A DNA stretch of 64,000 bases, from assembly GCA_021730635.1 (NCBI GenBank), contig JAJNNC010000001.1, positions 124,001-188,000 on the forward strand, given 5' to 3'. Made by a program: the position numbers and the translations under genes. Source of the stretch: Catalimonadaceae bacterium JC749. GTDB lineage: Bacteria > Bacteroidota > Bacteroidia > Cytophagales > Cyclobacteriaceae. Of this stretch, positions 1 through 64,000 are shown piece by piece. The notes beneath the pieces are model-generated. The model had not been told where the DNA came from, did no database searches, and saw nothing but the letters and a program-made list of their open reading frames with translations. Numbering within the stretch: position 1 is the first letter of the stretch; each line of letters begins with the position of its first letter.

Positions 1-63
1 AGGCCTTTTTACTGGATTCTCATTGTGCTGTTTTTGGCATTGTCGTTATTGCTAAGCCTGTAA
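1..63 (+). CDS. 3' end of a membrane protein (partial)
   Basis: An open frame enters from the left edge and stops at TAA 61-63. The 20 visible residues begin RPFYWILIVLFLALSLLL and form one hydrophobic helix, so this is probably the C-terminal membrane segment of a protein whose body lies outside the window. Nothing about its function can be read from this fragment. Confidence 0.5.
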   Translation, partial: RPFYWILIVLFLALSLLLSL

Positions 64-301
64 GTGCATCAGCATTCAATGGCGGTAATATGGGCTTTAC
101 AGCCATCTCACACCGCTTTTAATAGTAAGGCTGATCAGCTGAAAGGGCTTTTCGTCAGCCGGTTCTGAAGGATCGTCATTCTTTGCCATAATACCTCATA
201 CCCAACATATCGGCATGTATTCATAACAGGTTCGGAAGTTATACCCGTTGCGTTAGGAGGTTTCTTCCGAACCGGTTGTAACTGCAGGCAATATATCAGA
301 G

Positions 302-330
302 AGATTCCTGCCTGCGCAGGAATGACGGTT
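302..330. repeat. REP-like palindromic repeat
   Basis: The core CCTGCCTGCGCAGG is nearly self-complementary, and ATTCC and GGAAT flank it. Read on the minus strand it encodes VIPAQAGIS, the usual chance translation of a short palindromic repeat family scattered through many bacterial genomes. It lies next to the GGTTCGGAA hairpins in gene-free DNA. Confidence 0.55.
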
Positions 331-353
331 GAAATGAGATATGACATAAACCT

Positions 354-376
354 GGTTCGGAAATAACTTCCGAACC
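354..376. repeat. GGTTCGGAA hairpin
   Basis: Perfect inverted repeat: GGTTCGGAA at 354-362, loop ATAAC, TTCCGAACC at 368-376. Separate copies of the same arms occur at 230-243 and 271-280, and a diverged hairpin of the same type lies at 6421-6445. This suggests a dispersed repeat family rather than a terminator. Confidence 0.6.
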
Positions 377-862
377 CTATAGAATTTCAGACCCTGCATT
401 GCCATATGCTATTCAGGTAATAAGAAAACACTAGCAGTCGATGGTGAAATTTACAGAAAAAATATGATGCTGCCAGCGTTTTATCAGACTACGAACCTAT
501 TTCTTTGCATAAAATCATTATGTGATTTTATTAGAAACTAAGCACCCTTTTCTCTCAATTTACGGGTAATTTGACACTTTTTCCACAAGTTATCCTACCT
601 ATTCAGAGAATATATGATTACTGCCGTTATTTATTATAAGAACTATATGCATACATACTGCGAAAAATAAGGTTACGTCTCCCATGAAATCAAGCTACAG
701 AAAGCACCTCAGTAGCGCTTTCAACAAACCTGCCCTCACTGCACCCGTCTGCACCCTTTTCTACTGTTTCTCTTGCATAAGCCTGCATCCTGCCCTTTCC
801 CGGCTGTCCCGGTTTTGCTTCGTTGCTATCAGAAAATTATTAACCATTAAACGCAAAAGCAT

Positions 863-1564
863 ATGCTGCAATACTCTTTAGTAAATAACCCGCTTACGCC
901 CAATCCTACCGATTTAAGGGCTATCATTCAGCAATACAAAAGAAAAAAGATAGCAGATATTGTCAAGCAGCTCACGGTGCCGGGTTCTATTCTGAAAGAA
1001 ACAGAATGTGAGGCTGTCATCAAACGCTTCTTACAGATCATCGCAGATAACCTGCAGGAAGGGATAGGCCTCGATTCTGAGTTCCTGATCATCTCGCAAA
1101 CCATCAGCGGTGTCTTTAATCACGAAAACGATCCCTTTGACCGCAGCCGTCATCAGGTCAATATGACGGTTAGACCCGGTGCTGCTTTTCAGCAGGCACT
1201 GGATCAGGCGAAGCCTATCAAAACGGATAACCATATACCTACGCCTGCCATTAAATCTGTTTTTGATGTGAAGACCAAAAGCAATGAGCAGCTCACGGCC
1301 GACCGTATGTTTGACATTTATGGCAGCCAGCTCAAGATAGAAAATGCAGAAGACCCGGCGCAGGGCGTATTCCTGGTGAGCACCCAGAAAGAAAAAGAAG
1401 TAAAGGTAGAATATATTCACCACAACGGCTACCGGAAGTTACAGGTAGAGCTTCCGGCGGGTTTGAAGACCGGCGAGAAGTACCGTTTGGAAATACGCAC
1501 CACCGTGAATGGCGGCAAAGAAATACGCACAGGCAGTTACCACAAAGTATTGTCTGTGGCATAA
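863..1564 (+). CDS. HU-like DNA-binding protein with DUF4469 domain
   Basis: This 233-residue protein resembles the Bacteroidota family with an N-terminal IHF/HU-like fold (about residues 1-120, from MLQYSLVNNPLTPNPTDLRA) and a C-terminal Ig-like DUF4469 domain (about 130-233). The C-terminal part holds the GVFLVSTQKEKEVKVEYI and ELPAGLKTGEKYRLEIRT strands typical of DUF4469. Family knowledge suggests a nucleoid-associated or DNA-bending role, but the physiological function is unknown. ATG 863 is preferred because the family begins this way; a longer frame upstream (684-881) is out of phase and looks spurious. The gene stands alone, with a strong terminator 23 bp past its stop. Confidence 0.8.
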   Translation: MLQYSLVNNPLTPNPTDLRAIIQQYKRKKIADIVKQLTVPGSILKETECEAVIKRFLQIIADNLQEGIGLDSEFLIISQTISGVFNHENDPFDRSRHQVNMTVRPGAAFQQALDQAKPIKTDNHIPTPAIKSVFDVKTKSNEQLTADRMFDIYGSQLKIENAEDPAQGVFLVSTQKEKEVKVEYIHHNGYRKLQVELPAGLKTGEKYRLEIRTTVNGGKEIRTGSYHKVLSVA

Positions 1565-1586
1565 GACTTCTTTTTTACGTGCCAGG

Positions 1587-1619
1587 AAACCTTTGGGTCA
1601 AAAGCTCAAAGGTTTTTTT
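1587..1619 (+). terminator. Rho-independent terminator after the HU-like gene
   Basis: Stem AAACCTTTG (1587-1595), 11-base loop, CAAAGGTTT (1607-1615), continuing into a run of seven T. It lies 23 bp after the stop codon of the DUF4469 gene. Confidence 0.85.
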
Positions 1620-2008
1620 GTGCCCTCTCCCACCCGTCTATCACAGGCTGTATCCTTTGTAAGCTCCTGACAGTATGCTATCCATCTCCTTCCTGGCATA
1701 CAGGGAAACCCCTTCCTTGCATACTATCTACTGCCTAATCATTACGCTAGTAAGAGGCTGTACTGCATACAGACCAAGCCTTAGGTTGCAGGCAAGGCAA
1801 CCCTTTCCCTGTATACAGACCTCTTCCGGTAGAGGAGCATGGACTATTTTATTATGTCAAGCGGGGGAGAGAACCCCTGAAGCAAGTGCCGTGGGTTTGA
1901 GCAATAACTAATATTTAGCAAGCCATTTTCTGAATAACCACAGCTTATTTCATCAAAATTTGATACCTTTTACAACAGAAAAGATACTACAGCAACCTAT
2001 TCGACCCT
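1620..2008. other. Intergenic region before the ROCO-TIR gene
   Basis: I see no credible gene here. The region carries a near-perfect inverted pair, GCATACAGGGAAA at 1696-1708 and TTTCCCTGTATAC at 1804-1816 (12 of 13 positions), and two further ATACAGACC copies near 1771 and 1813. The last 100 bases are AT-rich and probably contain the promoter of the gene at 2009. Confidence 0.45.
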
Positions 2009-5000
2009 ATGAGTACGCCTGCTCTAGAACTTATACGAAAAGCCAAAGAAACCCAAGCTGCATTCTTAGATTTAGGCAATTGTGGTTTGAGAGAACTGCC
2101 TGAAGAACTCTTTACATTAACAGCGCTGGAAGGTCTGAGTCTGAGTGATACTTACTATGATTTTTATAATAGAGAATGGATCGATTCGTCAAATAATGAA
2201 TCCCACAACCAGCTGAACAGCAAACAACTTGAACCTCTGGGAAAACTGAAAAAGTTAAAACAGTTACATCTGAGAGGGGTATTGCAAGACACATCGGAGA
2301 ACGCTACCATTATATTTCTTGACAATCTGCCTAATTTACAAATTCTGGACTTGGGTGGCAATGATTTAACAGAGGTTTACCTTCCTGAAACACTGAGCCA
2401 ATTACAATACCTGTACCTGAGCAGGAACAAGCTAACAAAGATTTTCCTTCCTGAAACACTTGGTCAGTTACAATACCTGTATATAAAAGGAAACAAACTG
2501 ACAGTCCTTACACTGCCCGAAGGACTTAGTCACCTGCAATATCTGGCTGTGAGCCAGAACTTTCTAACAGAGATGAGAGTGCCGGAAGGGCTCACCCGGT
2601 TGCAGCACCTGGATGTGAGTGACAATCAATTGAAAGAAATTTCTTTTCCTGAAAACCTTGACAAGCTAAAACGACTAAATCTCAGCAGGAATCAATTGGA
2701 AAAGATTGTTTTACCCCAAACGCTCAACAAGCTAAAACGCTTGAACCTGGAAGGTAATCGTTTGAGAAAGGTCGCTTTGCCCGACAAGCTGAGCCATTTG
2801 CAATACTTGTATCTAAGCCGAAATCTACTCACAGAAATTAATATCCCTGCAGAACTCAACGAACTGCAACATTTATACTTGAGTGATAACCAATTAACAG
2901 AGATTACGCTGCCAGAAGGATTAAACCATTTGCTTCACTTGTATCTGAGCAATAATCAACTAACAAAAGTATCTTTCGCTACTCCGCTCAATCAGTTGCA
3001 ATACCTCTATCTAAGAGCAAACCGACTGACAACCATTGCTTTGCCTAAAAACCTCAACCAGTTGCAATACCTGGACGTCAGTGATAATCAACTAACAAAC
3101 CTTACATTGCCTAACGGGCTCAGTCAGTTACAGCATTTGTTTCTGAATGGGAATAAACTCAGAGAGCTTACCTTGCCCAAGGGGTTGCACAAACTGCAAA
3201 GATTGTATGTAAGCGGAAACCAAATCACGACAATAGCTCCTACCATTGCCCTTTTACAGCGCTTGCAACATTTGGTTCTGGACAATAACCCATTGAAAGA
3301 ACCTCCTTTGGAAATTTGCCAGGGTGGTATTGGTACCATCCGTTCCTGGTTTCTTTCTCAGGGGAAAATCAAGCAAACTCCAGATGGTCAATGGATATTG
3401 GCAGAAACAGAAGCTGAAGTAGACATGATGCCATTGTATGAGGCCAAAATTGTACTGGTAGGCAATGGAGAGGTCGGTAAAACGTCTATTGCGCTTAAAT
3501 TACAGGATCTTTATGCCCCTTTGCCCAAACCTGAAGAGCGCACCCACGGACTGGCCGTCTATCGCATGAAGAAAGATATAAAACCTGTTAAAGAGCATAC
3601 AGAAACCATCACGTTCACTTTTAATATCTGGGATTTTGGAGGGCAAGGCAAGTTCCGGGCTGTGCAACAGTTCTTTTGCAGTCGTACTTCTTTGTATTTA
3701 TATGTGACCTCTCCAGATGAAAATGATCATAATCGAGGAGATATTTACCAGGGTTTTGACTACTGGCTTAATATGGTGCGAGCCTTTAGCTTTGATATAG
3801 AACATAGGCTGTCGAGCCCGGTCATTCACGTTCACAACAAAAAAGATCTGAAGGTACAGCCTATTGATGAAGCCACTATTCATAATTACTACCCACAGAT
3901 TCATCCGGAAACCATTCGGATAAGTTGTAAAACGTTGGAAGGGCTGGACCAGCTGGAAAGAACTATAGAAATGATTTTACCCCAGGTCAGCTATGACATA
4001 TTCACCCGCAGATACAGTCCGGCCTGGCTGGCCGTTAAAGAAACCCTGGAAGAAAAGGCAAAAGAAACCACCTATATGGCTTACCAGGCATATCTGACAC
4101 TGGCACAAGATAAAGGCCTTACTCAGTTTGAAGCCGAACATTGGCTGGATACGCTGGATCGGATCGGAACGGTGATTCATTTTGGTAAGATAGAAGCCTT
4201 GAAAGACCTGATCGTTTTACAAGCCGAATGGGTCAAGGAGGCTGCCTATGCCATTTTGCAGTCAGAAAAAGTCATCAGAAATTATGGTAGCTTCAACGAA
4301 CTGGACTTTCCGAATATCTGGCAGAAGTTTAAACAAGAAGAATATGCCCAGCTCATCGCCCTGATGCTGGCTTTTGAATTGTGTTATCAGATCAAAGATC
4401 CTTTTGGCAGACCCCTTTATCTGATGCCTGCTTTATTTCCGGAAACCCCTCCGGCCTACCAATTCGAAGAACTGATGGGTAAACTTTCTACTGTTTATCA
4501 GGTACGGTTGACCTTCCAGCCTTTTTATCCGGCAGGCTTACTGCACCGGCTGATGGTGAGAAAAAATGATTGGGTGCATCAGTGGTACCGATGGAGGCAA
4601 GGCGTGATCGTTCACCATAAGGGTACCTACGCAGAGGTAATCGAAAACTGGCAGGAAAAGCTGCTGGAGGTAAAGATCGTGGGCGATCAACCAAAAGCTT
4701 TTTTCCACCTATTACAACAGGAAATCACCGACATTCTTGATGACTTTAAACACACCAAAATGATCGCTCAACTGGATACCACTGTAAAGGGTTATTATCA
4801 AGATAAGTGGAGAAATATGGCAGACCTACAGGCATTTAAGGTTGACTTCTGGAAAGCCGCTGATGCCACGGCCATGCCTGATGGCAAACCGGAAATGAAA
4901 GTATTTATCTCCTATGCACATGCTCATGATGACTATTACAAAGCCTTTTATGATAATTTTAAAAGCTATACTAAAAATCTACCCTTTGTCCGACTCAACA

Positions 5001-5446
5001 TCTTCACAGATGAGCGCATTGCACTGGGTAGTGACTGGCATAAGAAAATTCAGCAAGAAGCTGCTGCCTGTGATGTTGCCATTTTGCTGGTCAGCGATCA
5101 TTTCATGACCTCCGACTATATCAAAGAACATGAGGTAACTGTCTTAATAGAACGTATACAGGCAGAAGGAGTATTGGTAGTCCCTATCTACTTTTATCCC
5201 TGTCGCTTCTATGACTGGGAGGTTTTTAAAAAGACTCAGTTTTTCAAGCCCAAAGGGGCTGATTATGGCCGACCCGACAGAGACAAAAAAAACAGATTCT
5301 GCTATGCGGATCTAGTTGAGTTTGATTACAAGGATGGCATTCCTATACTGATGCCCAATCCTGCCCGTGGAGATTATATGATGGATTTTATAGATAAACT
5401 AGAACCCGAACTCAAAAGGCTGATAGCAACAAGGAAGAATACCTAA
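2009..5446 (+). CDS. LRR-Roc-COR-TIR protein (ROCO GTPase with TIR effector domain)
   Basis: This is a 1145-residue soluble multidomain protein. An LRR entry (residues 15-120) is followed by 13 almost regular 22-residue leucine-rich repeats (about 125-410) of the form LPEGLxxLxxLxLSxNQLTxI. The Roc GTPase follows, with P-loop GNGEVGKT (485-492), Walker B/G3 WDFGGQ (541-546) and G4 NKKD (610-613). A COR region covers about 660-920, and a TIR domain starts with KVFISYAHAHDD at 964 and keeps a conserved glutamate in SDYIKEHEV. ROCO proteins are dimeric GTPases with LRR sensors. Bacterial TIR domains often consume NAD+ or make signalling nucleotides, commonly in antiphage defence. A sensor, switch and effector arrangement is inferred, but the ligand is unknown. 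A DUF5995 gene follows 143 bp later on the same strand. There is no signal peptide. Confidence 0.9.
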   Translation: MSTPALELIRKAKETQAAFLDLGNCGLRELPEELFTLTALEGLSLSDTYYDFYNREWIDSSNNESHNQLNSKQLEPLGKLKKLKQLHLRGVLQDTSENATIIFLDNLPNLQILDLGGNDLTEVYLPETLSQLQYLYLSRNKLTKIFLPETLGQLQYLYIKGNKLTVLTLPEGLSHLQYLAVSQNFLTEMRVPEGLTRLQHLDVSDNQLKEISFPENLDKLKRLNLSRNQLEKIVLPQTLNKLKRLNLEGNRLRKVALPDKLSHLQYLYLSRNLLTEINIPAELNELQHLYLSDNQLTEITLPEGLNHLLHLYLSNNQLTKVSFATPLNQLQYLYLRANRLTTIALPKNLNQLQYLDVSDNQLTNLTLPNGLSQLQHLFLNGNKLRELTLPKGLHKLQRLYVSGNQITTIAPTIALLQRLQHLVLDNNPLKEPPLEICQGGIGTIRSWFLSQGKIKQTPDGQWILAETEAEVDMMPLYEAKIVLVGNGEVGKTSIALKLQDLYAPLPKPEERTHGLAVYRMKKDIKPVKEHTETITFTFNIWDFGGQGKFRAVQQFFCSRTSLYLYVTSPDENDHNRGDIYQGFDYWLNMVRAFSFDIEHRLSSPVIHVHNKKDLKVQPIDEATIHNYYPQIHPETIRISCKTLEGLDQLERTIEMILPQVSYDIFTRRYSPAWLAVKETLEEKAKETTYMAYQAYLTLAQDKGLTQFEAEHWLDTLDRIGTVIHFGKIEALKDLIVLQAEWVKEAAYAILQSEKVIRNYGSFNELDFPNIWQKFKQEEYAQLIALMLAFELCYQIKDPFGRPLYLMPALFPETPPAYQFEELMGKLSTVYQVRLTFQPFYPAGLLHRLMVRKNDWVHQWYRWRQGVIVHHKGTYAEVIENWQEKLLEVKIVGDQPKAFFHLLQQEITDILDDFKHTKMIAQLDTTVKGYYQDKWRNMADLQAFKVDFWKAADATAMPDGKPEMKVFISYAHAHDDYYKAFYDNFKSYTKNLPFVRLNIFTDERIALGSDWHKKIQQEAAACDVAILLVSDHFMTSDYIKEHEVTVLIERIQAEGVLVVPIYFYPCRFYDWEVFKKTQFFKPKGADYGRPDRDKKNRFCYADLVEFDYKDGIPILMPNPARGDYMMDFIDKLEPELKRLIATRKNT
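2381..3238 (+). repeat. 66-bp tandem repeats coding for 22-residue LRRs
   Basis: Thirteen consecutive 66-bp units lie in frame within the ROCO-TIR gene. Phrases such as TTGCAATACCTGTATCTGAG and GATAATCAACTAACA recur with few changes, so the units are similar in DNA as well as protein. This suggests fairly recent expansion or gene conversion. Confidence 0.75.
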
Positions 5447-5589
5447 TTATTTCTAGTTCATAGTTACTTCCAAACTATATATTACGAAGATAGTCTGGGA
5501 TCACGTTATGGCGGCACAATTGCTTATTTCTTCTTATATTATCCTATAGATTTAGCTGCCTCTGGGCAGAGGCATAGAGAAAACAGACC

Positions 5590-6396
5590 GTGTCCATTGA
5601 TGATCCTACCCTACAAGCCATTGCGCAAGTCAAACAACTTGCCGAGCTGCTGTATCCTTACCATCGCCAGTATGAGCGCCAGCAGGATGAAAGGGCCGTG
5701 TTTGCCTATGTCTATCACGATATCACACTGGATCTGATCCAAAAGCTGGAAGATCCTGCGTCCGGCTTTGAAGACCCGGTCTGGGTAGCCAAACTGGCCT
5801 GTGCTTTTGGCAAAGCCTATATGGCAGCTATGGATGCCCTGGATGCCTGGCTCCTCCAGCATCCGGAGCTGAATGAAGCGACGCCCTGGGATACCCTCTA
5901 TGAGACGGTGCCCAGACCTTGGGCCGATGTGTTCCGGGCTTCCTGCCGCGAACAGTCGTATGTGCTGGAAGATCTGATTTATGCCATGATGGCCCACATC
6001 AGCTACGACTTACCGCATGCCTTGCTGAAGGTACAACCGGACAATCATCGTCTGGCAGATTTTCACCTGATGAATGAAGTGCTGGCCAACCGTACTGAAC
6101 AGATACAAGACCAGGTAGCAGACCGCTATGATCTTTTTCTGATTCGCCTCGACAAGCTGGCCGGTTCGTTCGATGAGTTCTTTACCAACTATGGCATCCG
6201 GGCTTCCCGTTCGGTGGCCTGGTACAATGCCATGCGGCTCAGTACGGAAAATTGTCGCCAGCAGGCAGAAGCCTCCATCCAGCGGAGTACCTTTCTGTTT
6301 ATACAGTCGGTACGTCATCCGAAGGAGTGGTGGCTACGACTGACTGTCCGATTCTTCCGGTTTATCATTCCCAGGCGTAGGAAGTGGCCTGGATAG
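5590..6396 (+). CDS. DUF5995 family protein
   Basis: This 268-residue protein is mainly helical, with no signal peptide. The stretch around FGKAYMAAMDALDAW, followed by EDLIYAMMAHISYDLPHALL and an HLMNEVL segment, matches my memory of DUF5995, a family of unknown function. The C-terminus ends in a basic, aromatic tail (RFFRFIIPRRRK). The start is GTG at 5590, the only start codon between the in-frame stop at 5575 and the conserved region. It lies 143 bp after the ROCO-TIR gene on the same strand with no terminator visible between them, so co-transcription is possible but unproven. Whether it acts with the TIR protein is inference. Confidence 0.65.
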   Translation: MSIDDPTLQAIAQVKQLAELLYPYHRQYERQQDERAVFAYVYHDITLDLIQKLEDPASGFEDPVWVAKLACAFGKAYMAAMDALDAWLLQHPELNEATPWDTLYETVPRPWADVFRASCREQSYVLEDLIYAMMAHISYDLPHALLKVQPDNHRLADFHLMNEVLANRTEQIQDQVADRYDLFLIRLDKLAGSFDEFFTNYGIRASRSVAWYNAMRLSTENCRQQAEASIQRSTFLFIQSVRHPKEWWLRLTVRFFRFIIPRRRKWPG

Positions 6397-6420
6397 GTTG
6401 TATTGTTTGGAATAGAGTAG

Positions 6421-6445
6421 TAGTCCGGAAGTAACTTCTGGACTA
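6421..6445. repeat. TAGTCCGGAAG hairpin
   Basis: TAGTCCGGAAG (6421-6431), loop TAA, CTTCTGGACTA (6435-6445); the arms pair except for one G-T wobble. A further half copy, TAACTTCCGAGCC, follows at about 6461-6473. The arms resemble the GGTTCGGAA hairpin at 354-376 on the other side of the ROCO-TIR region. Confidence 0.55.
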
Positions 6446-6494
6446 GTTTCTATTCAGATATAACTTCCGAGCCTTTTACGAAGTCACACCAAGA

Positions 6495-6530
6495 TTAACT
6501 TTTCTTTTGCTCGACCAAAAGAAAAGTTAG
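6495..6530. repeat. Perfect 13-bp inverted repeat of a dispersed element
   Basis: AACTTTTCTTTTG (6497-6509), loop CTCGAC, CAAAAGAAAAGTT (6516-6528); the flanks add one T-A pair and one T-G wobble. The following AAAAGAAAAAGGCGTCATCC also resembles a recurrent Bacteroidota intergenic element. No T run follows on the minus strand, so this is a poor terminator for pstB. Confidence 0.55.
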
Positions 6531-6810
6531 AAAAGAAAAAGGCGTCATCCAGCGTGGAGCGCAAAAAAGCCATCCTTTTGCCCGTCGTGGAACGATACTT
6601 TCACACTAGCCTACCCGTTCCAGGGCTTCTCAGCCACACAACCCACAGGATGGCCGCACATTTTGTGAACGCAACCCACAATACTTGTTAACTAAGTACT
6701 GAGGTATTTCTCTGACGTTTGAGTTAAAAGGAGCGAACTTCATACAAACCTAACACAAGGAATTAAGCGATATTATTTGAGGAAAAAAGAGAATGAACAT
6801 ACAAAGACTA

Positions 6811-7623
6811 TTAATGTCCTACGAGGAGGTATTCCTGTAAGGTTCTGGTTTTAGGATGCGTGAAGACTTCATCGGCCGGGCCTTGCTCGATCACCTCTCC
6901 GAAATACATGAACACCACATAATCGGCCAGACGTTTGGCCTGCCGCAACATGTGGGTCACCAGAATAATGGAATAATCTTTTTTCAGCTCTTCAAACTGC
7001 TCTTCTATCTTGCGGCTGGAAATTGGATCCAGAGCGGAAGTAGGCTCGTCGGCCAGAATCATCTCCGGATTGACGGCCAGTCCGCGTGCCAGACACAAGC
7101 GTTGCTGCTGACCGATAGACAGGCGGGAAGCCGGCGACTTCAGTCTGTCTTTTACCTCGTCCCACAAAGCGACCTGCTTTAAATGATACTCCACCTTTCC
7201 GGCAATTTCTGTCTTGTTATATACACCCTGTATCCGCAGCCCAAAAGCGATATTGTCAAAGATACTCATGGGCAGCGGAAAAGGCCGTTGGGAGAGCAGC
7301 CCCATCTTCTGCCGGAGCCGGGCCAGGTCTGCATTTTTGGTAGCCAGAATATCCTGCTCGCCCAGACGGATACTGCCTGTCACCCGCATGCCCGCGTGCA
7401 GGTCGGTCAGGCGGTTGAGCGATTTCAACAGGGTGGTTTTACCGCAACCGGAAGGCCCCAGAAAGACGGTAATGCCTTTAGACGGTATAGAAAGATTTAC
7501 ATTTTTAAGAATATGCGACTGTTCGTGGTACACATTGAGTTGCTCAATTTTCAGCGCATGTTTACTGAAATTATACTCCGTCTTTACAGGGGTAGACTGT
7601 GCATTATTTATGATAGTATTCAT
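6811..7623 (-). CDS. pstB: Phosphate-type ABC transporter ATP-binding protein PstB
   Basis: The cytoplasmic ATPase of a Pst-type importer, 270 residues. Walker A GPSGCGKTT lies at residues 56-64, and the ABC signature LSIGQQQRLCLARGLA and Walker B ILADEPTSALDP follow in the expected order. It starts 2 bp after the pstA stop and is the last gene of the DUF2490-pstS-pstC-pstA-pstB series. No phoU follows, which is unusual for a true phosphate operon. The substrate is therefore assigned by homology only. Confidence 0.92.
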   Translation of the reverse strand: MNTIINNAQSTPVKTEYNFSKHALKIEQLNVYHEQSHILKNVNLSIPSKGITVFLGPSGCGKTTLLKSLNRLTDLHAGMRVTGSIRLGEQDILATKNADLARLRQKMGLLSQRPFPLPMSIFDNIAFGLRIQGVYNKTEIAGKVEYHLKQVALWDEVKDRLKSPASRLSIGQQQRLCLARGLAVNPEMILADEPTSALDPISSRKIEEQFEELKKDYSIILVTHMLRQAKRLADYVVFMYFGEVIEQGPADEVFTHPKTRTLQEYLLVGH

Positions 7624-7625
7624 CG

Positions 7626-8480
7626 TTATATCGTATTTTTAGAGAGTTTAGAAGAAATATATCGGGAAATGATACTGATCAGCAAAATCAGGACGGTCAG
7701 TATCACAGCGGCGGCATAAGCCCGTGCCTGTACTTCCGGTATGGGTGACCCCAACTGGAAGAAAATAGCCAAGGGTAAGGTAGCTGCCGGATCTGCCAGC
7801 CTTTCCGGAATATAATCCGTATAGCCAGCGGTGAATAAGACGGCGGCGGTGTCGCCTACCCCTTTGCCGAATCCTAGCAGAAAGGCTGTGGCAATACCAG
7901 GCAGTGCCTGCCGGAAAAAGATGACAAAAGCTGTTTCATAGCGGGTAGCCCCCAAAGAATAAGAAGCTTCCAGCAACCCCAACGGTATACTGCGGATGAC
8001 CTCATCCATCGCCCGTATCATGATGGGGGTAATGAGAAAAGCGATGGTAAGGGTACCCACCAGCAGGGAAGCCTGCAGGCCCAGCGCCAACATCAGCGTA
8101 AAGCCAAAAGCGCCATAGACGATAGGCGGTACGCCCCAGAGAATATCCAGAATAAAGCGGATGGTGTTTTTCCAATGGCCATATTTTACCAAGGCAATGT
8201 TGATAAACAGGGCGACCGGCAGGCTGATCACAAATGATATCAGAGAGGCACCCACAGAAAGATACACTGTGCCGACAATCGCATTGAGGATACCCCCCTC
8301 CTTACCAAAATAAAAACCACCTTTGGGCACCTGTGTAATCATATCCCATGACAGGGCAGGAACCCCTTTTTTCAGTATTTCATAGATGATAAAGAACAGA
8401 ATAGCCATGATGCTGTAGGTGAAAAACCCCATCAGGTATTTAAAAAACTGCTCTTCCCATATTTTTCTCTTCAGGTTCAT
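7626..8480 (-). CDS. pstA: Phosphate-type ABC transporter permease PstA
   Basis: An inner-membrane permease of 284 residues with about six hydrophobic segments. It has the binding-protein-dependent transport motif region around EASYSLGATRYETAFVIFFRQALPGI (EAA loop), which contacts PstB. The length matches PstA proteins. It lies 11 bp after pstC and 2 bp before pstB, so translation is probably coupled. It pairs with PstC to form the channel for the oxyanion delivered by the lipoprotein PstS. Confidence 0.92.
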   Translation of the reverse strand: MNLKRKIWEEQFFKYLMGFFTYSIMAILFFIIYEILKKGVPALSWDMITQVPKGGFYFGKEGGILNAIVGTVYLSVGASLISFVISLPVALFINIALVKYGHWKNTIRFILDILWGVPPIVYGAFGFTLMLALGLQASLLVGTLTIAFLITPIMIRAMDEVIRSIPLGLLEASYSLGATRYETAFVIFFRQALPGIATAFLLGFGKGVGDTAAVLFTAGYTDYIPERLADPAATLPLAIFFQLGSPIPEVQARAYAAAVILTVLILLISIISRYISSKLSKNTI

Positions 8481-8491
8481 AGTAATGTCTG

Positions 8492-9379
8492 TTAAAGCGT
8501 GGTGGTACGTTGGATCAGCACTCTGGAGATCAGGTTAAAGACTAAGACGATGGCAAATAAGACCAGGGCCGCAAACATCAGCGCCGAGTCGTACATAGGA
8601 ATAGATAGCATCTCGCCATAGTTATTAGCGATCAGGGCCGGTAGCGGATAGCCTGGCTCCAATACACCTTTGGGTAGCTGTGCCATATTACCCACCACCA
8701 TAAGGACGGCAATGGTTTCGCCGAAAGCTTTGGAAACACCCAGCGCATAGGCCGCTACGATACCGGGCATGGCTTCCCGTATCACTACTTTTTTGATCGT
8801 TTCCCAGTAGGTAGCACCCAACGACAAGGAAGCTTCTTTCAAGGCTACCGGAATACAGCGAAACACTTCCAGCAACATGTGCAGCACAAAAGGAATGACC
8901 GAGATAGCCAACACGATGCTGGCAGCCAGTATGGTATACCCTGAGGTATCTTTTCCGAAGAAGGGGCCAACATATTTGGCGATGAGCGGCACGACCACCA
9001 GCACCCCCCACACCCCATGAATAACGGAAGGAATACCGGCCAGCATGTCGATGACAGAACGCATGATGCTCAACAATCTTGGCGGCGCATACTGTGTCAG
9101 GTAGACGGCCGGGAAAAAGCCCAGCGGTATCAGGATCAGGAGTCCGAGCAAAGATACAGCGACCGAACTCAGGATAAAGGGCAAAAATCCGAACTGCCCA
9201 CGGCCCGGTTGCCAGTCAGAAGAAGAGAACAGATCGATGAGTCCTTTTTCTTCTAACAGCGGTATCGATTTCAGGATAAGTCCTAACACGATGGCGAAGG
9301 GCAACAACAGGACAATCAGCGCTGCCGCTACCATCCAGACCGAAGAGGTTTTATTTTTAAGTTTTCTACTCAGTTTCAT
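8492..9379 (-). CDS. pstC: Phosphate-type ABC transporter permease PstC
   Basis: A permease subunit of 295 residues with a hydrophobic N-terminal helix and about six membrane segments. The EAA loop (KEASLSLGATYWETIKKVV) and the GVSKAFGETIAVLMVVGN segment are typical of PstC. It is preceded by pstS (52 bp upstream) and followed by pstA at 11 bp. The partners are PstA and PstB. Confidence 0.92.
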   Translation of the reverse strand: MKLSRKLKNKTSSVWMVAAALIVLLLPFAIVLGLILKSIPLLEEKGLIDLFSSSDWQPGRGQFGFLPFILSSVAVSLLGLLILIPLGFFPAVYLTQYAPPRLLSIMRSVIDMLAGIPSVIHGVWGVLVVVPLIAKYVGPFFGKDTSGYTILAASIVLAISVIPFVLHMLLEVFRCIPVALKEASLSLGATYWETIKKVVIREAMPGIVAAYALGVSKAFGETIAVLMVVGNMAQLPKGVLEPGYPLPALIANNYGEMLSIPMYDSALMFAALVLFAIVLVFNLISRVLIQRTTTL

Positions 9380-9431
9380 AAGGATTGAAGGACTGAAAGG
9401 TTAAAGGATTGTATGAATGAAACTTTCGTTT

Positions 9432-10427
9432 TTACAGGGTAGTGTCAGGAGATTGTAATTTGGCCGATTCACTTTGAATTTTCTCCTCCGTAAGTTTGAT
9501 ATAGCCTGCCTGCTCCACAAACTGCTGTCCGTCGGTAAGTACCCACTGCAAAAAGGCTTGTACCAATGGATTTTGGGGTTGGCCTTTCGCTACAAAATAC
9601 AAATCACGCGCGGGGGGAGAAGGATAGCGTCCATCGGTGATAGCAGCCACCACCTCGTCCATATTATTATAAAAACGTTCCTCATCACTGATCACCCCAT
9701 CGTTGTCGACGTCGATAGGGATCACTTCTATGCCAGGATATTTTTGTTTGGTTTGCAGGTCGTACACATAGATAATATTGTTGAAGCCAATACCATTCTT
9801 GTCTTTTTTCAGTGCATCGGCCAGTCCCGGATCGCCAAACACCCCTACCCCTTGCAAAGCTTCCTGCCCTTCGGCGCCCAGATATTCTGCCCAAACGGCT
9901 GCGGCACCAGAAGCATCTGATCGGGTGTAGACAGTAATCTTGGCATCCAGATTCTCTTCAGTCGCTTTACCCCAATTCTGGAGATCGCCTGTAATAAAGA
10001 TTTCACGAAGTTCTTCCTGGGTTAATCCTTTCTCTTTGAGAGGTTGGATCGCCGGATTGTCTGTACTGATGGTGGGCAGCACCGCATCTTTTGTAACAGC
10101 CAGCCACCAGGCACCCTTTTGTTTTTCTTCCTGCTTCAACTCCCGGGAGAACATGCCCAGGTCTACTGCTTCTGCCAAGGCATCGGCCATCCCTTTTCCA
10201 GCGCCTCCCGCTGAGATATTGAAACGAACCTCCGGATGAATTTTAGTGAATTCTTCAGCCCAGACCGTTACCAAAGGATACAGGGCAAAAGCACCGGAAA
10301 TAGAGACAGAACCCTCCAATTCTCCTGCGTTTTCCCCAGATGCCTTCCGGTCTGCGGAGTTTGAGTTTTGGCAGCCGTAGCACAAAAAGGTACTTATAAC
10401 TATGATTAAGAGATACTTCAGATACAT
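9432..10427 (-). CDS. pstS: PstS-type substrate-binding lipoprotein
   Basis: A 331-residue binding protein with a lipoprotein signal (MYLKYLLIIVISTFLCYGC, lipobox cysteine at 19). The mature part has the PstS-like anion loop SISGAFALYPL, the FSRELKQEE segment and a TRSDASGAAAVW loop, all typical of the PBP-like family (PF12849). It would capture an oxyanion at the outer face of the inner membrane and deliver it to PstCA. Its short upstream gap (10428-10497) contains a copy of the proposed Rrf2 box (10461-10484), so pstS may have its own promoter inside the cluster. Phosphate is the family default, but related tetrahedral anions are possible. Confidence 0.88.
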   Translation of the reverse strand: MYLKYLLIIVISTFLCYGCQNSNSADRKASGENAGELEGSVSISGAFALYPLVTVWAEEFTKIHPEVRFNISAGGAGKGMADALAEAVDLGMFSRELKQEEKQKGAWWLAVTKDAVLPTISTDNPAIQPLKEKGLTQEELREIFITGDLQNWGKATEENLDAKITVYTRSDASGAAAVWAEYLGAEGQEALQGVGVFGDPGLADALKKDKNGIGFNNIIYVYDLQTKQKYPGIEVIPIDVDNDGVISDEERFYNNMDEVVAAITDGRYPSPPARDLYFVAKGQPQNPLVQAFLQWVLTDGQQFVEQAGYIKLTEEKIQSESAKLQSPDTTL

Positions 10428-10460
10428 ATTTGTTTACTTTATAATGAATATTAATATTTT

Positions 10461-10484
10461 ATCTATATAGGATTAGTAGACTAA
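10461..10484 (-). promoter_or_regulatory. Proposed Rrf2 box before pstS
   Basis: ATCTATATA (10461-10469), eight bases, AGACTAA (10478-10484). This matches the sites at 11294 and 15002 except that the gap is two bases longer. It lies 34 bp upstream of the pstS start. Confidence 0.5.
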
Positions 10485-10497
10485 AGAGTGCAAAAAA

Positions 10498-11253
10498 TTA
10501 ATGGCTAAAATCCATTGTGTGAAATATGGTAAATCGGGAAATATATTGGCTGATATAGTCTATGCCGCTATTTCGCTGTTGAAACCAGTGAAAGAAATCA
10601 AACTGCAGTTGCAAGTTTTCCAGTATCCCATAATTCAGTGCCATACCCAGCCGGTTTTGGTCAAAGGTATTATAGACCACCTGTTTACCCAGATTGAGCA
10701 TTATTTCATCGTACATTTTGATATCCAGGGCACCTTTTTTAACATCTTTCCGGATGAGAGGATACTGCAGTTGCAACTGGTACCGGGCCCGGAAGTTAAA
10801 ATCATATCCATCGGTTAACTGATTGCCTTCCATTTTTCTGAAATAACGTTCTTCAAACCGATAACGATGGGCTATGCCCAGTTTGCCTGCTTTGGTTTTA
10901 TGGTTAATTTCCTGATGGGGTCGCCATTCGGGCCGTACCACTTCCACCGCCTGTTCAGGATCGGCAGGAAGGGATTGCAGAAAATAAGAAATACCGGTAC
11001 CAAAGGTAAAAGCATCGCCCAGCAAATAGTACAGTTGCACTCTGGGCAATAAACGTACCTGCTGACGATCAGGAAAAAGGGAACGCCGCTCTTCTATTTC
11101 TGCATGGAATTCCCAGTGATCTCCCAACACAAACTTGGGATAGTAGCGTACCCAAAGGAAGGCTTGGGAAGTGATATTTTTTTCATTCTGCTGGGCAGCC
11201 GCCTGCTGTACCATCCATAAAACCAGCAGTAAGGGATACATTTTTCGCCTCAT
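10498..11253 (-). CDS. DUF2490 outer-membrane protein
   Basis: A 251-residue protein with a cleavable signal peptide (MRRKMYPLLLVLWMVQQAAAQ) and alternating aromatic strands typical of a beta-barrel. The phrases FLWVRYYPKF, WEFHAEIEERRS and the C-terminal FTIFHTMDF place it in DUF2490, a Bacteroidota outer-membrane family of unknown function. It is the first gene of the pst cluster and has a proposed Rrf2 box 41 bp upstream. It might form a channel for the anion that the Pst proteins then import; that is inference. Confidence 0.75.
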   Translation of the reverse strand: MRRKMYPLLLVLWMVQQAAAQQNEKNITSQAFLWVRYYPKFVLGDHWEFHAEIEERRSLFPDRQQVRLLPRVQLYYLLGDAFTFGTGISYFLQSLPADPEQAVEVVRPEWRPHQEINHKTKAGKLGIAHRYRFEERYFRKMEGNQLTDGYDFNFRARYQLQLQYPLIRKDVKKGALDIKMYDEIMLNLGKQVVYNTFDQNRLGMALNYGILENLQLQFDFFHWFQQRNSGIDYISQYISRFTIFHTMDFSH

Positions 11254-11293
11254 GGGTTGGGCTCAGTTAGTTTTGTTAATACAAATATATATA

Positions 11294-11315
11294 ATCTATA
11301 TATTTGATAGACTAA
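11294..11315 (-). promoter_or_regulatory. Proposed Rrf2 box before DUF2490-pst
   Basis: ATCTATATA (11294-11302), six bases, AGACTAA (11309-11315). It includes the inverted pair TCTAT...ATAGA. This copy is the closest match to the site in front of the rrf2 gene itself. Confidence 0.6.
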
Positions 11316-11379
11316 TTGTAGAAAAAATATTTTTGTATCATGAGTTTAGTATGCTTGATAAAAAAAATTTTATCTATAA

Positions 11380-11401
11380 GTCTATAAATTCAATAGAGTT
11401 A
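11380..11401. promoter_or_regulatory. Weaker copy of the proposed Rrf2 box
   Basis: GTCTATAAA (11380-11388), six bases, AGAGTTA (11395-11401). An overlapping ATCTATAAG starts at 11372. It lies midway between the divergent start codons. Confidence 0.35.
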
Positions 11402-11541
11402 TTACATTTGTAAAAATGTCATTTCTGAAAGTTTAATTTTTTTTATGACCACTGCCCAATCCTGGTGGTCTTCCTCAGTCAGTAAGTTCAAGTAAATACA
11501 AAATTGTTAATCAAATAATACCTTTTTCATTACTATATATA

Positions 11542-11563
11542 ATCTATAGAATTAATCAACTAT
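11542..11563 (+). promoter_or_regulatory. Proposed Rrf2 box abutting the TonB receptor start
   Basis: ATCTATAGA (11542-11550), six bases, CAACTAT (11557-11563), ending 1 bp before the ATG at 11565. It shares the 14-base string TATATAATCTATAG (allowing one change) with the site at 11294. Its closeness to the start would let a bound repressor block transcription. Confidence 0.5.
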
Positions 11564-11564
11564 T

Positions 11565-14396
11565 ATGAAACACTTTTTATCCTCGTTCCCCCGCAATGCT
11601 TTTATCAGCCTTGCCATCGTGCTGCTGACTTTGTTGTCGCTGCAGTTACCCGCTCAATCTACCGTCGTAGAAGTGTCTGGTCATGTTATTGACCAGGAAA
11701 CCCAAGAACCCTTGCTGGGTGTCTCTATCGCTGTCAAAAACTCCGTGACCGGTACCATCACTGATGCTGATGGGAATTTTTCATTTAAAACAAAGTTGAA
11801 GTTCCCTTTCACCTTGCTTGTTTCCTCCATTGGCTATGCGCCACAGGAGTATATTATTGAGAATCTTTCTTCTGATATCCATATTGAACTGATCACACAG
11901 ACCTTGCTGGCGGAAGAGGTAGTGGTTACCGCCTCACGGGTAGAGGAGAGGATCTCCAAATCGCCGGTAGCTATCGAGAAACTGGATATACGGGCTATCA
12001 AAGAAACGCCTTCGCCCAGCTTTTTTGATGCTATCGAAAGTGTAAAAGGCGTACAGATGACTACCCTCAGCCTGGGTTTTAAAGTGCCAAACACCCGCGG
12101 GTTTGCCAACACAACCAATGCCCGCTTTCTGCAAATGGTAGATGGCGCTGATACACAGGCGCCAGGGCTGGGCGTTTCCATCGCCAATACGGTAGGCCCT
12201 ACCGAACTGGATATAGAAAGCATTGAGATCACGCCCGGCGCTTCTTCCGCCCTGTATGGTATGAACGCGTTGAATGGGATTTCTAACCTTATCACCAAAA
12301 GTCCTTTTCTGTATCAGGGGTTGAGTCTTTACCAGCGTACGGGCGTTAACCACGTAGACGGCGTGGAGTACACCCCTCAATTGTTTACCGAAAGTGCGGT
12401 TCGCTATGCCAAGGCTTTCAACAACCGCTTTGCCTTCAAAATCAATGTAGGATATCTGAGAGGGACCGACTGGGTAGCCGACAGCAGACGGGAACTGAAC
12501 CCCGAGGCCAATGCCTCTGTGGGTTTGGTAGGAGATGATAACCCTGCCGCTGACCCGCTGAACGCTTATGGGAACGAAAGTTCGAACAGGAGAAACCTTA
12601 CCCTGTCCGATGGCAAAAGATATGAAGTGCGTCGCACTGGTTACTATGAGAAATATATTGTGAATGACGACTACAAGGTAGAGAATGTAAAACTGGATGC
12701 CGCCCTGCATTATAAATTCACTGAGAACATAGAAGCCTCTTATGCCTACCGCATCGGTACCTCCGATGCTATATATCAGAGAGGCAACCGCATTAAACTG
12801 GATGATTATTGGATACAGCAGCACAAGGCGGAAGTGAAAGGCAGCCATTATCTGCTGCGGGGCTACCTGGTGATAGAAAATACTGACGACTCTTATAACC
12901 TGCGGCCTATGGGTGAAAATATGGACCGGGCTTTCAAAAGCGATGATGTCTGGTATACCGACTACCAAACTGCCTTCAACGAACATTACGGACAAGGAGT
13001 GTCAGTGGCAGAAAGTCACCGCCTGGCGAGAGCTGTTGCAGACGCTGGCAGGTACGTTCCGGGTACGACCGCCTTTGAGGAAAAACTTGATGAGCTAGCT
13101 CATATCAATAACTGGGATCTGGGTGCCCAGTTGGTGATGGAGCATAAATTCTATCATGTGGAAGGGCAGTATGATTTTCGAGACAGGATCAAGTGGATGG
13201 ATGTATTGATAGGCGCCGATTACCGTGATTTTTTGATACAGCCGGAGGGCAATAGCTTTACCAACCCAAGCGGAGATGATCCGCTGGCCATCCTGCATAA
13301 CGCCAAATACGGGGCATTTGCGCAGGGGACAAAAACATTGCTGAAAGAAAAACTCAAACTGACAGCTTCCCTCAGGTTAGACAAAAATCAGTATTATGAG
13401 GCAGAACTCAACCCAAGGGTTGCTGCGGTGTACACCTTGCAACAACTGCACAACTTCAGGGTGTCGTACCAGAATGGTTTTCGTTTTCCTACCTTATTTG
13501 AAGGATTTTCTACGGTCAATAACGGAGGGGTGATCCGCTTTGGCGGGATAGACATCATGTCACAGCATTTGCAACTGTTTGAAAACTCTTACCTGAGAAG
13601 TTCGGTAGATGCCTTTCAGGCGGCTGTTACCAGCGATATCAACAATGCAGGCAAAACACGGGAACAGGCTACTCTGGATAACCAGGGTTTGCTGGAAAGA
13701 AATACATATACATACCTGGTGCCGGAAGAAATCAACGCTTTTGATGTAGGTTATAAGGCCTCCTTGTGGGACAACCGCCTGTTTATCGATGCGGATTTCT
13801 ACTATAATATTTACAATAATTTTATAGACCAGATAGAAATCGCCGTACCCAACGAAGGCACCATCGGTGAACTGGTCAACGGGGTGGATCCTACCATCTT
13901 TGAAGTGGAAGACCGCACGCGCCATACCCGTTACCGCATGTGGACCAATGCCAAAAGCACTTATTACAATTATGGCGGTTCTCTGGGTATTTCTTATAAT
14001 TTTTACCAGAAATACAGTCTGAGCGGCAACCTGAGTTATGCCAAACTGGATAAGATTGAAGCCAAAGACAATGGATTGGAAACACCTTTCAATACACCTG
14101 CCTATATTGCCAACATCAGTATAGGCAACCGGGAGCTTTTCAAAAACTTTGGGTTTAATCTCGCCTGGCGGTGGCAGGATGCTTTTGCCTGGAAAGCACC
14201 ACTCGCTAACGGGATAGTACCGGCATACCATACTTTTGATGCGCAGGTGACTGCCAAAATACCTTCCCTGTTGGCTACCGCCAAACTGGGTGGCTCTAAT
14301 CTTTTCAACAACAGGTATTATCAGTATGAAGGAGGGCCTGTCATTGGAGCCATGTATTATCTGGCACTCACTTTTGACGGTTTGTTAAGGAAATAA
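11565..14396 (+). CDS. TonB-dependent outer-membrane receptor
   Basis: A 943-residue active outer-membrane importer. The signal peptide (about residues 1-31) is followed by a CarboxypepD_reg-like beta-sandwich (GHVIDQETQEPLLGVSIAV). The plug domain follows from about residue 115 (EEVVVTASRVEERISKSPVAI), with the VDGADTQAPG and PGASSALYGMNALNG plug loops, and then a 22-strand-type barrel. The family takes up siderophores, cobalamin, sugars or other large ligands. The ligand cannot be read from sequence, and there is no SusD partner. It is transcribed divergently from the DUF2490-pst cluster, and all three regions share the proposed Rrf2 box, which ties this receptor to the same nutrient response. 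Confidence 0.9.
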   Translation: MKHFLSSFPRNAFISLAIVLLTLLSLQLPAQSTVVEVSGHVIDQETQEPLLGVSIAVKNSVTGTITDADGNFSFKTKLKFPFTLLVSSIGYAPQEYIIENLSSDIHIELITQTLLAEEVVVTASRVEERISKSPVAIEKLDIRAIKETPSPSFFDAIESVKGVQMTTLSLGFKVPNTRGFANTTNARFLQMVDGADTQAPGLGVSIANTVGPTELDIESIEITPGASSALYGMNALNGISNLITKSPFLYQGLSLYQRTGVNHVDGVEYTPQLFTESAVRYAKAFNNRFAFKINVGYLRGTDWVADSRRELNPEANASVGLVGDDNPAADPLNAYGNESSNRRNLTLSDGKRYEVRRTGYYEKYIVNDDYKVENVKLDAALHYKFTENIEASYAYRIGTSDAIYQRGNRIKLDDYWIQQHKAEVKGSHYLLRGYLVIENTDDSYNLRPMGENMDRAFKSDDVWYTDYQTAFNEHYGQGVSVAESHRLARAVADAGRYVPGTTAFEEKLDELAHINNWDLGAQLVMEHKFYHVEGQYDFRDRIKWMDVLIGADYRDFLIQPEGNSFTNPSGDDPLAILHNAKYGAFAQGTKTLLKEKLKLTASLRLDKNQYYEAELNPRVAAVYTLQQLHNFRVSYQNGFRFPTLFEGFSTVNNGGVIRFGGIDIMSQHLQLFENSYLRSSVDAFQAAVTSDINNAGKTREQATLDNQGLLERNTYTYLVPEEINAFDVGYKASLWDNRLFIDADFYYNIYNNFIDQIEIAVPNEGTIGELVNGVDPTIFEVEDRTRHTRYRMWTNAKSTYYNYGGSLGISYNFYQKYSLSGNLSYAKLDKIEAKDNGLETPFNTPAYIANISIGNRELFKNFGFNLAWRWQDAFAWKAPLANGIVPAYHTFDAQVTAKIPSLLATAKLGGSNLFNNRYYQYEGGPVIGAMYYLALTFDGLLRK

Positions 14397-14415
14397 AAGC
14401 ATTGCTTAGAAGATG

Positions 14416-14453
14416 GTAAGCCCTGATTTTCATATGATATGAGCGGGGCTTAC
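14416..14453. terminator. Possible terminator between the TonB receptor and rrf2
   Basis: GTAAGCCC (14416-14423) pairs with GGGCTTAC (14446-14453) across a 22-base loop. It lies between the convergent stops. There is no strong T run, so it is only a moderate candidate. Confidence 0.4.
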
Positions 14454-14531
14454 ACTTTATGGATGATCCTGAAAAGGATATCGTTGAACCTTGCTCATGC
14501 GATGAACAGAAAACGCACGGTTGATGATAGC

Positions 14532-14984
14532 CTACACCAAATCTTTTGCTTTCTTTTTGAGTTTTTTTTCCCTTTCTATAATGGAAGCCAGCGTAGCGCT
14601 TTTGAGTTTGCGTACCGTTTCTTTTCGAACCTCAAAGAAAACATCCCTGATGCCACAGACATCCTCGTCTTTACACTCTTCACAGCGCTCATAATATTTG
14701 TAGGTGACGCAGGGTAACAAAGCAATAGGGCCATCGAAAAGGCGCATAACATCTGCTATGGTTACTTTCTCAGGTTTCTTTAACAGGTAATAACCACCTC
14801 CCCTTCCTTTCTTACTATTCAGAATACCGGCATTTTTCAGATCCAGCAATATGGCTTCCAGGAATTTCTGAGGAATATTTTCACTCTCGGCAATCTGGCT
14901 AATCAAGATGGGACCTCCTTCCTCGTAGGTTCTGGCTAAATATACTAAAGCATTGATCGCGTATTTGGTCTTTTTGGAAAGCAT
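14532..14984 (-). CDS. Rrf2 family transcriptional regulator
   Basis: A 150-residue regulator with an N-terminal winged helix (KTKYAINALVYLARTYEEGGPILISQIAESENIPQ and the GYYLLKKPEKVTIADVMR wing). The C-terminal cysteine cluster has the order C, eight residues, C, two residues, C, five residues, C (in PCVTYKYYERCEECKDEDVC). Rrf2 proteins such as IscR, NsrR and CymR sense Fe-S status, NO or sulfur supply. The cysteines here could hold a cluster or sense a small thiol signal; this is inferred. A proposed box lies 18 bp upstream of its start, so autoregulation is likely, and copies of the same box precede the TonB receptor and the pst cluster. Confidence 0.9.
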   Translation of the reverse strand: MLSKKTKYAINALVYLARTYEEGGPILISQIAESENIPQKFLEAILLDLKNAGILNSKKGRGGGYYLLKKPEKVTIADVMRLFDGPIALLPCVTYKYYERCEECKDEDVCGIRDVFFEVRKETVRKLKSATLASIIEREKKLKKKAKDLV

Positions 14985-15001
14985 GGGATAAAAATAATAA
15001 A

Positions 15002-15023
15002 GTCTATATAATATGTAAACTAA
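15002..15023 (-). promoter_or_regulatory. Proposed Rrf2 box before rrf2
   Basis: GTCTATATA (15002-15010), six bases, AAACTAA (15017-15023), 18 bp upstream of the rrf2 start. The 19-base core from GTCTA to TAAAC is an imperfect palindrome (about 15 of 19 positions), the shape expected for a dimeric Rrf2 protein. Confidence 0.55.
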
Positions 15024-15241
15024 ATCTTACTAGAAGATAAAAGATAAGGGCATGAAAGTAACAGGATGAAACCGGATAAGACAAAGCGCCTGCGCTCTGC
15101 TGATTATTAACAGGGTATACAGCACCAATCATATAAGCAACATCAGGGATTTGCAGACAGTTCATCCTGCCTGAGGAATACGTCCTTTTAGCCTAGGATA
15201 CACTTCTTTTACAGCAATTATTAATACATTTACCAGTTAGG

Positions 15242-16759
15242 ATGGATAGATTCATAAAAGATGTTATGGTAAAAATTCCTCTCAAATTTTCTTTTCTATG
15301 CTTGTTGGCTTCAATGCTTTTAGAAAGCTGTACCTCAAAGAAAAGTGAATTGGTATGGGACAAAAACCTTTATCGGATTGGTTCCCAATCTTCTCCACGG
15401 GCAACGGATTTGAATGAAGATGGGATCCTTGACATTGTGATTGGTGCCGGTAAAAATGAGTATCAATACAGCCAACAAGGCATATTGGCCCTGGATGGCA
15501 AAACAGGAGACATCTTATGGGAACAGGAAGCCGCAGATCAGGTGTATGGTTCCGCTACCTTCTACGATATTACGGGCGATGGGGTGCAGGATGTGTTTAT
15601 CGGAGGAAGATCCCCTGAGTTAAAGGCCATTAATGGCAAAACGGGTGAGGTGATATGGACTTACCAGTACCAGTATGAAGAGGATCCTGTGTTACAGTAC
15701 GCACGCTTCAACTTTCAGAACAGTGTGTTGGCACCAGACCAAAACCAGGATGGCCTCCCAGACCTGCTGATTGTCAACAGTGGCAATTCGAAAGCAGCTC
15801 CCTACACAGAAGAAAACCGTTTTCCGGGTGTACTGATGCTGATTGACATAAAAACAGGGCATATTCTTGCCGCCGACACCATGCCTGACGGCAAAGAATC
15901 GTATATGCCTCCTTTATGCTTTGAGCAGCCGGATAGCAAAGACCCGCTCATTATTTTTGGTACCGGTGGCGAAACCATCGAAGGCAAGCTGTATATGGCC
16001 AAACTTTCTGACCTGCTGGACCAGCAACTGTCAAGGGCGACGGTGCTGGCTTCCGAGGAAGGCCATGGCTTTATTGCACCTCCTGTCGTGGCCGATATCA
16101 ACCAGGACCGTTATCTCGATATAGTAGCTATCTCCCATAGCAGCACTGTTTTTGCCATTGATGGAAAAAATCAGGATTTGTTATGGCAACAGCACATACA
16201 GAATACAGAGTCGAGTAATAGTTTTGCCGTAGGTTATTTTACAGACGATGAGGTGCCTGATTTCTTTACGTTTGTGAGTGAAGGGCAATGGCCTCACAGT
16301 ACGGGGTCTATACAGATCATGCTGGATGGCTCCAACGGGCGCGTGGTCTACATGGACTCCATGGGCTGTACCGGGTTTTCTTCTCCTGTCGTTTATGATT
16401 TAAACAGGGATGGGCAGGATGAAGCCATTCTCAGTATCAATGAGTTCGATTGTGCGGTAGGATTTGCAGGCAAAGCCCCCAGCGTAATGGAAAACAAATT
16501 GATTGCCATTGATTTCAGCAAAGGTTCTGTCAATACCATTGATCAATCACCCGGTTTTAAAAATATTTTTTCCACACCCTGGATCGGTGACCTGGATGAG
16601 GATGGTTACCTGGATATTATTTACTGCCAGTACTATCATCGGGGCGACCTGCTTCTTTTTTTAGGCATGAGAATCAGAAGAATTTCGACGCCTATCCGTG
16701 TGAGAGATGCTGTACGCTGGGGTGCCTATATGGGATCTCACGGAAACGGAATATTCTGA
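15242..16759 (+). CDS. FG-GAP/PQQ-like beta-propeller lipoprotein
   Basis: A 505-residue exported lipoprotein. The signal ends at a lipobox (ASMLLESC, cysteine at 30). The mature protein is a beta-propeller with calcium-type DxNxDGxxD loops, for example DLNEDGILDIV, DITGDGVQDVF, DQNQDGLPDLL, DINQDRYLDIV and DLDEDGYLDII. These alternate with PQQ-like strands such as ILALDGKTGDILWE. Families of this type bind polysaccharide or protein at the cell surface, and the partner is unknown. A second ATG at 15266 would give a shorter, equally good signal peptide. It lies convergent to the SusCD pair. Confidence 0.75.
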   Translation: MDRFIKDVMVKIPLKFSFLCLLASMLLESCTSKKSELVWDKNLYRIGSQSSPRATDLNEDGILDIVIGAGKNEYQYSQQGILALDGKTGDILWEQEAADQVYGSATFYDITGDGVQDVFIGGRSPELKAINGKTGEVIWTYQYQYEEDPVLQYARFNFQNSVLAPDQNQDGLPDLLIVNSGNSKAAPYTEENRFPGVLMLIDIKTGHILAADTMPDGKESYMPPLCFEQPDSKDPLIIFGTGGETIEGKLYMAKLSDLLDQQLSRATVLASEEGHGFIAPPVVADINQDRYLDIVAISHSSTVFAIDGKNQDLLWQQHIQNTESSNSFAVGYFTDDEVPDFFTFVSEGQWPHSTGSIQIMLDGSNGRVVYMDSMGCTGFSSPVVYDLNRDGQDEAILSINEFDCAVGFAGKAPSVMENKLIAIDFSKGSVNTIDQSPGFKNIFSTPWIGDLDEDGYLDIIYCQYYHRGDLLLFLGMRIRRISTPIRVRDAVRWGAYMGSHGNGIF

Positions 16760-16851
16760 CACAACAACGATACCGCTGCATAGCAATACACCCGGATTGA
16801 CACCTGATAAGCATCCGTGTAAAGCAGATTTTTGGTTGGAATTTCTTCCAT

Positions 16852-16884
16852 AAAAAAACCCTGAAGGCCAGGCTCCAGGGTTTT
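16852..16884 (-). terminator. Rho-independent terminator after susD
   Basis: AAAACCCTG (16855-16863) pairs with CAGGGTTTT (16876-16884). On the minus strand the stem runs into seven T. It lies 27 bp past the SusD stop and may also stop transcription from the convergent FG-GAP gene. Confidence 0.8.
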
Positions 16885-16910
16885 CAATCATTATCATATT
16901 GTATTATGGG

Positions 16911-18527
16911 TTAGTTGCCACCATCCCACCATACTCTGCCGGTGGGGTCATCGGGTGAAGTAGCCCCGGCAGCAATGTTATCACTGTTTACAGCAACCTC
17001 ATGGGTTGGCAATCTCAATTTCCTTGGTATGGTACCATTGGTCACATTACCCGGATAGTTTACAGGTGTCAGCTCCGGATAACCTGTTCTTCTCCAGTCG
17101 GCCCAGGCATCCCACCAGTTGAAGAATTTGCTAAGCCACAACTGCTCGCCGATCATTTCCAAAGCAGGTTCGTAAACCCCATAGGGATATTGCGCCAGGT
17201 AATTGGCTACTGCTTCGTCAGAAACGGTAAGGGAAGGATCATAACCATAAGGACGCTCGCTGGAATTACCGGCATACATTTGCATGGCAGCCTTCACGCC
17301 AGCTTCATAATGCGCCTGTGCTGTTCCCGGTACAGTACCGATTCCGCGTTCGATAGCTTCGGCCATCAGCAGCTCCACTTCCGCATAATTCATGAGCATA
17401 TACGGATCATCATCATCTAGCATCAGCAGGTTAATTCTGGAAAACAGCTCGCTAGGGTTAGCGCCTACCTGCCCTACATAACCATCGAGAAGACCTTGGT
17501 CTAACCCGTTGGGCATACCTCTCTGCACCAAAGGATCTTTATTGCCGTTCACCCCATCGCTCAGAATCAACAGTCTGGGATCATCATCGCTGGCATCGTT
17601 AGGATTGGCTCCTTTTAGCATGTCCACCAGCGTATTGCTCAGAATAGAAGGTTGTCCGCCATCACCCGCTGCGAAAGCCCTTGAAATACCATTTTGATTC
17701 GTCCATTCGCTTGGACCGAGCGACATGGGAACCCATGCATTGTCGTCGTTGCTGGTAAATACACCTCCTGCTACTGCTTTGGTCACATACTCATTAGCCA
17801 TTGCCGCATCGACATTGGAAACCCGCATAGCCAAACGTAGCATCAAGGAATAAGCCCACTTTTTCCACTTAGCAATGTCGCCATCGTAAATAAGATCAGC
17901 AGCAGCAAAACCCTCATCCGGATTGGAAGCACTGATAGCTGCAGCGGCTTCATCCAGTTCTTTCAGGAGATCCGTATAGATAGCCTGTTGAGGATCATAG
18001 GCAGGCGAAAAATTACCTTCTATGCCGTTGAGCGCTTCTGAATAGGGAATGTTACCATAATAGTCGGTCAGACGATGGAACAGAAAAGCACGTAGTATTC
18101 TGGAGGCTTCCCGCGTATTCTTCTTCTGTCCTTCCTGAAATCCTCCGGGCCCGGTTTGTATCAACACCTCATTTAGGTTTTTCAGCTGGTCACCATAGAT
18201 AAACTCCCAGGGCGCATTGTAGCTTTCCACGTTATCGGTGTATTTGTCACCAGGGGCAATACCACCACTCACATTGGCTAACTGCTGTATAGCATAGGCG
18301 GCAAAACCAATATTCGTTCTCCAGTCGATGTATCGGTTATCTCCGGCGGAGCCAGCGGAAGCGGCACCCAGTTCAGCCGCAGTGAACAGAAAGTTCATAT
18401 CAACTTGCGGCAGTGCCTGTGGGTTTATATTCAGATCGCGCAATTCGTCAGTATCACATCCGACAAGCGGCGTTACCAGCGCTATGGCGCATAGAATCAA
18501 TTTATTTATATAAGTTATGTACTTCAT
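16911..18527 (-). CDS. SusD/RagB family nutrient-binding lipoprotein
   Basis: A surface lipoprotein of 538 residues with a signal ending LVGC (lipobox cysteine about 24). The helical TPR-like body resembles the SusD-like_2 branch (YIDWRTNIGFAAYAIQQLANV near the start; LWLSKFFNWWDAWADWRRTGYPEL near the C-terminus). SusD lids the SusC barrel and captures a glycan or peptide ligand. It begins 19 bp after the SusC stop and is the last gene before a strong terminator. No glycoside hydrolase lies beside it, so the ligand is not indicated. Confidence 0.9.
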   Translation of the reverse strand: MKYITYINKLILCAIALVTPLVGCDTDELRDLNINPQALPQVDMNFLFTAAELGAASAGSAGDNRYIDWRTNIGFAAYAIQQLANVSGGIAPGDKYTDNVESYNAPWEFIYGDQLKNLNEVLIQTGPGGFQEGQKKNTREASRILRAFLFHRLTDYYGNIPYSEALNGIEGNFSPAYDPQQAIYTDLLKELDEAAAAISASNPDEGFAAADLIYDGDIAKWKKWAYSLMLRLAMRVSNVDAAMANEYVTKAVAGGVFTSNDDNAWVPMSLGPSEWTNQNGISRAFAAGDGGQPSILSNTLVDMLKGANPNDASDDDPRLLILSDGVNGNKDPLVQRGMPNGLDQGLLDGYVGQVGANPSELFSRINLLMLDDDDPYMLMNYAEVELLMAEAIERGIGTVPGTAQAHYEAGVKAAMQMYAGNSSERPYGYDPSLTVSDEAVANYLAQYPYGVYEPALEMIGEQLWLSKFFNWWDAWADWRRTGYPELTPVNYPGNVTNGTIPRKLRLPTHEVAVNSDNIAAGATSPDDPTGRVWWDGGN

Positions 18528-18546
18528 TATTTTACTATTTAATGTT

Positions 18547-21500
18547 TTAGAATCCCACTCTTAAGTTAAACCCATAGCTACGGGTGCTGGGCATAGCAAA
18601 ATATTCCAGCCCTTGTGCACCTGCATTAGTAGAATAAGCGGACTCCGGATCAACATTGTCAATATTCTTGTGCAAGATAGCCAGGTTCCTGCCCACAAAA
18701 GAGAGCGTAATGTTTTGGAACGGCGTTCTTTCCAACAAAGATGATGGCAAGCTATACCCTAAAGTAAGTTGTCTCAGTTTCCAGAAAGAAGCATCGTATA
18801 AGAACATAGAAGAAATGGCTGTAGCCTCCCCTCCTATAGAGTTCCAGTAATTACGGGCTTCGTCGGGAGTCAGGTCTCTATCAATAGGCGTATACACAGG
18901 TTCATCTTCCGTACCTGTATTAACCACACCGGTGACATGTAGCGGTGTTTCTCCTGCCCTTCCAATCAGCGATTGCTTATGCAGCCCCCACTGGGTCAAA
19001 CGGTTGTTGGTTCCTGAGAAAATATCCCCTCCTAACTTAAAGTCGATCAGGAAAGTCAGATCAATACCTTTGTAGTTAAAGGAGTTGTTGATACCGCCTG
19101 TCCAGTCAGCAATACCATTTCCTATCGGCACATAGGTAGACGAAGCCACAGGGCGTCCATCTTCCAGGAAGATGGGGCGTCCATCGGGTGTTGTTTGTTG
19201 AACACGACCGGTAATCATGCCGAATGGCTCTCCGACCAGGTGCTTAATATACACGTTTCTGGTTCTGGGTTCTTCCAGTGTCAACTCTTCAAAACCGGGT
19301 GCCAGGGAAACTACTTCGTTGATGTTCTTAGCAAAGTTTAAGGATACATCCCAGAGGAAGGGCCCTTGAATCGGTGTTCCTGTGAGCAGGATTTCAACGC
19401 CTTGATTTTGAACTTCACCCACATTGACCCGGGTAGCACCAAAGCCTGACGCTCTGGAGATAGTGACACTCAGAATATCATCCGTGGTTTTCTGGTGGTA
19501 GTAAGTAAAATCCAAACCCAGCCTGTCGCTAAAAGTTCTCAGGTCGAAACCCACTTCAATTTCTGTGGAAGTGGCAGGAATAAGGTTCGGGTTAGGAATC
19601 GTACCATTGTTGCCACCTGCTTGTGTAAAGGTAGCCATGGTCCGGCCTAAGTGAGAATTGCCATTCAGAGAGTAAGTCAGGTCCGTATTGTACGGCGTAA
19701 GGTCTCCGATAAAACCGGTCTGCGCCCAGGAACCACGTATTTTACCAAAGCTCAACCAACCTGGCAGTTCGTCAAAGGCATCAGAGAATACGAAACTCGC
19801 TCCTACTGAAGGATAAAAGAGATTGTTGTTGGGTGCTTTCAGCACAGACCACCAGTCTTGCCGTCCGGTAGTGGTCAAGAACAGCACGCCGTTGTAGCTC
19901 AACTCAGCCGAGTAAAACAAAGAGTTGATACCTTGTTCGGAGAAACCATAATCATAATTTCTCGTGGCTGCATTGTTGATAGCAGGGAAGAATGGCACAT
20001 TAAAACCATTACCGTTAGCGGCAATTCTTTCACTTGATCGCCGCATTCTGTTGCCACCCACAAAGGCATTGACACCAATGGTTCCAAAAGTTTTATTGAA
20101 CCCTACGGTGTATTCCATGTTTATCTCCCGAACGCGGTCTTCGCCTTCAGAAATAGAGCCTCCCAGTTGGTAACCGGTACCTTCCGGGGTTAAAGACTCA
20201 TCTCTTCTGGTAAACCAGTCCATCCCAATCCGGCCAGAAGCATACAGAAAGTCGGTGAAGTCGTACCGCAAGCCACCGGAGGTAATCAGACGGTCTCTGG
20301 TATCATCATTATTAAACTGGTAAGCTGACCAATAAGGATTCTGTCCCCAGTTATTCGCCGCTGGCAACCATTCCTGGCCTGGCCTTCTGGGATCTCCACC
20401 CTGTCCATAGATGAGCAACAGATCGTCGGAAACACCTTCCGGAATAGCACCCAATTTGTTAGGATCTCCTTTATAGTTTTCTACATTGATGCTGGGAGGC
20501 ATTCTCCAGATAGATTGCACAGCGTTTCCGGGAGAATCTGACAGCACAGGTCTGTTATGCGCTTTTTCGTGAGAGTACAGGGCTTTTGCATCTACCGTAA
20601 GCTTGTCGGCAAACTTGGCGTTGGTGGTGAGAGAAACGTTTGTTCTATCAAAACCGGTGTTGGGAATCACACCATCGCTGCGAAGATCGGCCACTGAAAA
20701 GCGGAAAGTCTGGGTTTCAGAACCTCCTGAAACAGAAAGGCTATTGGTCCAGGCGCTTCCTGTCTGATAGAAGCGATCCCAGTTATCCCCGGCATAAGAG
20801 TAAGGTCTTTCCACACCGTCGAACTGAATGACCGGGCGGCCGTCCATCAAAGTACCCCAGGAATCATCACCCCAGTCGAAAGCCTGCTGGGCGGTACTGG
20901 GCGCTGTGGCTACCTCATTCACATGTTGACCTGAACCATATTTTGTCTGAAGATCGCTAAGGTTGTTGATGGTTTCAAAGACGTAGTTGGAATTGAATTC
21001 AATGCCCAATCCTCTTCCAGCCGCTCCTTTCTTGGTTGTGATGAGAATAACCCCATTACCGCCTCTTGAACCGTAGAGCGCTGAAGCACTGGCCCCTTTT
21101 AATACGGAGATAGAGGCAATATCATCCGGGTTGATACTATTCAAACCATCTCCTTCATCACGGCCACCCCATAGACCAGCCTGACCAAATCCTGAGTTGT
21201 CGATAGGCACCCCATCCACGACATAGAGCGGCTGGTTTTGCCCTCCCAGCGTCTTATTACCACGAATGATAATACGCGTGGAACCGGCAGGACCTGAAGA
21301 CGGTCTGTTCACATTCACACCGGCCACTCTTCCGGCCAACTGATTGCCTATGTTGATCTCACGGGCTTGGGTCAGACTAGAGCCATCCACTTCCGATACG
21401 GAATACTGTAAGGCTTTTGTTTCCCGTTCAACACCCAAGGCTGTTACGACTACTTCCTGTAAGGATTGGACATCGGGCACCATCACCACGTTAACCGTAG

Positions 21501-21759
21501 ATTGGTTCCCTACTTCTATCCTATTTTCTGTATAACCTATGGAAGAAAACACCAGGGTAGCGTTAGCCGGAACACTAATCGTATAGTTACCGTCCATATC
21601 GGTGATTGTTCCTTGTTGGGTACCTGCGATAACTACGTTGACACCGGGAAGAGGAGCATTATCTTCCTGGTCGGTAACTTTTCCACTGACCTGGCCCTGT
21701 GCCCACAGGTGGGTAGCACAGGCTGTCAGAAACAAAAAAATAAGTAATTGTCTTTTCAT
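18547..21759 (-). CDS. SusC/RagA family TonB-linked outer-membrane protein
   Basis: A 1070-residue receptor. The signal peptide ends near QG at 21-22, followed by a CarboxypepD_reg domain (GKVTDQEDNAPLPGVNVVI, about 24-100). The plug comes next, with the SusC hallmark LQEVVVTALGVERETKAL and the VVDGVPIDN and LKGASASALYGSRGGNGVILITTKKG motifs, and then the barrel ending in LRVGF. It imports, with the downstream SusD lipoprotein, an oligomeric nutrient in a TonB-dependent manner. No ECF sigma/anti-sigma pair lies nearby. Confidence 0.92.
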   Translation of the reverse strand: MKRQLLIFLFLTACATHLWAQGQVSGKVTDQEDNAPLPGVNVVIAGTQQGTITDMDGNYTISVPANATLVFSSIGYTENRIEVGNQSTVNVVMVPDVQSLQEVVVTALGVERETKALQYSVSEVDGSSLTQAREINIGNQLAGRVAGVNVNRPSSGPAGSTRIIIRGNKTLGGQNQPLYVVDGVPIDNSGFGQAGLWGGRDEGDGLNSINPDDIASISVLKGASASALYGSRGGNGVILITTKKGAAGRGLGIEFNSNYVFETINNLSDLQTKYGSGQHVNEVATAPSTAQQAFDWGDDSWGTLMDGRPVIQFDGVERPYSYAGDNWDRFYQTGSAWTNSLSVSGGSETQTFRFSVADLRSDGVIPNTGFDRTNVSLTTNAKFADKLTVDAKALYSHEKAHNRPVLSDSPGNAVQSIWRMPPSINVENYKGDPNKLGAIPEGVSDDLLLIYGQGGDPRRPGQEWLPAANNWGQNPYWSAYQFNNDDTRDRLITSGGLRYDFTDFLYASGRIGMDWFTRRDESLTPEGTGYQLGGSISEGEDRVREINMEYTVGFNKTFGTIGVNAFVGGNRMRRSSERIAANGNGFNVPFFPAINNAATRNYDYGFSEQGINSLFYSAELSYNGVLFLTTTGRQDWWSVLKAPNNNLFYPSVGASFVFSDAFDELPGWLSFGKIRGSWAQTGFIGDLTPYNTDLTYSLNGNSHLGRTMATFTQAGGNNGTIPNPNLIPATSTEIEVGFDLRTFSDRLGLDFTYYHQKTTDDILSVTISRASGFGATRVNVGEVQNQGVEILLTGTPIQGPFLWDVSLNFAKNINEVVSLAPGFEELTLEEPRTRNVYIKHLVGEPFGMITGRVQQTTPDGRPIFLEDGRPVASSTYVPIGNGIADWTGGINNSFNYKGIDLTFLIDFKLGGDIFSGTNNRLTQWGLHKQSLIGRAGETPLHVTGVVNTGTEDEPVYTPIDRDLTPDEARNYWNSIGGEATAISSMFLYDASFWKLRQLTLGYSLPSSLLERTPFQNITLSFVGRNLAILHKNIDNVDPESAYSTNAGAQGLEYFAMPSTRSYGFNLRVGF

Positions 21760-22100
21760 GTAACATGAGTTTAGGTTGAACTACTGATTTTGAGATTAAC
21801 ATTAAGGGTTGTAAAATTTTAATAAACACTGATAAACATAATGGGTGCATTTGCCCATATAGTGAACAATTTACGTATTATTATTACATCTGCAAACTTT
21901 TCGAATTTATAATTATCTCAGGAAAAATCCACCTGCTATCCGCCTTAAAAGGCATATATAAAAGACAGGGCAACAGCTTTTATATTATATTATTATTGAA
22001 TATTACTTAAAGAAACTGAAGATTTGATAGCCTGCGAAAATAGTTATGATCCCTTTGTTATATAGTATTTTTTAATACCAATGAAGCGTCCATTATTACT
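21760..22100. other. Intergenic region upstream of susC
   Basis: AT-rich, with no gene. It should contain the susC promoter on the minus strand, but I see no confident match to the Bacteroidota -33/-7 elements. The haloperoxidase stop at 22101 has no clear terminator hairpin after it. Confidence 0.4.
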
Positions 22101-23435
22101 TTATTTTCCGGAATAATCCGGAGGTGACAAGCGGTTGAGAACATAATGCCCCAGGGCTTTACCCTGCTTCACACCTTCTTCAATAGCATCCCTGAAATGA
22201 ATGCCTCCATACAAGCGGGAAATGGCAGCTTCTTCTGCCGCCTGATAAAATGAGGTAAAGGACCTGACCGGTAAGCCGAAATAGACTTCCGAGGAATCAT
22301 CAAAAGCGAAATTATCTCCCAGCAGGGCTGTCAGCATGACGGCCGCCGCACTGGACACCACACTATGGCCACTAGTATATTCCGGGAAAGGGGGTGTTTG
22401 CAACAGGGGTTTCCAGGTTTGGTCATGATAGCGGTTAATAGCCGTTTCCGGCCGGATACGGTCACTCTTGTATTTCTCCTGCCAGCAACTGATAAACGCA
22501 TCGTGCAGGGTAAGGGCCAACAGGGTGTGAATCATGACGGTGGAGTCGAAAGAGGTTTGGGCTTTTTCACAAGCAATACCGGCAATACCCATCCAATGGC
22601 CTCCTGGTGTTATTTTTTTCAATCCAATGGCCATATGTCCTGTAAACTGTACAGCAAAGGGGTTGCAATCCCAGAAATTAGCAATCTCTCTTTGTTCTTT
22701 CGTCAGGTGGTTGACGGTCTCATACACTTCTATCATTTGCGTAAAAAAACTGCTGGTACTATCCAGATTGAAAGCCGCTGGCGGCGAAGGCGCAAACTGC
22801 CTGGAAGAGTCCATGAAAAAGGTTCTGATGTTTTTCCAGTTCGGCTCAATGGCAGCAATATACGCCGGAGGCGTAGGATACCAGCGCCCTTCTTCCTGTG
22901 TGGGTGTATACTGGGTATAGGTACTCAGCCTGGTATACCCATCTCCTTTTGCATATTGCAAGACCTGCTGCGCGACAGCTTCGGCATAAGCCTTATGAGT
23001 GGCCACTGCTTTTTCAGACAAAGGATACTCCTTTTGATAAGAAGCCAGGTAAGCGTCCTGCTTTTCCTGCAACATATAACCGGAAGGCATCATCTGCTTA
23101 CCCAGCTCCAGCATCGCATAGGTAGCCGCAAAAACGTGATCGAGAGCCTCCGGAACCGGCAAGGGCGTAAAGGCTGGCTTCTCTGTAAACTGCTGGCTGA
23201 TGTCAGGAAGACTTTTATTTTGGGTTTGCACCACCTGATAAGCAGCCAGCAAGGAGTAAGCGTAAAAACGGCTGGCGGCTGGTGGGTTCACCACATCGTG
23301 CAGCATCACAGCTGATAGTTCAAAGACCTGATCGGCAAAGTCTTTCACAGCCTCTGGTCGCTCTTTGGGAGCGCTTCCGGCATAAGCCCAACATATGATA
23401 CAATGGAGCCACAAATAAATGCTTATCCTTTTCAT
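22101..23435 (-). CDS. Vanadium-dependent haloperoxidase-like PAP2 superfamily protein
   Basis: A 444-residue exported protein (signal about residues 1-20) of the PAP2/vanadium haloperoxidase superfamily. The vanadate/phosphate-binding pieces are present: the KSDRIRPETAINRYHD segment, PEYTSGHS at 351-358 and SRLYGGIH at 406-413 with the expected histidine. It may oxidise halides or be a phosphatase; without the residue next to the active-site histidine pair being tested, the reaction is uncertain. Its ATG overlaps the stop of the VCBS gene by 4 bp, so the two are translationally coupled. Such pairs recur in Cytophagales. Confidence 0.85.
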   Translation of the reverse strand: MKRISIYLWLHCIICWAYAGSAPKERPEAVKDFADQVFELSAVMLHDVVNPPAASRFYAYSLLAAYQVVQTQNKSLPDISQQFTEKPAFTPLPVPEALDHVFAATYAMLELGKQMMPSGYMLQEKQDAYLASYQKEYPLSEKAVATHKAYAEAVAQQVLQYAKGDGYTRLSTYTQYTPTQEEGRWYPTPPAYIAAIEPNWKNIRTFFMDSSRQFAPSPPAAFNLDSTSSFFTQMIEVYETVNHLTKEQREIANFWDCNPFAVQFTGHMAIGLKKITPGGHWMGIAGIACEKAQTSFDSTVMIHTLLALTLHDAFISCWQEKYKSDRIRPETAINRYHDQTWKPLLQTPPFPEYTSGHSVVSSAAAVMLTALLGDNFAFDDSSEVYFGLPVRSFTSFYQAAEEAAISRLYGGIHFRDAIEEGVKQGKALGHYVLNRLSPPDYSGK

Positions 23436-26400
23436 GGATGTGTCAGTTTGTAAGATTCAACGCCAGCGTTATTGATCCCTACCAGTAAATAAGTATCGTT
23501 TTGGATTTTAATTTTTTCCAGAGATTTGGCATCTCCTTTTATATCAAAGCCTGAGGTGGCCTGCGGCACATAGGTAAAGTTCCCCTGGCCATCTCCTTCG
23601 AACAATTGCCCATAGTTGGCATCGATCACACCCATACGGATTCTGATAGCACTCTGGTTTCCAACAACAATCAGGTCTAAATGGCCGTCCTGGTTATAGT
23701 CCAGGGTGGTCATCGCGTACACAGGCGCAAACTGTGCCTCTTTGGGTAAAGCATGAGGCATCATTTTGCCGTTTTTATTTTCCAGGTATACAGTGGCCAG
23801 TGTTGCTGCCTTCAGCATCGTAGCCTCCTGCAACTCTTTTGGCGAGAATATATCCGTAAGCTGTGCATTGGCATAAGAAGAATAGGAAGTGAATTTCTGC
23901 CGCATACTGTAAATCTGATCCAGTAACTCGCCCCGGCTGGCAAAGGGGTAAGATTTCCCCTGGATGTAATACGTCATGATGGGATCAATAGAGCCATTGC
24001 TGTCAAAGTCTTTATAGACCATCTGCAGCGGTTCCTCTGCGCTGGCTTTCAGTTGTGAGTTTAAGCCGAAATTACCGGCCACCACATCTTCATCGCCATC
24101 TGCATCAAAATCGGCCACCAGCAGGCTGCACCATAAGCCACTCATTGGCTGCTCAAAATACTGATCCGTGGCTTCCACAAAGGGCTGATTCCCTTTGTTG
24201 AGGTACACCTGTATGGGCATATACTCTCCCACGACTACCAGATCTTTACGACCATCGCCATCCAGATCGGTCCAGGCAGCGTCTGTTACCATACCAGCCT
24301 GTGCGAGCCCCGGTATATGGTGGGCCACCACATCGGTAAAATGTGGCTCCCCACCGGGACCGTTGCCGTCATTTTGCAGCAGATAGCTTTGAGGGGCTAC
24401 CGGATATTCACCGGGAATGACCCGGCCTCCTACAAACAAATCCATATCCCCATCCTGATCAAAATCATAGGGTCTTACGCAGGATTTACTGACCAATAGG
24501 GGCGGTAAGGCATTGGCAGCAGTGGTGAAATTCCCCTGACCGTCGTTCAGGTACAGCCGGTCTTGCAGAGCCAGGTCATGCGGCTGATAATCCTGATAGC
24601 CTCCGCTGGCCACGTACAGGTCCTGATCACCATCACCATCCGCATCAAAAAAGATGGCATCGGCATCCGTATGGAGGGCATCTTTTTTCGCAAACGACTG
24701 GTTTACCTCTTCAAAGGTTCCTGCGGGCGTCTGTGTAAACACTTTACCCAGATTGCCTTTGGCACCCCCTACAAAAACATCGGTGAGCTGATCCTGGTTG
24801 ATGTCCGCTGTCGCCATGGCCGGTCCGCAGGTCGTGAGCATGGTCATCAGCAGGGGCTGTCTTTTAAAATCATTGTAGGCATATTCCTGGTGCTGGTAAG
24901 GTACCAGGGTTGGTGTTTTGGAGAACACACAGTAGTCCGGAGCGGCCGCTACCGGCATGGCTTTCTGATCAGCCTTTTTTTCCTCCAGCGTTAAGGTCTG
25001 GTTGGCTTTCACCTTTTTGATGACCTGCTGTTTTCCTGAAAGCCAGACCACCCTGAGAGAATCCGCCACAGACACATCGCCCAGCCCCAGGTGCAGTTTA
25101 TGACTGACCGAAGACTGGAACCCACGGGTAGGCATGTATTCATAATACTGCTGCCCTTCTCGGGTGTATACATAGACCTTCGAACCCAAAGCTGTTCCTT
25201 TTTCAGGTTTGAATACCAGATCCAGATAGTTTTTTTCAGGATACTTTTCACGGGCCATATTTTGGTAGACAAAGGCACGTTCATTCAGGTTGTTGACCAC
25301 CAGATCCAGGTCACCGTCGTTATCCAGGTCGCTGTAGGCAGCCCCATTGGAAAATACACGGGTATCAAAACCCCAGTGAATGCTCTGGTCGGTAAAGGTC
25401 AGGTCTTTGTTATTCTGAAATATATAATTGTGTATGGGAGTAGAGGTCATGCTGCTCACCAGCTGAAAAGTATCGGCCTGTTCGTTGTTTACAGCTTTCT
25501 GAAAGTAATAGTCTCCCTTGAATTTCAGAAAATCCCGGTTGGTATAATCGCGATAATAGCCATTGGTGACAAAGAGATCTTTCCAGCCATCGTTGTCAAA
25601 ATCAGCAAACAGGGAAGACCAACTCCAGTCTGTATTGGAAATACCGGCGAGCTGCCCGATTTCACTAAAAGTGCCGTTGGCATTGCTGACGTGCAGCATG
25701 TTGCGCATATTCTGGTGATAATACCCATTGACCACCATCAGGGCATACTGTTCATAGTTATCCGGACCGTACAACAGCTTTTGCCGCTCATTGTCTTCCG
25801 GCAGCATATCCAGCGTATAGATATCCGACTGCCCGTCGTTGTTGACATCAGTTATGTCTGACCCCATAGAGAAATAGGAAATATGCTGGAGATAATCCGT
25901 CATTCTGTCGGTAAACGTACCATTGCCATTGTTGATATACAGGTAATCCGGCTCTGTATAGTCGTTAGAAACATAGATATCCTGAAAGCCGTCGCCATTG
26001 ATATCGGCAAGGGCCAGGCCCAGGCCAAACCCCAGCGGGCTCCCTTTGATGCCGGCTTTTTCGCTGATGTCGGTAAAATGCCCGTCTACATTTTCATACA
26101 GCTTGTCGCCTGCCCGTGGGTGGCGGGTATTTCTGACACCTTCGAACTCTATACTGTTGATAACGGTGGTATTATGGTTGAGCAGATACATGTCCAGATC
26201 ACCGTCTTGGTCAAAGTCAAAAAAGCCCGCATGGGTACTGTTAGAAGGATCGTTGAGCCCGTATTCGGCTGCTTTTTCTTCGAACTGAAGATCACCCTGG
26301 TTGATATACAGCTCATTACGGCGTGCCTGTTCGTCACCCCAGCCTGAGTAGCACACATAAATATCCAGTAAGCCGTCGTTGTTCACATCCGCCATGGTGG

Positions 26401-26782
26401 CGCCGGTAGACCATGCATTTTTTTTGCCTGCTACCCGGGCAGTTTTGGTGATATCTTTAAACGTCAGGCCACCCTCATTAAGATACAGCCTGTTGTTTTC
26501 CATATTGGCCGTAAAGAAAATATCATCGAGGCCGTCGTTGTTGATATCCCCGACGGCCACTCCCCCACCATTATAAAAATATTCGTAGGTCAGAATATTT
26601 GTCTTCTCATTCTCTGTGAGCTGATTTTTAAAAGATATACCTGTTTCACGGGCCGACAGCAACTTAAATAAAGGGTCTTCCTGTTCTTCCTGAGGACGAG
26701 CCCCTTCCAGAAAAACCAGGCTTATTGTCAGCAACAGGAATGTTTTAGTAATGCGGTTGTTGTAGTAGAACATAGCCCCCAT
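23432..26782 (-). CDS. VCBS/FG-GAP repeat protein with ASPIC/UnbV domain
   Basis: A large exported protein of 1116 residues (signal about residues 1-30). At least 14 calcium-type loops such as DINNDGLDDIFF, DFDQDGDLDMYL, DINGDGFQDIYV and DLDNDGDLDLVV form two beta-propellers. Between them lies an ASPIC/UnbV segment (GTALGSKVYVYTREGQQYYEY...HLGLGDVSVADSLRVVW). Proteins of this class act at the cell surface, probably in polymer binding. The gene is coupled to the haloperoxidase by a 4-bp stop/start overlap, suggesting they work on the same substrate. The first ATG is used because it gives a good signal peptide. Confidence 0.85.
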   Translation of the reverse strand: MGAMFYYNNRITKTFLLLTISLVFLEGARPQEEQEDPLFKLLSARETGISFKNQLTENEKTNILTYEYFYNGGGVAVGDINNDGLDDIFFTANMENNRLYLNEGGLTFKDITKTARVAGKKNAWSTGATMADVNNDGLLDIYVCYSGWGDEQARRNELYINQGDLQFEEKAAEYGLNDPSNSTHAGFFDFDQDGDLDMYLLNHNTTVINSIEFEGVRNTRHPRAGDKLYENVDGHFTDISEKAGIKGSPLGFGLGLALADINGDGFQDIYVSNDYTEPDYLYINNGNGTFTDRMTDYLQHISYFSMGSDITDVNNDGQSDIYTLDMLPEDNERQKLLYGPDNYEQYALMVVNGYYHQNMRNMLHVSNANGTFSEIGQLAGISNTDWSWSSLFADFDNDGWKDLFVTNGYYRDYTNRDFLKFKGDYYFQKAVNNEQADTFQLVSSMTSTPIHNYIFQNNKDLTFTDQSIHWGFDTRVFSNGAAYSDLDNDGDLDLVVNNLNERAFVYQNMAREKYPEKNYLDLVFKPEKGTALGSKVYVYTREGQQYYEYMPTRGFQSSVSHKLHLGLGDVSVADSLRVVWLSGKQQVIKKVKANQTLTLEEKKADQKAMPVAAAPDYCVFSKTPTLVPYQHQEYAYNDFKRQPLLMTMLTTCGPAMATADINQDQLTDVFVGGAKGNLGKVFTQTPAGTFEEVNQSFAKKDALHTDADAIFFDADGDGDQDLYVASGGYQDYQPHDLALQDRLYLNDGQGNFTTAANALPPLLVSKSCVRPYDFDQDGDMDLFVGGRVIPGEYPVAPQSYLLQNDGNGPGGEPHFTDVVAHHIPGLAQAGMVTDAAWTDLDGDGRKDLVVVGEYMPIQVYLNKGNQPFVEATDQYFEQPMSGLWCSLLVADFDADGDEDVVAGNFGLNSQLKASAEEPLQMVYKDFDSNGSIDPIMTYYIQGKSYPFASRGELLDQIYSMRQKFTSYSSYANAQLTDIFSPKELQEATMLKAATLATVYLENKNGKMMPHALPKEAQFAPVYAMTTLDYNQDGHLDLIVVGNQSAIRIRMGVIDANYGQLFEGDGQGNFTYVPQATSGFDIKGDAKSLEKIKIQNDTYLLVGINNAGVESYKLTHP

Positions 26783-26925
26783 ACCTGCTTACCATAAATA
26801 TCAAAGACTTATATATTGAGAAAAATACAAAAAAAAAGCAAAATTCCCTAACATAGGTTGCTGTTGCCCCTTGTAAGGCTACTCTTTCACCCACCAAACG
26901 GGAAGACTACTGTATTTTTCACAGA

Positions 26926-28140
26926 CTATAAAAACTGTATACAAACCGGCTTGGGAACCTTTGTCTCAATGCCTGTGTCTGTGAGTTTTCCTGAAGCGCT
27001 ATCCAGAGAGAAAGTCACAATGTTGCCGGTGTTCTGGTTGGCGACCAGCAGGAATTTACCGGAAGGGTCTATGGCGAAGTTACGAGGTGTTTCTCCTTGC
27101 GTAGACTGATGTCCTATCAGCTTCAGTTCACCTGATGTCTGATCAATACTATACATGGCAATGCTATTGTGTGCGCCCCGGTTCGTCGCATATAAATATT
27201 GGCCTGAGGGTGTCACATGGATATCGGCACAGGCTCCATCCTGGCTTCCTTCCGGCAGGGTAGAAATGGTTTGAAAAGGCGTGAGCGCTCCACTGGCCGC
27301 ATCTCTCCGGCAGGCGATCACCGTGCCATTGAGTTCGTTGACCAGATAAGCCCAGTCCTGGTCGGGATGAAACGTAAGATGGCGCGGACCCGCCCCAGGT
27401 GTGACTTTCGTGTTGTTGTTGGTTTGGCGGAGGGTTCCCGAATTGGCATCCAGTGCGTAGAGCAACACCTGATCGATGCCGAGGTCTACCGCATAAAAGT
27501 AATTGTTTTGAGGACCCGGAATAATCATATGGGCATGGGGGTGTTCCTGTCGTTGCGTAGGGCCTTTTCCTTCATGCTGTATGACTGATGAAGCAGCCTG
27601 CAACGCACCATCTTCACCAATAGGATACAAGGCAACATTACCCCCTCCATAGTTGGCGATGGCTACAAAACGACCGGTAGCATCTATGCTGATATAACAG
27701 GGAGCCGACCCATGCGAAGAAACGGCGTTGATCTGTTGCAGTTGTCTGGTAGCCGGATCAAAGCGATAAGCATACACCAGCCCTCCTTCAATGGTGTCGT
27801 TTCCAGCTATCTCACTCACCGCATAGAGGTATTGCCCATTGGGATGAACAGCCAGAAAAGAAGGATTCTTGATACCGGAAGCAGTGCTTTGCAGCGTCAG
27901 TTCTCCGGTAGAAGGATTCATTTCATACACATAAATTCCTTCCGATTTGCCTTCCGGTGATTCCTGCTCTGTATAAGTACCGACAAAAAGTAGTAAGGGA
28001 TTAGCTTCCTGTTGTTCTGCCGATGAAGAGGCCTGGGTTTCAGCCTGATCCTTTGGACCGGATGACTGCTGACAGGCGCTCAGTAACAGAATACATCCCA
28101 GGAACAAAAGAGGAGCTTGTAAAGCTGTAGGTAGTGTCAT
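26926..28140 (-). CDS. Lactonase family beta-propeller lipoprotein
   Basis: A 404-residue lipoprotein (signal ending LLLSAC) of the 6-phosphogluconolactonase/YbhE-like seven-bladed propeller family. The blades show repeated HPNGQYLYAVSE, HPHAHMIIPGPQNNYFYAVDLG, GPRHLTFHPDQDWAYLVNEL and TPSGQYLYATNRG phrases. The family includes cytosolic lactonases, but the lipobox places this one in the envelope, so the substrate is unlikely to be 6-phosphogluconolactone. The 143-bp gap to the VCBS gene suggests a separate transcript. Confidence 0.8.
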   Translation of the reverse strand: MTLPTALQAPLLFLGCILLLSACQQSSGPKDQAETQASSSAEQQEANPLLLFVGTYTEQESPEGKSEGIYVYEMNPSTGELTLQSTASGIKNPSFLAVHPNGQYLYAVSEIAGNDTIEGGLVYAYRFDPATRQLQQINAVSSHGSAPCYISIDATGRFVAIANYGGGNVALYPIGEDGALQAASSVIQHEGKGPTQRQEHPHAHMIIPGPQNNYFYAVDLGIDQVLLYALDANSGTLRQTNNNTKVTPGAGPRHLTFHPDQDWAYLVNELNGTVIACRRDAASGALTPFQTISTLPEGSQDGACADIHVTPSGQYLYATNRGAHNSIAMYSIDQTSGELKLIGHQSTQGETPRNFAIDPSGKFLLVANQNTGNIVTFSLDSASGKLTDTGIETKVPKPVCIQFL

Positions 28141-28371
28141 ATTAGCTAAAAATTTTAAACCGCCAAGTTATAGATTATTCATTGAAATTAATTCTTAAAA
28201 CAGGGTTTATTTTAATAAAAGAGCATGCTTTTTGATGGTAATATATATGTGCCGGGCTGCCCTTTCCTCTTCATACGGAACCCCTTCCTTTTATTATAGG
28301 ATGAGCAGGTTACCAATCTCCCTTGTTTGATACTAAGGAAAACGAAGTTTACTACCCTCATTTCTAACCGC

Positions 28372-29193
28372 ATGATCACTATGATCAGACTATTTCTTCT
28401 CTTACCGTTGGCAGTCCTGTCTACCCAACTGTCAGCGCAAATCAACTGGGTTTACGATCTGAAGACAGCCCAGGTCCACGCCCTATCCAAAAACCAATTG
28501 ATTGTGATAGACTTTTGGGCGCATTGGTGCGGTCCCTGCCGTATCATGGATCAGGAAATGTGGAACCACCCTGATATGCAGCCCCTTGCTGAAAACTTTG
28601 TTGCGCTGAGGATTGATGTAGATTCAGATCCAGGCGTTGCCCGAAAGTACCGCGCTACGGCCATCCCCAAAGTAGTGGTTGCCGATGCCTCCGGAGAGAT
28701 CATATGGGAAATGGTTGGCTTCGGTGATGCCATTGATTATCTATCCGTTCTGCAAGCCCTCCCTGATGAGGTGAGCCATCTCAACAAAATATTGCGTACC
28801 ATCCTGCAGAAGCAAGAAGATAGCAATACTTACTATCAGTTAGGATTGGCCTATCAGAAATTTGGCAGAGAAACAAGCAACCCATCCCTGAAGAATGCTT
28901 TTTTGGCGCTGAGTGACCAGCACTTCAGACAGGTTTCTAAAAAAAGTAATGACGAAGTACTGACGCATAAAGCTGCCTTATACAGTATTCTCAACGATGC
29001 TTACCGGAGAAAACCCAAACAAGTGATGAAGCAAATGGCCCGCAGAAAAGAGACTTATACTGACGAAGCCTTATCCGAATTAAGCCATTTCATTATGGCG
29101 TATTGTTATAAATGTGAAGGAGACGAAGAAAATCTGCGCAAAGAAAAGAAACAGTTATCCAACCAGGAATATCTGAAGCAGCTTGAAGAATAA
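28372..29193 (+). CDS. Exported thioredoxin-fold protein
   Basis: A 273-residue periplasmic protein. The signal MIRLFLLLPLAVLSTQLSAQ is followed by a thioredoxin domain with the active site WCGPC (C53 and C56) and the cis-proline loop ATAIPK. The helical C-terminal half (about residues 145-273) has no recognised function and resembles a TPR-like tail. It would reduce or oxidise thiols in the periplasm. I chose ATG 28372 rather than the longer frame at 28327, because the latter adds a basic stretch in front of the signal peptide; ATG 28381 is also possible. It is divergent from the lactonase gene. Confidence 0.82.
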   Translation: MITMIRLFLLLPLAVLSTQLSAQINWVYDLKTAQVHALSKNQLIVIDFWAHWCGPCRIMDQEMWNHPDMQPLAENFVALRIDVDSDPGVARKYRATAIPKVVVADASGEIIWEMVGFGDAIDYLSVLQALPDEVSHLNKILRTILQKQEDSNTYYQLGLAYQKFGRETSNPSLKNAFLALSDQHFRQVSKKSNDEVLTHKAALYSILNDAYRRKPKQVMKQMARRKETYTDEALSELSHFIMAYCYKCEGDEENLRKEKKQLSNQEYLKQLEE

Positions 29194-29610
29194 ATGTTCT
29201 TTCTTCCGGGATAGCAAAGTAGTCATGGTCACTACTCCGGAGATTATTTTTGGTAGAATGACCAGCCGTTCTGCTTTCCTTTCAAATCGCTTTTTTGTTA
29301 GTACACCCTTGTATCTGGCTGCTTCACCCTGAAAAACAGGCAGCCCTGTCGGGTACGCTTTATTTTTGTATTAGGCTGTGTCTGGCAAATACCCTTTGGC
29401 TCGAGAAAGCGCTCTTTCGTCCCTGGTTTTCGTGCCTTTTTTCCGCCATAGCTTAGGCTATGCCGTCAAAAAGCACACTCGCCCAGAAACAAAATCTTCG
29501 CTTTTCAAGCTCAAAAGCATTTATCAGACACAGCCTAGTGGAAAATCTATGAGGGAATACTGGTCCTGTTGTAAGGGCTGTTGGATCACCCTCTGTATGT
29601 TGAACTTTTA
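29194..29610. other. Intergenic region holding a MITE-like element
   Basis: No gene. Apart from the element at 29372-29539, it holds a short GTAGT...ACTAC hairpin at about 29218-29236 that could be a weak terminator for the thioredoxin-like gene. Confidence 0.45.
29372..29539. mobile_element. MITE-like element with 21-bp terminal inverted repeats
   Basis: The left end TAGGCTGTGTCTGGCAAATAC (29372-29392) and the complement of the right end (29519-29539, TAGGCTGTGTCTGATAAATGC) agree at 18 of 21 positions. The outermost TA on both sides could be the duplicated target, as in IS630/mariner-type and some IS5-type insertions. The 168-bp interior has no coding capacity but contains a CATAGC...GCTATG hairpin. 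This is probably a non-autonomous element mobilised in trans. Confidence 0.65.
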
Positions 29611-30075
29611 ATGGAAACGGATATGAAACCACTGTTTGTCTTATTGATCACTTTTGTGCTGACCCTGACAGGTACGCAGATTTTCGGGGGTGGCTGGGAC
29701 TATATACTGGCAGGCCGAGTGGCCATGGCCATCATGCTTTTATTTACAGCCATAGGCCATTTCAAATTCTCGAAAGGGATGGAAATGATGCTGCCAGGCT
29801 TTGTGCCTTTCAAAAGAGCACTGGTTTTACTGACCGGTGTGATAGAGATTGTGGCCGCTGTCGGGCTACTCCTTCCGTCGTTCTATACGCTTACCTCAGA
29901 ATTACTGATTATCTTTTTTATCCTCATCTTGCCGGCCAATATTTATGCGGCTATCAACCATGTGGATTTCGAGCGAGGAACCTATCAGGGCAGCGGCATG
30001 AATTACCTGTGGTTCAGAATACCCCTGCAACTGCTGTTTATCTGGTGGGTATGGTATTTTGGTATTGCTGTGTAG
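29611..30075 (+). CDS. DoxX-like integral membrane protein
   Basis: A 154-residue protein with four predicted membrane helices (around MKPLFVLLITFVLTLTGTQ, AGRVAMAIMLLFTAIGHF, RALVLLTGVIEIVAAVGLLL and ELLIIFFILILPANIYAAI). This pattern resembles the DoxX/MauE-like superfamily. The physiological role of these proteins is poorly defined. The start ATG 29611 is preferred to a TTG 30 bp upstream. The gene begins 71 bp after the MITE-like element, so its promoter may be inside or altered by the element. Confidence 0.7.
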   Translation: METDMKPLFVLLITFVLTLTGTQIFGGGWDYILAGRVAMAIMLLFTAIGHFKFSKGMEMMLPGFVPFKRALVLLTGVIEIVAAVGLLLPSFYTLTSELLIIFFILILPANIYAAINHVDFERGTYQGSGMNYLWFRIPLQLLFIWWVWYFGIAV

Positions 30076-30107
30076 ACACGATTTCTACCAAGAAAGCTAT
30101 AGGATGA

Positions 30108-30135
30108 GGCCGGACCTGTTACAGACAGTCCGGCC
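30108..30135. terminator. Hairpin terminator between convergent genes
   Basis: GGCCGGAC (30108-30115) pairs with GTCCGGCC (30128-30135) across a 12-base loop, between the DoxX-like gene and the convergent oxidoreductase. The following T run is weak on both strands. Confidence 0.6.
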
Positions 30136-30185
30136 CTCTGTAGTTTCTATACAAAATAATATGGGAAGGCTTTACCCGACAGCCC

Positions 30186-31127
30186 TCAGATATTGACGAT
30201 TAACTTACCCCGGGTCTTGCCAGTTTCAATCTGATAGTGTGCTTCCGGAAGTGCTTCGAAAGGGTATTCCTGAGAAATATGAGGCTTAAGTTTCCCCGCT
30301 TGCAACAGGTTGACCAGTTGCTGCATATCTTCACCGCTGGAATGTACCACATATCTTTCAGCGCGAATATTTTTTGCCTGGGCTTGTTTTTCTTTCTCCT
30401 CGTCTATATGTCCGGCAATGGTGATCAGTCTGCCTCCCTGCTTGAGCACTTCCATCGAACGGGTAATGTTATCGCCCCCGATGGCATCCAACACCAGATC
30501 CACTTTCTGTACTGCTGATTCAAAGTCTACACTTTTATAGTCCACCGGTTCGTCGACCCCTAATGCTTTCAAAAAGCTTGCATTAGAGGCAGAGGCTGTT
30601 CCTATCACATAAGCGCCCAGGTGTTTGGCAATTTGCACCGCAAAATGACCTACCCCTCCGGCAGCCGCATGGATCAATACGCGTTGCCCTTTTTGTAAAC
30701 GGGCTTGTGGTACCAGCACCTGCCAGGCCGTCAGCGCAGCCAGTGTGGTGGCCGCAGCTTCCTGATGAGAAATGCCAGCGGGTTTACGCACCAGATGGGC
30801 GGCGGGCGCCGCTACGTATTCCGCATAAGCTTTTCCATGTCCGGGAAAATTGACCATGCCAAACACCTCATCCCCTTTTTGGAAATTCCTGACATCCGAT
30901 CCTACCTCTTCCACTTCTCCGGAAATATCCCACCCTAAAATGACAGGCGGATCTTTCTGGAGTTCTCCGTACAAAGACTTTCCCCTTCTTGTCTTCATAT
31001 CTACCGGATTAATACTGATAGCCTTTACCTTTACCAGTACATCCTCAGCAGAAATGGCAGGCATAGGAAGGTCTGTCAGCCGCAGATTTTCAATATCTCC
31101 GGGTTGTTCTAAAATAAATGCTTTCAT
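30186..31127 (-). CDS. NAD(P)-dependent MDR family oxidoreductase (quinone reductase type)
   Basis: A 313-residue cytosolic enzyme of the medium-chain dehydrogenase family. The GroES-like N-terminal half (LTDLPMPAISAEDVLVKVKAISINPVDMKTR) and the Rossmann dinucleotide motif (HAAAGGVGHFAVQIAKHLGA) are clear. The catalytic-zinc ligands of alcohol dehydrogenases are absent, which points to the zinc-independent quinone oxidoreductase/enoyl-reductase branch. It probably reduces quinones or activated alkenes with NADPH. It is convergent with the DoxX-like gene. Confidence 0.85.
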   Translation of the reverse strand: MKAFILEQPGDIENLRLTDLPMPAISAEDVLVKVKAISINPVDMKTRRGKSLYGELQKDPPVILGWDISGEVEEVGSDVRNFQKGDEVFGMVNFPGHGKAYAEYVAAPAAHLVRKPAGISHQEAAATTLAALTAWQVLVPQARLQKGQRVLIHAAAGGVGHFAVQIAKHLGAYVIGTASASNASFLKALGVDEPVDYKSVDFESAVQKVDLVLDAIGGDNITRSMEVLKQGGRLITIAGHIDEEKEKQAQAKNIRAERYVVHSSGEDMQQLVNLLQAGKLKPHISQEYPFEALPEAHYQIETGKTRGKLIVNI

Positions 31128-31274
31128 AGTCTGTAGTTTTTGTAATCGTATGAATACAACGTGCTACAAACTGAAGGGTTTTTCCATGGCCCACAGCAGG
31201 AATAATTTAGTGGGCAGGTATAGCAATTTCCAGCTTCCATGCTTATCTTTGATAAAGATGAATGATTATCTGGC

Positions 31275-31604
31275 ATGAAGCTTTTTATTCTCATCAAAGT
31301 TTACGGGCTGGCTATCATCTTGACAGTACAGCCGTTGCTTTTCCCGATTACACGACCAAACCAAAAACTTCAGCAAAAGGATACTGCCTCATTGCTTTAC
31401 GGTCACTCTGATCAACGGGAACGATCTTGTGCTACTGCAGGCGTTCAGCATGAACCACAAAATACCCGGAGGGAAAGTCGCTTATCTTTTTCCGGCTATT
31501 CTTTTCAAGAAATCAGCTTACAACACAGGCAGCCTCTGAGCGCCGAACATCATTTGGATATTTACCAGTTTTCTACTGCTTTGTTCAGCCTTCCCCTGGC
31601 CTGA
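31275..31604 (+). CDS. Small hypothetical protein
   Basis: A 109-residue frame between the divergent oxidoreductase and the 3' end of copB. It starts with a signal-like hydrophobic stretch (MKLFILIKVYGLAIILTVQPLLF) and then has a polar, low-complexity body with no family I recognise. Nothing else occupies this 490-bp gap. It may be real, a remnant, or chance coding; confidence is low. Confidence 0.35.
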   Translation: MKLFILIKVYGLAIILTVQPLLFPITRPNQKLQQKDTASLLYGHSDQRERSCATAGVQHEPQNTRRESRLSFSGYSFQEISLQHRQPLSAEHHLDIYQFSTALFSLPLA

Positions 31605-31620
31605 GATTTTTCACCTCCCC

Positions 31621-33762
31621 TTATGAATGCTGCTTCATGGACTTTCTTAACAGTTGGGCATTGATGGCTACGATGACGGTACTCAGACTCATAAAAACAG
31701 CGCCTACCGCGGGGCTGATGACCCATCCTGCAATAAAGCCTGTGGCCAGTGGTAAGGTAATGGCATTGTAAGCGGTAGCCCAAATCAGGTTTTGGATCAT
31801 CTTACGATAAGTAGCTCTCCCAAAAAGAATGAGAGCAGCAATGTCTTTCGGATTACTGTTTACCAGTACAACATCGGCGGTTTCAGCCGCTATATCAGTA
31901 CCGGAGCCTACAGCAATACCTACCTCCGCCTGCGCCAATGCCGGTGCGTCATTCACCCCGTCGCCTGCCATAGCCACATACTCACCCTGTTTTTGCAATT
32001 CTTTGATTTTATCCAGTTTCTGATCGGGTAATACTTCCGCGAAGTAGCCATTCATCCCCAGCTTTTTACTGACCACACTGGCCACCTTTTCATGATCTCC
32101 TGTCAGCATAAGGGTCTTGATACCATGATCCCGCAATGTTTTTACCGCTTCCAGCGATTGCTCCCTGATCTCATCGGCCAGGGCGATGTATCCTGCTAGT
32201 TGATCATTTACCAGCACAAAGACCACTGTTTCCGCCTCGTCTGTGTAAGCTGTTTCCGGTATCTCCAGGTGATTTTCCTTCAAATAGCCAGGGCTTACTA
32301 CTTTGAGCTGCTTGCCTTCCACCTCTGCTTCTACCCCTTTGCCTGTGAGCGCCTTAAAATGGTGGGCCGGTGGTATATTTTTCTTCAGTGCTTTCGCCTG
32401 TCGGACAATGCCTGTAGCGATAGGATGTTCAGAATGTTGCTCCAGCGCCGCCGCCATCAGCAGCATATCTTCTTTGGATAAGGTTGTATCTGTACTTTCA
32501 AAACGGCTCACGCCAAACTCACCCTGGGTGAGGGTTCCGGTTTTGTCAAAAACCAGTGTGGTAACCTTTCTGGCATTTTCAAAAGCCGTGCGGTTGCGAA
32601 TGAGCAAACCCTGTTTGGCCGATAGGGCGGTTGAGATAGCCACTACCAAAGGAATAGCCAGCCCTAACGCATGCGGACAGGTAATCACCATGACCGTCAC
32701 CATCCTTTCTACTGCGTAAGCCATCTCTCTTCCTAATGCCAGCCAGGTGATTAGCGTACCCAGTCCTGCCGTGATGGCGATGATCGTAAGCCAGAAGGCT
32801 GCCCGGTCGGCCAGATGCTGGGTTTTGGATTTCTTTTCCTGTGCTTCCTGTACCAGTGTGATCACTTTAGACAGGTAGCTGTCTTTGCCTGTATTCTCCA
32901 CACGAATCTTCAGCGATTGGTTGCCATTGAGTGAGCCTCCAATGACTTTATCTCCCTTTGCTTTTCTGACAGGTCTGGATTCACCCGTAAGCATGGCTTC
33001 ATTCAAATGGCTTTCACCTTCTATAATGACACCATCGGCAGGCACTTTCTCTCCGGGCTTGATAAGCAGCCTATCTCCTTTGTTTACTTCTTCCAGCTTT
33101 ACGTCTACCACTGCCTCTCCCTGTATCTTATGGGCTTCAGCGGGCATCATTTCCACCAACAGCTCCAAGGCACGGGAAGCCCCCTTCACCGATTTCATTT
33201 CTATCCAGTGACCCAGCAGCATCACTACAATCAGGGTAGCCAGTTCCCAGAAGAAGTCCATGCCTTCCAAACCAAACACTACTGCCGAACTGTACACATA
33301 GGCCACTGTAATGGCCACGGCAATGAGCGTCATCATACCAGGGTTCCTGGCTTTTATTTCCTCTATGAGCCCGGTCAGAAAAGGCCACCCTCCATAGAAA
33401 AAGATGAGGGAAGAGAGGCCAAAAAGCACATACGTGTCTCCGGCAAAAGACAGTTCAAAACCCAGCCACTGCTGGATCATGTGGGAGAGTGCCAGCACCG
33501 GTACGGTAAGTACCAGAGATAGCCAGAAACGTTTTTTGAAATCATTGATCATCATGGCATGATGATCATGGTGCCCGTGAGCGCCATGTCCGCCAGGGTG
33601 ATGTTCTGCATGACTTTCATGCTCCTTAGTGTGAGGCCTCTGATGAGTGCCTTCCTCGTGGCCATGAGCCGTCGTTTCAGCCAGTTCCTTTTTTATTTCA
33701 TTTGTTTTTTCTGTGGCCGTATCTTTTGCAGAGCTATGATGATGGTGGTGTGTGTTTTCCAT
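31621..33762 (-). CDS. copB: CopB-type copper/silver-translocating P-type ATPase
   Basis: A P1B-type ATPase of 713 residues in the inner membrane. The N-terminus (residues 1-70) is strongly His-rich instead of carrying CxxC HMA domains. The ion site is CPH (C362-P-H364), typical of CopB-type (P1B-3) pumps. The phosphorylation site is DKTGTLT (D406), followed by SEHPIA and AGDGVNDAPALA. The family moves Cu+ or Ag+ (possibly Cu2+) out of the cytoplasm. It lies at the left end of the copper island. A copy of the proposed HMA-AraC operator is 192 bp upstream (33954-33986). Confidence 0.92.
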   Translation of the reverse strand: MENTHHHHHSSAKDTATEKTNEIKKELAETTAHGHEEGTHQRPHTKEHESHAEHHPGGHGAHGHHDHHAMMINDFKKRFWLSLVLTVPVLALSHMIQQWLGFELSFAGDTYVLFGLSSLIFFYGGWPFLTGLIEEIKARNPGMMTLIAVAITVAYVYSSAVVFGLEGMDFFWELATLIVVMLLGHWIEMKSVKGASRALELLVEMMPAEAHKIQGEAVVDVKLEEVNKGDRLLIKPGEKVPADGVIIEGESHLNEAMLTGESRPVRKAKGDKVIGGSLNGNQSLKIRVENTGKDSYLSKVITLVQEAQEKKSKTQHLADRAAFWLTIIAITAGLGTLITWLALGREMAYAVERMVTVMVITCPHALGLAIPLVVAISTALSAKQGLLIRNRTAFENARKVTTLVFDKTGTLTQGEFGVSRFESTDTTLSKEDMLLMAAALEQHSEHPIATGIVRQAKALKKNIPPAHHFKALTGKGVEAEVEGKQLKVVSPGYLKENHLEIPETAYTDEAETVVFVLVNDQLAGYIALADEIREQSLEAVKTLRDHGIKTLMLTGDHEKVASVVSKKLGMNGYFAEVLPDQKLDKIKELQKQGEYVAMAGDGVNDAPALAQAEVGIAVGSGTDIAAETADVVLVNSNPKDIAALILFGRATYRKMIQNLIWATAYNAITLPLATGFIAGWVISPAVGAVFMSLSTVIVAINAQLLRKSMKQHS

Positions 33763-33953
33763 AACTCAAAATGTTAAATGTTTGATGATATCCCTCATGT
33801 CAATGGGTTTTGGCTCCTCCAGCTTCATTTATTGGCCTATATGAAGAGCCCTACAGTTGCCTAAAAGGGGGCGATCAGAATATAATTGAGCTTTTTTACG
33901 ATTTTACTCAAAAATAATCAGCAGTAAACCTAGGAATTATCCCCTGTTCGGGT

Positions 33954-33986
33954 GTTATATAATCCCTGTTATTATTTATATAATTC
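33954..33986 (-). promoter_or_regulatory. Proposed HMA-AraC operator upstream of copB
   Basis: Plus-strand half-sites GTTATATAATC (33954-33964) and TTTATATAATT (33975-33985), 21 bp apart. It lies in the gap between the glycosidase-like stop and copB. The spacing fits the family exactly; the inner ten bases do not match the two best sites. Confidence 0.5.
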
Positions 33987-34002
33987 GGAAAATCAAGCTC
34001 CG

Positions 34003-35295
34003 CTATGCTCCTACAGAAGCTGCCTCTTTTTCCATCTGCATCATGTCTACGACCAACCCTGCCCAGGTGAAATCACGAGCACCGTAACCCTCTCCTGTGA
34101 AAGGATGATAGTATTCACGGAAACCACTTTTTTCAATAAGCGCCTTGACGCTATTGATCAAAAGCTTTGAAGCATCCTGGTAGCCCTTTTCCATCAGAAA
34201 CTGATGCATAAACCAGTTGAACAAGATCCAGGTAGGCCCCCGCCAGATATACATAGAACTTCCCGGATGAAAGGACGGATGATTCCTGGCCACAGAGGGT
34301 ATAGGAAAAGGAACGGCAAACTCCTCCTTATGAAAGAAGTGAGTCTCCATGACTTGCCGACAGATCTGGTCGGGCATTTCCCGGATGACGACAGGGAAGA
34401 AGATAGTAGGCGTCAGGATCTTTATTTTTGTATTTTCTTTGCCATAAACATCGAAGAAAGCAGCTGATTCCTCCTCATACATCAGCTTCAACATACTTTG
34501 CAGGGTTTGATCGGCCATGGCTGTAAAGGTTCCCGCATCCGGGTCCTGCAGCACTTCACAGAGCCTAGCCATTGCCCGCAGATTCTGCACATAGATAGTA
34601 TTAAAGCCTACTTCTTTTACGATGAAATAACCTTTTTCATAAATCTTATCTGATTGGTAGTTGTATAAAAAGTTACGTACATCTACCGCCACTACCTTCC
34701 AGAACAACCGCCAGTCAGCTTTTTTCTCCGGAAAACCCACCACCGGATCAAAAGTAGGTTTCCAGTCCATACCGGATTCAAAAGGAGAAATAATGGAGAT
34801 CAGGCCGTCTCCATCAAAATCTCTGTGCCGGGCCAGCCAGAAGTAGTATTGCTTCAACCGGGGAAGCATCTCCTGAAGGAAGGCACGATCTTTAGTAAGC
34901 TGATACACTCTGTAAACTGCCTGTGCCACTAAAGGAGGCTGAATCAGTGCACTCATGTGTGTACGAAACAGTTCCCATTTCAAGCCTGGTTTTGACTGGA
35001 AAATATCTGTCAGCCTGCTGGGGAATACAGTATCCCAGTAGATCATATGACCTACAAAACCATTTTCCTCCTGCAAAGCAAAGAGACTGGTGAGATGTTT
35101 CTTGGCCATCTCATGCTCTCCCAGTGCGGTCAGAATGAAAACATGCAGACAGGTATCCCAGAAGAATTGGAAAGGATACCTGCCTGGCGAAGGTTTGGTA
35201 TAATGAAAGTGAGTGTTAGTTGATTTGGAGTAGCCGGCTACCATATTCTCAAACATCACTTCTCTGGCTTTTTTTCTGATTTCATGATCAGTCAT
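34003..35295 (-). CDS. MGH-type (alpha/alpha)6 glycoside hydrolase
   Basis: A 430-residue cytosolic protein without a signal peptide. Strings such as YPFQFFWDTCLHVFILTALGEHEMAKKHL, HRDFDGDGLISIISPFESGMDWKPTFD and IWRGPTWILFNWFMHQFL match the (alpha/alpha)6-barrel family that includes trehalase, GH63 and MGH1-like enzymes. The WD and SGMD/W aspartates near the barrel openings are candidate acid catalysts. It probably hydrolyses an alpha-glucoside, but the linkage is unknown. It sits inside the copper island with no evident metal role, just upstream of copB and its operator. Confidence 0.8.
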   Translation of the reverse strand: MTDHEIRKKAREVMFENMVAGYSKSTNTHFHYTKPSPGRYPFQFFWDTCLHVFILTALGEHEMAKKHLTSLFALQEENGFVGHMIYWDTVFPSRLTDIFQSKPGLKWELFRTHMSALIQPPLVAQAVYRVYQLTKDRAFLQEMLPRLKQYYFWLARHRDFDGDGLISIISPFESGMDWKPTFDPVVGFPEKKADWRLFWKVVAVDVRNFLYNYQSDKIYEKGYFIVKEVGFNTIYVQNLRAMARLCEVLQDPDAGTFTAMADQTLQSMLKLMYEEESAAFFDVYGKENTKIKILTPTIFFPVVIREMPDQICRQVMETHFFHKEEFAVPFPIPSVARNHPSFHPGSSMYIWRGPTWILFNWFMHQFLMEKGYQDASKLLINSVKALIEKSGFREYYHPFTGEGYGARDFTWAGLVVDMMQMEKEAASVGA

Positions 35296-35336
35296 GAAAA
35301 TAGTATTTCAATAGTTTCTCCTAGTTATCTAAAATT

Positions 35337-35951
35337 TTAGGCTGAGGCTTTGAGCACCATTCCTTGCCAGAAAAATGTAATGGCAAATGCTTCCATGTTC
35401 ATTATGGTAAAGCCTGCACTTTCTACCATTTCAACGATCTGGCTTGGCCAGTAAGCTTTCTGATGTGCCGCATCTATCCGTTTGATGACCCACTCAAAGT
35501 ATCTGGCGAGCCAGCCATCTTTGGTATAGTCTAACAGCAGAAGCAACCCATCTTTCTTCAGGATTTCTCTGAGGTAACGCAGTTCGGAGATGGGTTGAGG
35601 CAAATAGTGTAAAACACTGGTAGAAACAATGATATCAAAAGGAGCATCAAATTCTTTGTGGCTTTGCAGTATTACTTTTTTTTGGATATGCGCTGGCAGT
35701 TGCTCTAACTTTTTTTGGGCCTGCTGCAGCATTTCCTCGACAGGGTCATACCCTATGACCTGTTGCATGTCAGGATGTGCGATGAGCAATCTTTGGATCA
35801 GGGTGCCTGTGCCACAGCCATAGTCGAGCACCGTTTGATGAGCCACAGTATCAGGAAGACACTGCATGACTTTATCCAGTGTAACCTGGGTATAACGCTT
35901 CCATTTTTGATCATAAAAGCTCGCAATGTGTTTATAATAATCGTTAATCAT
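35337..35951 (-). CDS. Class I SAM-dependent methyltransferase
   Basis: A 204-residue Rossmann methyltransferase with motif I VLDYGCGTGTL and motif II-like IGYDPVEEML. The substrate is not indicated. I use the ATG of MINDYYKHIASFYD (35951), where the conserved domain begins. An upstream ATG at 36014 would add 21 residues. It precedes the glycosidase-like gene by 41 bp on the same strand and may be co-transcribed with it. Confidence 0.82.
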   Translation of the reverse strand: MINDYYKHIASFYDQKWKRYTQVTLDKVMQCLPDTVAHQTVLDYGCGTGTLIQRLLIAHPDMQQVIGYDPVEEMLQQAQKKLEQLPAHIQKKVILQSHKEFDAPFDIIVSTSVLHYLPQPISELRYLREILKKDGLLLLLDYTKDGWLARYFEWVIKRIDAAHQKAYWPSQIVEMVESAGFTIMNMEAFAITFFWQGMVLKASA

Positions 35952-36122
35952 TCTTAAAATGATATCTTGAAAAAGATTCCTGAAGACAGTACCAACCAGC
36001 GCAAAAGGATCCACCTGCTTTCAGTAAAGACCTTGCAGCGCTATCAAACGAGTGAGAGAGTGTCTGTTTCCACTCCGTAAAAAATTAACAGGAGCCTGAA
36101 CCCCTCTAGTTCTTCTTTACAT

Positions 36123-37688
36123 TTACTTCACGTACTGATCCCAAAGGCCATAAGATTCCTTTTTTAGTCCGCGAGGGATAGCAAGGGCAGCCACTACTAA
36201 TCCTATACAAGTTCCGGTGATGCTGAGGGCCAGAGGGCTATCTTGTACGATCCAGGGACCAATCGCTACCACCAGACCCAGTAGAATGTTCAGGTAACGA
36301 CCGATACGTACAATTTCTCCCATACATATCACTGAAATGACCAGGATCAGTGAGCCTGCCAGATGGAAAATGTCGGCAGCCGTGGCCTCAATACTTACGC
36401 CAAAAAGGGCCGGGGCAAACATAAGCCCTAAGCCCAGGATAGCTGATACCACGAGGGTCCAGGGAAAACTCATTCCCCAGATAGAAGCTTTGAAAACCTT
36501 GCCCGGATTTTGCGGCAGTTCCATCAATTCCGGAGAACGTTCATCCTGGTTATGCTCAAAAGATTCTCCTCCTTTCCAAAATACTTTCCACAGGGAATCA
36601 CCCCGCCTTTTGGCCTGTACCATATGCTGGCCCATGGCAATCACCTCATCAAACTCCAGGGGAATCATGGGTAACATAATGGCGGCCGCCAGGAGGCAAA
36701 AAGTACACCAGGCTCCTACAATCACTGGCTGGGAGATCACCAGGAAGATATGGACCAGCCCCAAAGGAATGACCAGAATGCCAAAGATAGTCACCATCCA
36801 GGGCATGGTACGCCAGCGGGAAGGGCTGCCCATCCACCCCATCAGAAACTCGAGTGTATAAGCAAAGGCACCAAAAGCACCATCAGAAATAGGAAGAGAA
36901 TGAGACATGTTAGAATTAAGCACCTGTCGGGTGCCGTCTCCAAAGAAGGGGTCCCAGGCATGGTCAATATAACCCAACTGGAAGGCACCCAGATAGCGGG
37001 ATACTACCCATCCAAAAAAACCAAGCACAATCATGATCCAGCGCTGCGGCCAGCTAGACGGATTATAGCTCCAGCCGGGCGGCACTTCTGACCCCATTTT
37101 CATATACATGATCATATTAGGCATGCCTGGAATGAGTATGGTCAGGGAAATGACCAACACGCCTACCAGCGTATCGTTGAGGTAAGCCGCAGCATTCGGT
37201 GCCCAAAAGAGAAGCGGTGCCAAACTGAGCCAGATACCAATAAAGCAACAGATCCACAGGCTCACCGGGCGGTTGGGCGTGAGGGTGCGCCAGCCAAAGA
37301 AGATCAGCAGCAATCCGCTGATGATATCGCTCCAGGTCATAAAGCTGATCCGCTGCTGTAGCGTTAGCCATACTTCCCGGCCCCCACTGGGCGCAACAGT
37401 AGCTTTGGCGTAGCTAAACGTGAGCGGGGAAAGCACCAGCCACACACCCAGGATCACCAGCAGCCAGTAGATCCATAGGGTCTGCATATGATGCATGTGG
37501 AGCATCTGCATGCGCTGATCCTTACTCATGGTGTGATCATGCATTTCGTGGCCTTGCCCTTCCTGATGCCCTCCTTTACCTCCCTGTTCTTTCATAGAAT
37601 GGTGTTCGGACATAGGCCGGGTGACACCTCGCTGGCCCATACCGCCATGCTGATGCTTTTTCTGGTGCTTATGTGCTTTGTCTTTCAT
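36123..37688 (-). CDS. SPW-repeat and VKOR-like multispanning membrane protein
   Basis: A 521-residue protein. A cytoplasm- or periplasm-facing N-terminus (about residues 1-68) is extremely rich in His, Met, Gly and Lys. Two SPW-repeat blocks follow (WSDIISGLLLIFFGWRTL at 119-136 and a second WICCFIGIWLSLAPLLFW). The central VKOR-like region contains a CxxC (C328 and C331 in GAWCTFC) in the membrane, and another helical pair closes the protein. VKOR-type proteins oxidise quinols or thiols. With the metal-binding N-terminus and the copper neighbours, a redox or metal-handling envelope role is plausible; that is inference. The gene is separated from CopB by a glycosidase and a methyltransferase. 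Confidence 0.75.
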   Translation of the reverse strand: MKDKAHKHQKKHQHGGMGQRGVTRPMSEHHSMKEQGGKGGHQEGQGHEMHDHTMSKDQRMQMLHMHHMQTLWIYWLLVILGVWLVLSPLTFSYAKATVAPSGGREVWLTLQQRISFMTWSDIISGLLLIFFGWRTLTPNRPVSLWICCFIGIWLSLAPLLFWAPNAAAYLNDTLVGVLVISLTILIPGMPNMIMYMKMGSEVPPGWSYNPSSWPQRWIMIVLGFFGWVVSRYLGAFQLGYIDHAWDPFFGDGTRQVLNSNMSHSLPISDGAFGAFAYTLEFLMGWMGSPSRWRTMPWMVTIFGILVIPLGLVHIFLVISQPVIVGAWCTFCLLAAAIMLPMIPLEFDEVIAMGQHMVQAKRRGDSLWKVFWKGGESFEHNQDERSPELMELPQNPGKVFKASIWGMSFPWTLVVSAILGLGLMFAPALFGVSIEATAADIFHLAGSLILVISVICMGEIVRIGRYLNILLGLVVAIGPWIVQDSPLALSITGTCIGLVVAALAIPRGLKKESYGLWDQYVK

Positions 37689-37735
37689 GGCTGCTATTAT
37701 TTAAAAAACTTCTTTGTTGTCTTTATTAATAGGGG

Positions 37736-37903
37736 CTAAGAAATAGAGGCTTTCAGCCAATACGCCTGACTTGCTCCATCTGAATGATGCTCTTTAATCC
37801 GGTATTCCATCTGCAAAGCTCTTTCGAACACTTCTTCATCCAGGTAGGGCAGCCTGGCATGGCGGGCTATCACCTGTATGGCATGTGAAAAAATCAGATA
37901 CAA
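37736..37903 (-). CDS. Possible small ORF upstream of the VKOR/SPW gene
   Basis: Translation of the minus strand between the VKOR/SPW start and the channel gene gives 55 codons ending ALQMEYRIKEHHSDGASQAYW. It starts with TTG at 37901-37903 (or GTG at 37871-37873) after an in-frame TAA. The composition looks protein-like, but there is no ATG and no family. The weak operator copy at 37962-37994 lies about 59 bp upstream. It could be a small leader gene or a remnant of one. Confidence 0.3.
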   Translation of the reverse strand: MYLIFSHAIQVIARHARLPYLDEEVFERALQMEYRIKEHHSDGASQAYWLKASIS

Positions 37904-37961
37904 TACAAACTTATATCGTTATTATGCTAACCGCCGGAGGATAATAGTGTTCCTGATGCTG

Positions 37962-37994
37962 TATACAAGATTTTGTTTTTTTGTTATAAAATAT
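37962..37994 (-). promoter_or_regulatory. Weak copy of the proposed HMA-AraC operator (VKOR/SPW)
   Basis: Plus-strand half-sites TATACAAGATT (37962-37972) and GTTATAAAATA (37983-37993), 21 bp apart. It lies upstream of the small ORF and VKOR/SPW gene, close to the end of the channel gene. The weakest of the seven copies. Confidence 0.3.
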
Positions 37995-38021
37995 AGGTGT
38001 ACAGCCAAGCAATAGGCTATT

Positions 38022-39041
38022 TTATCCGGAAGACTTTCCATTATAGATATCCTGCCAACTCCAACCATCATTCTGCAACAGACCTGACAGTAAGCTTCTC
38101 CTTGACTTGAGCTGCTGAAATTTTGTGCGTATTTCTTCAGGATCATCCGCTATAGCTATGCCCGCCTTGGTTAAGGCAGCGAGCGCAGGAAGCGGTTCCT
38201 CCTGCGGCACAGGCTTGATGAAGGTATGCTTGAGCATATTGAGATGAAAGCTTATAGCATCTCTTAAGGGCATGAGGTCTTTCCGGGCTATATCATCTTC
38301 CTGTTGAACCGCCAGCCACCATATGCTCAAAGCTTCGTCCAGATTGGTAAGATTGACGGCTACGGCATCTTTTTTATGGCCTGTATGAAAAAAATGTAAA
38401 ACGGGGTAGGCCATATGGCTTTGTGTATGCTTATTCAGCAGTTGCTGTAGCTGAGCTACGTATGGCATTAAACGGGAAAAGTCATGGCCATTCCAGGTAT
38501 TCAGGAGAATCTGCTGGGGAGAGTTTCCCAGATTACTAATACAAAGACTCAAAGTTCTTTTATTGATGATGGCGGTAGAAACGGAGACAAAGTAGCTGAT
38601 GGCAGTTGTGATAAAAATGAAACCAGTGAAGGAGAAAACAGCCGTGAGCACTTGCCAGAATTTGCTACCCGATTTAAAATCCCCATTACCCATGGTAGAC
38701 AGCACATAGCCACTGAAATAGATTTTGTCCAGTAAACCTGCCGTTTCCTCTTTCGTGGAAGAAACCACTGATCTTTCTTCACTCAGTAGCATGAGGTACA
38801 GCCCTGCCCAGAACAACAGAACCCACAGAGCAAGGGTAGACAACAAAATGAAAACACCCGCTAACCTGAGCGGCCTTTTCGTCTGAAATGTCTTGCTTAG
38901 GAAAAGGAAAAAGTACCAAATCCTGTGATTCATATGGTGTGTGAGCAGGCCAGCACCACTGGAAGAAAGAGTGGTATAAAAAAAATCATAGGCAACCAAC
39001 ATGACTACCCCTACGCCTGCTATAAAAATAAAAATATTCAT
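38022..39041 (-). CDS. Potassium-channel-like membrane protein
   Basis: A 339-residue protein with about four membrane segments and a pore-loop pattern (DKIYFSGYVLSTMGNGDF) before a final helix. The filter reads TMGNGD (residues 116-121) where classical K+ channels have TVGYGD. The C-terminal 150 residues are cytoplasmic and helical, with no RCK domain. It may conduct K+ or a less selective cation. It follows HMA-AraC regulator 1 by 16 bp on the same strand, so it may be co-transcribed with the metal genes. Confidence 0.7.
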   Translation of the reverse strand: MNIFIFIAGVGVVMLVAYDFFYTTLSSSGAGLLTHHMNHRIWYFFLFLSKTFQTKRPLRLAGVFILLSTLALWVLLFWAGLYLMLLSEERSVVSSTKEETAGLLDKIYFSGYVLSTMGNGDFKSGSKFWQVLTAVFSFTGFIFITTAISYFVSVSTAIINKRTLSLCISNLGNSPQQILLNTWNGHDFSRLMPYVAQLQQLLNKHTQSHMAYPVLHFFHTGHKKDAVAVNLTNLDEALSIWWLAVQQEDDIARKDLMPLRDAISFHLNMLKHTFIKPVPQEEPLPALAALTKAGIAIADDPEEIRTKFQQLKSRRSLLSGLLQNDGWSWQDIYNGKSSG

Positions 39042-39057
39042 GATCCGGATTTTATCA

Positions 39058-39657
39058 TTAAACTTTATCGATGGGTGTTCGCATCGGAAAACCTCCCTTT
39101 CCTGAAGTACTTTTCCGATAGGCAGAAACAGAGATACCGGTCACTTTTTTAAACTGAGAAGAAAGATAATGAACACTGCTATATCCTAATTGAGCGGCAA
39201 TCTGCCCCAGGCTCATTTCGTCGTAGTCGATAAGCTCTTTCACTTTTTCTACCCTCAACTGTATGTAATACTGTTCTATGGTTCTGCCCTCCACCTTAGA
39301 GAACAGTTTACTCACATAATAATAATTCTTACCAACGCTGCTGGCGATGAATTTAGAAAGTGACAGGGTTTCTTTTTCCGCCGGCGGCATCTGAAGGAAA
39401 CGAATGACAGCCAGTTTGATCTGCTCCAAAAGAACCATATCCTTGTCCTGAAGTAATTCAAACCCAAGTTCGTTTAATTCAGAGGCAATCGCTTCCCATG
39501 AAACCGCCTCAGGGATTTTCACCTGAGCATAGCCTAACTCAACATGTGATATTTGAACACCCAGTGATGTTAAAGTGTTTTTTATGGCCATAATGCAGCG
39601 GTCACATACCATATTTTTAATATGTAAAATTGTACCTTTCATAATATTGCTATTCAT
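39058..39657 (-). CDS. HMA-AraC regulator 1 (CxxC HMA-like domain fused to AraC HTH)
   Basis: A 199-residue regulator. Residues 8-80 resemble an Atx1-type heavy-metal-associated domain with the motif NMVCDRC (C18 and C21), and residues 95-185 form an AraC HTH (YYIQLRVEKVKELIDYDEMSLGQIAAQLGYSSVHYLSSQFKKVTG). The N-terminal cysteines suit a direct Cu+ or Ag+ sensor; binding is inferred. It lies downstream of TRASH and DUF3347 on the cus strand. The protein is a clear paralogue of regulator 2 (54025-54609), with the same MVCDRC motif and domain order. ATG 39642 is an alternative start. Confidence 0.85.
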   Translation of the reverse strand: MNSNIMKGTILHIKNMVCDRCIMAIKNTLTSLGVQISHVELGYAQVKIPEAVSWEAIASELNELGFELLQDKDMVLLEQIKLAVIRFLQMPPAEKETLSLSKFIASSVGKNYYYVSKLFSKVEGRTIEQYYIQLRVEKVKELIDYDEMSLGQIAAQLGYSSVHYLSSQFKKVTGISVSAYRKSTSGKGGFPMRTPIDKV

Positions 39658-39674
39658 GAAGCACTAGCGCTTAT

Positions 39675-40127
39675 TTAGGGAGAGGTCTGTTTGTATAGGC
39701 TGAAGTTCTCTTTGGATTGAAAGTATAAGACCTCATCACTATGGTTGCCCTTTCGCACAATGTAAGCTTCTGATTTATCTACCTTTTCACCCGTCACAGG
39801 ATCTTTGGCATAACGCACCTGCGGATCATTTTTGATTCTGCCTACACACATCTGGCAGCAGCCATAATAGGTTTTGCCTTCAAAGGGTACAGGTATCTGC
39901 TTCTTACCGCCCATATAGGCATCGTTGACCATACAGACCAACTCAGCGGAAATACCTGCCTCCTGCCTTCCCTGTGATAGGTAGGCTGAGGCAGGCTGTT
40001 CTGCGATTTCAGTATCCGTCTGTTTTGTGAAATTAAAATAAGTAAATCCTATAAAAGCGGCAGCCACCACCGTAATGATTAAAAGGCTGGTAAGTTTGCC
40101 TGTTGTTTTCTCTTGATGTTTTTTCAT
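39675..40127 (-). CDS. Exported TRASH-like metal-binding protein
   Basis: A 150-residue protein with a single N-terminal hydrophobic segment (LTSLLIITVVAAAFIGFTYF), so it is secreted or anchored. The body shows a metal-type cysteine pattern: C65-M66 (VCMVNDAYMGGKKQIPVPF), then C90-C91-x2-C94 (YYGCCQMC). This resembles TRASH/YHS-type motifs, which bind copper or other soft metals. It is probably a periplasmic metal carrier. Its start is ATG 40127 (MKKHQEKTTG), not the upstream frame at 40166. Confidence 0.7.
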   Translation of the reverse strand: MKKHQEKTTGKLTSLLIITVVAAAFIGFTYFNFTKQTDTEIAEQPASAYLSQGRQEAGISAELVCMVNDAYMGGKKQIPVPFEGKTYYGCCQMCVGRIKNDPQVRYAKDPVTGEKVDKSEAYIVRKGNHSDEVLYFQSKENFSLYKQTSP

Positions 40128-40203
40128 AGTTCTATTGTTAAAAAGAGGCTGCTCATACAGCAGCACAGATCGTGGTCTGTGCCTGCCGGATCAGAGCGAT
40201 TTC

Positions 40204-40743
40204 TTACTGCAAGGTTTTTTCTACTGAGCCACACTGCAACATCTTATCTCCGAAATAAGGATTTTTGATCTCCTGCTCACTAGCCAGCCAGTAGGCACCC
40301 TGGTTGTTATTAGCCATAGGGCAATAAGCCTGGTATACCTCTCCGGAAACAATAGATCCTTCTACCAAGGTTACCATGGCATTGCTGAGCGCCACAAAAG
40401 CCTCCCGTTGCTTTTCAAGGGAAGAAGCTTGTGCTATTTTGCCAGCTTGCTGTTGTGCTTCTGTGGCATGATCCAATGCTTTAAGAGAAGCTGCCAACAT
40501 TTCCGCCCCTTTCTGAGCCTCATGAACCTCCGAAGCAACCAAAGCTGTTTGGATATGCAGGTAATGCTGGTAGGCAGTTTCTATTTTTTTATCCTTAAAC
40601 ACCGGACTGCCTGTCTGCTTTTGATGCAGGGCATGTCCTTCAGCTTTTGCATCCTGAGGGTGGCCCGATTGAGCCTGTGAAACAGAAAATGGCAACACAA
40701 AGGCTATCGCTATGATGATCGGTTTTACATTTTTTCTTTTCAT
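40204..40743 (-). CDS. DUF3347 periplasmic protein
   Basis: A 179-residue exported protein (signal about residues 1-24, FVLPFSVSQAQ). After a His-rich stretch comes the helical DUF3347 fold, ending with CPMANNNQGAYWLASEQEIKNPYFG and MLQCG. The same ending, CPM...GAYWL...EI.NPYFG...ML.CG, closes the CusB protein encoded upstream, so this is a free-standing copy of the CusB C-terminal domain. It may bind metal through its cysteines and exchange it with CusB. The gap to cusB is 51 bp. Confidence 0.82.
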   Translation of the reverse strand: MKRKNVKPIIIAIAFVLPFSVSQAQSGHPQDAKAEGHALHQKQTGSPVFKDKKIETAYQHYLHIQTALVASEVHEAQKGAEMLAASLKALDHATEAQQQAGKIAQASSLEKQREAFVALSNAMVTLVEGSIVSGEVYQAYCPMANNNQGAYWLASEQEIKNPYFGDKMLQCGSVEKTLQ

Positions 40744-40794
40744 GATAATGTTGTTTTGTTCTAGTGATTTATTTTGGTCATATACATAATTTCG

Positions 40795-42582
40795 TTAATG
40801 CTGATGATCGGCGGAAGGTTGAGGCTGGCCTCTCCCTTCTTCGAATACCCGACTGCCCTTCCGGTAGGTTTCTGTCAATTCTCCACAGCCAAGCATTTGC
40901 TCGCCGAAATACGGATTGCGTATTTCTTCTGTCTCACTGAGCCAGTAAGCTCCTTCATCACCAAAGACCATAGGGCAGAAGTCTTTGTATACTTTCTCTT
41001 TTTCCAGCCCAAAAGACTCCGTGATCTCAAGCATATGCTGCGAAAGTGAGCTAAAATGTTCCCGAAGCTTTTCCAGATTTTCTGCGCCCTCAAAGGCAGT
41101 CAGGCTCTCTGCAAATTGGCTGGCCAACGCCATCCAGCGGTCGTGTGCCTGACCTTGGAGTAATCGCATTTCTACCTGGCCCAGGGTACTTTGCGCCTTG
41201 GCTGCTGCCTGTTTTGCAGCTGCTCCATCAGAATCTACCAGCGCATTTTTTACGTCAAAGTAAGCTTCTGCTACTGCGGTAATCTGCTGACGAAAAGCCT
41301 GGGGTACGTCCATGGTTTTGCTTTCCGGTCGACTCATCATGCTATAGTTACCCGAAAGCTGCGCCGCAGCATCTACAGCAAACACGCCATTGGTCACAAT
41401 CTCTTCACCTGCTTCCAGACCAGCCTCTACCAGATACATGTCGCCCATGCGCGGTCCGATGGTAATCTCACGCATCTCATAAGAGGGCATGTCCGCATCG
41501 GGCACCTTTACATAGACCACCGAACGCTTACCTGACCAAAGCAAAGCGGTTCGTGGAATAGCCAGGGAAGAGGCCTGTGCCTCCAGGTCAGACTGTATGC
41601 GTGCTGTCACAAACATCTCCGGTTTGAGTGCTCCCTTAGGATTGGCCGTTTCGGCCCGAACGGACGCTGCCCGTGTCTCCGGGTTAATGATCGGATCGAT
41701 ATAAGTGACCTTTGCCTCAAATGTCTTTCCAGGAAGGGCTGCCACTGTAAAGGAAACGGCATCTCCTATCTCTATGAAAGGCAAATCTGTTTCATACGCA
41801 TCGATCATGATCCAGACCCGACTCAAATCCACCACTTTAAAAAGGACAGAACCCGTGTTTACATAATCTCCTACAGCAATGTTACGCTGGATTACTACAC
41901 CACCTTTATCTGCCACTATGGCCAGTTGATCACTCACTTTTCCCGAGGTCTCAACAGCATCAATTTGCTTTTCTGTCAGCTTCCAGAGCTTGAGTTTTTC
42001 ACGGGCAGCGGTGTACAATTCTGGATAGGTTCCTTTTAATTTGGCAGCTTCCAGCAGTTCCTGCTGGGCCGTGCGTAGCTCGGGTGAATACACTGAAGCC
42101 AGTCGTTCTCCGGGTTGTACCCGCTGTCCGGTAAAATTGACGAAGAGCCGCTCAATACGTCCGGGAAACTTAGCAGTGATAGAAGCGATCTGTTGTTCAT
42201 CGGCCTGCACCTTCCCAGTAAGCAACACTTCTCCTTCGGGAGAAACACCCTTTACGCTTGACGTGTGGATATTGGCCATCGCTATGGCTTCGGGTGTCAT
42301 ACTGTGGACCAGAGGGTTGGTAGCTGATACAGAAGGCGCGGAAGCTACCGGTACCAGATCCATCCCACAGATGGGGCACTGCCCCGGCTCCGACTGCCTG
42401 ATCTGCGGGTGCATGGAGCAGGTCCAGACTTCATCGGAAGATGCATCATGCTGATGTGACGCAGATGGTTCATGGTCTTCATGAACGGCAGAAGGCTTTA
42501 ACCCCCATCCGATGAGGCCTCCCAGTACCAAGGCCAAAAGGATGGTTAGAACGCTTTTTTTATGTTTTACTATATTATTCAT
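40795..42582 (-). CDS. cusB: CusB-type RND periplasmic adaptor
   Basis: A 595-residue membrane-fusion protein of a heavy-metal RND pump. The N-terminus has a signal/anchor helix (VLTILLALVLGGLIGWGL) and a His-rich stretch. The heavy-metal-binding motif WTCSMHPQIRQSEPGQCPICGM follows (C55, C69, C72). The HlyD-type barrel and hairpin come next (VQPGERLASVYSPELRTAQQELLEAAK), then a C-terminal DUF3347 domain with FCPM...GAYWLSETEEIRNPYFG. The end reads PSADHQH, a possible metal tail. It bridges CusA and the TolC-like CusC to move Cu+ or Ag+ to the outside. Confidence 0.9.
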   Translation of the reverse strand: MNNIVKHKKSVLTILLALVLGGLIGWGLKPSAVHEDHEPSASHQHDASSDEVWTCSMHPQIRQSEPGQCPICGMDLVPVASAPSVSATNPLVHSMTPEAIAMANIHTSSVKGVSPEGEVLLTGKVQADEQQIASITAKFPGRIERLFVNFTGQRVQPGERLASVYSPELRTAQQELLEAAKLKGTYPELYTAAREKLKLWKLTEKQIDAVETSGKVSDQLAIVADKGGVVIQRNIAVGDYVNTGSVLFKVVDLSRVWIMIDAYETDLPFIEIGDAVSFTVAALPGKTFEAKVTYIDPIINPETRAASVRAETANPKGALKPEMFVTARIQSDLEAQASSLAIPRTALLWSGKRSVVYVKVPDADMPSYEMREITIGPRMGDMYLVEAGLEAGEEIVTNGVFAVDAAAQLSGNYSMMSRPESKTMDVPQAFRQQITAVAEAYFDVKNALVDSDGAAAKQAAAKAQSTLGQVEMRLLQGQAHDRWMALASQFAESLTAFEGAENLEKLREHFSSLSQHMLEITESFGLEKEKVYKDFCPMVFGDEGAYWLSETEEIRNPYFGEQMLGCGELTETYRKGSRVFEEGRGQPQPSADHQH

Positions 42583-42602
42583 TTCTTTTCGGTTTAACTT
42601 TT

Positions 42603-44036
42603 TCAGTTATCCAATTCCGTAGTTGCCAATCTCTCAAGCATAGCCGCTGTCACATGTTGATCTACGATCGCTGTGATGAGTTTGAGCTGAAAATCTAGCA
42701 GTTGTTGCTGTACGCTGAGCACTTCCTCCAAGCCCTGACCCTCCGAAGTATAACTGATCCTGAGCAGATTCAGGGTCTGCCTGGCCAGGGCTGCCTGTTC
42801 CTGGTAGAGCGTTGTTCTCCGGGTCGCATCATCCAGATCGCGTATTGCATGGTGCCACTGTGTGGTAAGCTGGTTGACCGTTTGTTCCTTTCGCTGCTGT
42901 ACGGCCTGCTGTTTGAGCGCCGCCTCCTGCCGCATGGCAGTGTATTTTTTCCGGTAAATAGGGATACTCATCCTAAGCATGGGCATCAGCATATCGTTTC
43001 CTCCCATAGACATGCCATCTTCCACCCTTGGGCGGAAAGGCATATAGGTGATCCCCGCACCCAACATGGGTCTCCCTTCCAGCCGGGCCATCTCTTCCTG
43101 CACCTCATAGGCTTCGGTTTCAGCATCCAGCATTTTTAGCATAGGATGGTTCATCGTGATACTATCCAACAAAGCATGATGATTCAGGATCAAGGGTTGG
43201 CTGACAAGGGTATCGGCAATCCTGACAGGCTCATGATAGTCTCTGTTGAGATGCTGGTTGAATTCTGCCTGTAAGTGAGCATGGGCATCTTGTAATGAAG
43301 CCAGCGTATTGTCCAGTCCCTTCATTTCTATCCGGATTCTCAGCACATCGCTCATGCCTGATTTGCCGAAGCGCATTGCTCTACCGGATGAACCCATCGC
43401 AGGGGCTACATTGCCAGCGCTGTTTGTGCTCGAAGAATTGCTTCCATTTCTATTGCCCCCCATATTTCCCATTGAGGATTCTGAAGCAGGTGGTGAGGCA
43501 CTGTTCATAGTATTATCATTCGGCATACTACCAGGAGTTGCCTCACTGCTACCGCCATTTTGAAAGCGTACCAGGGCCAGACGCTCATAGGCTCGAAGAA
43601 TAGCCAGATTTTCTTCAGTAACACTGATCTCTTTCTCCAGGCGGTACATTTCATACCACGTACTTTTTACCTCATAGAACAAGCGGTTTTTAGCATCCTG
43701 AAACACCTCATACCGGGCCAGTGCCATTTTACTGGCTTCATCTTTTCGAGCGCGGAGCATACCAAACCAGGGAAACATTTGCATAAGTTGGATGTCTGCC
43801 TGCTGGTTGCCCATCACCCGTTCCATAGTCTGAAGGAAAAAACCCATACTTAACTCAGGATCCGGTAGGCCGCCTACCTGCGGCACCCTCTCTAAGGCCG
43901 CCAGGTACTCACTGAAATAAGCTTTCAGCTCAGGGTTGTTTTCCGCAGCGAGTTGCAAGTATTCTTCCATTTCCTGAGCAAAGGTGATTTGCCAGAGGCT
44001 CAATAAAACGAAAGTGATGATTAACAATCTTTTCAT
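42603..44036 (-). CDS. cusC: TolC-type outer-membrane channel (CusC-like)
   Basis: A 477-residue TolC-type protein with a signal (about residues 1-20). The two coiled halves are separated by an insertion of about 80 residues rich in Asn, Ser, Gly and Met (from GGSSEATPGSMPNDNTM to SSGRAMRFGKSG). Methionines in this loop suit copper or silver binding, but this is inference. The helical arms (EDATRRTTLYQEQAALARQTLNLLRISYTSEGQG) fit the TolC fold. It forms the outer part of the CusCBA efflux duct. The gaps to cusA (10 bp) and cusB (20 bp) are short. Confidence 0.88.
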   Translation of the reverse strand: MKRLLIITFVLLSLWQITFAQEMEEYLQLAAENNPELKAYFSEYLAALERVPQVGGLPDPELSMGFFLQTMERVMGNQQADIQLMQMFPWFGMLRARKDEASKMALARYEVFQDAKNRLFYEVKSTWYEMYRLEKEISVTEENLAILRAYERLALVRFQNGGSSEATPGSMPNDNTMNSASPPASESSMGNMGGNRNGSNSSSTNSAGNVAPAMGSSGRAMRFGKSGMSDVLRIRIEMKGLDNTLASLQDAHAHLQAEFNQHLNRDYHEPVRIADTLVSQPLILNHHALLDSITMNHPMLKMLDAETEAYEVQEEMARLEGRPMLGAGITYMPFRPRVEDGMSMGGNDMLMPMLRMSIPIYRKKYTAMRQEAALKQQAVQQRKEQTVNQLTTQWHHAIRDLDDATRRTTLYQEQAALARQTLNLLRISYTSEGQGLEEVLSVQQQLLDFQLKLITAIVDQHVTAAMLERLATTELDN

Positions 44037-44046
44037 GATCTCTATA

Positions 44047-47000
44047 TTAAGATGCTGTAAATACTTCGGGGTTCTTTTTTAGCTTTCTCTCTGCCCACCA
44101 GCAATACAACACTGGCACCAGAAAGAGCGTCATCAGTTCCAGGGTCATCCCTCCAAAAGAAGGAATAGCCATAGGAATCATAATATCAGCACCCCTCCCC
44201 GAGGAGGTGAGTACCGGCAACAGAGCCAACAGCGTTGTAGCGGTGGTCATCAGGCAGGGTAGTACTCTTTTTTTACCGGCTGCCAATACTGCCTCCCGTA
44301 CTTCCTGTACATTGTCGGGAGATCGTTTTTCAAAGCTCTGTTTCAGGTAAGTAGCCACCACGACTCCATCATCGGTGGCAATCCCGAACAGAGCAATAAA
44401 GCCCACCCAGACCGCCACACTCAGGTTGTAGGTTTTCATCTGGAACAACTCTCGCATAGGTGTGCCAAAGACTGAGAAATCCATGAACCAATCCTGCCCA
44501 TAGAACCATAGCATCATAAAACCACCAGCGAAAGCCATGGCTATACCTGAGAAGACAAAAAGGGAAGTGGCTACCGAACGGAACTGGAAATAAAGAATCA
44601 GAAAGATGATGATCAGGCTGAGCGGCACCACAATAGACAGGCGTTTTTCTGCTCTGACCTGGTTTTCATAGCTGCCTGAAAACTCATACCGCACGCCCGA
44701 GGGAACGATGAGTTCTCCCGAGGCTATTTTTTCCCGCAGATAACGCTGGGCTTGTTCTACCACTGTCACTTCGGCAAAGCCGGGTTTTTTATCCAGCAAT
44801 ACATACCCTACCAGGAAGCTGTTTTCTCCACGGATCATTTCAGGACCGGGCCGATAGGTAATCTCAGCCAGTTGCTCGAGCGGAATGTAGGAACCCATAG
44901 GGGTAGGCACCAGCATATGGGCAATGGCATCCGGATCATCCCGCCATTCACGGGCATAGCGCACCCGGATAGGAAAACGTTCTCTGCCTTCTACAGTAGT
45001 GCTGAGTGGCATACCACCAACGGCTGTTTCTACATAATCCTGAACATCCCGGATATTGAGTCCGTAGCGGGCGATCTGCGTTCGGTCAATATCAATTTCC
45101 AGATAAGGTTTGCCTACGATACGGTCGGCAAATACGGCTTCTGATTTCACGGACGGTACCTCTTTGAGGTATCTTTCTAACTGAAGGCCAAACGTTTCTA
45201 TGGTTTTCAGATCAGGTCCGTAAACCTTAATACCCATAGGAGCCCGCATGCCGGTTTGCAGCATCACCAGACGGGTTTCAATGGGTTGCAATTTGGGAGC
45301 GGAAGTGACACCGGGAATATTCACGACACTCACAATCTCCTGCCAGATGTCGTCGGGACTCTGAATATGATCGCGCCACTGACGAAAATATTCACCATCG
45401 CTATCGGGCATGAGCTGCTGTACCTCTATCTGTTCCGGCGACATGGTTTCCGGATCATACACTTCCCCATTTTTTAAGACAAACTGCCCCCCTTCATTTA
45501 CTTTAAAGCGGCGTTTATTGCCGTTAAGATCGGTGATATACTCACTTTTATAATTGATCGTATTCTCAAACATAGAGATAGGCGCCGGGTCAATGGCTGT
45601 TTCGGCTCTGCCCGCTTTTCCCACCACCATGTCCACTTCGGGAATGGCCGTCACCCTTCTGTCTAGTTGCTGCAGAATCTTCCGGTTTACTTCAATACCT
45701 GAGTGTGGCATGGAGGTAGGCATCAGCAGGAAAGAACCTTCGTTCAGAGAAGGCATAAATTCTTCCCCGAGCCCCGGAAAGGTTTCGCTCATGGCTGACC
45801 AGGCAGCCGTTTCCCGGACATTCCAGTTCACTTTTTCTGCAGCGCTGGGAATAATTCCAAATACTCTGTCGAAGCCCAGCCATACATTGATTCCCACCAA
45901 TATGATGAGGACAGGCGCTATTAAAAAGAGTCCTTTATGGTTCAGGCACCACATCAACAGGCGGGGATAAAAGCGCAGAAAAAGCGCAAAAGTGCCCAAT
46001 ACTAATCCTAGAATGAAGCCGATAAACAGGAAATTGACCAGCAAACTATTAGATACGCCCAGGGGCATCCACGATGTGGCCAACAGCCAGGTTACAGCCA
46101 ACACTGTGACACCTACCCTCAGCAGGTTCCGGTGGGGTTCCAATTTTTCAGGAAAATAATGGAGCAGCAGATTGATAACGCCAAAACCAAACAATACCCA
46201 ACCTGCCCAGGCCCAGACCGAAAAGGCAATCAGGGGACCTGCCAGCACCAGCAGATAGTTAAAATATAAAGAGGCTTTCCCTTTGCCCTTCTTCATAGAA
46301 AATACCCAGTGAGAAAAGGCAGGCATGATGATGAGCGTGAAAATGACAGCAGCCACCAGCGCAAATGTTTTAGTATAGGCCAAGGGTCCAAACAGTTTGC
46401 CTTCGGCTGCCTGCAAGGTAAACACGGGTAGGAAGCTCACAATAGTAGTGCTCACGGCCGTCACAATGGCAGAGGCTACTTCAGTGGTGGCCAGGTATAT
46501 CGTCGTCAGCTTAGACTGTCCCTCCGGCGCTGTTTCCAGATGCCGTAGGATATTTTCATTGAGGATAATGCCCAGATCGACCATGGTGCCGATGGCAATG
46601 GCAATGCCGGATAAAGCCACAATATTGGCATCTACCCCCACATATTTCATAAAAATGAAACACATGAGTACCGCCAGTGGCAACAAGGCAGAGATGAGCA
46701 GAGATGCCCGCAGGTTGTACACCATCACGATAATGACAATGATGGTAATAAGAATCTGCAGGTTGATGGCTTCGTAAAGGGTGCCTAAGGTTTCATAGAT
46801 CAGGCCGGTACGGTCATAGAAGGGCACGATGGTTACTTTAGAGACCGTGCCGTCTTCCAACGTTTTGGAAGGCAAACCCTCCGCTAGTTTCTCTATTTCT
46901 TCATTGACATGGTTGATCACTGCCAGGGGGTTGTCGCCATACCGGGCGATCACCACACCGCCTACCGCTTCGGCACCGGATTTGTCCAGGATACCACTCA

Positions 47001-47871
47001 TGTTACGGGGTTGCGGCCCGATGTTCACATGGGCAATATCTCTGATCCGTAGCGGCACATTGTCTACCACTTTTACAACCGCCTGGTCAATATCACTGAT
47101 CTCTTCTACATAGCCCAGCCCTCTGACAAAATAATCCACCTGATTTACTTCAATGGTGTTGGCCCCTACATCAATGTTGCTGTTCTGCACCGCCTGCATC
47201 ACATCCATCAGCGAGATGCCATGTGCTTTCAACGCTACGGGATCCACATCCACCTGGTATTCTTTGACATAACCGCCTACGGAAGCCACTTCTGCCACTC
47301 CTTCCACACTGGTAAGGGCATAGCGCACATAATAATCCTGTATAGCCCTTAGTTCATGGAGGTCCCAGCCTCCGGTGGGGTTACCTGCTGAATCGCGACC
47401 TTCCAGGGTATACCAATAGACCTGACCGAGAGCGGTAGCATCAGGACCTAGCTTGGGCTGTACACCCTCAGGGAGCAGGCCGGCTGGCAAGGCATTGAGT
47501 TTTTCCAAAACTCTGGAGCGGCTCCAGTAGAAGTCGATGTCTTCCTCAAAGATGATGTAGATGCTGGAAAATCCGAAGGCTGAGCTGCTACGCACGCTCT
47601 TCACACCCGGCAAACCCAGGAGCGAGGTGGTGAGCGGATACGTAATCTGATCTTCCACATCCTGCGGAGAACGCCCCATCCATTCGGTAAAGACAATCTG
47701 CTGATTTTCACCTATATCAGGGATGGCATCTACCGGCACCGGATCACGGGGAAGAAAATCAACCTCCCAGTTGAATGGCGCCGTAACCACACCCCAGGTA
47801 ATGATGAGCAGTAGTAAGAGAACGGTGACCAGCTTATTCTCTAAAAAGAACTTGATAATAGTATTGAGCAT
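44047..47871 (-). CDS. cusA: CusA/CzcA heavy-metal RND efflux pump
   Basis: A 1274-residue inner-membrane RND pump, longer than typical CusA (about 1050) because of extra loops. Pairs of large periplasmic domains alternate with 12 membrane helices. Signature strings include DVEDQITYPLTTSLLGLPGVKSVRS, AIAIGTMVDLGIILNENILRHLE and GIATDDGVVVATYLKQSF. It exports Cu+/Ag+ (perhaps Zn2+ or Co2+) from the periplasm or cytoplasm through CusB and CusC. A three-stem structured leader fills the 91 bp in front of its ATG. Confidence 0.92.
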   Translation of the reverse strand: MLNTIIKFFLENKLVTVLLLLLIITWGVVTAPFNWEVDFLPRDPVPVDAIPDIGENQQIVFTEWMGRSPQDVEDQITYPLTTSLLGLPGVKSVRSSSAFGFSSIYIIFEEDIDFYWSRSRVLEKLNALPAGLLPEGVQPKLGPDATALGQVYWYTLEGRDSAGNPTGGWDLHELRAIQDYYVRYALTSVEGVAEVASVGGYVKEYQVDVDPVALKAHGISLMDVMQAVQNSNIDVGANTIEVNQVDYFVRGLGYVEEISDIDQAVVKVVDNVPLRIRDIAHVNIGPQPRNMSGILDKSGAEAVGGVVIARYGDNPLAVINHVNEEIEKLAEGLPSKTLEDGTVSKVTIVPFYDRTGLIYETLGTLYEAINLQILITIIVIIVMVYNLRASLLISALLPLAVLMCFIFMKYVGVDANIVALSGIAIAIGTMVDLGIILNENILRHLETAPEGQSKLTTIYLATTEVASAIVTAVSTTIVSFLPVFTLQAAEGKLFGPLAYTKTFALVAAVIFTLIIMPAFSHWVFSMKKGKGKASLYFNYLLVLAGPLIAFSVWAWAGWVLFGFGVINLLLHYFPEKLEPHRNLLRVGVTVLAVTWLLATSWMPLGVSNSLLVNFLFIGFILGLVLGTFALFLRFYPRLLMWCLNHKGLFLIAPVLIILVGINVWLGFDRVFGIIPSAAEKVNWNVRETAAWSAMSETFPGLGEEFMPSLNEGSFLLMPTSMPHSGIEVNRKILQQLDRRVTAIPEVDMVVGKAGRAETAIDPAPISMFENTINYKSEYITDLNGNKRRFKVNEGGQFVLKNGEVYDPETMSPEQIEVQQLMPDSDGEYFRQWRDHIQSPDDIWQEIVSVVNIPGVTSAPKLQPIETRLVMLQTGMRAPMGIKVYGPDLKTIETFGLQLERYLKEVPSVKSEAVFADRIVGKPYLEIDIDRTQIARYGLNIRDVQDYVETAVGGMPLSTTVEGRERFPIRVRYAREWRDDPDAIAHMLVPTPMGSYIPLEQLAEITYRPGPEMIRGENSFLVGYVLLDKKPGFAEVTVVEQAQRYLREKIASGELIVPSGVRYEFSGSYENQVRAEKRLSIVVPLSLIIIFLILYFQFRSVATSLFVFSGIAMAFAGGFMMLWFYGQDWFMDFSVFGTPMRELFQMKTYNLSVAVWVGFIALFGIATDDGVVVATYLKQSFEKRSPDNVQEVREAVLAAGKKRVLPCLMTTATTLLALLPVLTSSGRGADIMIPMAIPSFGGMTLELMTLFLVPVLYCWWAERKLKKNPEVFTAS

Positions 47872-47961
47872 TTTTCATTCAATTTTGAATACGGGATGGC
47901 AATAGCAAAATATGCCATGGGACTATAGTAAAGCCATAGTCTGATTCACATTGAATGAAAG
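47872..47961 (-). promoter_or_regulatory. Three-stem structured leader before cusA
   Basis: An 11-bp outer stem (plus-strand arms 47873-47883 and 47950-47960, TTTCATTCAAT/ATTGAATGAAA, plus one G-T wobble) encloses two 6-bp hairpins: ATGGCA/TGCCAT (47896-47901 with 47913-47918) and GACTAT/ATAGTC (47921-47926 with 47936-47941). One arm directly abuts the cusA ATG and covers the ribosome-binding region. As RNA this would be a three-way junction. It could control translation or mRNA processing between HYC_CC_PP and cusA. The stems are visible; the function is inferred. Confidence 0.5.
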
Positions 47962-47962
47962 G

Positions 47963-48397
47963 CTATAAGAGGAAGGATTGAACGAATACCGGTATGTTGC
48001 GCTCAATCAGCGGCGGTATATAATGAAGATAACTCGGAAAATGGGGAAGGTCTTTCTGGCCGAAAGAAAGCAGCATGCTAGTGACCACCGCAATGAAGGT
48101 AAGATCAGGTTTTAATTCCGGATGGATGACAGTTTCCGATAGAGATTCCTGCACCTCACTGACAATCAACTGGTCTTGGCAACAGGGGTCTTTCTTCCCT
48201 TCATCATGGGAAGTGTCTTCCTGCTGATGGCAGGGAGGCAAGGCTTCTGTGTGTGCTTCACAGGCTTTTGCTTCCGCAAAGAACGCCAAGTCTTGAAGTT
48301 CTCCTCCGCAAAAATGCATACTCATGGTAAAGCCGGTCGTAGAGACCAGCACAACCAGGGCCATGCATACTGCTATGATTTGACGGATAAACTTCAC
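47963..48397 (-). CDS. HYC_CC_PP family protein
   Basis: A 144-residue protein with an N-terminal hydrophobic segment (AVCMALVVLVSTTGF) and the family's conserved HFCGG, EACEAH, PCHQQ and CCQ cysteine/histidine pattern, typical of the small Bacteroidota HYC_CC_PP family. Such genes sit next to CusA in Bacteroidota metal loci and probably bind copper in the envelope. It ends 91 bp upstream of cusA. A proposed HMA-AraC operator lies 64 bp upstream, making this the first gene of the cus unit. Confidence 0.75.
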   Translation of the reverse strand: MKFIRQIIAVCMALVVLVSTTGFTMSMHFCGGELQDLAFFAEAKACEAHTEALPPCHQQEDTSHDEGKKDPCCQDQLIVSEVQESLSETVIHPELKPDLTFIAVVTSMLLSFGQKDLPHFPSYLHYIPPLIERNIPVFVQSFLL

Positions 48398-48460
48398 AAT
48401 AATAATAAATAGGGTATATCTGATTTTCAGGCAAATATACGTATAATGTAAAAAAAGGGT

Positions 48461-48493
48461 GTTATGATATTTTCAAAAAGTTTTACATAATTT
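48461..48493 (-). promoter_or_regulatory. Proposed HMA-AraC operator upstream of the HYC-cus unit
   Basis: Plus-strand half-sites GTTATGATATT (48461-48471) and TTTACATAATT (48482-48492), 21 bp apart, 64 bp upstream of the HYC_CC_PP start. Confidence 0.5.
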
Positions 48494-48567
48494 TGGACGA
48501 AACGATACAGAAAACAAACACCCCCAAAGAAAACAGCAGAGGTGTTCGTATGATAAAGCCAGCAGGT

Positions 48568-48777
48568 TTATCCTACTTTTTCTGCTTTAAAGCCTGCCTT
48601 CTGCACAGCCTCCTTGATTTTCGCTTCCTCAGTGCTGCCGACAACCGTTAGAATTTTCTGAGGATTTTGAATATCTACTTCCCATTGATCTTCGCCAGCC
48701 GCCTGGTTTAAATAAGGCGTGACAGCTGCCAGACATCCTGAACATTTAATATCAGTTTTAAATTTCATTGTTTCCAT
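48568..48777 (-). CDS. Copper chaperone-like HMA domain protein
   Basis: A 69-residue protein that is nearly all a heavy-metal-associated domain with IKCSGC (C12 and C15). The beta-alpha-beta-beta-alpha-beta order is evident (TDIKCSGCLAAVTPYLNQA, WEVDIQNPQKILTVVG, AVQKAGFKAEKV). It would carry Cu+ between P-type ATPases and other partners. It stands between the cus unit and the cytochrome c gene; a proposed operator lies 96 bp upstream. Confidence 0.9.
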   Translation of the reverse strand: METMKFKTDIKCSGCLAAVTPYLNQAAGEDQWEVDIQNPQKILTVVGSTEEAKIKEAVQKAGFKAEKVG

Positions 48778-48872
48778 TTTTTGTTTTATTTATTTACTAG
48801 GTTCAACTATGTTTTTTACTCACTTGGTTTCATAGGTATCATACAAATTTACGGATAGTTACCAGCATCGGC

Positions 48873-48905
48873 TTTACAGAATTCTCTAAAAGATTTATAT
48901 AATAT
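48873..48905 (-). promoter_or_regulatory. Proposed HMA-AraC operator upstream of the chaperone
   Basis: Plus-strand half-sites TTTACAGAATT (48873-48883) and TTTATATAATA (48894-48904), 21 bp apart, 96 bp upstream of the HMA chaperone start, in the gap after the cytochrome c gene. Confidence 0.55.
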
Positions 48906-48987
48906 ATTAATGATCCTTTTTTGTTTAAACCCAGCATAGATAGAAGCTGTGCTTCTATCATCTAAAAGGGTTCATGTAGTTGGCTTT

Positions 48988-49584
48988 CTAATGCTGGTGA
49001 TTTTCCGACTCATTCTGTGCCTCTTGCCTCATTTTCTTTTCCTGTATTGCTTGAAACCATCGCCCCATGGCTTCATAGGCTTCAGCGGACATAGCAGGTA
49101 ATTGCCGGACTAAAGCCGTAACGCCCCAAATAGCATCTTCCGGATGAGTAGGCCCCAGAGCCATCATCCCGGTATCTTTAATCCCGTGTTTCAGGATCCA
49201 GAAGAGTTCGGCATCACTCCACTGCCCCACCACTTCTTTCCGCGTGAGGTCCGGCGCTTCGGGATAGAGGATCATCCAGGGATCGGGTTTTTGACCAGGC
49301 GCGCCGTGGCATGTCTGACAGGCTCCCCTGTAGTGCCCATAAAACTGCCTGGCATAGAGAGGATCCAGCAAGTTAACAGTATCGGGCACCTGTATGTCAC
49401 GGGCATGGTAACGGACTGACTGCTTCATGGTTGTTCTTAAAATCCACTCCACAGGTTTTGTGTGCCTGTCGGTAGCGCCCACATGATAAACCCCTGTGAA
49501 AACCACAGACAGAAAAGCAGCCAGCACAACCAGAAAAGCAACACACAGGAAAGGAAGGCGAATCCATTTCTTCTTCATGATCAT
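48988..49584 (-). CDS. Membrane-anchored c-type cytochrome
   Basis: A 198-residue protein with one N-terminal anchor (LPFLCVAFLVVLAAFLSVVF). The haem motif is CQTCH (C89, C92, H93), and a likely distal methionine lies in DTGMMALGP. It probably moves electrons in the envelope. The C-terminal NESENHQH ends with the same HQH as CusB. It lies 111 bp downstream of the His-rich outer-membrane protein, so the two are probably one transcript. A start at ATG 49578 (MKKKW) is also possible. Confidence 0.82.
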   Translation of the reverse strand: MIMKKKWIRLPFLCVAFLVVLAAFLSVVFTGVYHVGATDRHTKPVEWILRTTMKQSVRYHARDIQVPDTVNLLDPLYARQFYGHYRGACQTCHGAPGQKPDPWMILYPEAPDLTRKEVVGQWSDAELFWILKHGIKDTGMMALGPTHPEDAIWGVTALVRQLPAMSAEAYEAMGRWFQAIQEKKMRQEAQNESENHQH

Positions 49585-49695
49585 TTATGCTTTATTCATT
49601 TGTTGAAAAGAGGGCGGAAGATGTGCACTATCCTTGTTCACTGGAAATACCTTTCCATACAATACTGCCATCCTACAGGCCCCCTGCCCATTGTA

Positions 49696-51153
49696 TTACT
49701 GTGGGGAGCCAGCACTCATCAGGCCAGGGTAGAGACGAAGGTATACCTGCAAGGCCCATGGATTGTCACCGTATAATTCTTCCAGTTGATCAGGCGAATT
49801 ATACCAGCTTCCCTGTGCCCCTAAGGCTAACTGGGTATTCAATACCTCCCACAACCTCTGCTGAATACCCAGCGAAATGGCATGAACCGGAAAGAGGGTG
49901 CTATGTCCGTATACTTCCTCATCCAGCAGCAACTCTTCCGTAGATTTTTCAACCCATTCATATTTGCCATATACCGTGGTGGTATTTGCACTTAGGGCAC
50001 TCTCCAGCAGAAAAGAATTTTGCGGGTCATGATGTCCTTGTGCCTTGTTATACCCCCAGACAGCCGTGGAGTTCAGAAAAGTATGAGTTCCAAGCCGTAA
50101 GGCATGGATGGCGGAAGCAGTGGTTTTATCTACATCTTCTCTCGGGCCCAGGGTGTGTACGTCTTTCACCCAGGCTTTGGAAACCTGTAGGGCCCAGGCC
50201 GGTGCTGGATTATAGGATAATCGGGCCGACCAGGAATCAAACCGGGGGCGGTCGAAGCCATACCGCTCTTCATCAGGCTCGCGTCCTGTAAAGACCGACC
50301 CTTCCAGTTTTAGTTGCTTATAGCGAAAACCCAAAGTTCCTACGCCAAAGGTAATGTGCGTCGCATCCTGCCAGTGATGTCCTATGGGTGCATCCGGATT
50401 ATACAAGCTGGATACACGGTGCATGAAAGCGACCGGCCCGAAAGCAGGTTCGCCCGGATAGCCTACGTATGCAAACGCATCTATATCTTTGGAAAACATA
50501 TGGGTATAGCCCACAGAAAGCTCTGAGAACAGATCGTGCGGATGCTGACGGTCTACCAAGGGTTCTCCTTCCCAGGTTTCACCGGATTGAAATAAAAGAG
50601 GGTAACCTTCGCCTCCTACCGTTAGCGGGTCCAAACTGATCATGGCACTGAAGCGGAACAATCCACGGTTGCCCACGGCCGTTTGCCCCATCCCCATCAG
50701 CCAGTTGGGAGCATCAAATTTACGATCTCCCCTGGAGCCTTTGCTGCCTATATCCTGGTGGTTGTAGCGTAGAAAAAGATTTCCATGAAACATGTACATC
50801 CATTTTTCAGTGTGCACCATATACCCATACATAGGAGAAGCATCGGGCAACCAGCCTGTGCCTGAACCATTCCGGTTCATGGGCAGGTTTCGAGAAAAAG
50901 CATGTGTCATGGGTACGCTTTCTGTATGCCCTTCATGATGGATGCTATTAGTCTGTGCAGGCTGATGTTCTTCGTGGATAGAGCCCTCCTTGTGATGTCC
51001 CTTTTGGTGAGGGCTATCCGCAGGCTGCTTATGCTGTTTTTCATGCGTAACACTATCATCCTGCGTATGGTGATGATGTCCTTCCGTTTGCCCCAGGGCA
51101 CTGTTTGCCAAAAATAAAAGGCCCAGCCATAGAGTAATATTAAATGTTTTCAT
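49696..51153 (-). CDS. His-rich outer-membrane protein
   Basis: A 485-residue protein with a signal (about residues 1-21), a 60-residue His-rich segment (EGHHHHTQDD, HQKGHHKEG, HHEGHTES) and then a predicted beta-barrel with aromatic turn strands (MYMFHGNLFLRYNHQDI, ISLGIQQRLWEVLNTQLALGAQG). The His-rich segment strongly suggests metal binding at the surface or in the periplasm. I do not recognise the family. A proposed operator lies 147 bp upstream, tying it to the copper response. Confidence 0.7.
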   Translation of the reverse strand: MKTFNITLWLGLLFLANSALGQTEGHHHHTQDDSVTHEKQHKQPADSPHQKGHHKEGSIHEEHQPAQTNSIHHEGHTESVPMTHAFSRNLPMNRNGSGTGWLPDASPMYGYMVHTEKWMYMFHGNLFLRYNHQDIGSKGSRGDRKFDAPNWLMGMGQTAVGNRGLFRFSAMISLDPLTVGGEGYPLLFQSGETWEGEPLVDRQHPHDLFSELSVGYTHMFSKDIDAFAYVGYPGEPAFGPVAFMHRVSSLYNPDAPIGHHWQDATHITFGVGTLGFRYKQLKLEGSVFTGREPDEERYGFDRPRFDSWSARLSYNPAPAWALQVSKAWVKDVHTLGPREDVDKTTASAIHALRLGTHTFLNSTAVWGYNKAQGHHDPQNSFLLESALSANTTTVYGKYEWVEKSTEELLLDEEVYGHSTLFPVHAISLGIQQRLWEVLNTQLALGAQGSWYNSPDQLEELYGDNPWALQVYLRLYPGLMSAGSPQ

Positions 51154-51299
51154 AACTTTAAAATAAGACGTGATTTATTGTTGCTGAGACTGGCAGGATT
51201 AGGGCCCTGCCAGTTTCTTTTTAAGGAAGCCCTGGATTCCTGTATGTCAGACCTTACCAGAAAGCTTAGGTAAAGGTAAGAATAGGATATCGTTGAGGC

Positions 51300-51332
51300 T
51301 TTACATTTTAATCGGAATGGTTTATATAATTT
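51300..51332 (-). promoter_or_regulatory. Proposed HMA-AraC operator upstream of the His-rich OMP
   Basis: Plus-strand half-sites TTTACATTTTA (51300-51310) and TTTATATAATT (51321-51331), 21 bp apart, with ATCGGAA between them at the same place as in the site at 54663. About 26 of 33 positions are identical to that site. Confidence 0.65.
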
Positions 51333-51447
51333 CCTGGCTGTCAATTCATTAAAAAATACTTTCATCATTTCTCCATAATCAGTAACTGCCTTTTAATGGC
51401 GAAGCCATGAGGAGCTATGTTCACAAACCTTTTTCTATGAAAGAAAC

Positions 51448-51475
51448 AAGAGCCGGTAAGCCACCGACTCTTTTC
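51448..51475 (-). terminator. Hairpin terminator after copA
   Basis: AAGAGCCGGT (51448-51457) pairs with ACCGACTCTT (51463-51472) across five bases, with one wobble pair. It lies about 50 bp past the copA stop; the T run follows on the plus strand but is short on the minus strand. Confidence 0.55.
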
Positions 51476-51522
51476 TAAAAGTAATCATTGCTGATGGGTA
51501 TCTCCGTGCGCCAGGACAGTGC

Positions 51523-53874
51523 CTACAGTTTCGCTGCTCTCAGGCGTAAACTGTTGCTCACCACAGAGACAGAACTCAGGGCCATGGCTGCGCCTGCAAT
51601 CATAGGGTCCAGCAGGAATCCGTTCACAGGATACAGCACTCCCGCTGCGATAGGAATGCCGATCAGATTGTAAATAAAAGCCCAAAACAGGTTCTGGCGG
51701 ATACCCTTTACCGTCTTAGAGGAAAGTTTTAATGCTTTGGGAACCGACTGCAAATCGGAGGTAATCAGTGTCATTTTAGCCACATCCATGGCAATGTCAG
51801 AACCTTTGCCCATCGCAATACTGACATCGGCCTGCGCCAGGGCATGGGAGTCGTTGATACCATCCCCCACCATGGCCACCACCTTGCCTTCTTGCTGAAG
51901 TTCTTTCACAAAGTCAGCCTTATCGGAAGGCAGCACCTCCGCTTTGTAATGCCTCAGCCCCACCTGCCTGGCCACGGCTGCGGCCGTCTTTTCATTGTCT
52001 CCGGTCAGCATATACACTGTGATCCCTCTCTGCTGCAAAAGATGAATCGCTTGTTGGGAAGTATCCTTGACTTTATCAGCGATGGCCAGTACAGCCAGCA
52101 CTTCCCGGCTATCGGCAAAATAAATTACTGTTTTGGCTTCTTGCTGAAACTGCCCGGATGCCTGATCTAAGGTATCAGTGATGTTGATCTGGTTTTCAAG
52201 CATCAACGAGCGGTTACCAACAAAATAGACAGAGGCATCGGGCAGGGTCGCTTGAATCCCTTTACCGGTGATGCTCTCGAAAGTCAATATTTCTACCCGT
52301 TCTGTCACTTCCGCTTTCAATCGGCTGACCACTGCATCAGCCAGTGGATGCTCCGAATTTGCCTCTATCGCATAGAGGATCTGCTTATACCGAGAAACTC
52401 GATCCGCTTCGCCGTTCCATACCCAGTCTGTTACCACGGGTTTTCCTTCGGTGATGGTGCCTGTCTTATCCAGCACTACCGCATTCACTTTATGTCCTAT
52501 CTCCAGACTTTCGGCGTCTTTGATCAGAATGTTATTTTCCGCCCCCTTTCCCACACCTACCATAATAGCCGTGGGGGTAGCCAGGCCCAGGGCACAAGGG
52601 CAGGCAATCACTAACACAGCAATGGAAGTTAACAAAGCATGGGTGAAGGCATTTTCGCCGCCCAACACCATCCAGGTAATAAAAGTAAGGACAGCAATAC
52701 TGATTACAATGGGTACAAAGATACCTGCAATTTTATCTACCAGCCGCTGCACGGGCGCTTTACTACCCTGGGCTTCCTGCACCATCCTGATGATCTGTGC
52801 CAGGAGGGTATCGCTCCCCACTTTTTCGGCGATGAACTGAAAGCTCCCTTTCTGATTCACCGTACCGGCAAACACCTTCTCATCCTTCTTTTTTTCTACG
52901 GGGACAGGCTCTCCGGTAATCATACTCTCATCTACAAAAGAGGAGCCGGAGGTGACTACGCCATCTACCGGAATTTTCTCTCCTGGCTTTACCACCAGGG
53001 TATGGCCTACCTGTACGGCAGCCACCGGCAATTCCTGTTCTTTTCCTTCTATGATGACCTGTACTGTTTTCGGTTGCAAGCCCATCAGTTTTTTAATCGC
53101 TGAAGAGGTAGTAGACTTGGCTCTATCTTCCAGCAGTTTGCCCAGAGAGATAAAAGCAATAATCACTGCCGCTGCTTCAAAATACACATGAGGATGAATG
53201 CCTCTGGCATGCCAGAATTCAGGATAAATCGTATTGAAAGTGCTAAAGGCGAATGCAATGCCTGTGGATAAGGCTACCAGCGTATCCATGTTAGCTTTTC
53301 CATACCTGGCCTGTTTCCATGCATTGACAAAAAAACGGCGCCCAAAGTAAAAAACGACTGGAGCTGTTACAATAAGAGAGATCCAGTTAGCATAGGGCAT
53401 ATCCATAAAAAACATACCGATGATCACGACCGGAATTGCCAGGACAGAAGCTCCTATTGTACTGATTTTCAAGGTATTGTATTGTTGGCGCTGTGCTTCT
53501 TCCTGCACAGCCTTTGGGTCTTCTGCATCAATCACCAGGTCGTACCCAATGGAGCGAATGGCTTGCTGTAAAGTTTCGGGTTTTACCGCCGTATCGTAGT
53601 CTACCCAGGCCGTTTGGTTGGCAAAGTTGACGCCAGCGTCTGTTACCCCTGCTGTTGATTTGAGCATCGACTCCACACTCACCGCACAGGCTGCACAACT
53701 CATGCCCAGTACCGGAAACGTCTGATGTGTACGGTTACCATTCCGGGAATCGCCATTCCGGGAACTACCATTCCGGGAACTACCATTCCGGGAACTACCG
53801 TTCTGGGAATCGCCATTCCGGGAATTACCATTCCGGATTGTTTCTTTATCTAAAGTATTATTATTCATTGCCAT
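51523..53874 (-). CDS. copA: CopA-type Cu+-exporting P-type ATPase
   Basis: A P1B-1 ATPase of 783 residues. The N-terminus starts with a low-complexity segment built from seven five-residue repeats of the NGSSR type. One HMA domain follows with GMSCAAC (C60 and C63). The membrane ion site is CPC (C425-P-C427), the phosphorylation site DKTGT (D469), and the GDGIND loop is present. It pumps Cu+ or Ag+ from the cytoplasm to the periplasm. The proposed operator 79 bp upstream and regulator 2 immediately upstream on the same strand indicate local control. Confidence 0.95.
53734..53837 (-). repeat. 15-bp minisatellite coding the copA N-terminal repeats
   Basis: Seven tandem 15-bp units with the plus-strand core ACTACCATTCCGGGA vary at few positions (53734-53837). 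They are in frame with copA and encode Asn-Gly-Ser-Arg-type pentapeptides. Such repeats can gain or lose units by slippage without breaking the frame. Confidence 0.85.
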
Positions 53875-53952
53875 TGTTTTACAGTATTTATCGTATTCTG
53901 CTTGTCTCTAATCCCTCACCTTATAAAGATACCTTCCTAAGGCCCGGTCTGT

Positions 53953-53985
53953 TTTATACAATTACTGATATGTTTTACATGATTT
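53953..53985 (-). promoter_or_regulatory. Proposed HMA-AraC operator upstream of copA
   Basis: Plus-strand half-sites TTTATACAATT (53953-53963) and TTTACATGATT (53974-53984), 21 bp apart, 79 bp upstream of the copA start. Confidence 0.6.
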
Positions 53986-54024
53986 TAGTGAATATCCCAA
54001 AAAACCGGATGCATCCCATACCTC

Positions 54025-54609
54025 CTAAAGCTCTACTTCCTGATCGGTCCATCTATGTTTTTTTAACTTTATTTCCCGGAAGTGTGAAGGTGTGAAACCG
54101 GTAAGTTCTTTAAACTGGTTAGAAAGATGTTGAACGCTGCTAAAGCCGATAAGATAGGCTATATCAGTAAGTGTAAGATCAGTATAGACCAGCCATTCTT
54201 TCACCTTCTCCAACCGTCTGTTGATAATGTACTTCTCCAATGTAATGCCTTCAGTAGCAGAAAATAATGCGCTCAGCGTATTATATTCCATAGAGAGCTT
54301 CTCCTGTAACAAACGTGAGAACTTTACAGGTACCTCATAGTCTTCAGGTTCCTTTAACACCACCTCAATGAGGTCTTTGATCTCCTGCACTACCTTGCTG
54401 TTGCGATCCTGGAGAAGCTCAAAGCCATTTTCCGCTAACACCTGCTGTATGGGGGCTAAAGAGGGCAAGCGAGAGGTTCCTGCCAAGGTTACCGAACCCA
54501 GATGGATTTCTTTCACGATGAGTCCCAGATCTGTAAAAGACCGGGTCAGTACACGCTTGCACCGATCGCATACCATCCCTTTGATGAAAATGGTTGTAGC
54601 ATCTTCCAT
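54025..54609 (-). CDS. HMA-AraC regulator 2 (CxxC HMA-like domain fused to AraC HTH)
   Basis: A 194-residue regulator. Residues 4-75 form an HMA-like fold with GMVCDRC (C14 and C17), and the C-terminal half is an AraC HTH (IINRRLEKVKEWLVYTDLTLTDIAYLIGFSSVQHLSNQFKELTGFTPSHFR). The domain order matches regulator 1 at 39058. It would sense Cu+ or Ag+ directly and activate the copper genes; this is inferred. It lies directly upstream of copA, and a copy of the proposed operator is 54 bp in front of its start, so it probably controls itself. Confidence 0.85.
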   Translation of the reverse strand: MEDATTIFIKGMVCDRCKRVLTRSFTDLGLIVKEIHLGSVTLAGTSRLPSLAPIQQVLAENGFELLQDRNSKVVQEIKDLIEVVLKEPEDYEVPVKFSRLLQEKLSMEYNTLSALFSATEGITLEKYIINRRLEKVKEWLVYTDLTLTDIAYLIGFSSVQHLSNQFKELTGFTPSHFREIKLKKHRWTDQEVEL

Positions 54610-54662
54610 ACCTGATAGTGTTGGTTACTGATGCCAAATTCAGAAGAATGCCGGTATTTTGC

Positions 54663-54695
54663 TTTACACAATTATCGGAAGGTTTTATAAAATTT
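54663..54695 (-). promoter_or_regulatory. Proposed HMA-AraC operator upstream of regulator 2
   Basis: Plus-strand half-sites TTTACACAATT (54663-54673) and TTTATAAAATT (54684-54694), 21 bp apart, 54 bp upstream of the regulator start. The inner part ATCGGAA also occurs at the same place in the site at 51300. Confidence 0.65.
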
Positions 54696-54752
54696 TTCTC
54701 CACTGCATACAATCGCAGGAACAGAAACTTGAAGCTTGCAAGGCTGACAGCA

Positions 54753-55559
54753 TCAAAACAAACTAAGCTGCGCCTTTAGGTTAATGACTTCCTGCCTGGA
54801 GGGATACCACAAACCTACAATGGAAAAGTTTTCAGGAGTTGTTTTGGTATTTGCCATGAAAAAGGCCAGGTCAAACTGCTTTACATCCGCATAATGCTGG
54901 ATTCTTTGTATGGCTTTTTCTACGCCTGTCTTTCTGGCTACTCTCTCTATATTTTCATCCGTTACCTCTGCGGTGTGGCCTGCACAATCTTGATGGCCGG
55001 AAAGTCCCTGACAGCGCCATTGAACAAAAATCCGGAAGGGTAAAAAAGACAACTGTTTTTCTACCTCCTCTGAGAGTCTGTTTTGGTTTTTCAGAATGTC
55101 AAGATGGTACTCGTGGGCTGCTTTTTCTTTCTCCGTTTTGGGCAAACTCCATACGCTGTCAATGGCACCTACCTTGATAAAACCCAGGGAAGCTTTGGTT
55201 TTCTTCTGTGCTTCTTCAAGTGCCGTCAAACAAGGGTAATGCCAGGAAGCATTAGCCTCAATGAACCGGTCTCTCCGGCTCCAACCTTTGTTCGGATACA
55301 GCCTGCCTACCCTTTGGATATCTTTGCTCATGATATTATAACATTCCGGACGATAGTCCTGTCGGCTTCTGGCGATAGGAGCTTCAATCCAGTCAAACAC
55401 ATGATAAGATAAATGATTGGGCACATAACGTAAGGGAATAGGATGCAAGCGGATGACCTTACCTTTTTCTGTACACCCCCCGGCAAACAGCACTTCCGTA
55501 GAAGCAGTGGTCAGATCAGGATAGGATTTTCCCCATATAAGTATCCGGGTGGTTTTCAT
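54753..55559 (-). CDS. Hypothetical protein
   Basis: A 268-residue cytosolic protein with no signal or membrane segment. The opening MKTTRILIWGKSYPDLTTASTEVLFAGGCTEKGKVIRLHPIPLRYV and the DWIEAPIARSRQDYRPECYNI stretch look like a conserved family of unknown function; I cannot name it. It has several conserved Trp, Arg and His. ATG 55559 is preferred to a TTG at 55580 because the similarity starts there. No functional link to its neighbours is visible. Confidence 0.65.
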   Translation of the reverse strand: MKTTRILIWGKSYPDLTTASTEVLFAGGCTEKGKVIRLHPIPLRYVPNHLSYHVFDWIEAPIARSRQDYRPECYNIMSKDIQRVGRLYPNKGWSRRDRFIEANASWHYPCLTALEEAQKKTKASLGFIKVGAIDSVWSLPKTEKEKAAHEYHLDILKNQNRLSEEVEKQLSFLPFRIFVQWRCQGLSGHQDCAGHTAEVTDENIERVARKTGVEKAIQRIQHYADVKQFDLAFFMANTKTTPENFSIVGLWYPSRQEVINLKAQLSLF

Positions 55560-55585
55560 CGGACACAAAGATAAGCACAACAGGC

Positions 55586-55768
55586 TTATCCATCTAGCCC
55601 TGCCACCGGTGATTTAGGGTAGGAGAAAACCAAGCTCACCGGGAGAATTTGTTCAGGCCGGCTGACATAGACAGCCGCTTCCGGCAAGCCATGTTTGAAA
55701 GTCCGGATTACGACAAATGTATCATTGGCTCCTGGCAGGTAGTTTAAGGAGATCCAAGGTTCATACAC
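55586..55768 (-). CDS. Possible small hypothetical protein
   Basis: A 60-residue frame that fills the gap between the DUF2383-like gene and the hypothetical gene, overlapping the former by 8 bp. Its sequence (MYEPWISLNYLPGANDTFVVIRTF...) has a beta-strand-like pattern. No family is recognised, so it may be chance coding. Confidence 0.3.
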   Translation of the reverse strand: MYEPWISLNYLPGANDTFVVIRTFKHGLPEAAVYVSRPEQILPVSLVFSYPKSPVAGLDG

Positions 55769-56213
55769 TGTAATACAAACCAGTCATTCTTCTCAGATCT
55801 GATAAGGCTACTTTGATATTTTCCTGCTGACCTATGACTAAATACTGAGTGGATGAAATAGTGGTTTTCTGTTCCAGCAAGTTCTTTAATTGGTGTAAAA
55901 CCCTGTACTCGTATTGCAGGCATTCTTCCAAGGTTTGTTCCACCTGATGCATGATGTATAATAGATAAGGCTGGGCAAAATATTCCTGGATCACATTGGT
56001 TTGCTGGCAAAAGGCAACAGGTACTCCTCCTAAATCCCGGATTTCTTCTTTGATGGTGCGCTTAAAATTTTCTCTTTGCTCTGCCAGACTCATCAGCCGT
56101 CCCTTCAGAGCAGGCTGATCAATTTCTTCAGCAGCTTTTTGATATCCTTTCTTCGCGTCATAATTCTCAACAAGCAAACGATTTAACAATTGTACTACAC
56201 CTGCTTCTTTCAT
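55761..56213 (-). CDS. DUF2383/PA2169-like four-helix protein
   Basis: A 150-residue, nearly all helical protein. The opening MKEAGVVQLLNRLLVENYDAKKGYQKAAEEI and the following Glu-rich helix (LAEQRENFKRTIKEEIRDLGG) match the rubrerythrin-like PA2169 (DUF2383) family, which lacks a full di-iron set in many members. A role in stress is suggested for the family, but is not established here. Confidence 0.75.
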   Translation of the reverse strand: MKEAGVVQLLNRLLVENYDAKKGYQKAAEEIDQPALKGRLMSLAEQRENFKRTIKEEIRDLGGVPVAFCQQTNVIQEYFAQPYLLYIMHQVEQTLEECLQYEYRVLHQLKNLLEQKTTISSTQYLVIGQQENIKVALSDLRRMTGLYYSV

Positions 56214-56441
56214 GGTATATTAGATTTGTCCGTAAATGTTCAAAAAATACAAAACCTCAGGACGACCGCTAAAATCTGATTTTTTACGGTGTAAAGGTAT
56301 AAAATCCACGCTTCACGATAGAGGAAAGGGATTTTACGTTTTTATTAATATACCAGGGAAAAGAAAATAATTTGTTAATCTATCATAAAAGCTAGCAGCC
56401 GCAAAAAATACATTGATCCAACAATTTCAATCAATCCCTCA

Positions 56442-57692
56442 TTACAGTTTTAGCCGAATGCCCTTCCTGCTCAAGAAGCCAGTCACCCACACACATAATA
56501 AAGCAAAAACAAAGGATTTGACCAGCCCTACCCCTCCGGTGAGCATCATGTCCGGCCAGTGGATTCCCAAAAGCGTAACCCCGGCATAGGCAAAATAAGG
56601 TATTAAATAACAGAGCAAGGTATCGGTTCCGGCCGGTTTAATAAACCTGAACCAATGTGCCTTTCCTTTCCAATCGGCTAAAATATAGATCACCATAAAG
56701 GCCAGGATGGTCAAAGCACTGCAGATAAACAACCAGGCAGGGGTGGCACCTAGTTTGGAGATACCCCAGAAAGTGCGGGTATACAGGCCTAAAACGATGA
56801 GTCCGGCAGAAAGCACAAGCAAAAGGAGCATCATCGGCTTAAGCGCATTTTGTTTTCTGAAATGCTGAAACACCAGGGTTGTCAAAACACCTCCCAGGGT
56901 GAAGGCTGGCAAAGTGCCTCCGATAATGGGGTTAGGAAGCCATTGAAGAATACTATCTTCGGATATCATATTGGCACTGGAAACCATACTCAGCACACAA
57001 AAGAGAATCCAGGCTGCCACTATTAATTCATATCTTTTTCCGGAAAAAGCAGTGATGAGCGAACCCACCAGGTAAGACCATCCAATCAACCCCAGAATAC
57101 CCCACCAATACACAGAAAAACGGTCTATATTGTCGCCTTCCCCGCCACGGAATACAAAAGCCAGCGTCAGCAAGATCACAATGCCGATCCCCTGTCCTGT
57201 TCTGGCAAGCCAGGGGCGGATCGTTTTCGGATACACATTCCAGATCAGAATAAAAGACAGGCAGGAAAGGGTGTACCATACCACCCGAGGCATTCCGGTA
57301 GCGGCCGCATGTATATTCTCTCCATTGACCAGAAATACACCCATCACCAGCAAAGCCAACGAACGACTTCCAATGTGGAGTAGCAATTGCAGGCTGTTAT
57401 CTCCCTTTTTCCTTCGGTGGGCTACTGCCAGAGGAATAGACATACCTACAATGAAAAGAAAGGCGGGAAAGATAGTATCAGCCAGTCCCATCCCATCCAC
57501 GCCCTGGGGTACATGTTCTAACCATAAGGGGATATGCTGAAGCGACCAGAGGTCATTGACAAAAATCATCAACACCATAGTGATGGCCCGCAGAATATCA
57601 ATAGAAACTACTCTGGCAGTGGTCGATTGCAAAGCTGAATCCGTACTTAGTTCACGGACCTGGGTGGGAGCGAGCGTTTTGGTGGCATCCAT
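56442..57692 (-). CDS. DUF5009/HGSNAT-like acyltransferase membrane protein
   Basis: A multispanning inner-membrane protein of 416 residues from ATG 57692. The N-terminal part has the conserved SIDILRAITMVLMIFVNDLWSL and GMGLADTIFPAFLFIVGMSIPLAVAHRRK sequences typical of the DUF5009/heparan-alpha-glucosaminide N-acetyltransferase-like group. About ten helices follow. It may transfer acetyl groups to glycans across the membrane, but the substrate is unknown. An upstream frame to 57845 adds a poor N-terminus and is not used. Confidence 0.8.
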   Translation of the reverse strand: MDATKTLAPTQVRELSTDSALQSTTARVVSIDILRAITMVLMIFVNDLWSLQHIPLWLEHVPQGVDGMGLADTIFPAFLFIVGMSIPLAVAHRRKKGDNSLQLLLHIGSRSLALLVMGVFLVNGENIHAAATGMPRVVWYTLSCLSFILIWNVYPKTIRPWLARTGQGIGIVILLTLAFVFRGGEGDNIDRFSVYWWGILGLIGWSYLVGSLITAFSGKRYELIVAAWILFCVLSMVSSANMISEDSILQWLPNPIIGGTLPAFTLGGVLTTLVFQHFRKQNALKPMMLLLLVLSAGLIVLGLYTRTFWGISKLGATPAWLFICSALTILAFMVIYILADWKGKAHWFRFIKPAGTDTLLCYLIPYFAYAGVTLLGIHWPDMMLTGGVGLVKSFVFALLCVWVTGFLSRKGIRLKL

Positions 57693-58001
57693 TTCGGTGC
57701 AGGATAATGCTATGTAAATAGCATTAAATATAGCATAAAAGTATGAAATATACGCATCATGAGCCTGGCCTTGCCATTTTGCCGATTCCTTTCTCCGGGC
57801 GTAACAGTTGATGGAAAATGAAGTACCCCATGAGCCATTGAGCAAATTTTAACCTGCTAAAAACGCTTGCTCCTGCCTGATTTCCCTTTGCCATATAAAG
57901 AATATTTGTATCTTGCTTTTCAAACTTCGCTCAGGCTGGAACCTTTGGGCTAAGACTGTCTTACTTAATGATTACACAATAAACCTAAAACCTTAGTATT
58001 A

Positions 58002-59372
58002 ATGAATCATTTTAATATTAACCGTCGCCAATTTCTTCAAACGGCTTCGGCTTCTCTGGCACTTTCCACCTTTGGTATGGGAGGGCTGGACATTATCTAC
58101 CAAAACCAACCACGCCGGGTTGCCTTGATCGGTACAGGATGGTATGGCAAAAGCGACTTGTTCCGGTTGATTCAGGTAGCGCCTGTGGAAGTGGTAGCCC
58201 TCTGCGATGTAGACAAAAATCTGCTCAATGAAGCAGGCACTATGGTAAGCCAGCGGCAGAAGTCTGGCAAGACCCCTCGCCTCTACAACGATTACCGGAA
58301 AATGCTATCCGAAAATGAGCTGGATATTGTATTGATCGGAACGCCTGACCATTGGCATGCCCTCCAAACCATCGATGCCCTGAAAGCGGGTGCCCATGTT
58401 TATGTACAAAAGCCCATCAGTGTGGATGTGATGGAAGGGGAAGCCATGCTCGCCGCAGCCCGTAAATATAACAAGGTCGTACAGGTTGGCACCCAACGGA
58501 AGAGTACCCCTCACCTGATCGATGCTAAAAAGAATATTGTGGATGCCGGCCTGCTCGGGAAGATTTCCCATGTGGACATGTGCTGCTACTTTCATATGCG
58601 GGCTAATGGCAATCCACCGGTAGAACCAGTACCGGATTTTCTGGATTATGAAATGTGGACAGGCCCTGCTCCTCTACGTCCTTATGATGGACTGCCACAT
58701 ATACGCTGGTGGCGAACCTTTATGGAATATGGCAATGGCATCATGGGTGATATGTGCGTCCATATGTTGGATACTGTGCGCTGGATGCTGAACCTGGGCT
58801 GGCCGAAACGTATTAGCTCCACGGGGGGTATTTATGTACAGAAGGAAGGTAAATCCAATATAGCTGACACTCAATCTGCCGTTTTTGAATATGACGAGCT
58901 CAACTGCGTATGGCAGCATCGCTCCTGGGGTACTCCTGCCAATCCGGAATATCCCTGGTCCCTGACCCTGTATGGAGAAAAAGGCACTCTGTGGGCAAGC
59001 ACCATGGCCTACGATTTCATCCCTCAGAATGAAGACCAGAAGAAGATACACAAAGATGTGGTGTATGAAAAAGAGAAATATCCCGAAGATCTCAAGGAGG
59101 AGCGCATTGAATTGAATGCAGCCCCTGCTACCCGGTTGCATATGCTCGACTTTCTAGCGGCTATTGACAAAAATAGCCGGCCGGTGGCTGACATCGAGGA
59201 GGGGCATATCTCTACGGCAAGTTGTATTCTGGCCAACGTATCCATGGAAACGGGACGTCCTATTGTGTACGATCCTCAGAAACGCCAAATTGTGGGAGAC
59301 TCTGAATTGAATAGTTTTCTTCAGCGTAGTTACCGTCAACCCTGGGAACACCCCGATCCCAGCAGCGTGTAA
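58002..59372 (+). CDS. Gfo/Idh/MocA oxidoreductase with Tat signal
   Basis: A 456-residue enzyme. The N-terminus has a Tat-type signal (NRRQFLQTASASLALSTF). The Rossmann NAD(P) motif is ALIGTGWYGKSD, and a KP motif (VQKPISVD) takes the place of EKP. The body matches the periplasmic Gfo/Idh group common in Bacteroidota sugar clusters, which oxidises or epimerises sugars. It starts the plus-strand cluster that continues with a haem dehydrogenase, a TIM-barrel enzyme and an SDR. Confidence 0.88.
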   Translation: MNHFNINRRQFLQTASASLALSTFGMGGLDIIYQNQPRRVALIGTGWYGKSDLFRLIQVAPVEVVALCDVDKNLLNEAGTMVSQRQKSGKTPRLYNDYRKMLSENELDIVLIGTPDHWHALQTIDALKAGAHVYVQKPISVDVMEGEAMLAAARKYNKVVQVGTQRKSTPHLIDAKKNIVDAGLLGKISHVDMCCYFHMRANGNPPVEPVPDFLDYEMWTGPAPLRPYDGLPHIRWWRTFMEYGNGIMGDMCVHMLDTVRWMLNLGWPKRISSTGGIYVQKEGKSNIADTQSAVFEYDELNCVWQHRSWGTPANPEYPWSLTLYGEKGTLWASTMAYDFIPQNEDQKKIHKDVVYEKEKYPEDLKEERIELNAAPATRLHMLDFLAAIDKNSRPVADIEEGHISTASCILANVSMETGRPIVYDPQKRQIVGDSELNSFLQRSYRQPWEHPDPSSV

Positions 59373-59424
59373 AGCTGTCGTAGAAGAAATATATTCATCA
59401 AACCTTATCGTTCTTTCATGTCTC

Positions 59425-61983
59425 ATGACGAAGCTCGGATATGATATTAGCTTGTGGGGTGTGATTCTCATCAGCCTGCTGGGTTGTACAACGGCATCCG
59501 AAAACCAACAGGAAGAAGGACCTTCTCCTACTCGAACGCCCACGGAAGAAGCAGCCTCGTTTCAACTTGACGACGGTCTGACAATAGAGCTGGTGGCTGC
59601 TGAACCGATGGTGCAGGATCCGGTAGTCATCACTTTTGACGAAGACGGCAGGCTTTGGGTGGTAGAGATGCGAGGCTTTATGCCCACTATCGATGGAGAA
59701 GGAGAGGAGGAACCTGTGGGTCGCATCTCCGTGCTGGAAGATACAGATGGCGATGGGCAGATGGACCACAGCACGGTGTATCTCGACAGCCTGATCATGC
59801 CCAGGGCACTCGCTTTGGTTCCCGGCGGAGCTTTGGTGGCAGAAAACGAAGCCTTATGGCTGACACAAGACCTGGACAGTGATCTTAAGGCTGATACAAA
59901 AACCCTGATTGATTCGGCCTATGCCGGGAGTGCGCTACCCGAACATGCCGGCAATGGGTTGTGGCGGGGTATAGACAACTGGTATTACAATGCCAAATCC
60001 CGCTTTCGTTATCGCCTGAGGGAGGGAAAATGGCAGCGCGATAGTACAGAATTTCGCGGACAGTGGGGGATCAGCCACGATGATGAGGGCCGACTGTATT
60101 ATAATTACAATTGGTCGCAACTGCATGCTGATCTGGTGCCTCCCAATTATTTTTCCAGAAACAAAAACCACACACCCACCACAGGCATTGATCATGGCCT
60201 TACCATTGACCGGCGAATCTATCCTATCCGTGCTAACCCGGCGGTAAACCGGGGTTATATTCCCGGTACCTTAAACGAAGAAGGCCGCCTGTTGGAATTC
60301 ACTGCCGCCTGTTCACCCCTCTTCTATCGGGGCACCGCGTTGCCTGAAGAATACTATGGTAATGTTTTCGTCTGTGAACCTTCCGGCAATCTGATCAAAC
60401 GCAATGTGGTGGTGAAAGCAGGACTACAGTTGACTGCCCATGACCCACACCCCGGAAAAGAATTTCTGGCCTCTACCGACGAACGATTTCGTCCCGTACA
60501 TCTGACGACAGGGCCGGATGGCGCCCTCTACGTGGCCGATATGTACAGAGGACTGATCCAGCATGGGGCCTATGTGACGCCTTATCTGCGGGAGCAAACC
60601 CTCGAACGCAAGCTGGTACAACCCATCCATTATGGAAGAATCTGGCGAATTGTTCCCAAAAACGGGAAGCCATCGGCACCGGTAAAACTTTCCGGGATGT
60701 CTTCTGCAGAACTAGTAGATTATTTATCGCATGCCAATGGATGGTACCGGGATATGGCACAGCGGCTGTTGATTGAGCGAAAAGAGACCAACATACAGCA
60801 GACACTCACAGAAGTAGCTTTACAAGGAGAAAACTATCTGGGCAGGTTCCATGCCTTATGGACACTGGAAGGTTTACAAATGAGCCAGCCGGCGTTGCTG
60901 CTTTCACTCCTACACGACCAGAATCCGCTTATCAGCACCACTGCTCTACGGCTGCTGGAACCTCTGGCCAAAGCAGACCCTGCAATACGTGCAAAACTAG
61001 TGCAGGAGTTGCTGAGCATAGGGTCAAAAGCCCCCATTGAACAAATATTGCAGATAGCACTGACAGCGGAGATGCTCGACCCAAAAGTTGCACACCAACT
61101 GTTAACAGCTGTTGTTGTACAATATGATACTTCTGCCTTGATCCGGGATGCCGTTCTGAGTAGCCTTCAGGATCAGGAGTTTGCTTTTATGAAAGCCTTA
61201 TGGAAGTCTTCCGCATGGAAAGACCATCAACCCGCCCGGGAAATCTTTCTGGAAATGCTGACCACCGCTATCGTCCGGAAGAGAGAACCTGCCGAACTGA
61301 CTGCGCTTTTAACCTTACTGGATGTGGATAAAGCCTCTTTTGGCTGGCAGGAAGAAGCGGTACTCACTGGCCTGTCGATCCAGGGAAGTACCGGTCAGAT
61401 GAAGCCCGTCAGGCTGGCCACAGCACCCGCTATTTTAACCCGGTCTGACAGTGAGATAGCATCGTCACGCCTTCCTGCCCTGGCAGCTTTGTTTGAATGG
61501 CCAGGACATGCTGCCGCAACTAACTCCATGCCTAAACAAAAAGCTTTAAGTGAAGAAGAACAACAACAGTTTGCGTTGGGAAGACAGCATTATCTTACTA
61601 CCTGTGCCGGATGTCATGGCACAGACGGAGCGGGTTTAAGCCGGTTTGCTCCGCCCCTCATCGGCTCTGAATGGGTTCTTGGCGATGAAAAACGGCTATC
61701 GCTCATCATTCTGCATGGCATGGAAGGTCCTGTAAAAGTAGTCGACAAGGTCTACGATGCACCAGAGATATTACCCGTGATGCCAGCGCACTCTACGATG
61801 GACGATGCTGCTATTGCCGCTATCCTGACCTACATCCGAAATGCCTGGGGCAATCAGGCCAGTGCGGTTAGTAGAGGGCTGGTGGGTAAAACCAGGCATA
61901 CCTCTCAGGGAAGAGTGGTTCCCTGGACAGCCGAAGAACTGAACCAGCATATGCTGGAGTCCGAGACTCCTGCCGGTCAATAA
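59425..61983 (+). CDS. PVC-type haem-binding membrane-bound dehydrogenase
   Basis: An 852-residue lipoprotein (signal ending LLGC). The first 420 residues form a propeller-type dehydrogenase domain with PVC-type phrases (FQLDDGLTIELVAAEPMVQDPVVITFDEDGRLWVVEMRG; HPGKEFLASTDERFRPVHLTTGPDGALYVADMYRG). A HEAT-like helical stretch follows (about 430-700). The C-terminus has a cytochrome c domain with CAGCH (C727, C730, H731). It would oxidise a sugar or alcohol and pass electrons through its own haem. It lies 52 bp after the oxidoreductase gene. Confidence 0.88.
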   Translation: MTKLGYDISLWGVILISLLGCTTASENQQEEGPSPTRTPTEEAASFQLDDGLTIELVAAEPMVQDPVVITFDEDGRLWVVEMRGFMPTIDGEGEEEPVGRISVLEDTDGDGQMDHSTVYLDSLIMPRALALVPGGALVAENEALWLTQDLDSDLKADTKTLIDSAYAGSALPEHAGNGLWRGIDNWYYNAKSRFRYRLREGKWQRDSTEFRGQWGISHDDEGRLYYNYNWSQLHADLVPPNYFSRNKNHTPTTGIDHGLTIDRRIYPIRANPAVNRGYIPGTLNEEGRLLEFTAACSPLFYRGTALPEEYYGNVFVCEPSGNLIKRNVVVKAGLQLTAHDPHPGKEFLASTDERFRPVHLTTGPDGALYVADMYRGLIQHGAYVTPYLREQTLERKLVQPIHYGRIWRIVPKNGKPSAPVKLSGMSSAELVDYLSHANGWYRDMAQRLLIERKETNIQQTLTEVALQGENYLGRFHALWTLEGLQMSQPALLLSLLHDQNPLISTTALRLLEPLAKADPAIRAKLVQELLSIGSKAPIEQILQIALTAEMLDPKVAHQLLTAVVVQYDTSALIRDAVLSSLQDQEFAFMKALWKSSAWKDHQPAREIFLEMLTTAIVRKREPAELTALLTLLDVDKASFGWQEEAVLTGLSIQGSTGQMKPVRLATAPAILTRSDSEIASSRLPALAALFEWPGHAAATNSMPKQKALSEEEQQQFALGRQHYLTTCAGCHGTDGAGLSRFAPPLIGSEWVLGDEKRLSLIILHGMEGPVKVVDKVYDAPEILPVMPAHSTMDDAAIAAILTYIRNAWGNQASAVSRGLVGKTRHTSQGRVVPWTAEELNQHMLESETPAGQ

Positions 61984-62005
61984 AATCCTATAGCTACTGC
62001 GTACT

Positions 62006-63121
62006 ATGAAAATTAAACCTAAAACACAAAAATCAGATCCTCAGGGAGATGCTATCAACAGACGCACGTTCCTGCAACGGGCTAGCGCAGGCGCTGTGGC
62101 ACTGTCATTTCCGGGTATCCCTACCCTGGCCTCACTTTTTAAAGAGGTGCCCATGGGTGTCGTCGTGCATTCTTATGCCAGCCGCTGGCACTCAGAAACA
62201 CCCAGCAAAAAGTATCCGGGATTTCAACAGGCCATCGACCTGTTAGAACATTGCCATAAGATTGGCGCCGGTGGCATACAAGTGGGTGTCAATGACTGGA
62301 CGGCAGACTTTGCCCAAAAAGTCCGTGACAGAAGAGAAGCGTTGGGCATTTACCTGGAAGGGTCGATCGGCCTGCCCAAAACTAAGGAAGAGGTATCAGG
62401 CTTTGAGCAGGAAGTAATGCATGCCAAAGAAGCGGGTGTGCGTGTGTTGAGAACAGTATGTTTGGGTGGAAGGCGCTACGAGACTTTTTTCACACAGGAA
62501 GCATTTCAGGAATTTAAGAAAAATTCACTGGTAGCTCTGCAGTTGGCTGAGCCTGTGGTTCGAAAACACGCCATGAAACTGGCAGTAGAAAATCACAAAG
62601 ATTGGCGGGCTGATGAATTGGTCAGCGTCATGCAACAAATTGACAGCGAATGGGTAGGTGTTACCCTTGATTTTGGCAACAGCATCGCCCTGATGGAAGA
62701 TGCGATGGAGGTAGTACAAACCCTGGCGCCTTATGCCATGAGTACCCATGTCAAAGATATGGGGGTGGAAGAATACGACGAGGGCTTTCTGCTATCGGAA
62801 GTCCCCCTGGGAAGCGGTATTCTGGACTTACCAAAAATGGTAGCCATATGCAAAAAGCACAATCCGTCCATCACTTTCAATCTGGAAATGATTACCCGCG
62901 ACCCACTGGAAATTCCTTGTCTGCAAGAGGCCTATTGGGCAACTTTTGAGGGAGTCTCCGGCAGTGAGCTGGCCAGAACCCTTCGCATGGTAAGGCAGCA
63001 CCCCTATGCCTCGGCCCTTCCCAGAGTGACCCAACTGAGCGCCGAAGAACGGCTGGCTATTGAAGAAGACAATGTGGTAGCCTCCTTGACGTACAGCAAA
63101 AACAGATTAGCATTAAAATAA
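62006..63121 (+). CDS. TIM-barrel sugar isomerase/epimerase with Tat signal
   Basis: A 371-residue protein with a Tat-type signal (NRRTFLQRASAGAVALSFPG). The body fits the AP endonuclease 2-type xylose isomerase-like TIM barrel, including KLAVENHKDWRADELVSVM, GVTLDFGNSIALMED and TFNLEMITRDP, which usually carry the metal-binding Glu, Asp and His. It probably isomerises or epimerises a sugar or sugar acid. It begins 22 bp after the haem dehydrogenase. Confidence 0.85.
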   Translation: MKIKPKTQKSDPQGDAINRRTFLQRASAGAVALSFPGIPTLASLFKEVPMGVVVHSYASRWHSETPSKKYPGFQQAIDLLEHCHKIGAGGIQVGVNDWTADFAQKVRDRREALGIYLEGSIGLPKTKEEVSGFEQEVMHAKEAGVRVLRTVCLGGRRYETFFTQEAFQEFKKNSLVALQLAEPVVRKHAMKLAVENHKDWRADELVSVMQQIDSEWVGVTLDFGNSIALMEDAMEVVQTLAPYAMSTHVKDMGVEEYDEGFLLSEVPLGSGILDLPKMVAICKKHNPSITFNLEMITRDPLEIPCLQEAYWATFEGVSGSELARTLRMVRQHPYASALPRVTQLSAEERLAIEEDNVVASLTYSKNRLALK

Positions 63122-63141
63122 ATCAATATCAACTTTTAATT

Positions 63142-63927
63142 ATGAGTAAAGAAACACTACCCGGAATCAAACAATTTGACTTAAGTGGAAAAGCTGCCAT
63201 CATTACAGGAGGATCTAAAGGGTTGGGCTTAGCGATGGCTGCCGGTTTAGCCTCAGCAGGTGCCAACGTGATGCTGGTCAATCGGAATGCAGAAGAAGGA
63301 GCCCAGGCTGCTAAAGAACTGAGTGCAGCGTATAAGACAAAGATTCTTTCTTTTTCAGCAGACATTACCCAGGCAGATCAGACAGAAGCGATGGCCCAGG
63401 CAGCTATGGATGCTTTTGGTCAGATTGATATTCTGATCAACAGTGCTGGTATCAATATCCGGGGCCCGATCGATGAAGTAACGCCGGAAGATTTCAACAA
63501 AGTGATAGCAGTAAATGTGAATGGTACCTGGCTGTGCTGCCGGGCAGTGACACCCTACATGAAAAAAAACGGAAGTGGCCGTATCATCAACCTGGCTAGT
63601 ACGCTCGGGCTGGTAGGTTTGGCCAACCGGACACCCTATACAGCCAGTAAAGGGGCTGTCGTGCAGATGACCCGAGGCCTGGCGCTGGAGTTAGCGCCTT
63701 TCAATATCATGGTGAATGCCATTTGTCCGGGGCCGTTTCTGACAGAAATGAATGTTCCCATCGCTGGCACCGAGGAAGCAAAGAATTTCATTGTAGGCGC
63801 TACCGCCCTGGGCCGCTGGGGAGAGCTGCGGGAAATTCAGGGGGCTGCCATTTTCCTGGCCAGTGATGCCGCCAGCTATATGGTGGGTTCCATGCTCACT
63901 GTTGACGGTGGCTGGACTGCCAAATAG
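63142..63927 (+). CDS. SDR family oxidoreductase
   Basis: A 261-residue short-chain dehydrogenase. The cofactor motif is TGGSKGLGLAMA, followed by the NSAG motif and the catalytic Ser and YTASK (Tyr/Lys). The closest recognised activity is gluconate 5-dehydrogenase-type. It begins 20 bp after the isomerase and closes the visible part of the cluster, so together the four genes could oxidise, isomerise and reduce one sugar. The substrate is not shown. Confidence 0.88.
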   Translation: MSKETLPGIKQFDLSGKAAIITGGSKGLGLAMAAGLASAGANVMLVNRNAEEGAQAAKELSAAYKTKILSFSADITQADQTEAMAQAAMDAFGQIDILINSAGINIRGPIDEVTPEDFNKVIAVNVNGTWLCCRAVTPYMKKNGSGRIINLASTLGLVGLANRTPYTASKGAVVQMTRGLALELAPFNIMVNAICPGPFLTEMNVPIAGTEEAKNFIVGATALGRWGELREIQGAAIFLASDAASYMVGSMLTVDGGWTAK

Positions 63928-64000
63928 CCGGTATTTTCGATCGCTACTGTTTAGAGGATTTTGTTTGGTTACGGATCAGTCTCACATCAATAGGACTGCT

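Follow-up and report, generated by a model that had tools for sequence, protein, structure and literature searches.

The copper island within the 64,000-nucleotide stretch of the Catalimonadaceae bacterium JC749 genome analysed here (the window; contig JAJNNC010000001.1, positions 124,001 to 188,000) raises the question of how its genes are controlled. An earlier note on this DNA had read seven copies of a direct repeat, two half-sites 21 bp apart, in front of these genes, and had proposed it as an operator for AraC proteins carrying an HMA domain. Six of the copies stand where they had been placed, all on the minus (coding) strand, but the seventh, at 37962..37993 (minus), fails as a member: it has four mismatches, lacks a −7 box at the spacing described below, and scores 7.8 bits (E 0.31) with R1, a sequence-only model, and −1.4 bits with a 64-column matrix.

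All of the features that follow lie on the minus strand. Operator 1 (54663..54694; AATTTTATAAA-N10-AATTGTGTAAA) precedes the gene for regulator 2, has no mismatches, and at 44.1 bits (E 1.1e-12) is the best-scoring R1 site in the whole genome; the 64-column matrix gives it 53.0 bits, and a −7-like box, TGAATTTG, lies at 54635..54642, at an offset of 20. Each of the other five is followed by a −7 box at an offset of 21. Operator 2 (53953..53984; one mismatch; R1 37.4 bits, matrix 41.7 bits; box TATCTTTA at 53924..53931) lies between regulator 2 and copA (51523..53874), a copper P-type ATPase. Operator 3 (51300..51331; three mismatches; 26.5 and 34.0 bits; box TACCTTTA at 51271..51278) precedes a gene of 49696..51153, called OMP-like in the earlier note and without a Pfam or NCBIfam match, a homologue of which also lies behind a site in another genome (G091), and a cytochrome c gene (48988..49584; family match Cytochrome_CBB3). 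Operator 4 (48873..48904; one mismatch; 38.8 and 43.8 bits; box TAAATTTG at 48844..48851) precedes an open frame for a 69-residue CopZ-like chaperone with a CSGC motif, named by eye (48568..48777). Operator 5 (48461..48492; three mismatches; 25.1 and 36.3 bits; box TATATTTG at 48432..48439) precedes a HYC_CC_PP family protein (47963..48397; NCBIfam NF047658, 2.4e-21) and the cus genes, which encode a CusA-type RND pump (44047..47871; ACR_tran, 2.1e-173), a CusC-type outer membrane efflux protein (42603..44036; OEP, 2.7e-39) and a CusB-type adaptor (40795..42582; HMBD and DUF3347). Operator 6 (33954..33985; two mismatches; 23.5 and 26.7 bits; box TAGGTTTA at 33925..33932) precedes copB, a second copper P-type ATPase (31621..33762; TIGR01511, 4.2e-180). 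The ATCGGAA that operators 1 and 3 had been said to share is real, and belongs to a broader stretch of conserved spacer that reads TCnTTnC along the coding strand.

The 64-column matrix was trained on 51 sites, all from other genomes, which were chosen by the half-site pattern (at most three mismatches), so that its half-site columns are partly dependent on that choice while its spacer and −7 columns are independent. With this matrix the six sites score from 53.0 down to 26.7 bits and the next position in the window reaches 1.4 bits, and 300 column-permuted matrices gave no window position at or above 26.7 bits. The same six sites are the top window matches of R1, likewise a model from other genomes. 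The half-site pattern with up to three mismatches matches exactly six times in the window, whereas 100 dinucleotide-preserving shuffles yield 0.02 matches on average. Across the 8.0-Mb genome this loose pattern has 48 matches, against 22 for a reversed-pattern control, and is too loose to serve as sole evidence; three of its four matches with no or one mismatch lie inside the island. Genome-wide scoring, as proposed in the earlier note, places the six among nine R1 matches that reach E ≤ 0.01 over the 8 Mb. One other strong site in this genome, at C56:279196, stands before an XRE-AraC gene that has no obvious tie to copper.

Unsupervised EM on 75 regions upstream of HMA-AraC genes, which included one paralogue of the same genome (L055) but nothing from the window, gave this repeat as the best solution; the run was done with upstream genes cut off, since the model otherwise locks onto the coding sequence of tandem regulator genes. 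When the resulting matrix is applied to the window the sites at 51300 and 54663 rank first, with the other four at only 10.3–11.5 bits and 21 window positions above 10 bits, against 13.75 in Markov controls. Only two of the six sites thus stand out from the background, and the EM matrix is too weak to be used as sole evidence.

The −7 boxes were absent from the earlier note. The −7 consensus of Bacteroidota housekeeping promoters is TAnnTTTG (PMC6847099, PMC9723704), and a box of the form TAnnTTTR lies exactly 21 bp past the repeat at five of the six window sites, the sixth being TGAATTTG at 20 bp. Two of the six have the full TAnnTTTG, three have TAnnTTTA and one has TGAATTTG; one of the TAnnTTTA boxes, that of copB, contains two G, which is unusual for this element (PMC6847099). 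Of 57 outside sites selected on the 32-mer alone, 16 have a strict TAnnTTT at offset 21 and three at offset 20; no other offset has it in more than two. The position of the element in these predicted promoters is clear, its last base often deviates from TAnnTTTG, and at many sites the box is imperfect. With the −7 box 20–21 bp past the repeat, the pair would span about −65 to −34, a place that suits an activator; if the predicted −7 box spans −12 to −5, the proximal half-site occupies about −44 to −34, the arrangement of a class II activator. The proposed fit of direct repeats two helical turns apart to AraC-type proteins is a prediction from sequence, with the 21-bp spacing kept at all six sites just upstream of the −7 element.

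The island encodes two candidate binders. Regulator 2 (54025..54609, minus; 194 residues) has an HMA-like domain with the loop MVCDRC and an AraC double HTH (Pfam HTH_18, 9.5e-20), and regulator 1 (39058..39657, minus; 199 residues), downstream of the cus genes, has the same HMA loop and AraC arrangement (HTH_18, 7.5e-17); the two are 35% identical. Pfam HMA gave no match in regulator 2 even at E 10, and regulator 1 matches the CopZ model at 7.3e-7, yet falls under the curated cut-off. However, the AF2 model of regulator 2 (pLDDT 86.4) has a ferredoxin-like N-terminus, the family profile matches ATP7B (6.6e-12), CopZ (8e-5) and AraC structures, and the CxxC of the MVCxRC loop is kept in 91 of 94 homologues, with the R invariant in 54 and in 58 aligned rows; the AF2 model, the family profile and the loop conservation thus all point to an HMA domain, a ferredoxin-like fold with an MxCxxC loop. 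Foldseek matches to AraC, MarA and SoxS, together with HTH_18 in both regulators, identify the AraC/XylS double HTH. Regulator 2 is therefore predicted to be a fusion of a CopZ-like domain and an AraC double HTH.

The repeat recurs with the regulators in other genomes. Of 119 strong sites in other genomes of the family, no fewer than 95 stand in front of copper-type genes or an HMA-AraC gene, 12 of the 119 fronting an HMA-AraC gene itself, and 48 of 70 non-training sites have a copper-island protein of this window as best match. At 79 family loci, some of them training loci, 54 of 88 HMA-AraC genes have a same-strand site within 300 bp and 34 have no adjacent site. A second collection of 80 named loci contains 69 non-training sites in 53 loci, all but one (68) on the strand of the regulator, and with training sites removed 37 of the 80 loci retain an adjacent site. 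Outside the training family, 120 of the 198 genomes that encode the regulator family carry sites, as do 18 of the 188 in which it has no strong member (Fisher 3e-27); within the family the counts are 85 of 127 and 2 of 21 (7e-7), or 46 of 88 and 2 of 21 when training genomes are removed (4e-4). All of these values are too strong because related genomes are not independent. The association has exceptions on both sides: sites at E ≤ 1e-3 are missing from 78 of the 198 class genomes that have a family member, for which, as for the 34 HMA-AraC genes with no adjacent site, site drift or filter loss may be part of the explanation, and the 18 class genomes with sites have no strong family member.

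Similar sites are not confined to copper genes. A sister subfamily in which the first cysteine of the metal loop is serine (MVSxRC) is linked, in this genome (paralogue at C12:400615-401175) as well as others, to similar sites and to stress-type genes. Because similar sites accompany this subfamily and its stress-type genes, the operator type is not copper-exclusive, and a copper-only operator is rejected. MVSxRC proteins are often followed by an apparent PAS-type histidine kinase. Whether a single operator–promoter module serves a sensor family whose input has been rewired through the metal loop, with MVCxRC reading copper and driving copper export and MVSxRC reading another stress signal and driving a general stress regulon (ferritin-like, cupin, YceI, YtxH and OMP genes) from direct repeats that closely resemble the copper ones in their 21-bp period and distance to the −7 box, we regard as evenly balanced. 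Both loop types are present in this genome, and their regulons may therefore cross-talk.

Adjacency, co-occurrence with the regulator, copper-type downstream genes and the fixed place before the −7 element all support the earlier proposal of an operator for HMA-AraC proteins, at the level of sequence. That the repeats are instead chance matches in ordinary AT-rich promoter DNA is very improbable; the loose pattern is indeed common genome-wide, but the gap between the six sites and the rest of the window, the empty permuted models and the recurrence beside the same genes in other genomes contradict it for the six, and it holds for 37962. The operator could be genuine and yet bound by a different regulator that travels with the copper genes, the HMA-AraC gene being a mere neighbour. 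In seven of 16 genomes checked, sites are present but a full-length HMA-AraC relative was not found (G415 with 12 sites, G362 with 10, G277, G311, G271, G500 and G349); an MVSxRC query (all seven) and profile A2 (six) brought up no overlooked MVSxRC protein there, only AraC-domain matches in longer frames. Stress-type sites also lie near genes that resemble, by eye, histidine kinases and response regulators. The frequent adjacency to HMA-AraC genes in both collections, the sites that front such a gene directly, and a spacing and promoter position that fit AraC-type activators make this reading unlikely.

We consider it similarly doubtful that the apo form of an HMA-AraC protein represses at the site and is released by copper. 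The sign of regulation does not follow from position alone, but the pair stops near −34, short of the −7 box and not over it, and the many imperfect −7 boxes are those expected of activator-dependent promoters. The reading that we think probable is that a one-component copper regulator of Bacteroidota, in which a CopZ-like HMA domain bearing a conserved MVCxRC loop is joined to an AraC double HTH, uses the repeat as its operator and acts by class II activation; regulator 2, perhaps with regulator 1, is inferred as the binder, copper as the signal and activation as the effect. Cu(I) held by the CxxC would switch the regulator, two subunits of which would sit side by side on the 11-bp half-sites (about −65 to −55 and about −44 to −34, two helical turns apart), just ahead of the housekeeping TAnnTTTG-type −7 box, and would recruit RNA polymerase. 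The targets in the window would be copA and copB, the HYC/cus genes, the gene for the CopZ-like chaperone, the OMP/cytochrome c pair and also regulator 2, which by driving its own promoter would form a positive feedback.

AraC (at araI1-I2) and XylS (at Pm) resemble this system in their AraC double HTH and in binding two direct half-sites next to the core promoter; their half-sites are likewise spaced by 21 bp. They differ in an N-terminal cupin, where the HMA-AraC proteins have an HMA ferredoxin-like fold, a Bacteroidota −7 promoter and a copper-type gene set. The HMA domains of CopZ and the copper ATPases share the predicted fold and MxCxxC loop of regulator 2, but in HMA-AraC proteins the domain is fused to a DNA-binding domain and its loop is MVCxRC. 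CueR, CsoR, CopY, CusRS and ComR likewise control copper export genes, through DNA-binding folds other than the AraC double HTH. We know of no small HMA domain in YbtA. The response to Cu(II)-yersiniabactin requires this AraC-type activator, and a Cys-to-Ser double change of its CxxC abolished activity (PMC8725597); it is thus alike in type, CxxC and copper-linked response, and differs in having a copper-siderophore complex as signal and siderophore genes as targets. A survey of marine bacteria, in the part consulted, lists only two-component and ECF copper-system homologues in its Bacteroidota (PMC10141476), and we recognised no description of an HMA-AraC copper regulator or of this operator in the open-access literature searched. 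If the proposal is correct, it provides many Bacteroidota with a copper sensor of the one-component type together with the operator, and the site model would predict copper regulons genome by genome. The HMA-AraC proteins would also provide a natural Cys-to-Ser series, along which the input to the sensor may shift but its DNA site is retained, making the evolution of a metal sensor directly testable.

The direct repeat AATTNTRTAAA-N10-AATTNTRTAAA has six matches with up to three mismatches in the window (54663, 53953, 51300, 48873, 48461, and 33954), each of them on the minus strand; shuffled DNA gives 0.02 on average. Because this pattern came from the window sites themselves, we derived the motif again from other genomes. 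At E ≤ 1e-3, 145 of 148 Cyclobacteriaceae genomes have homologues of regulator 2 (54025 to 54609, minus strand), some as AraC-domain matches only. The best solution of an unsupervised EM run has these two half-sites, again at 21 bp; its input was 75 upstream regions, of which one belongs to an own-genome paralogue (L055) and none to the window. The EM matrix is blunt on the window: 51300 and 54663 rank first, and the other four sites score 10.3–11.5 bits, among 21 positions above 10 compared with 13.75 in Markov controls. A further alignment, A1, holds 51 of the 57 sites found in loci of other genomes at up to three mismatches from the pattern. Selection with that pattern leaves the half-site columns of A1 partly dependent on the window, and its spacer and -7 columns independent of it. 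With filters off, the sequence-only model made from it (R1) ranks the six sites as the six top window matches (44.1 to 23.5 bits, E 1.1e-12 to 3.5e-6), the next being at 37964 with 7.8 bits and E 0.31. In a plain A1 matrix the six score 53.0 to 26.7 bits and the next window position 1.4, and none of 300 column-permuted A1 matrices reaches 26.7 bits. Six of the seven 21-bp-spaced repeats listed in the earlier note are thus retained; the seventh, at 37962, has four mismatches to the pattern and scores -1.4 bits in the plain matrix, and was rejected.

A -7-like box follows all six window sites. TAnnTTTR, whose frequency over the window is 0.00074 per position, starts 21 bp past the repeat in five of them, and TGAATTTG starts at 20 bp in the sixth. 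The box at 33925, TAGGTTTA, has GG inside; G is almost never seen at those positions in the Flavobacterium johnsoniae set (PMC6847099). Among the 57 outside sites, picked regardless of the box, 16 have strict TAnnTTT at offset 21 and three have it at offset 20. A looser box lies at offset 21 in 47 of 72 R1-found sites and in 34 of 39 from stress-type loci (one of the 39 is a partial match), counts that are biased toward the box because R1 includes it. With the -7 element of Bacteroidota reaching from -12 to -5 (PMC6847099, PMC9723704), the two half-sites would fall near -65 to -55 and near -44 to -34. Class II AraC-type activators sit at such positions.

The predicted model of regulator 2 (pLDDT 86.4) has an N-terminal ferredoxin-like domain and an AraC double HTH. 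Foldseek matches the HTH to AraC, MarA, and SoxS (E up to 1e-3) and the N-terminus, weakly, to CsoZ, MerP, and PacS (E 0.02-0.07); Pfam HMA does not match the protein, and a profile from 58 homologues matches the HMA domains of copper ATPases and CopZ. Of 94 homologues, 91 carry MVCxRC. Among the stretches compared in alignment A5, with recognition-helix ranges set by us, conservation is 0.87 in the metal loop, 0.77 and 0.82 in the two recognition helices, 0.70 in the remaining HTH region, and 0.48 in the remaining HMA domain, a pattern to be expected with a fixed metal site and a fixed operator.

Site presence tracks that of the regulator family. In the Cyclobacteriaceae the site is found at E ≤ 1e-3 in 85 of 127 genomes with the regulator versus two of 21 without (p 7e-7), at E ≤ 0.01 in 98 of 127 versus six of 21, and, minus 39 training genomes, in 46 of 88 versus two of 21 (p 4e-4), and outside the family, among genomes that gave no training sites, in 120 of 198 versus 18 of 188 (p 3e-27), p-values that are too strong because the genomes are related, the class regulator cut-off pools Cys and Ser types, the scans scored a limited number of candidates, and we chose the cut-offs ourselves (regulator 1e-12 in the family and 1e-30 in the class; site 1e-3). 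Presence was counted manually from listings. In 79 family loci, many of which also supplied training sites, 54 of 88 HMA-AraC genes have a same-strand site within 300 bp, after the gene in 51 and before it in 13 (some have both); many, 34 of the 88, have no adjacent site. In a second collection of 80 named loci, 55 have R1 sites, 71 in all; once two training sites are taken out, 69 sites in 53 loci are left, 68 of them on the regulator's strand, and 37 of the 80 loci have an adjacent site. Site-bearing loci include Rhodocytophaga, Pontibacter, Chitinophaga, Flavobacterium, and Ignavibacteria records. A further MVCDRC HMA-AraC gene in the JC749 genome (C78:271028-271597; L193 8990-9667), 46% identical to regulator 2, has no operator match nearby in the own-genome list. 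Tandem HMA-AraC pairs with operators before or between them occur at L051, L052, L061, L063, L078, and L086, where the two half-sites could conceivably be bound by heterodimers.

R1 gives nine matches with E ≤ 0.01 (at least 20 bits) in the JC749 genome: the six window sites, C56:279196, and two on contig C12. The C56 match (279196-279256; L189 about 9197; 28.4 bits) lies directly before a gene for an XRE-AraC hybrid regulator that has no evident link to copper. Across the family 104 of 148 genomes, JC749 counted, have a match at E ≤ 0.01. Downstream genes were read for the 119 listed matches with E up to 1e-4 in the other genomes, each as the longest open frame on the same strand that begins within about 350 bp. 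The best window-protein match is CopA at 45 (three weak, E 7e-7 to 3e-6), the HYC_CC_PP family protein (HYC) at 21, HMA-AraC at 12, short HMA and DUF3347 at three each, and CopB and the OMP-like protein at one each; 29 have no window-protein match and four no frame. Pfam on 32 unmatched or short downstream proteins finds HMA in 12 and DUF4396 in five. Window-protein matches and Pfam HMA together place at least 95 of the 119 sites before copper-type genes or the regulator itself, with HYC, DUF3347, and the OMP-like protein counted as copper-type on account of their place in the window island; the remaining genes include a permease, an MFS protein, beta-barrel proteins, a TonB-type receptor, and others. 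Training sites make up 49 of the 119; 48 of the other 70 match window proteins (CopA 22, HYC 15, HMA-AraC 5, short HMA 2, DUF3347 2, CopB 1, OMP-like 1), 18 have no match and four no frame, and in genomes without any training site 25 of 38 match. Proteins of 218-222 aa with a CxxC start follow strong sites at L082, L077, L076, L074, and L087, with DUF4396 confirmed by Pfam for L082, and are perhaps a copper-handling family.

Three of the 94 homologues lack CxxC and read MVSxRC. In 46 loci from searches with an MVSxRC protein, a simple pattern recognised 39 regulators, 33 MVSxRC and six MVCxRC. The 36 Ser rows of a quick 118-row FastTree (82 of 173 Cys rows kept; long-branch warnings) need three changes and thus mostly form one group. 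Their neighbours, by eye, include PAS-type kinases, response regulators, and small stress-type genes. R1 sites at E up to 0.05 (28 sites, 35.8 to 12.7 bits) occur in 22 of 35 such loci, and three of these 22 are MVCxRC loci. Pfam on ten chosen stress-type or own-genome proteins gave ferritin-like three times (one below cut-off), cupin once (below cut-off), YceI, YtxH, OMP beta-barrel, and XRE-AraC once each, and two uninformative results. Stress-type half-sites end mostly in TAAC, other half-sites in TAAA or TAAC. MVSxRC proteins may control these stress-type genes. JC749 has one such Cys-to-Ser paralogue of the putative copper regulators, MVSIRC (C12:400615-401175; L188 8616-9176); a site at C12:400554 (20.0 bits) lies directly after its gene and before cupin-like and ferritin-like genes, and another at C12:408336 (22.9 bits) lies about 355 bp ahead of another ferritin-like frame; this may be a stress regulon that runs in parallel on operators of the same type. 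Further relatives whose metal loop is altered (MACESC) or absent, directly followed by response-regulator-like frames (L372, L373, L375, and L377), are possibly a third input type.

Seven genomes (G415, G362, G277, G311, G271, G500, and G349) carry three to twelve sites each and yield no full-length family member with an MVSxRC query, six of them also by profile. Either these assemblies lack the regulator or the site can also serve a different protein. Sites in G415, G362, G277, and G271 (L341-L346, L360) often precede stress-type genes, by eye. As predicted from sequence, the repeat is very likely the operator of the HMA-AraC regulators, which, with binding, metal, and sign of regulation as we infer them, would likely act through it as copper activators.
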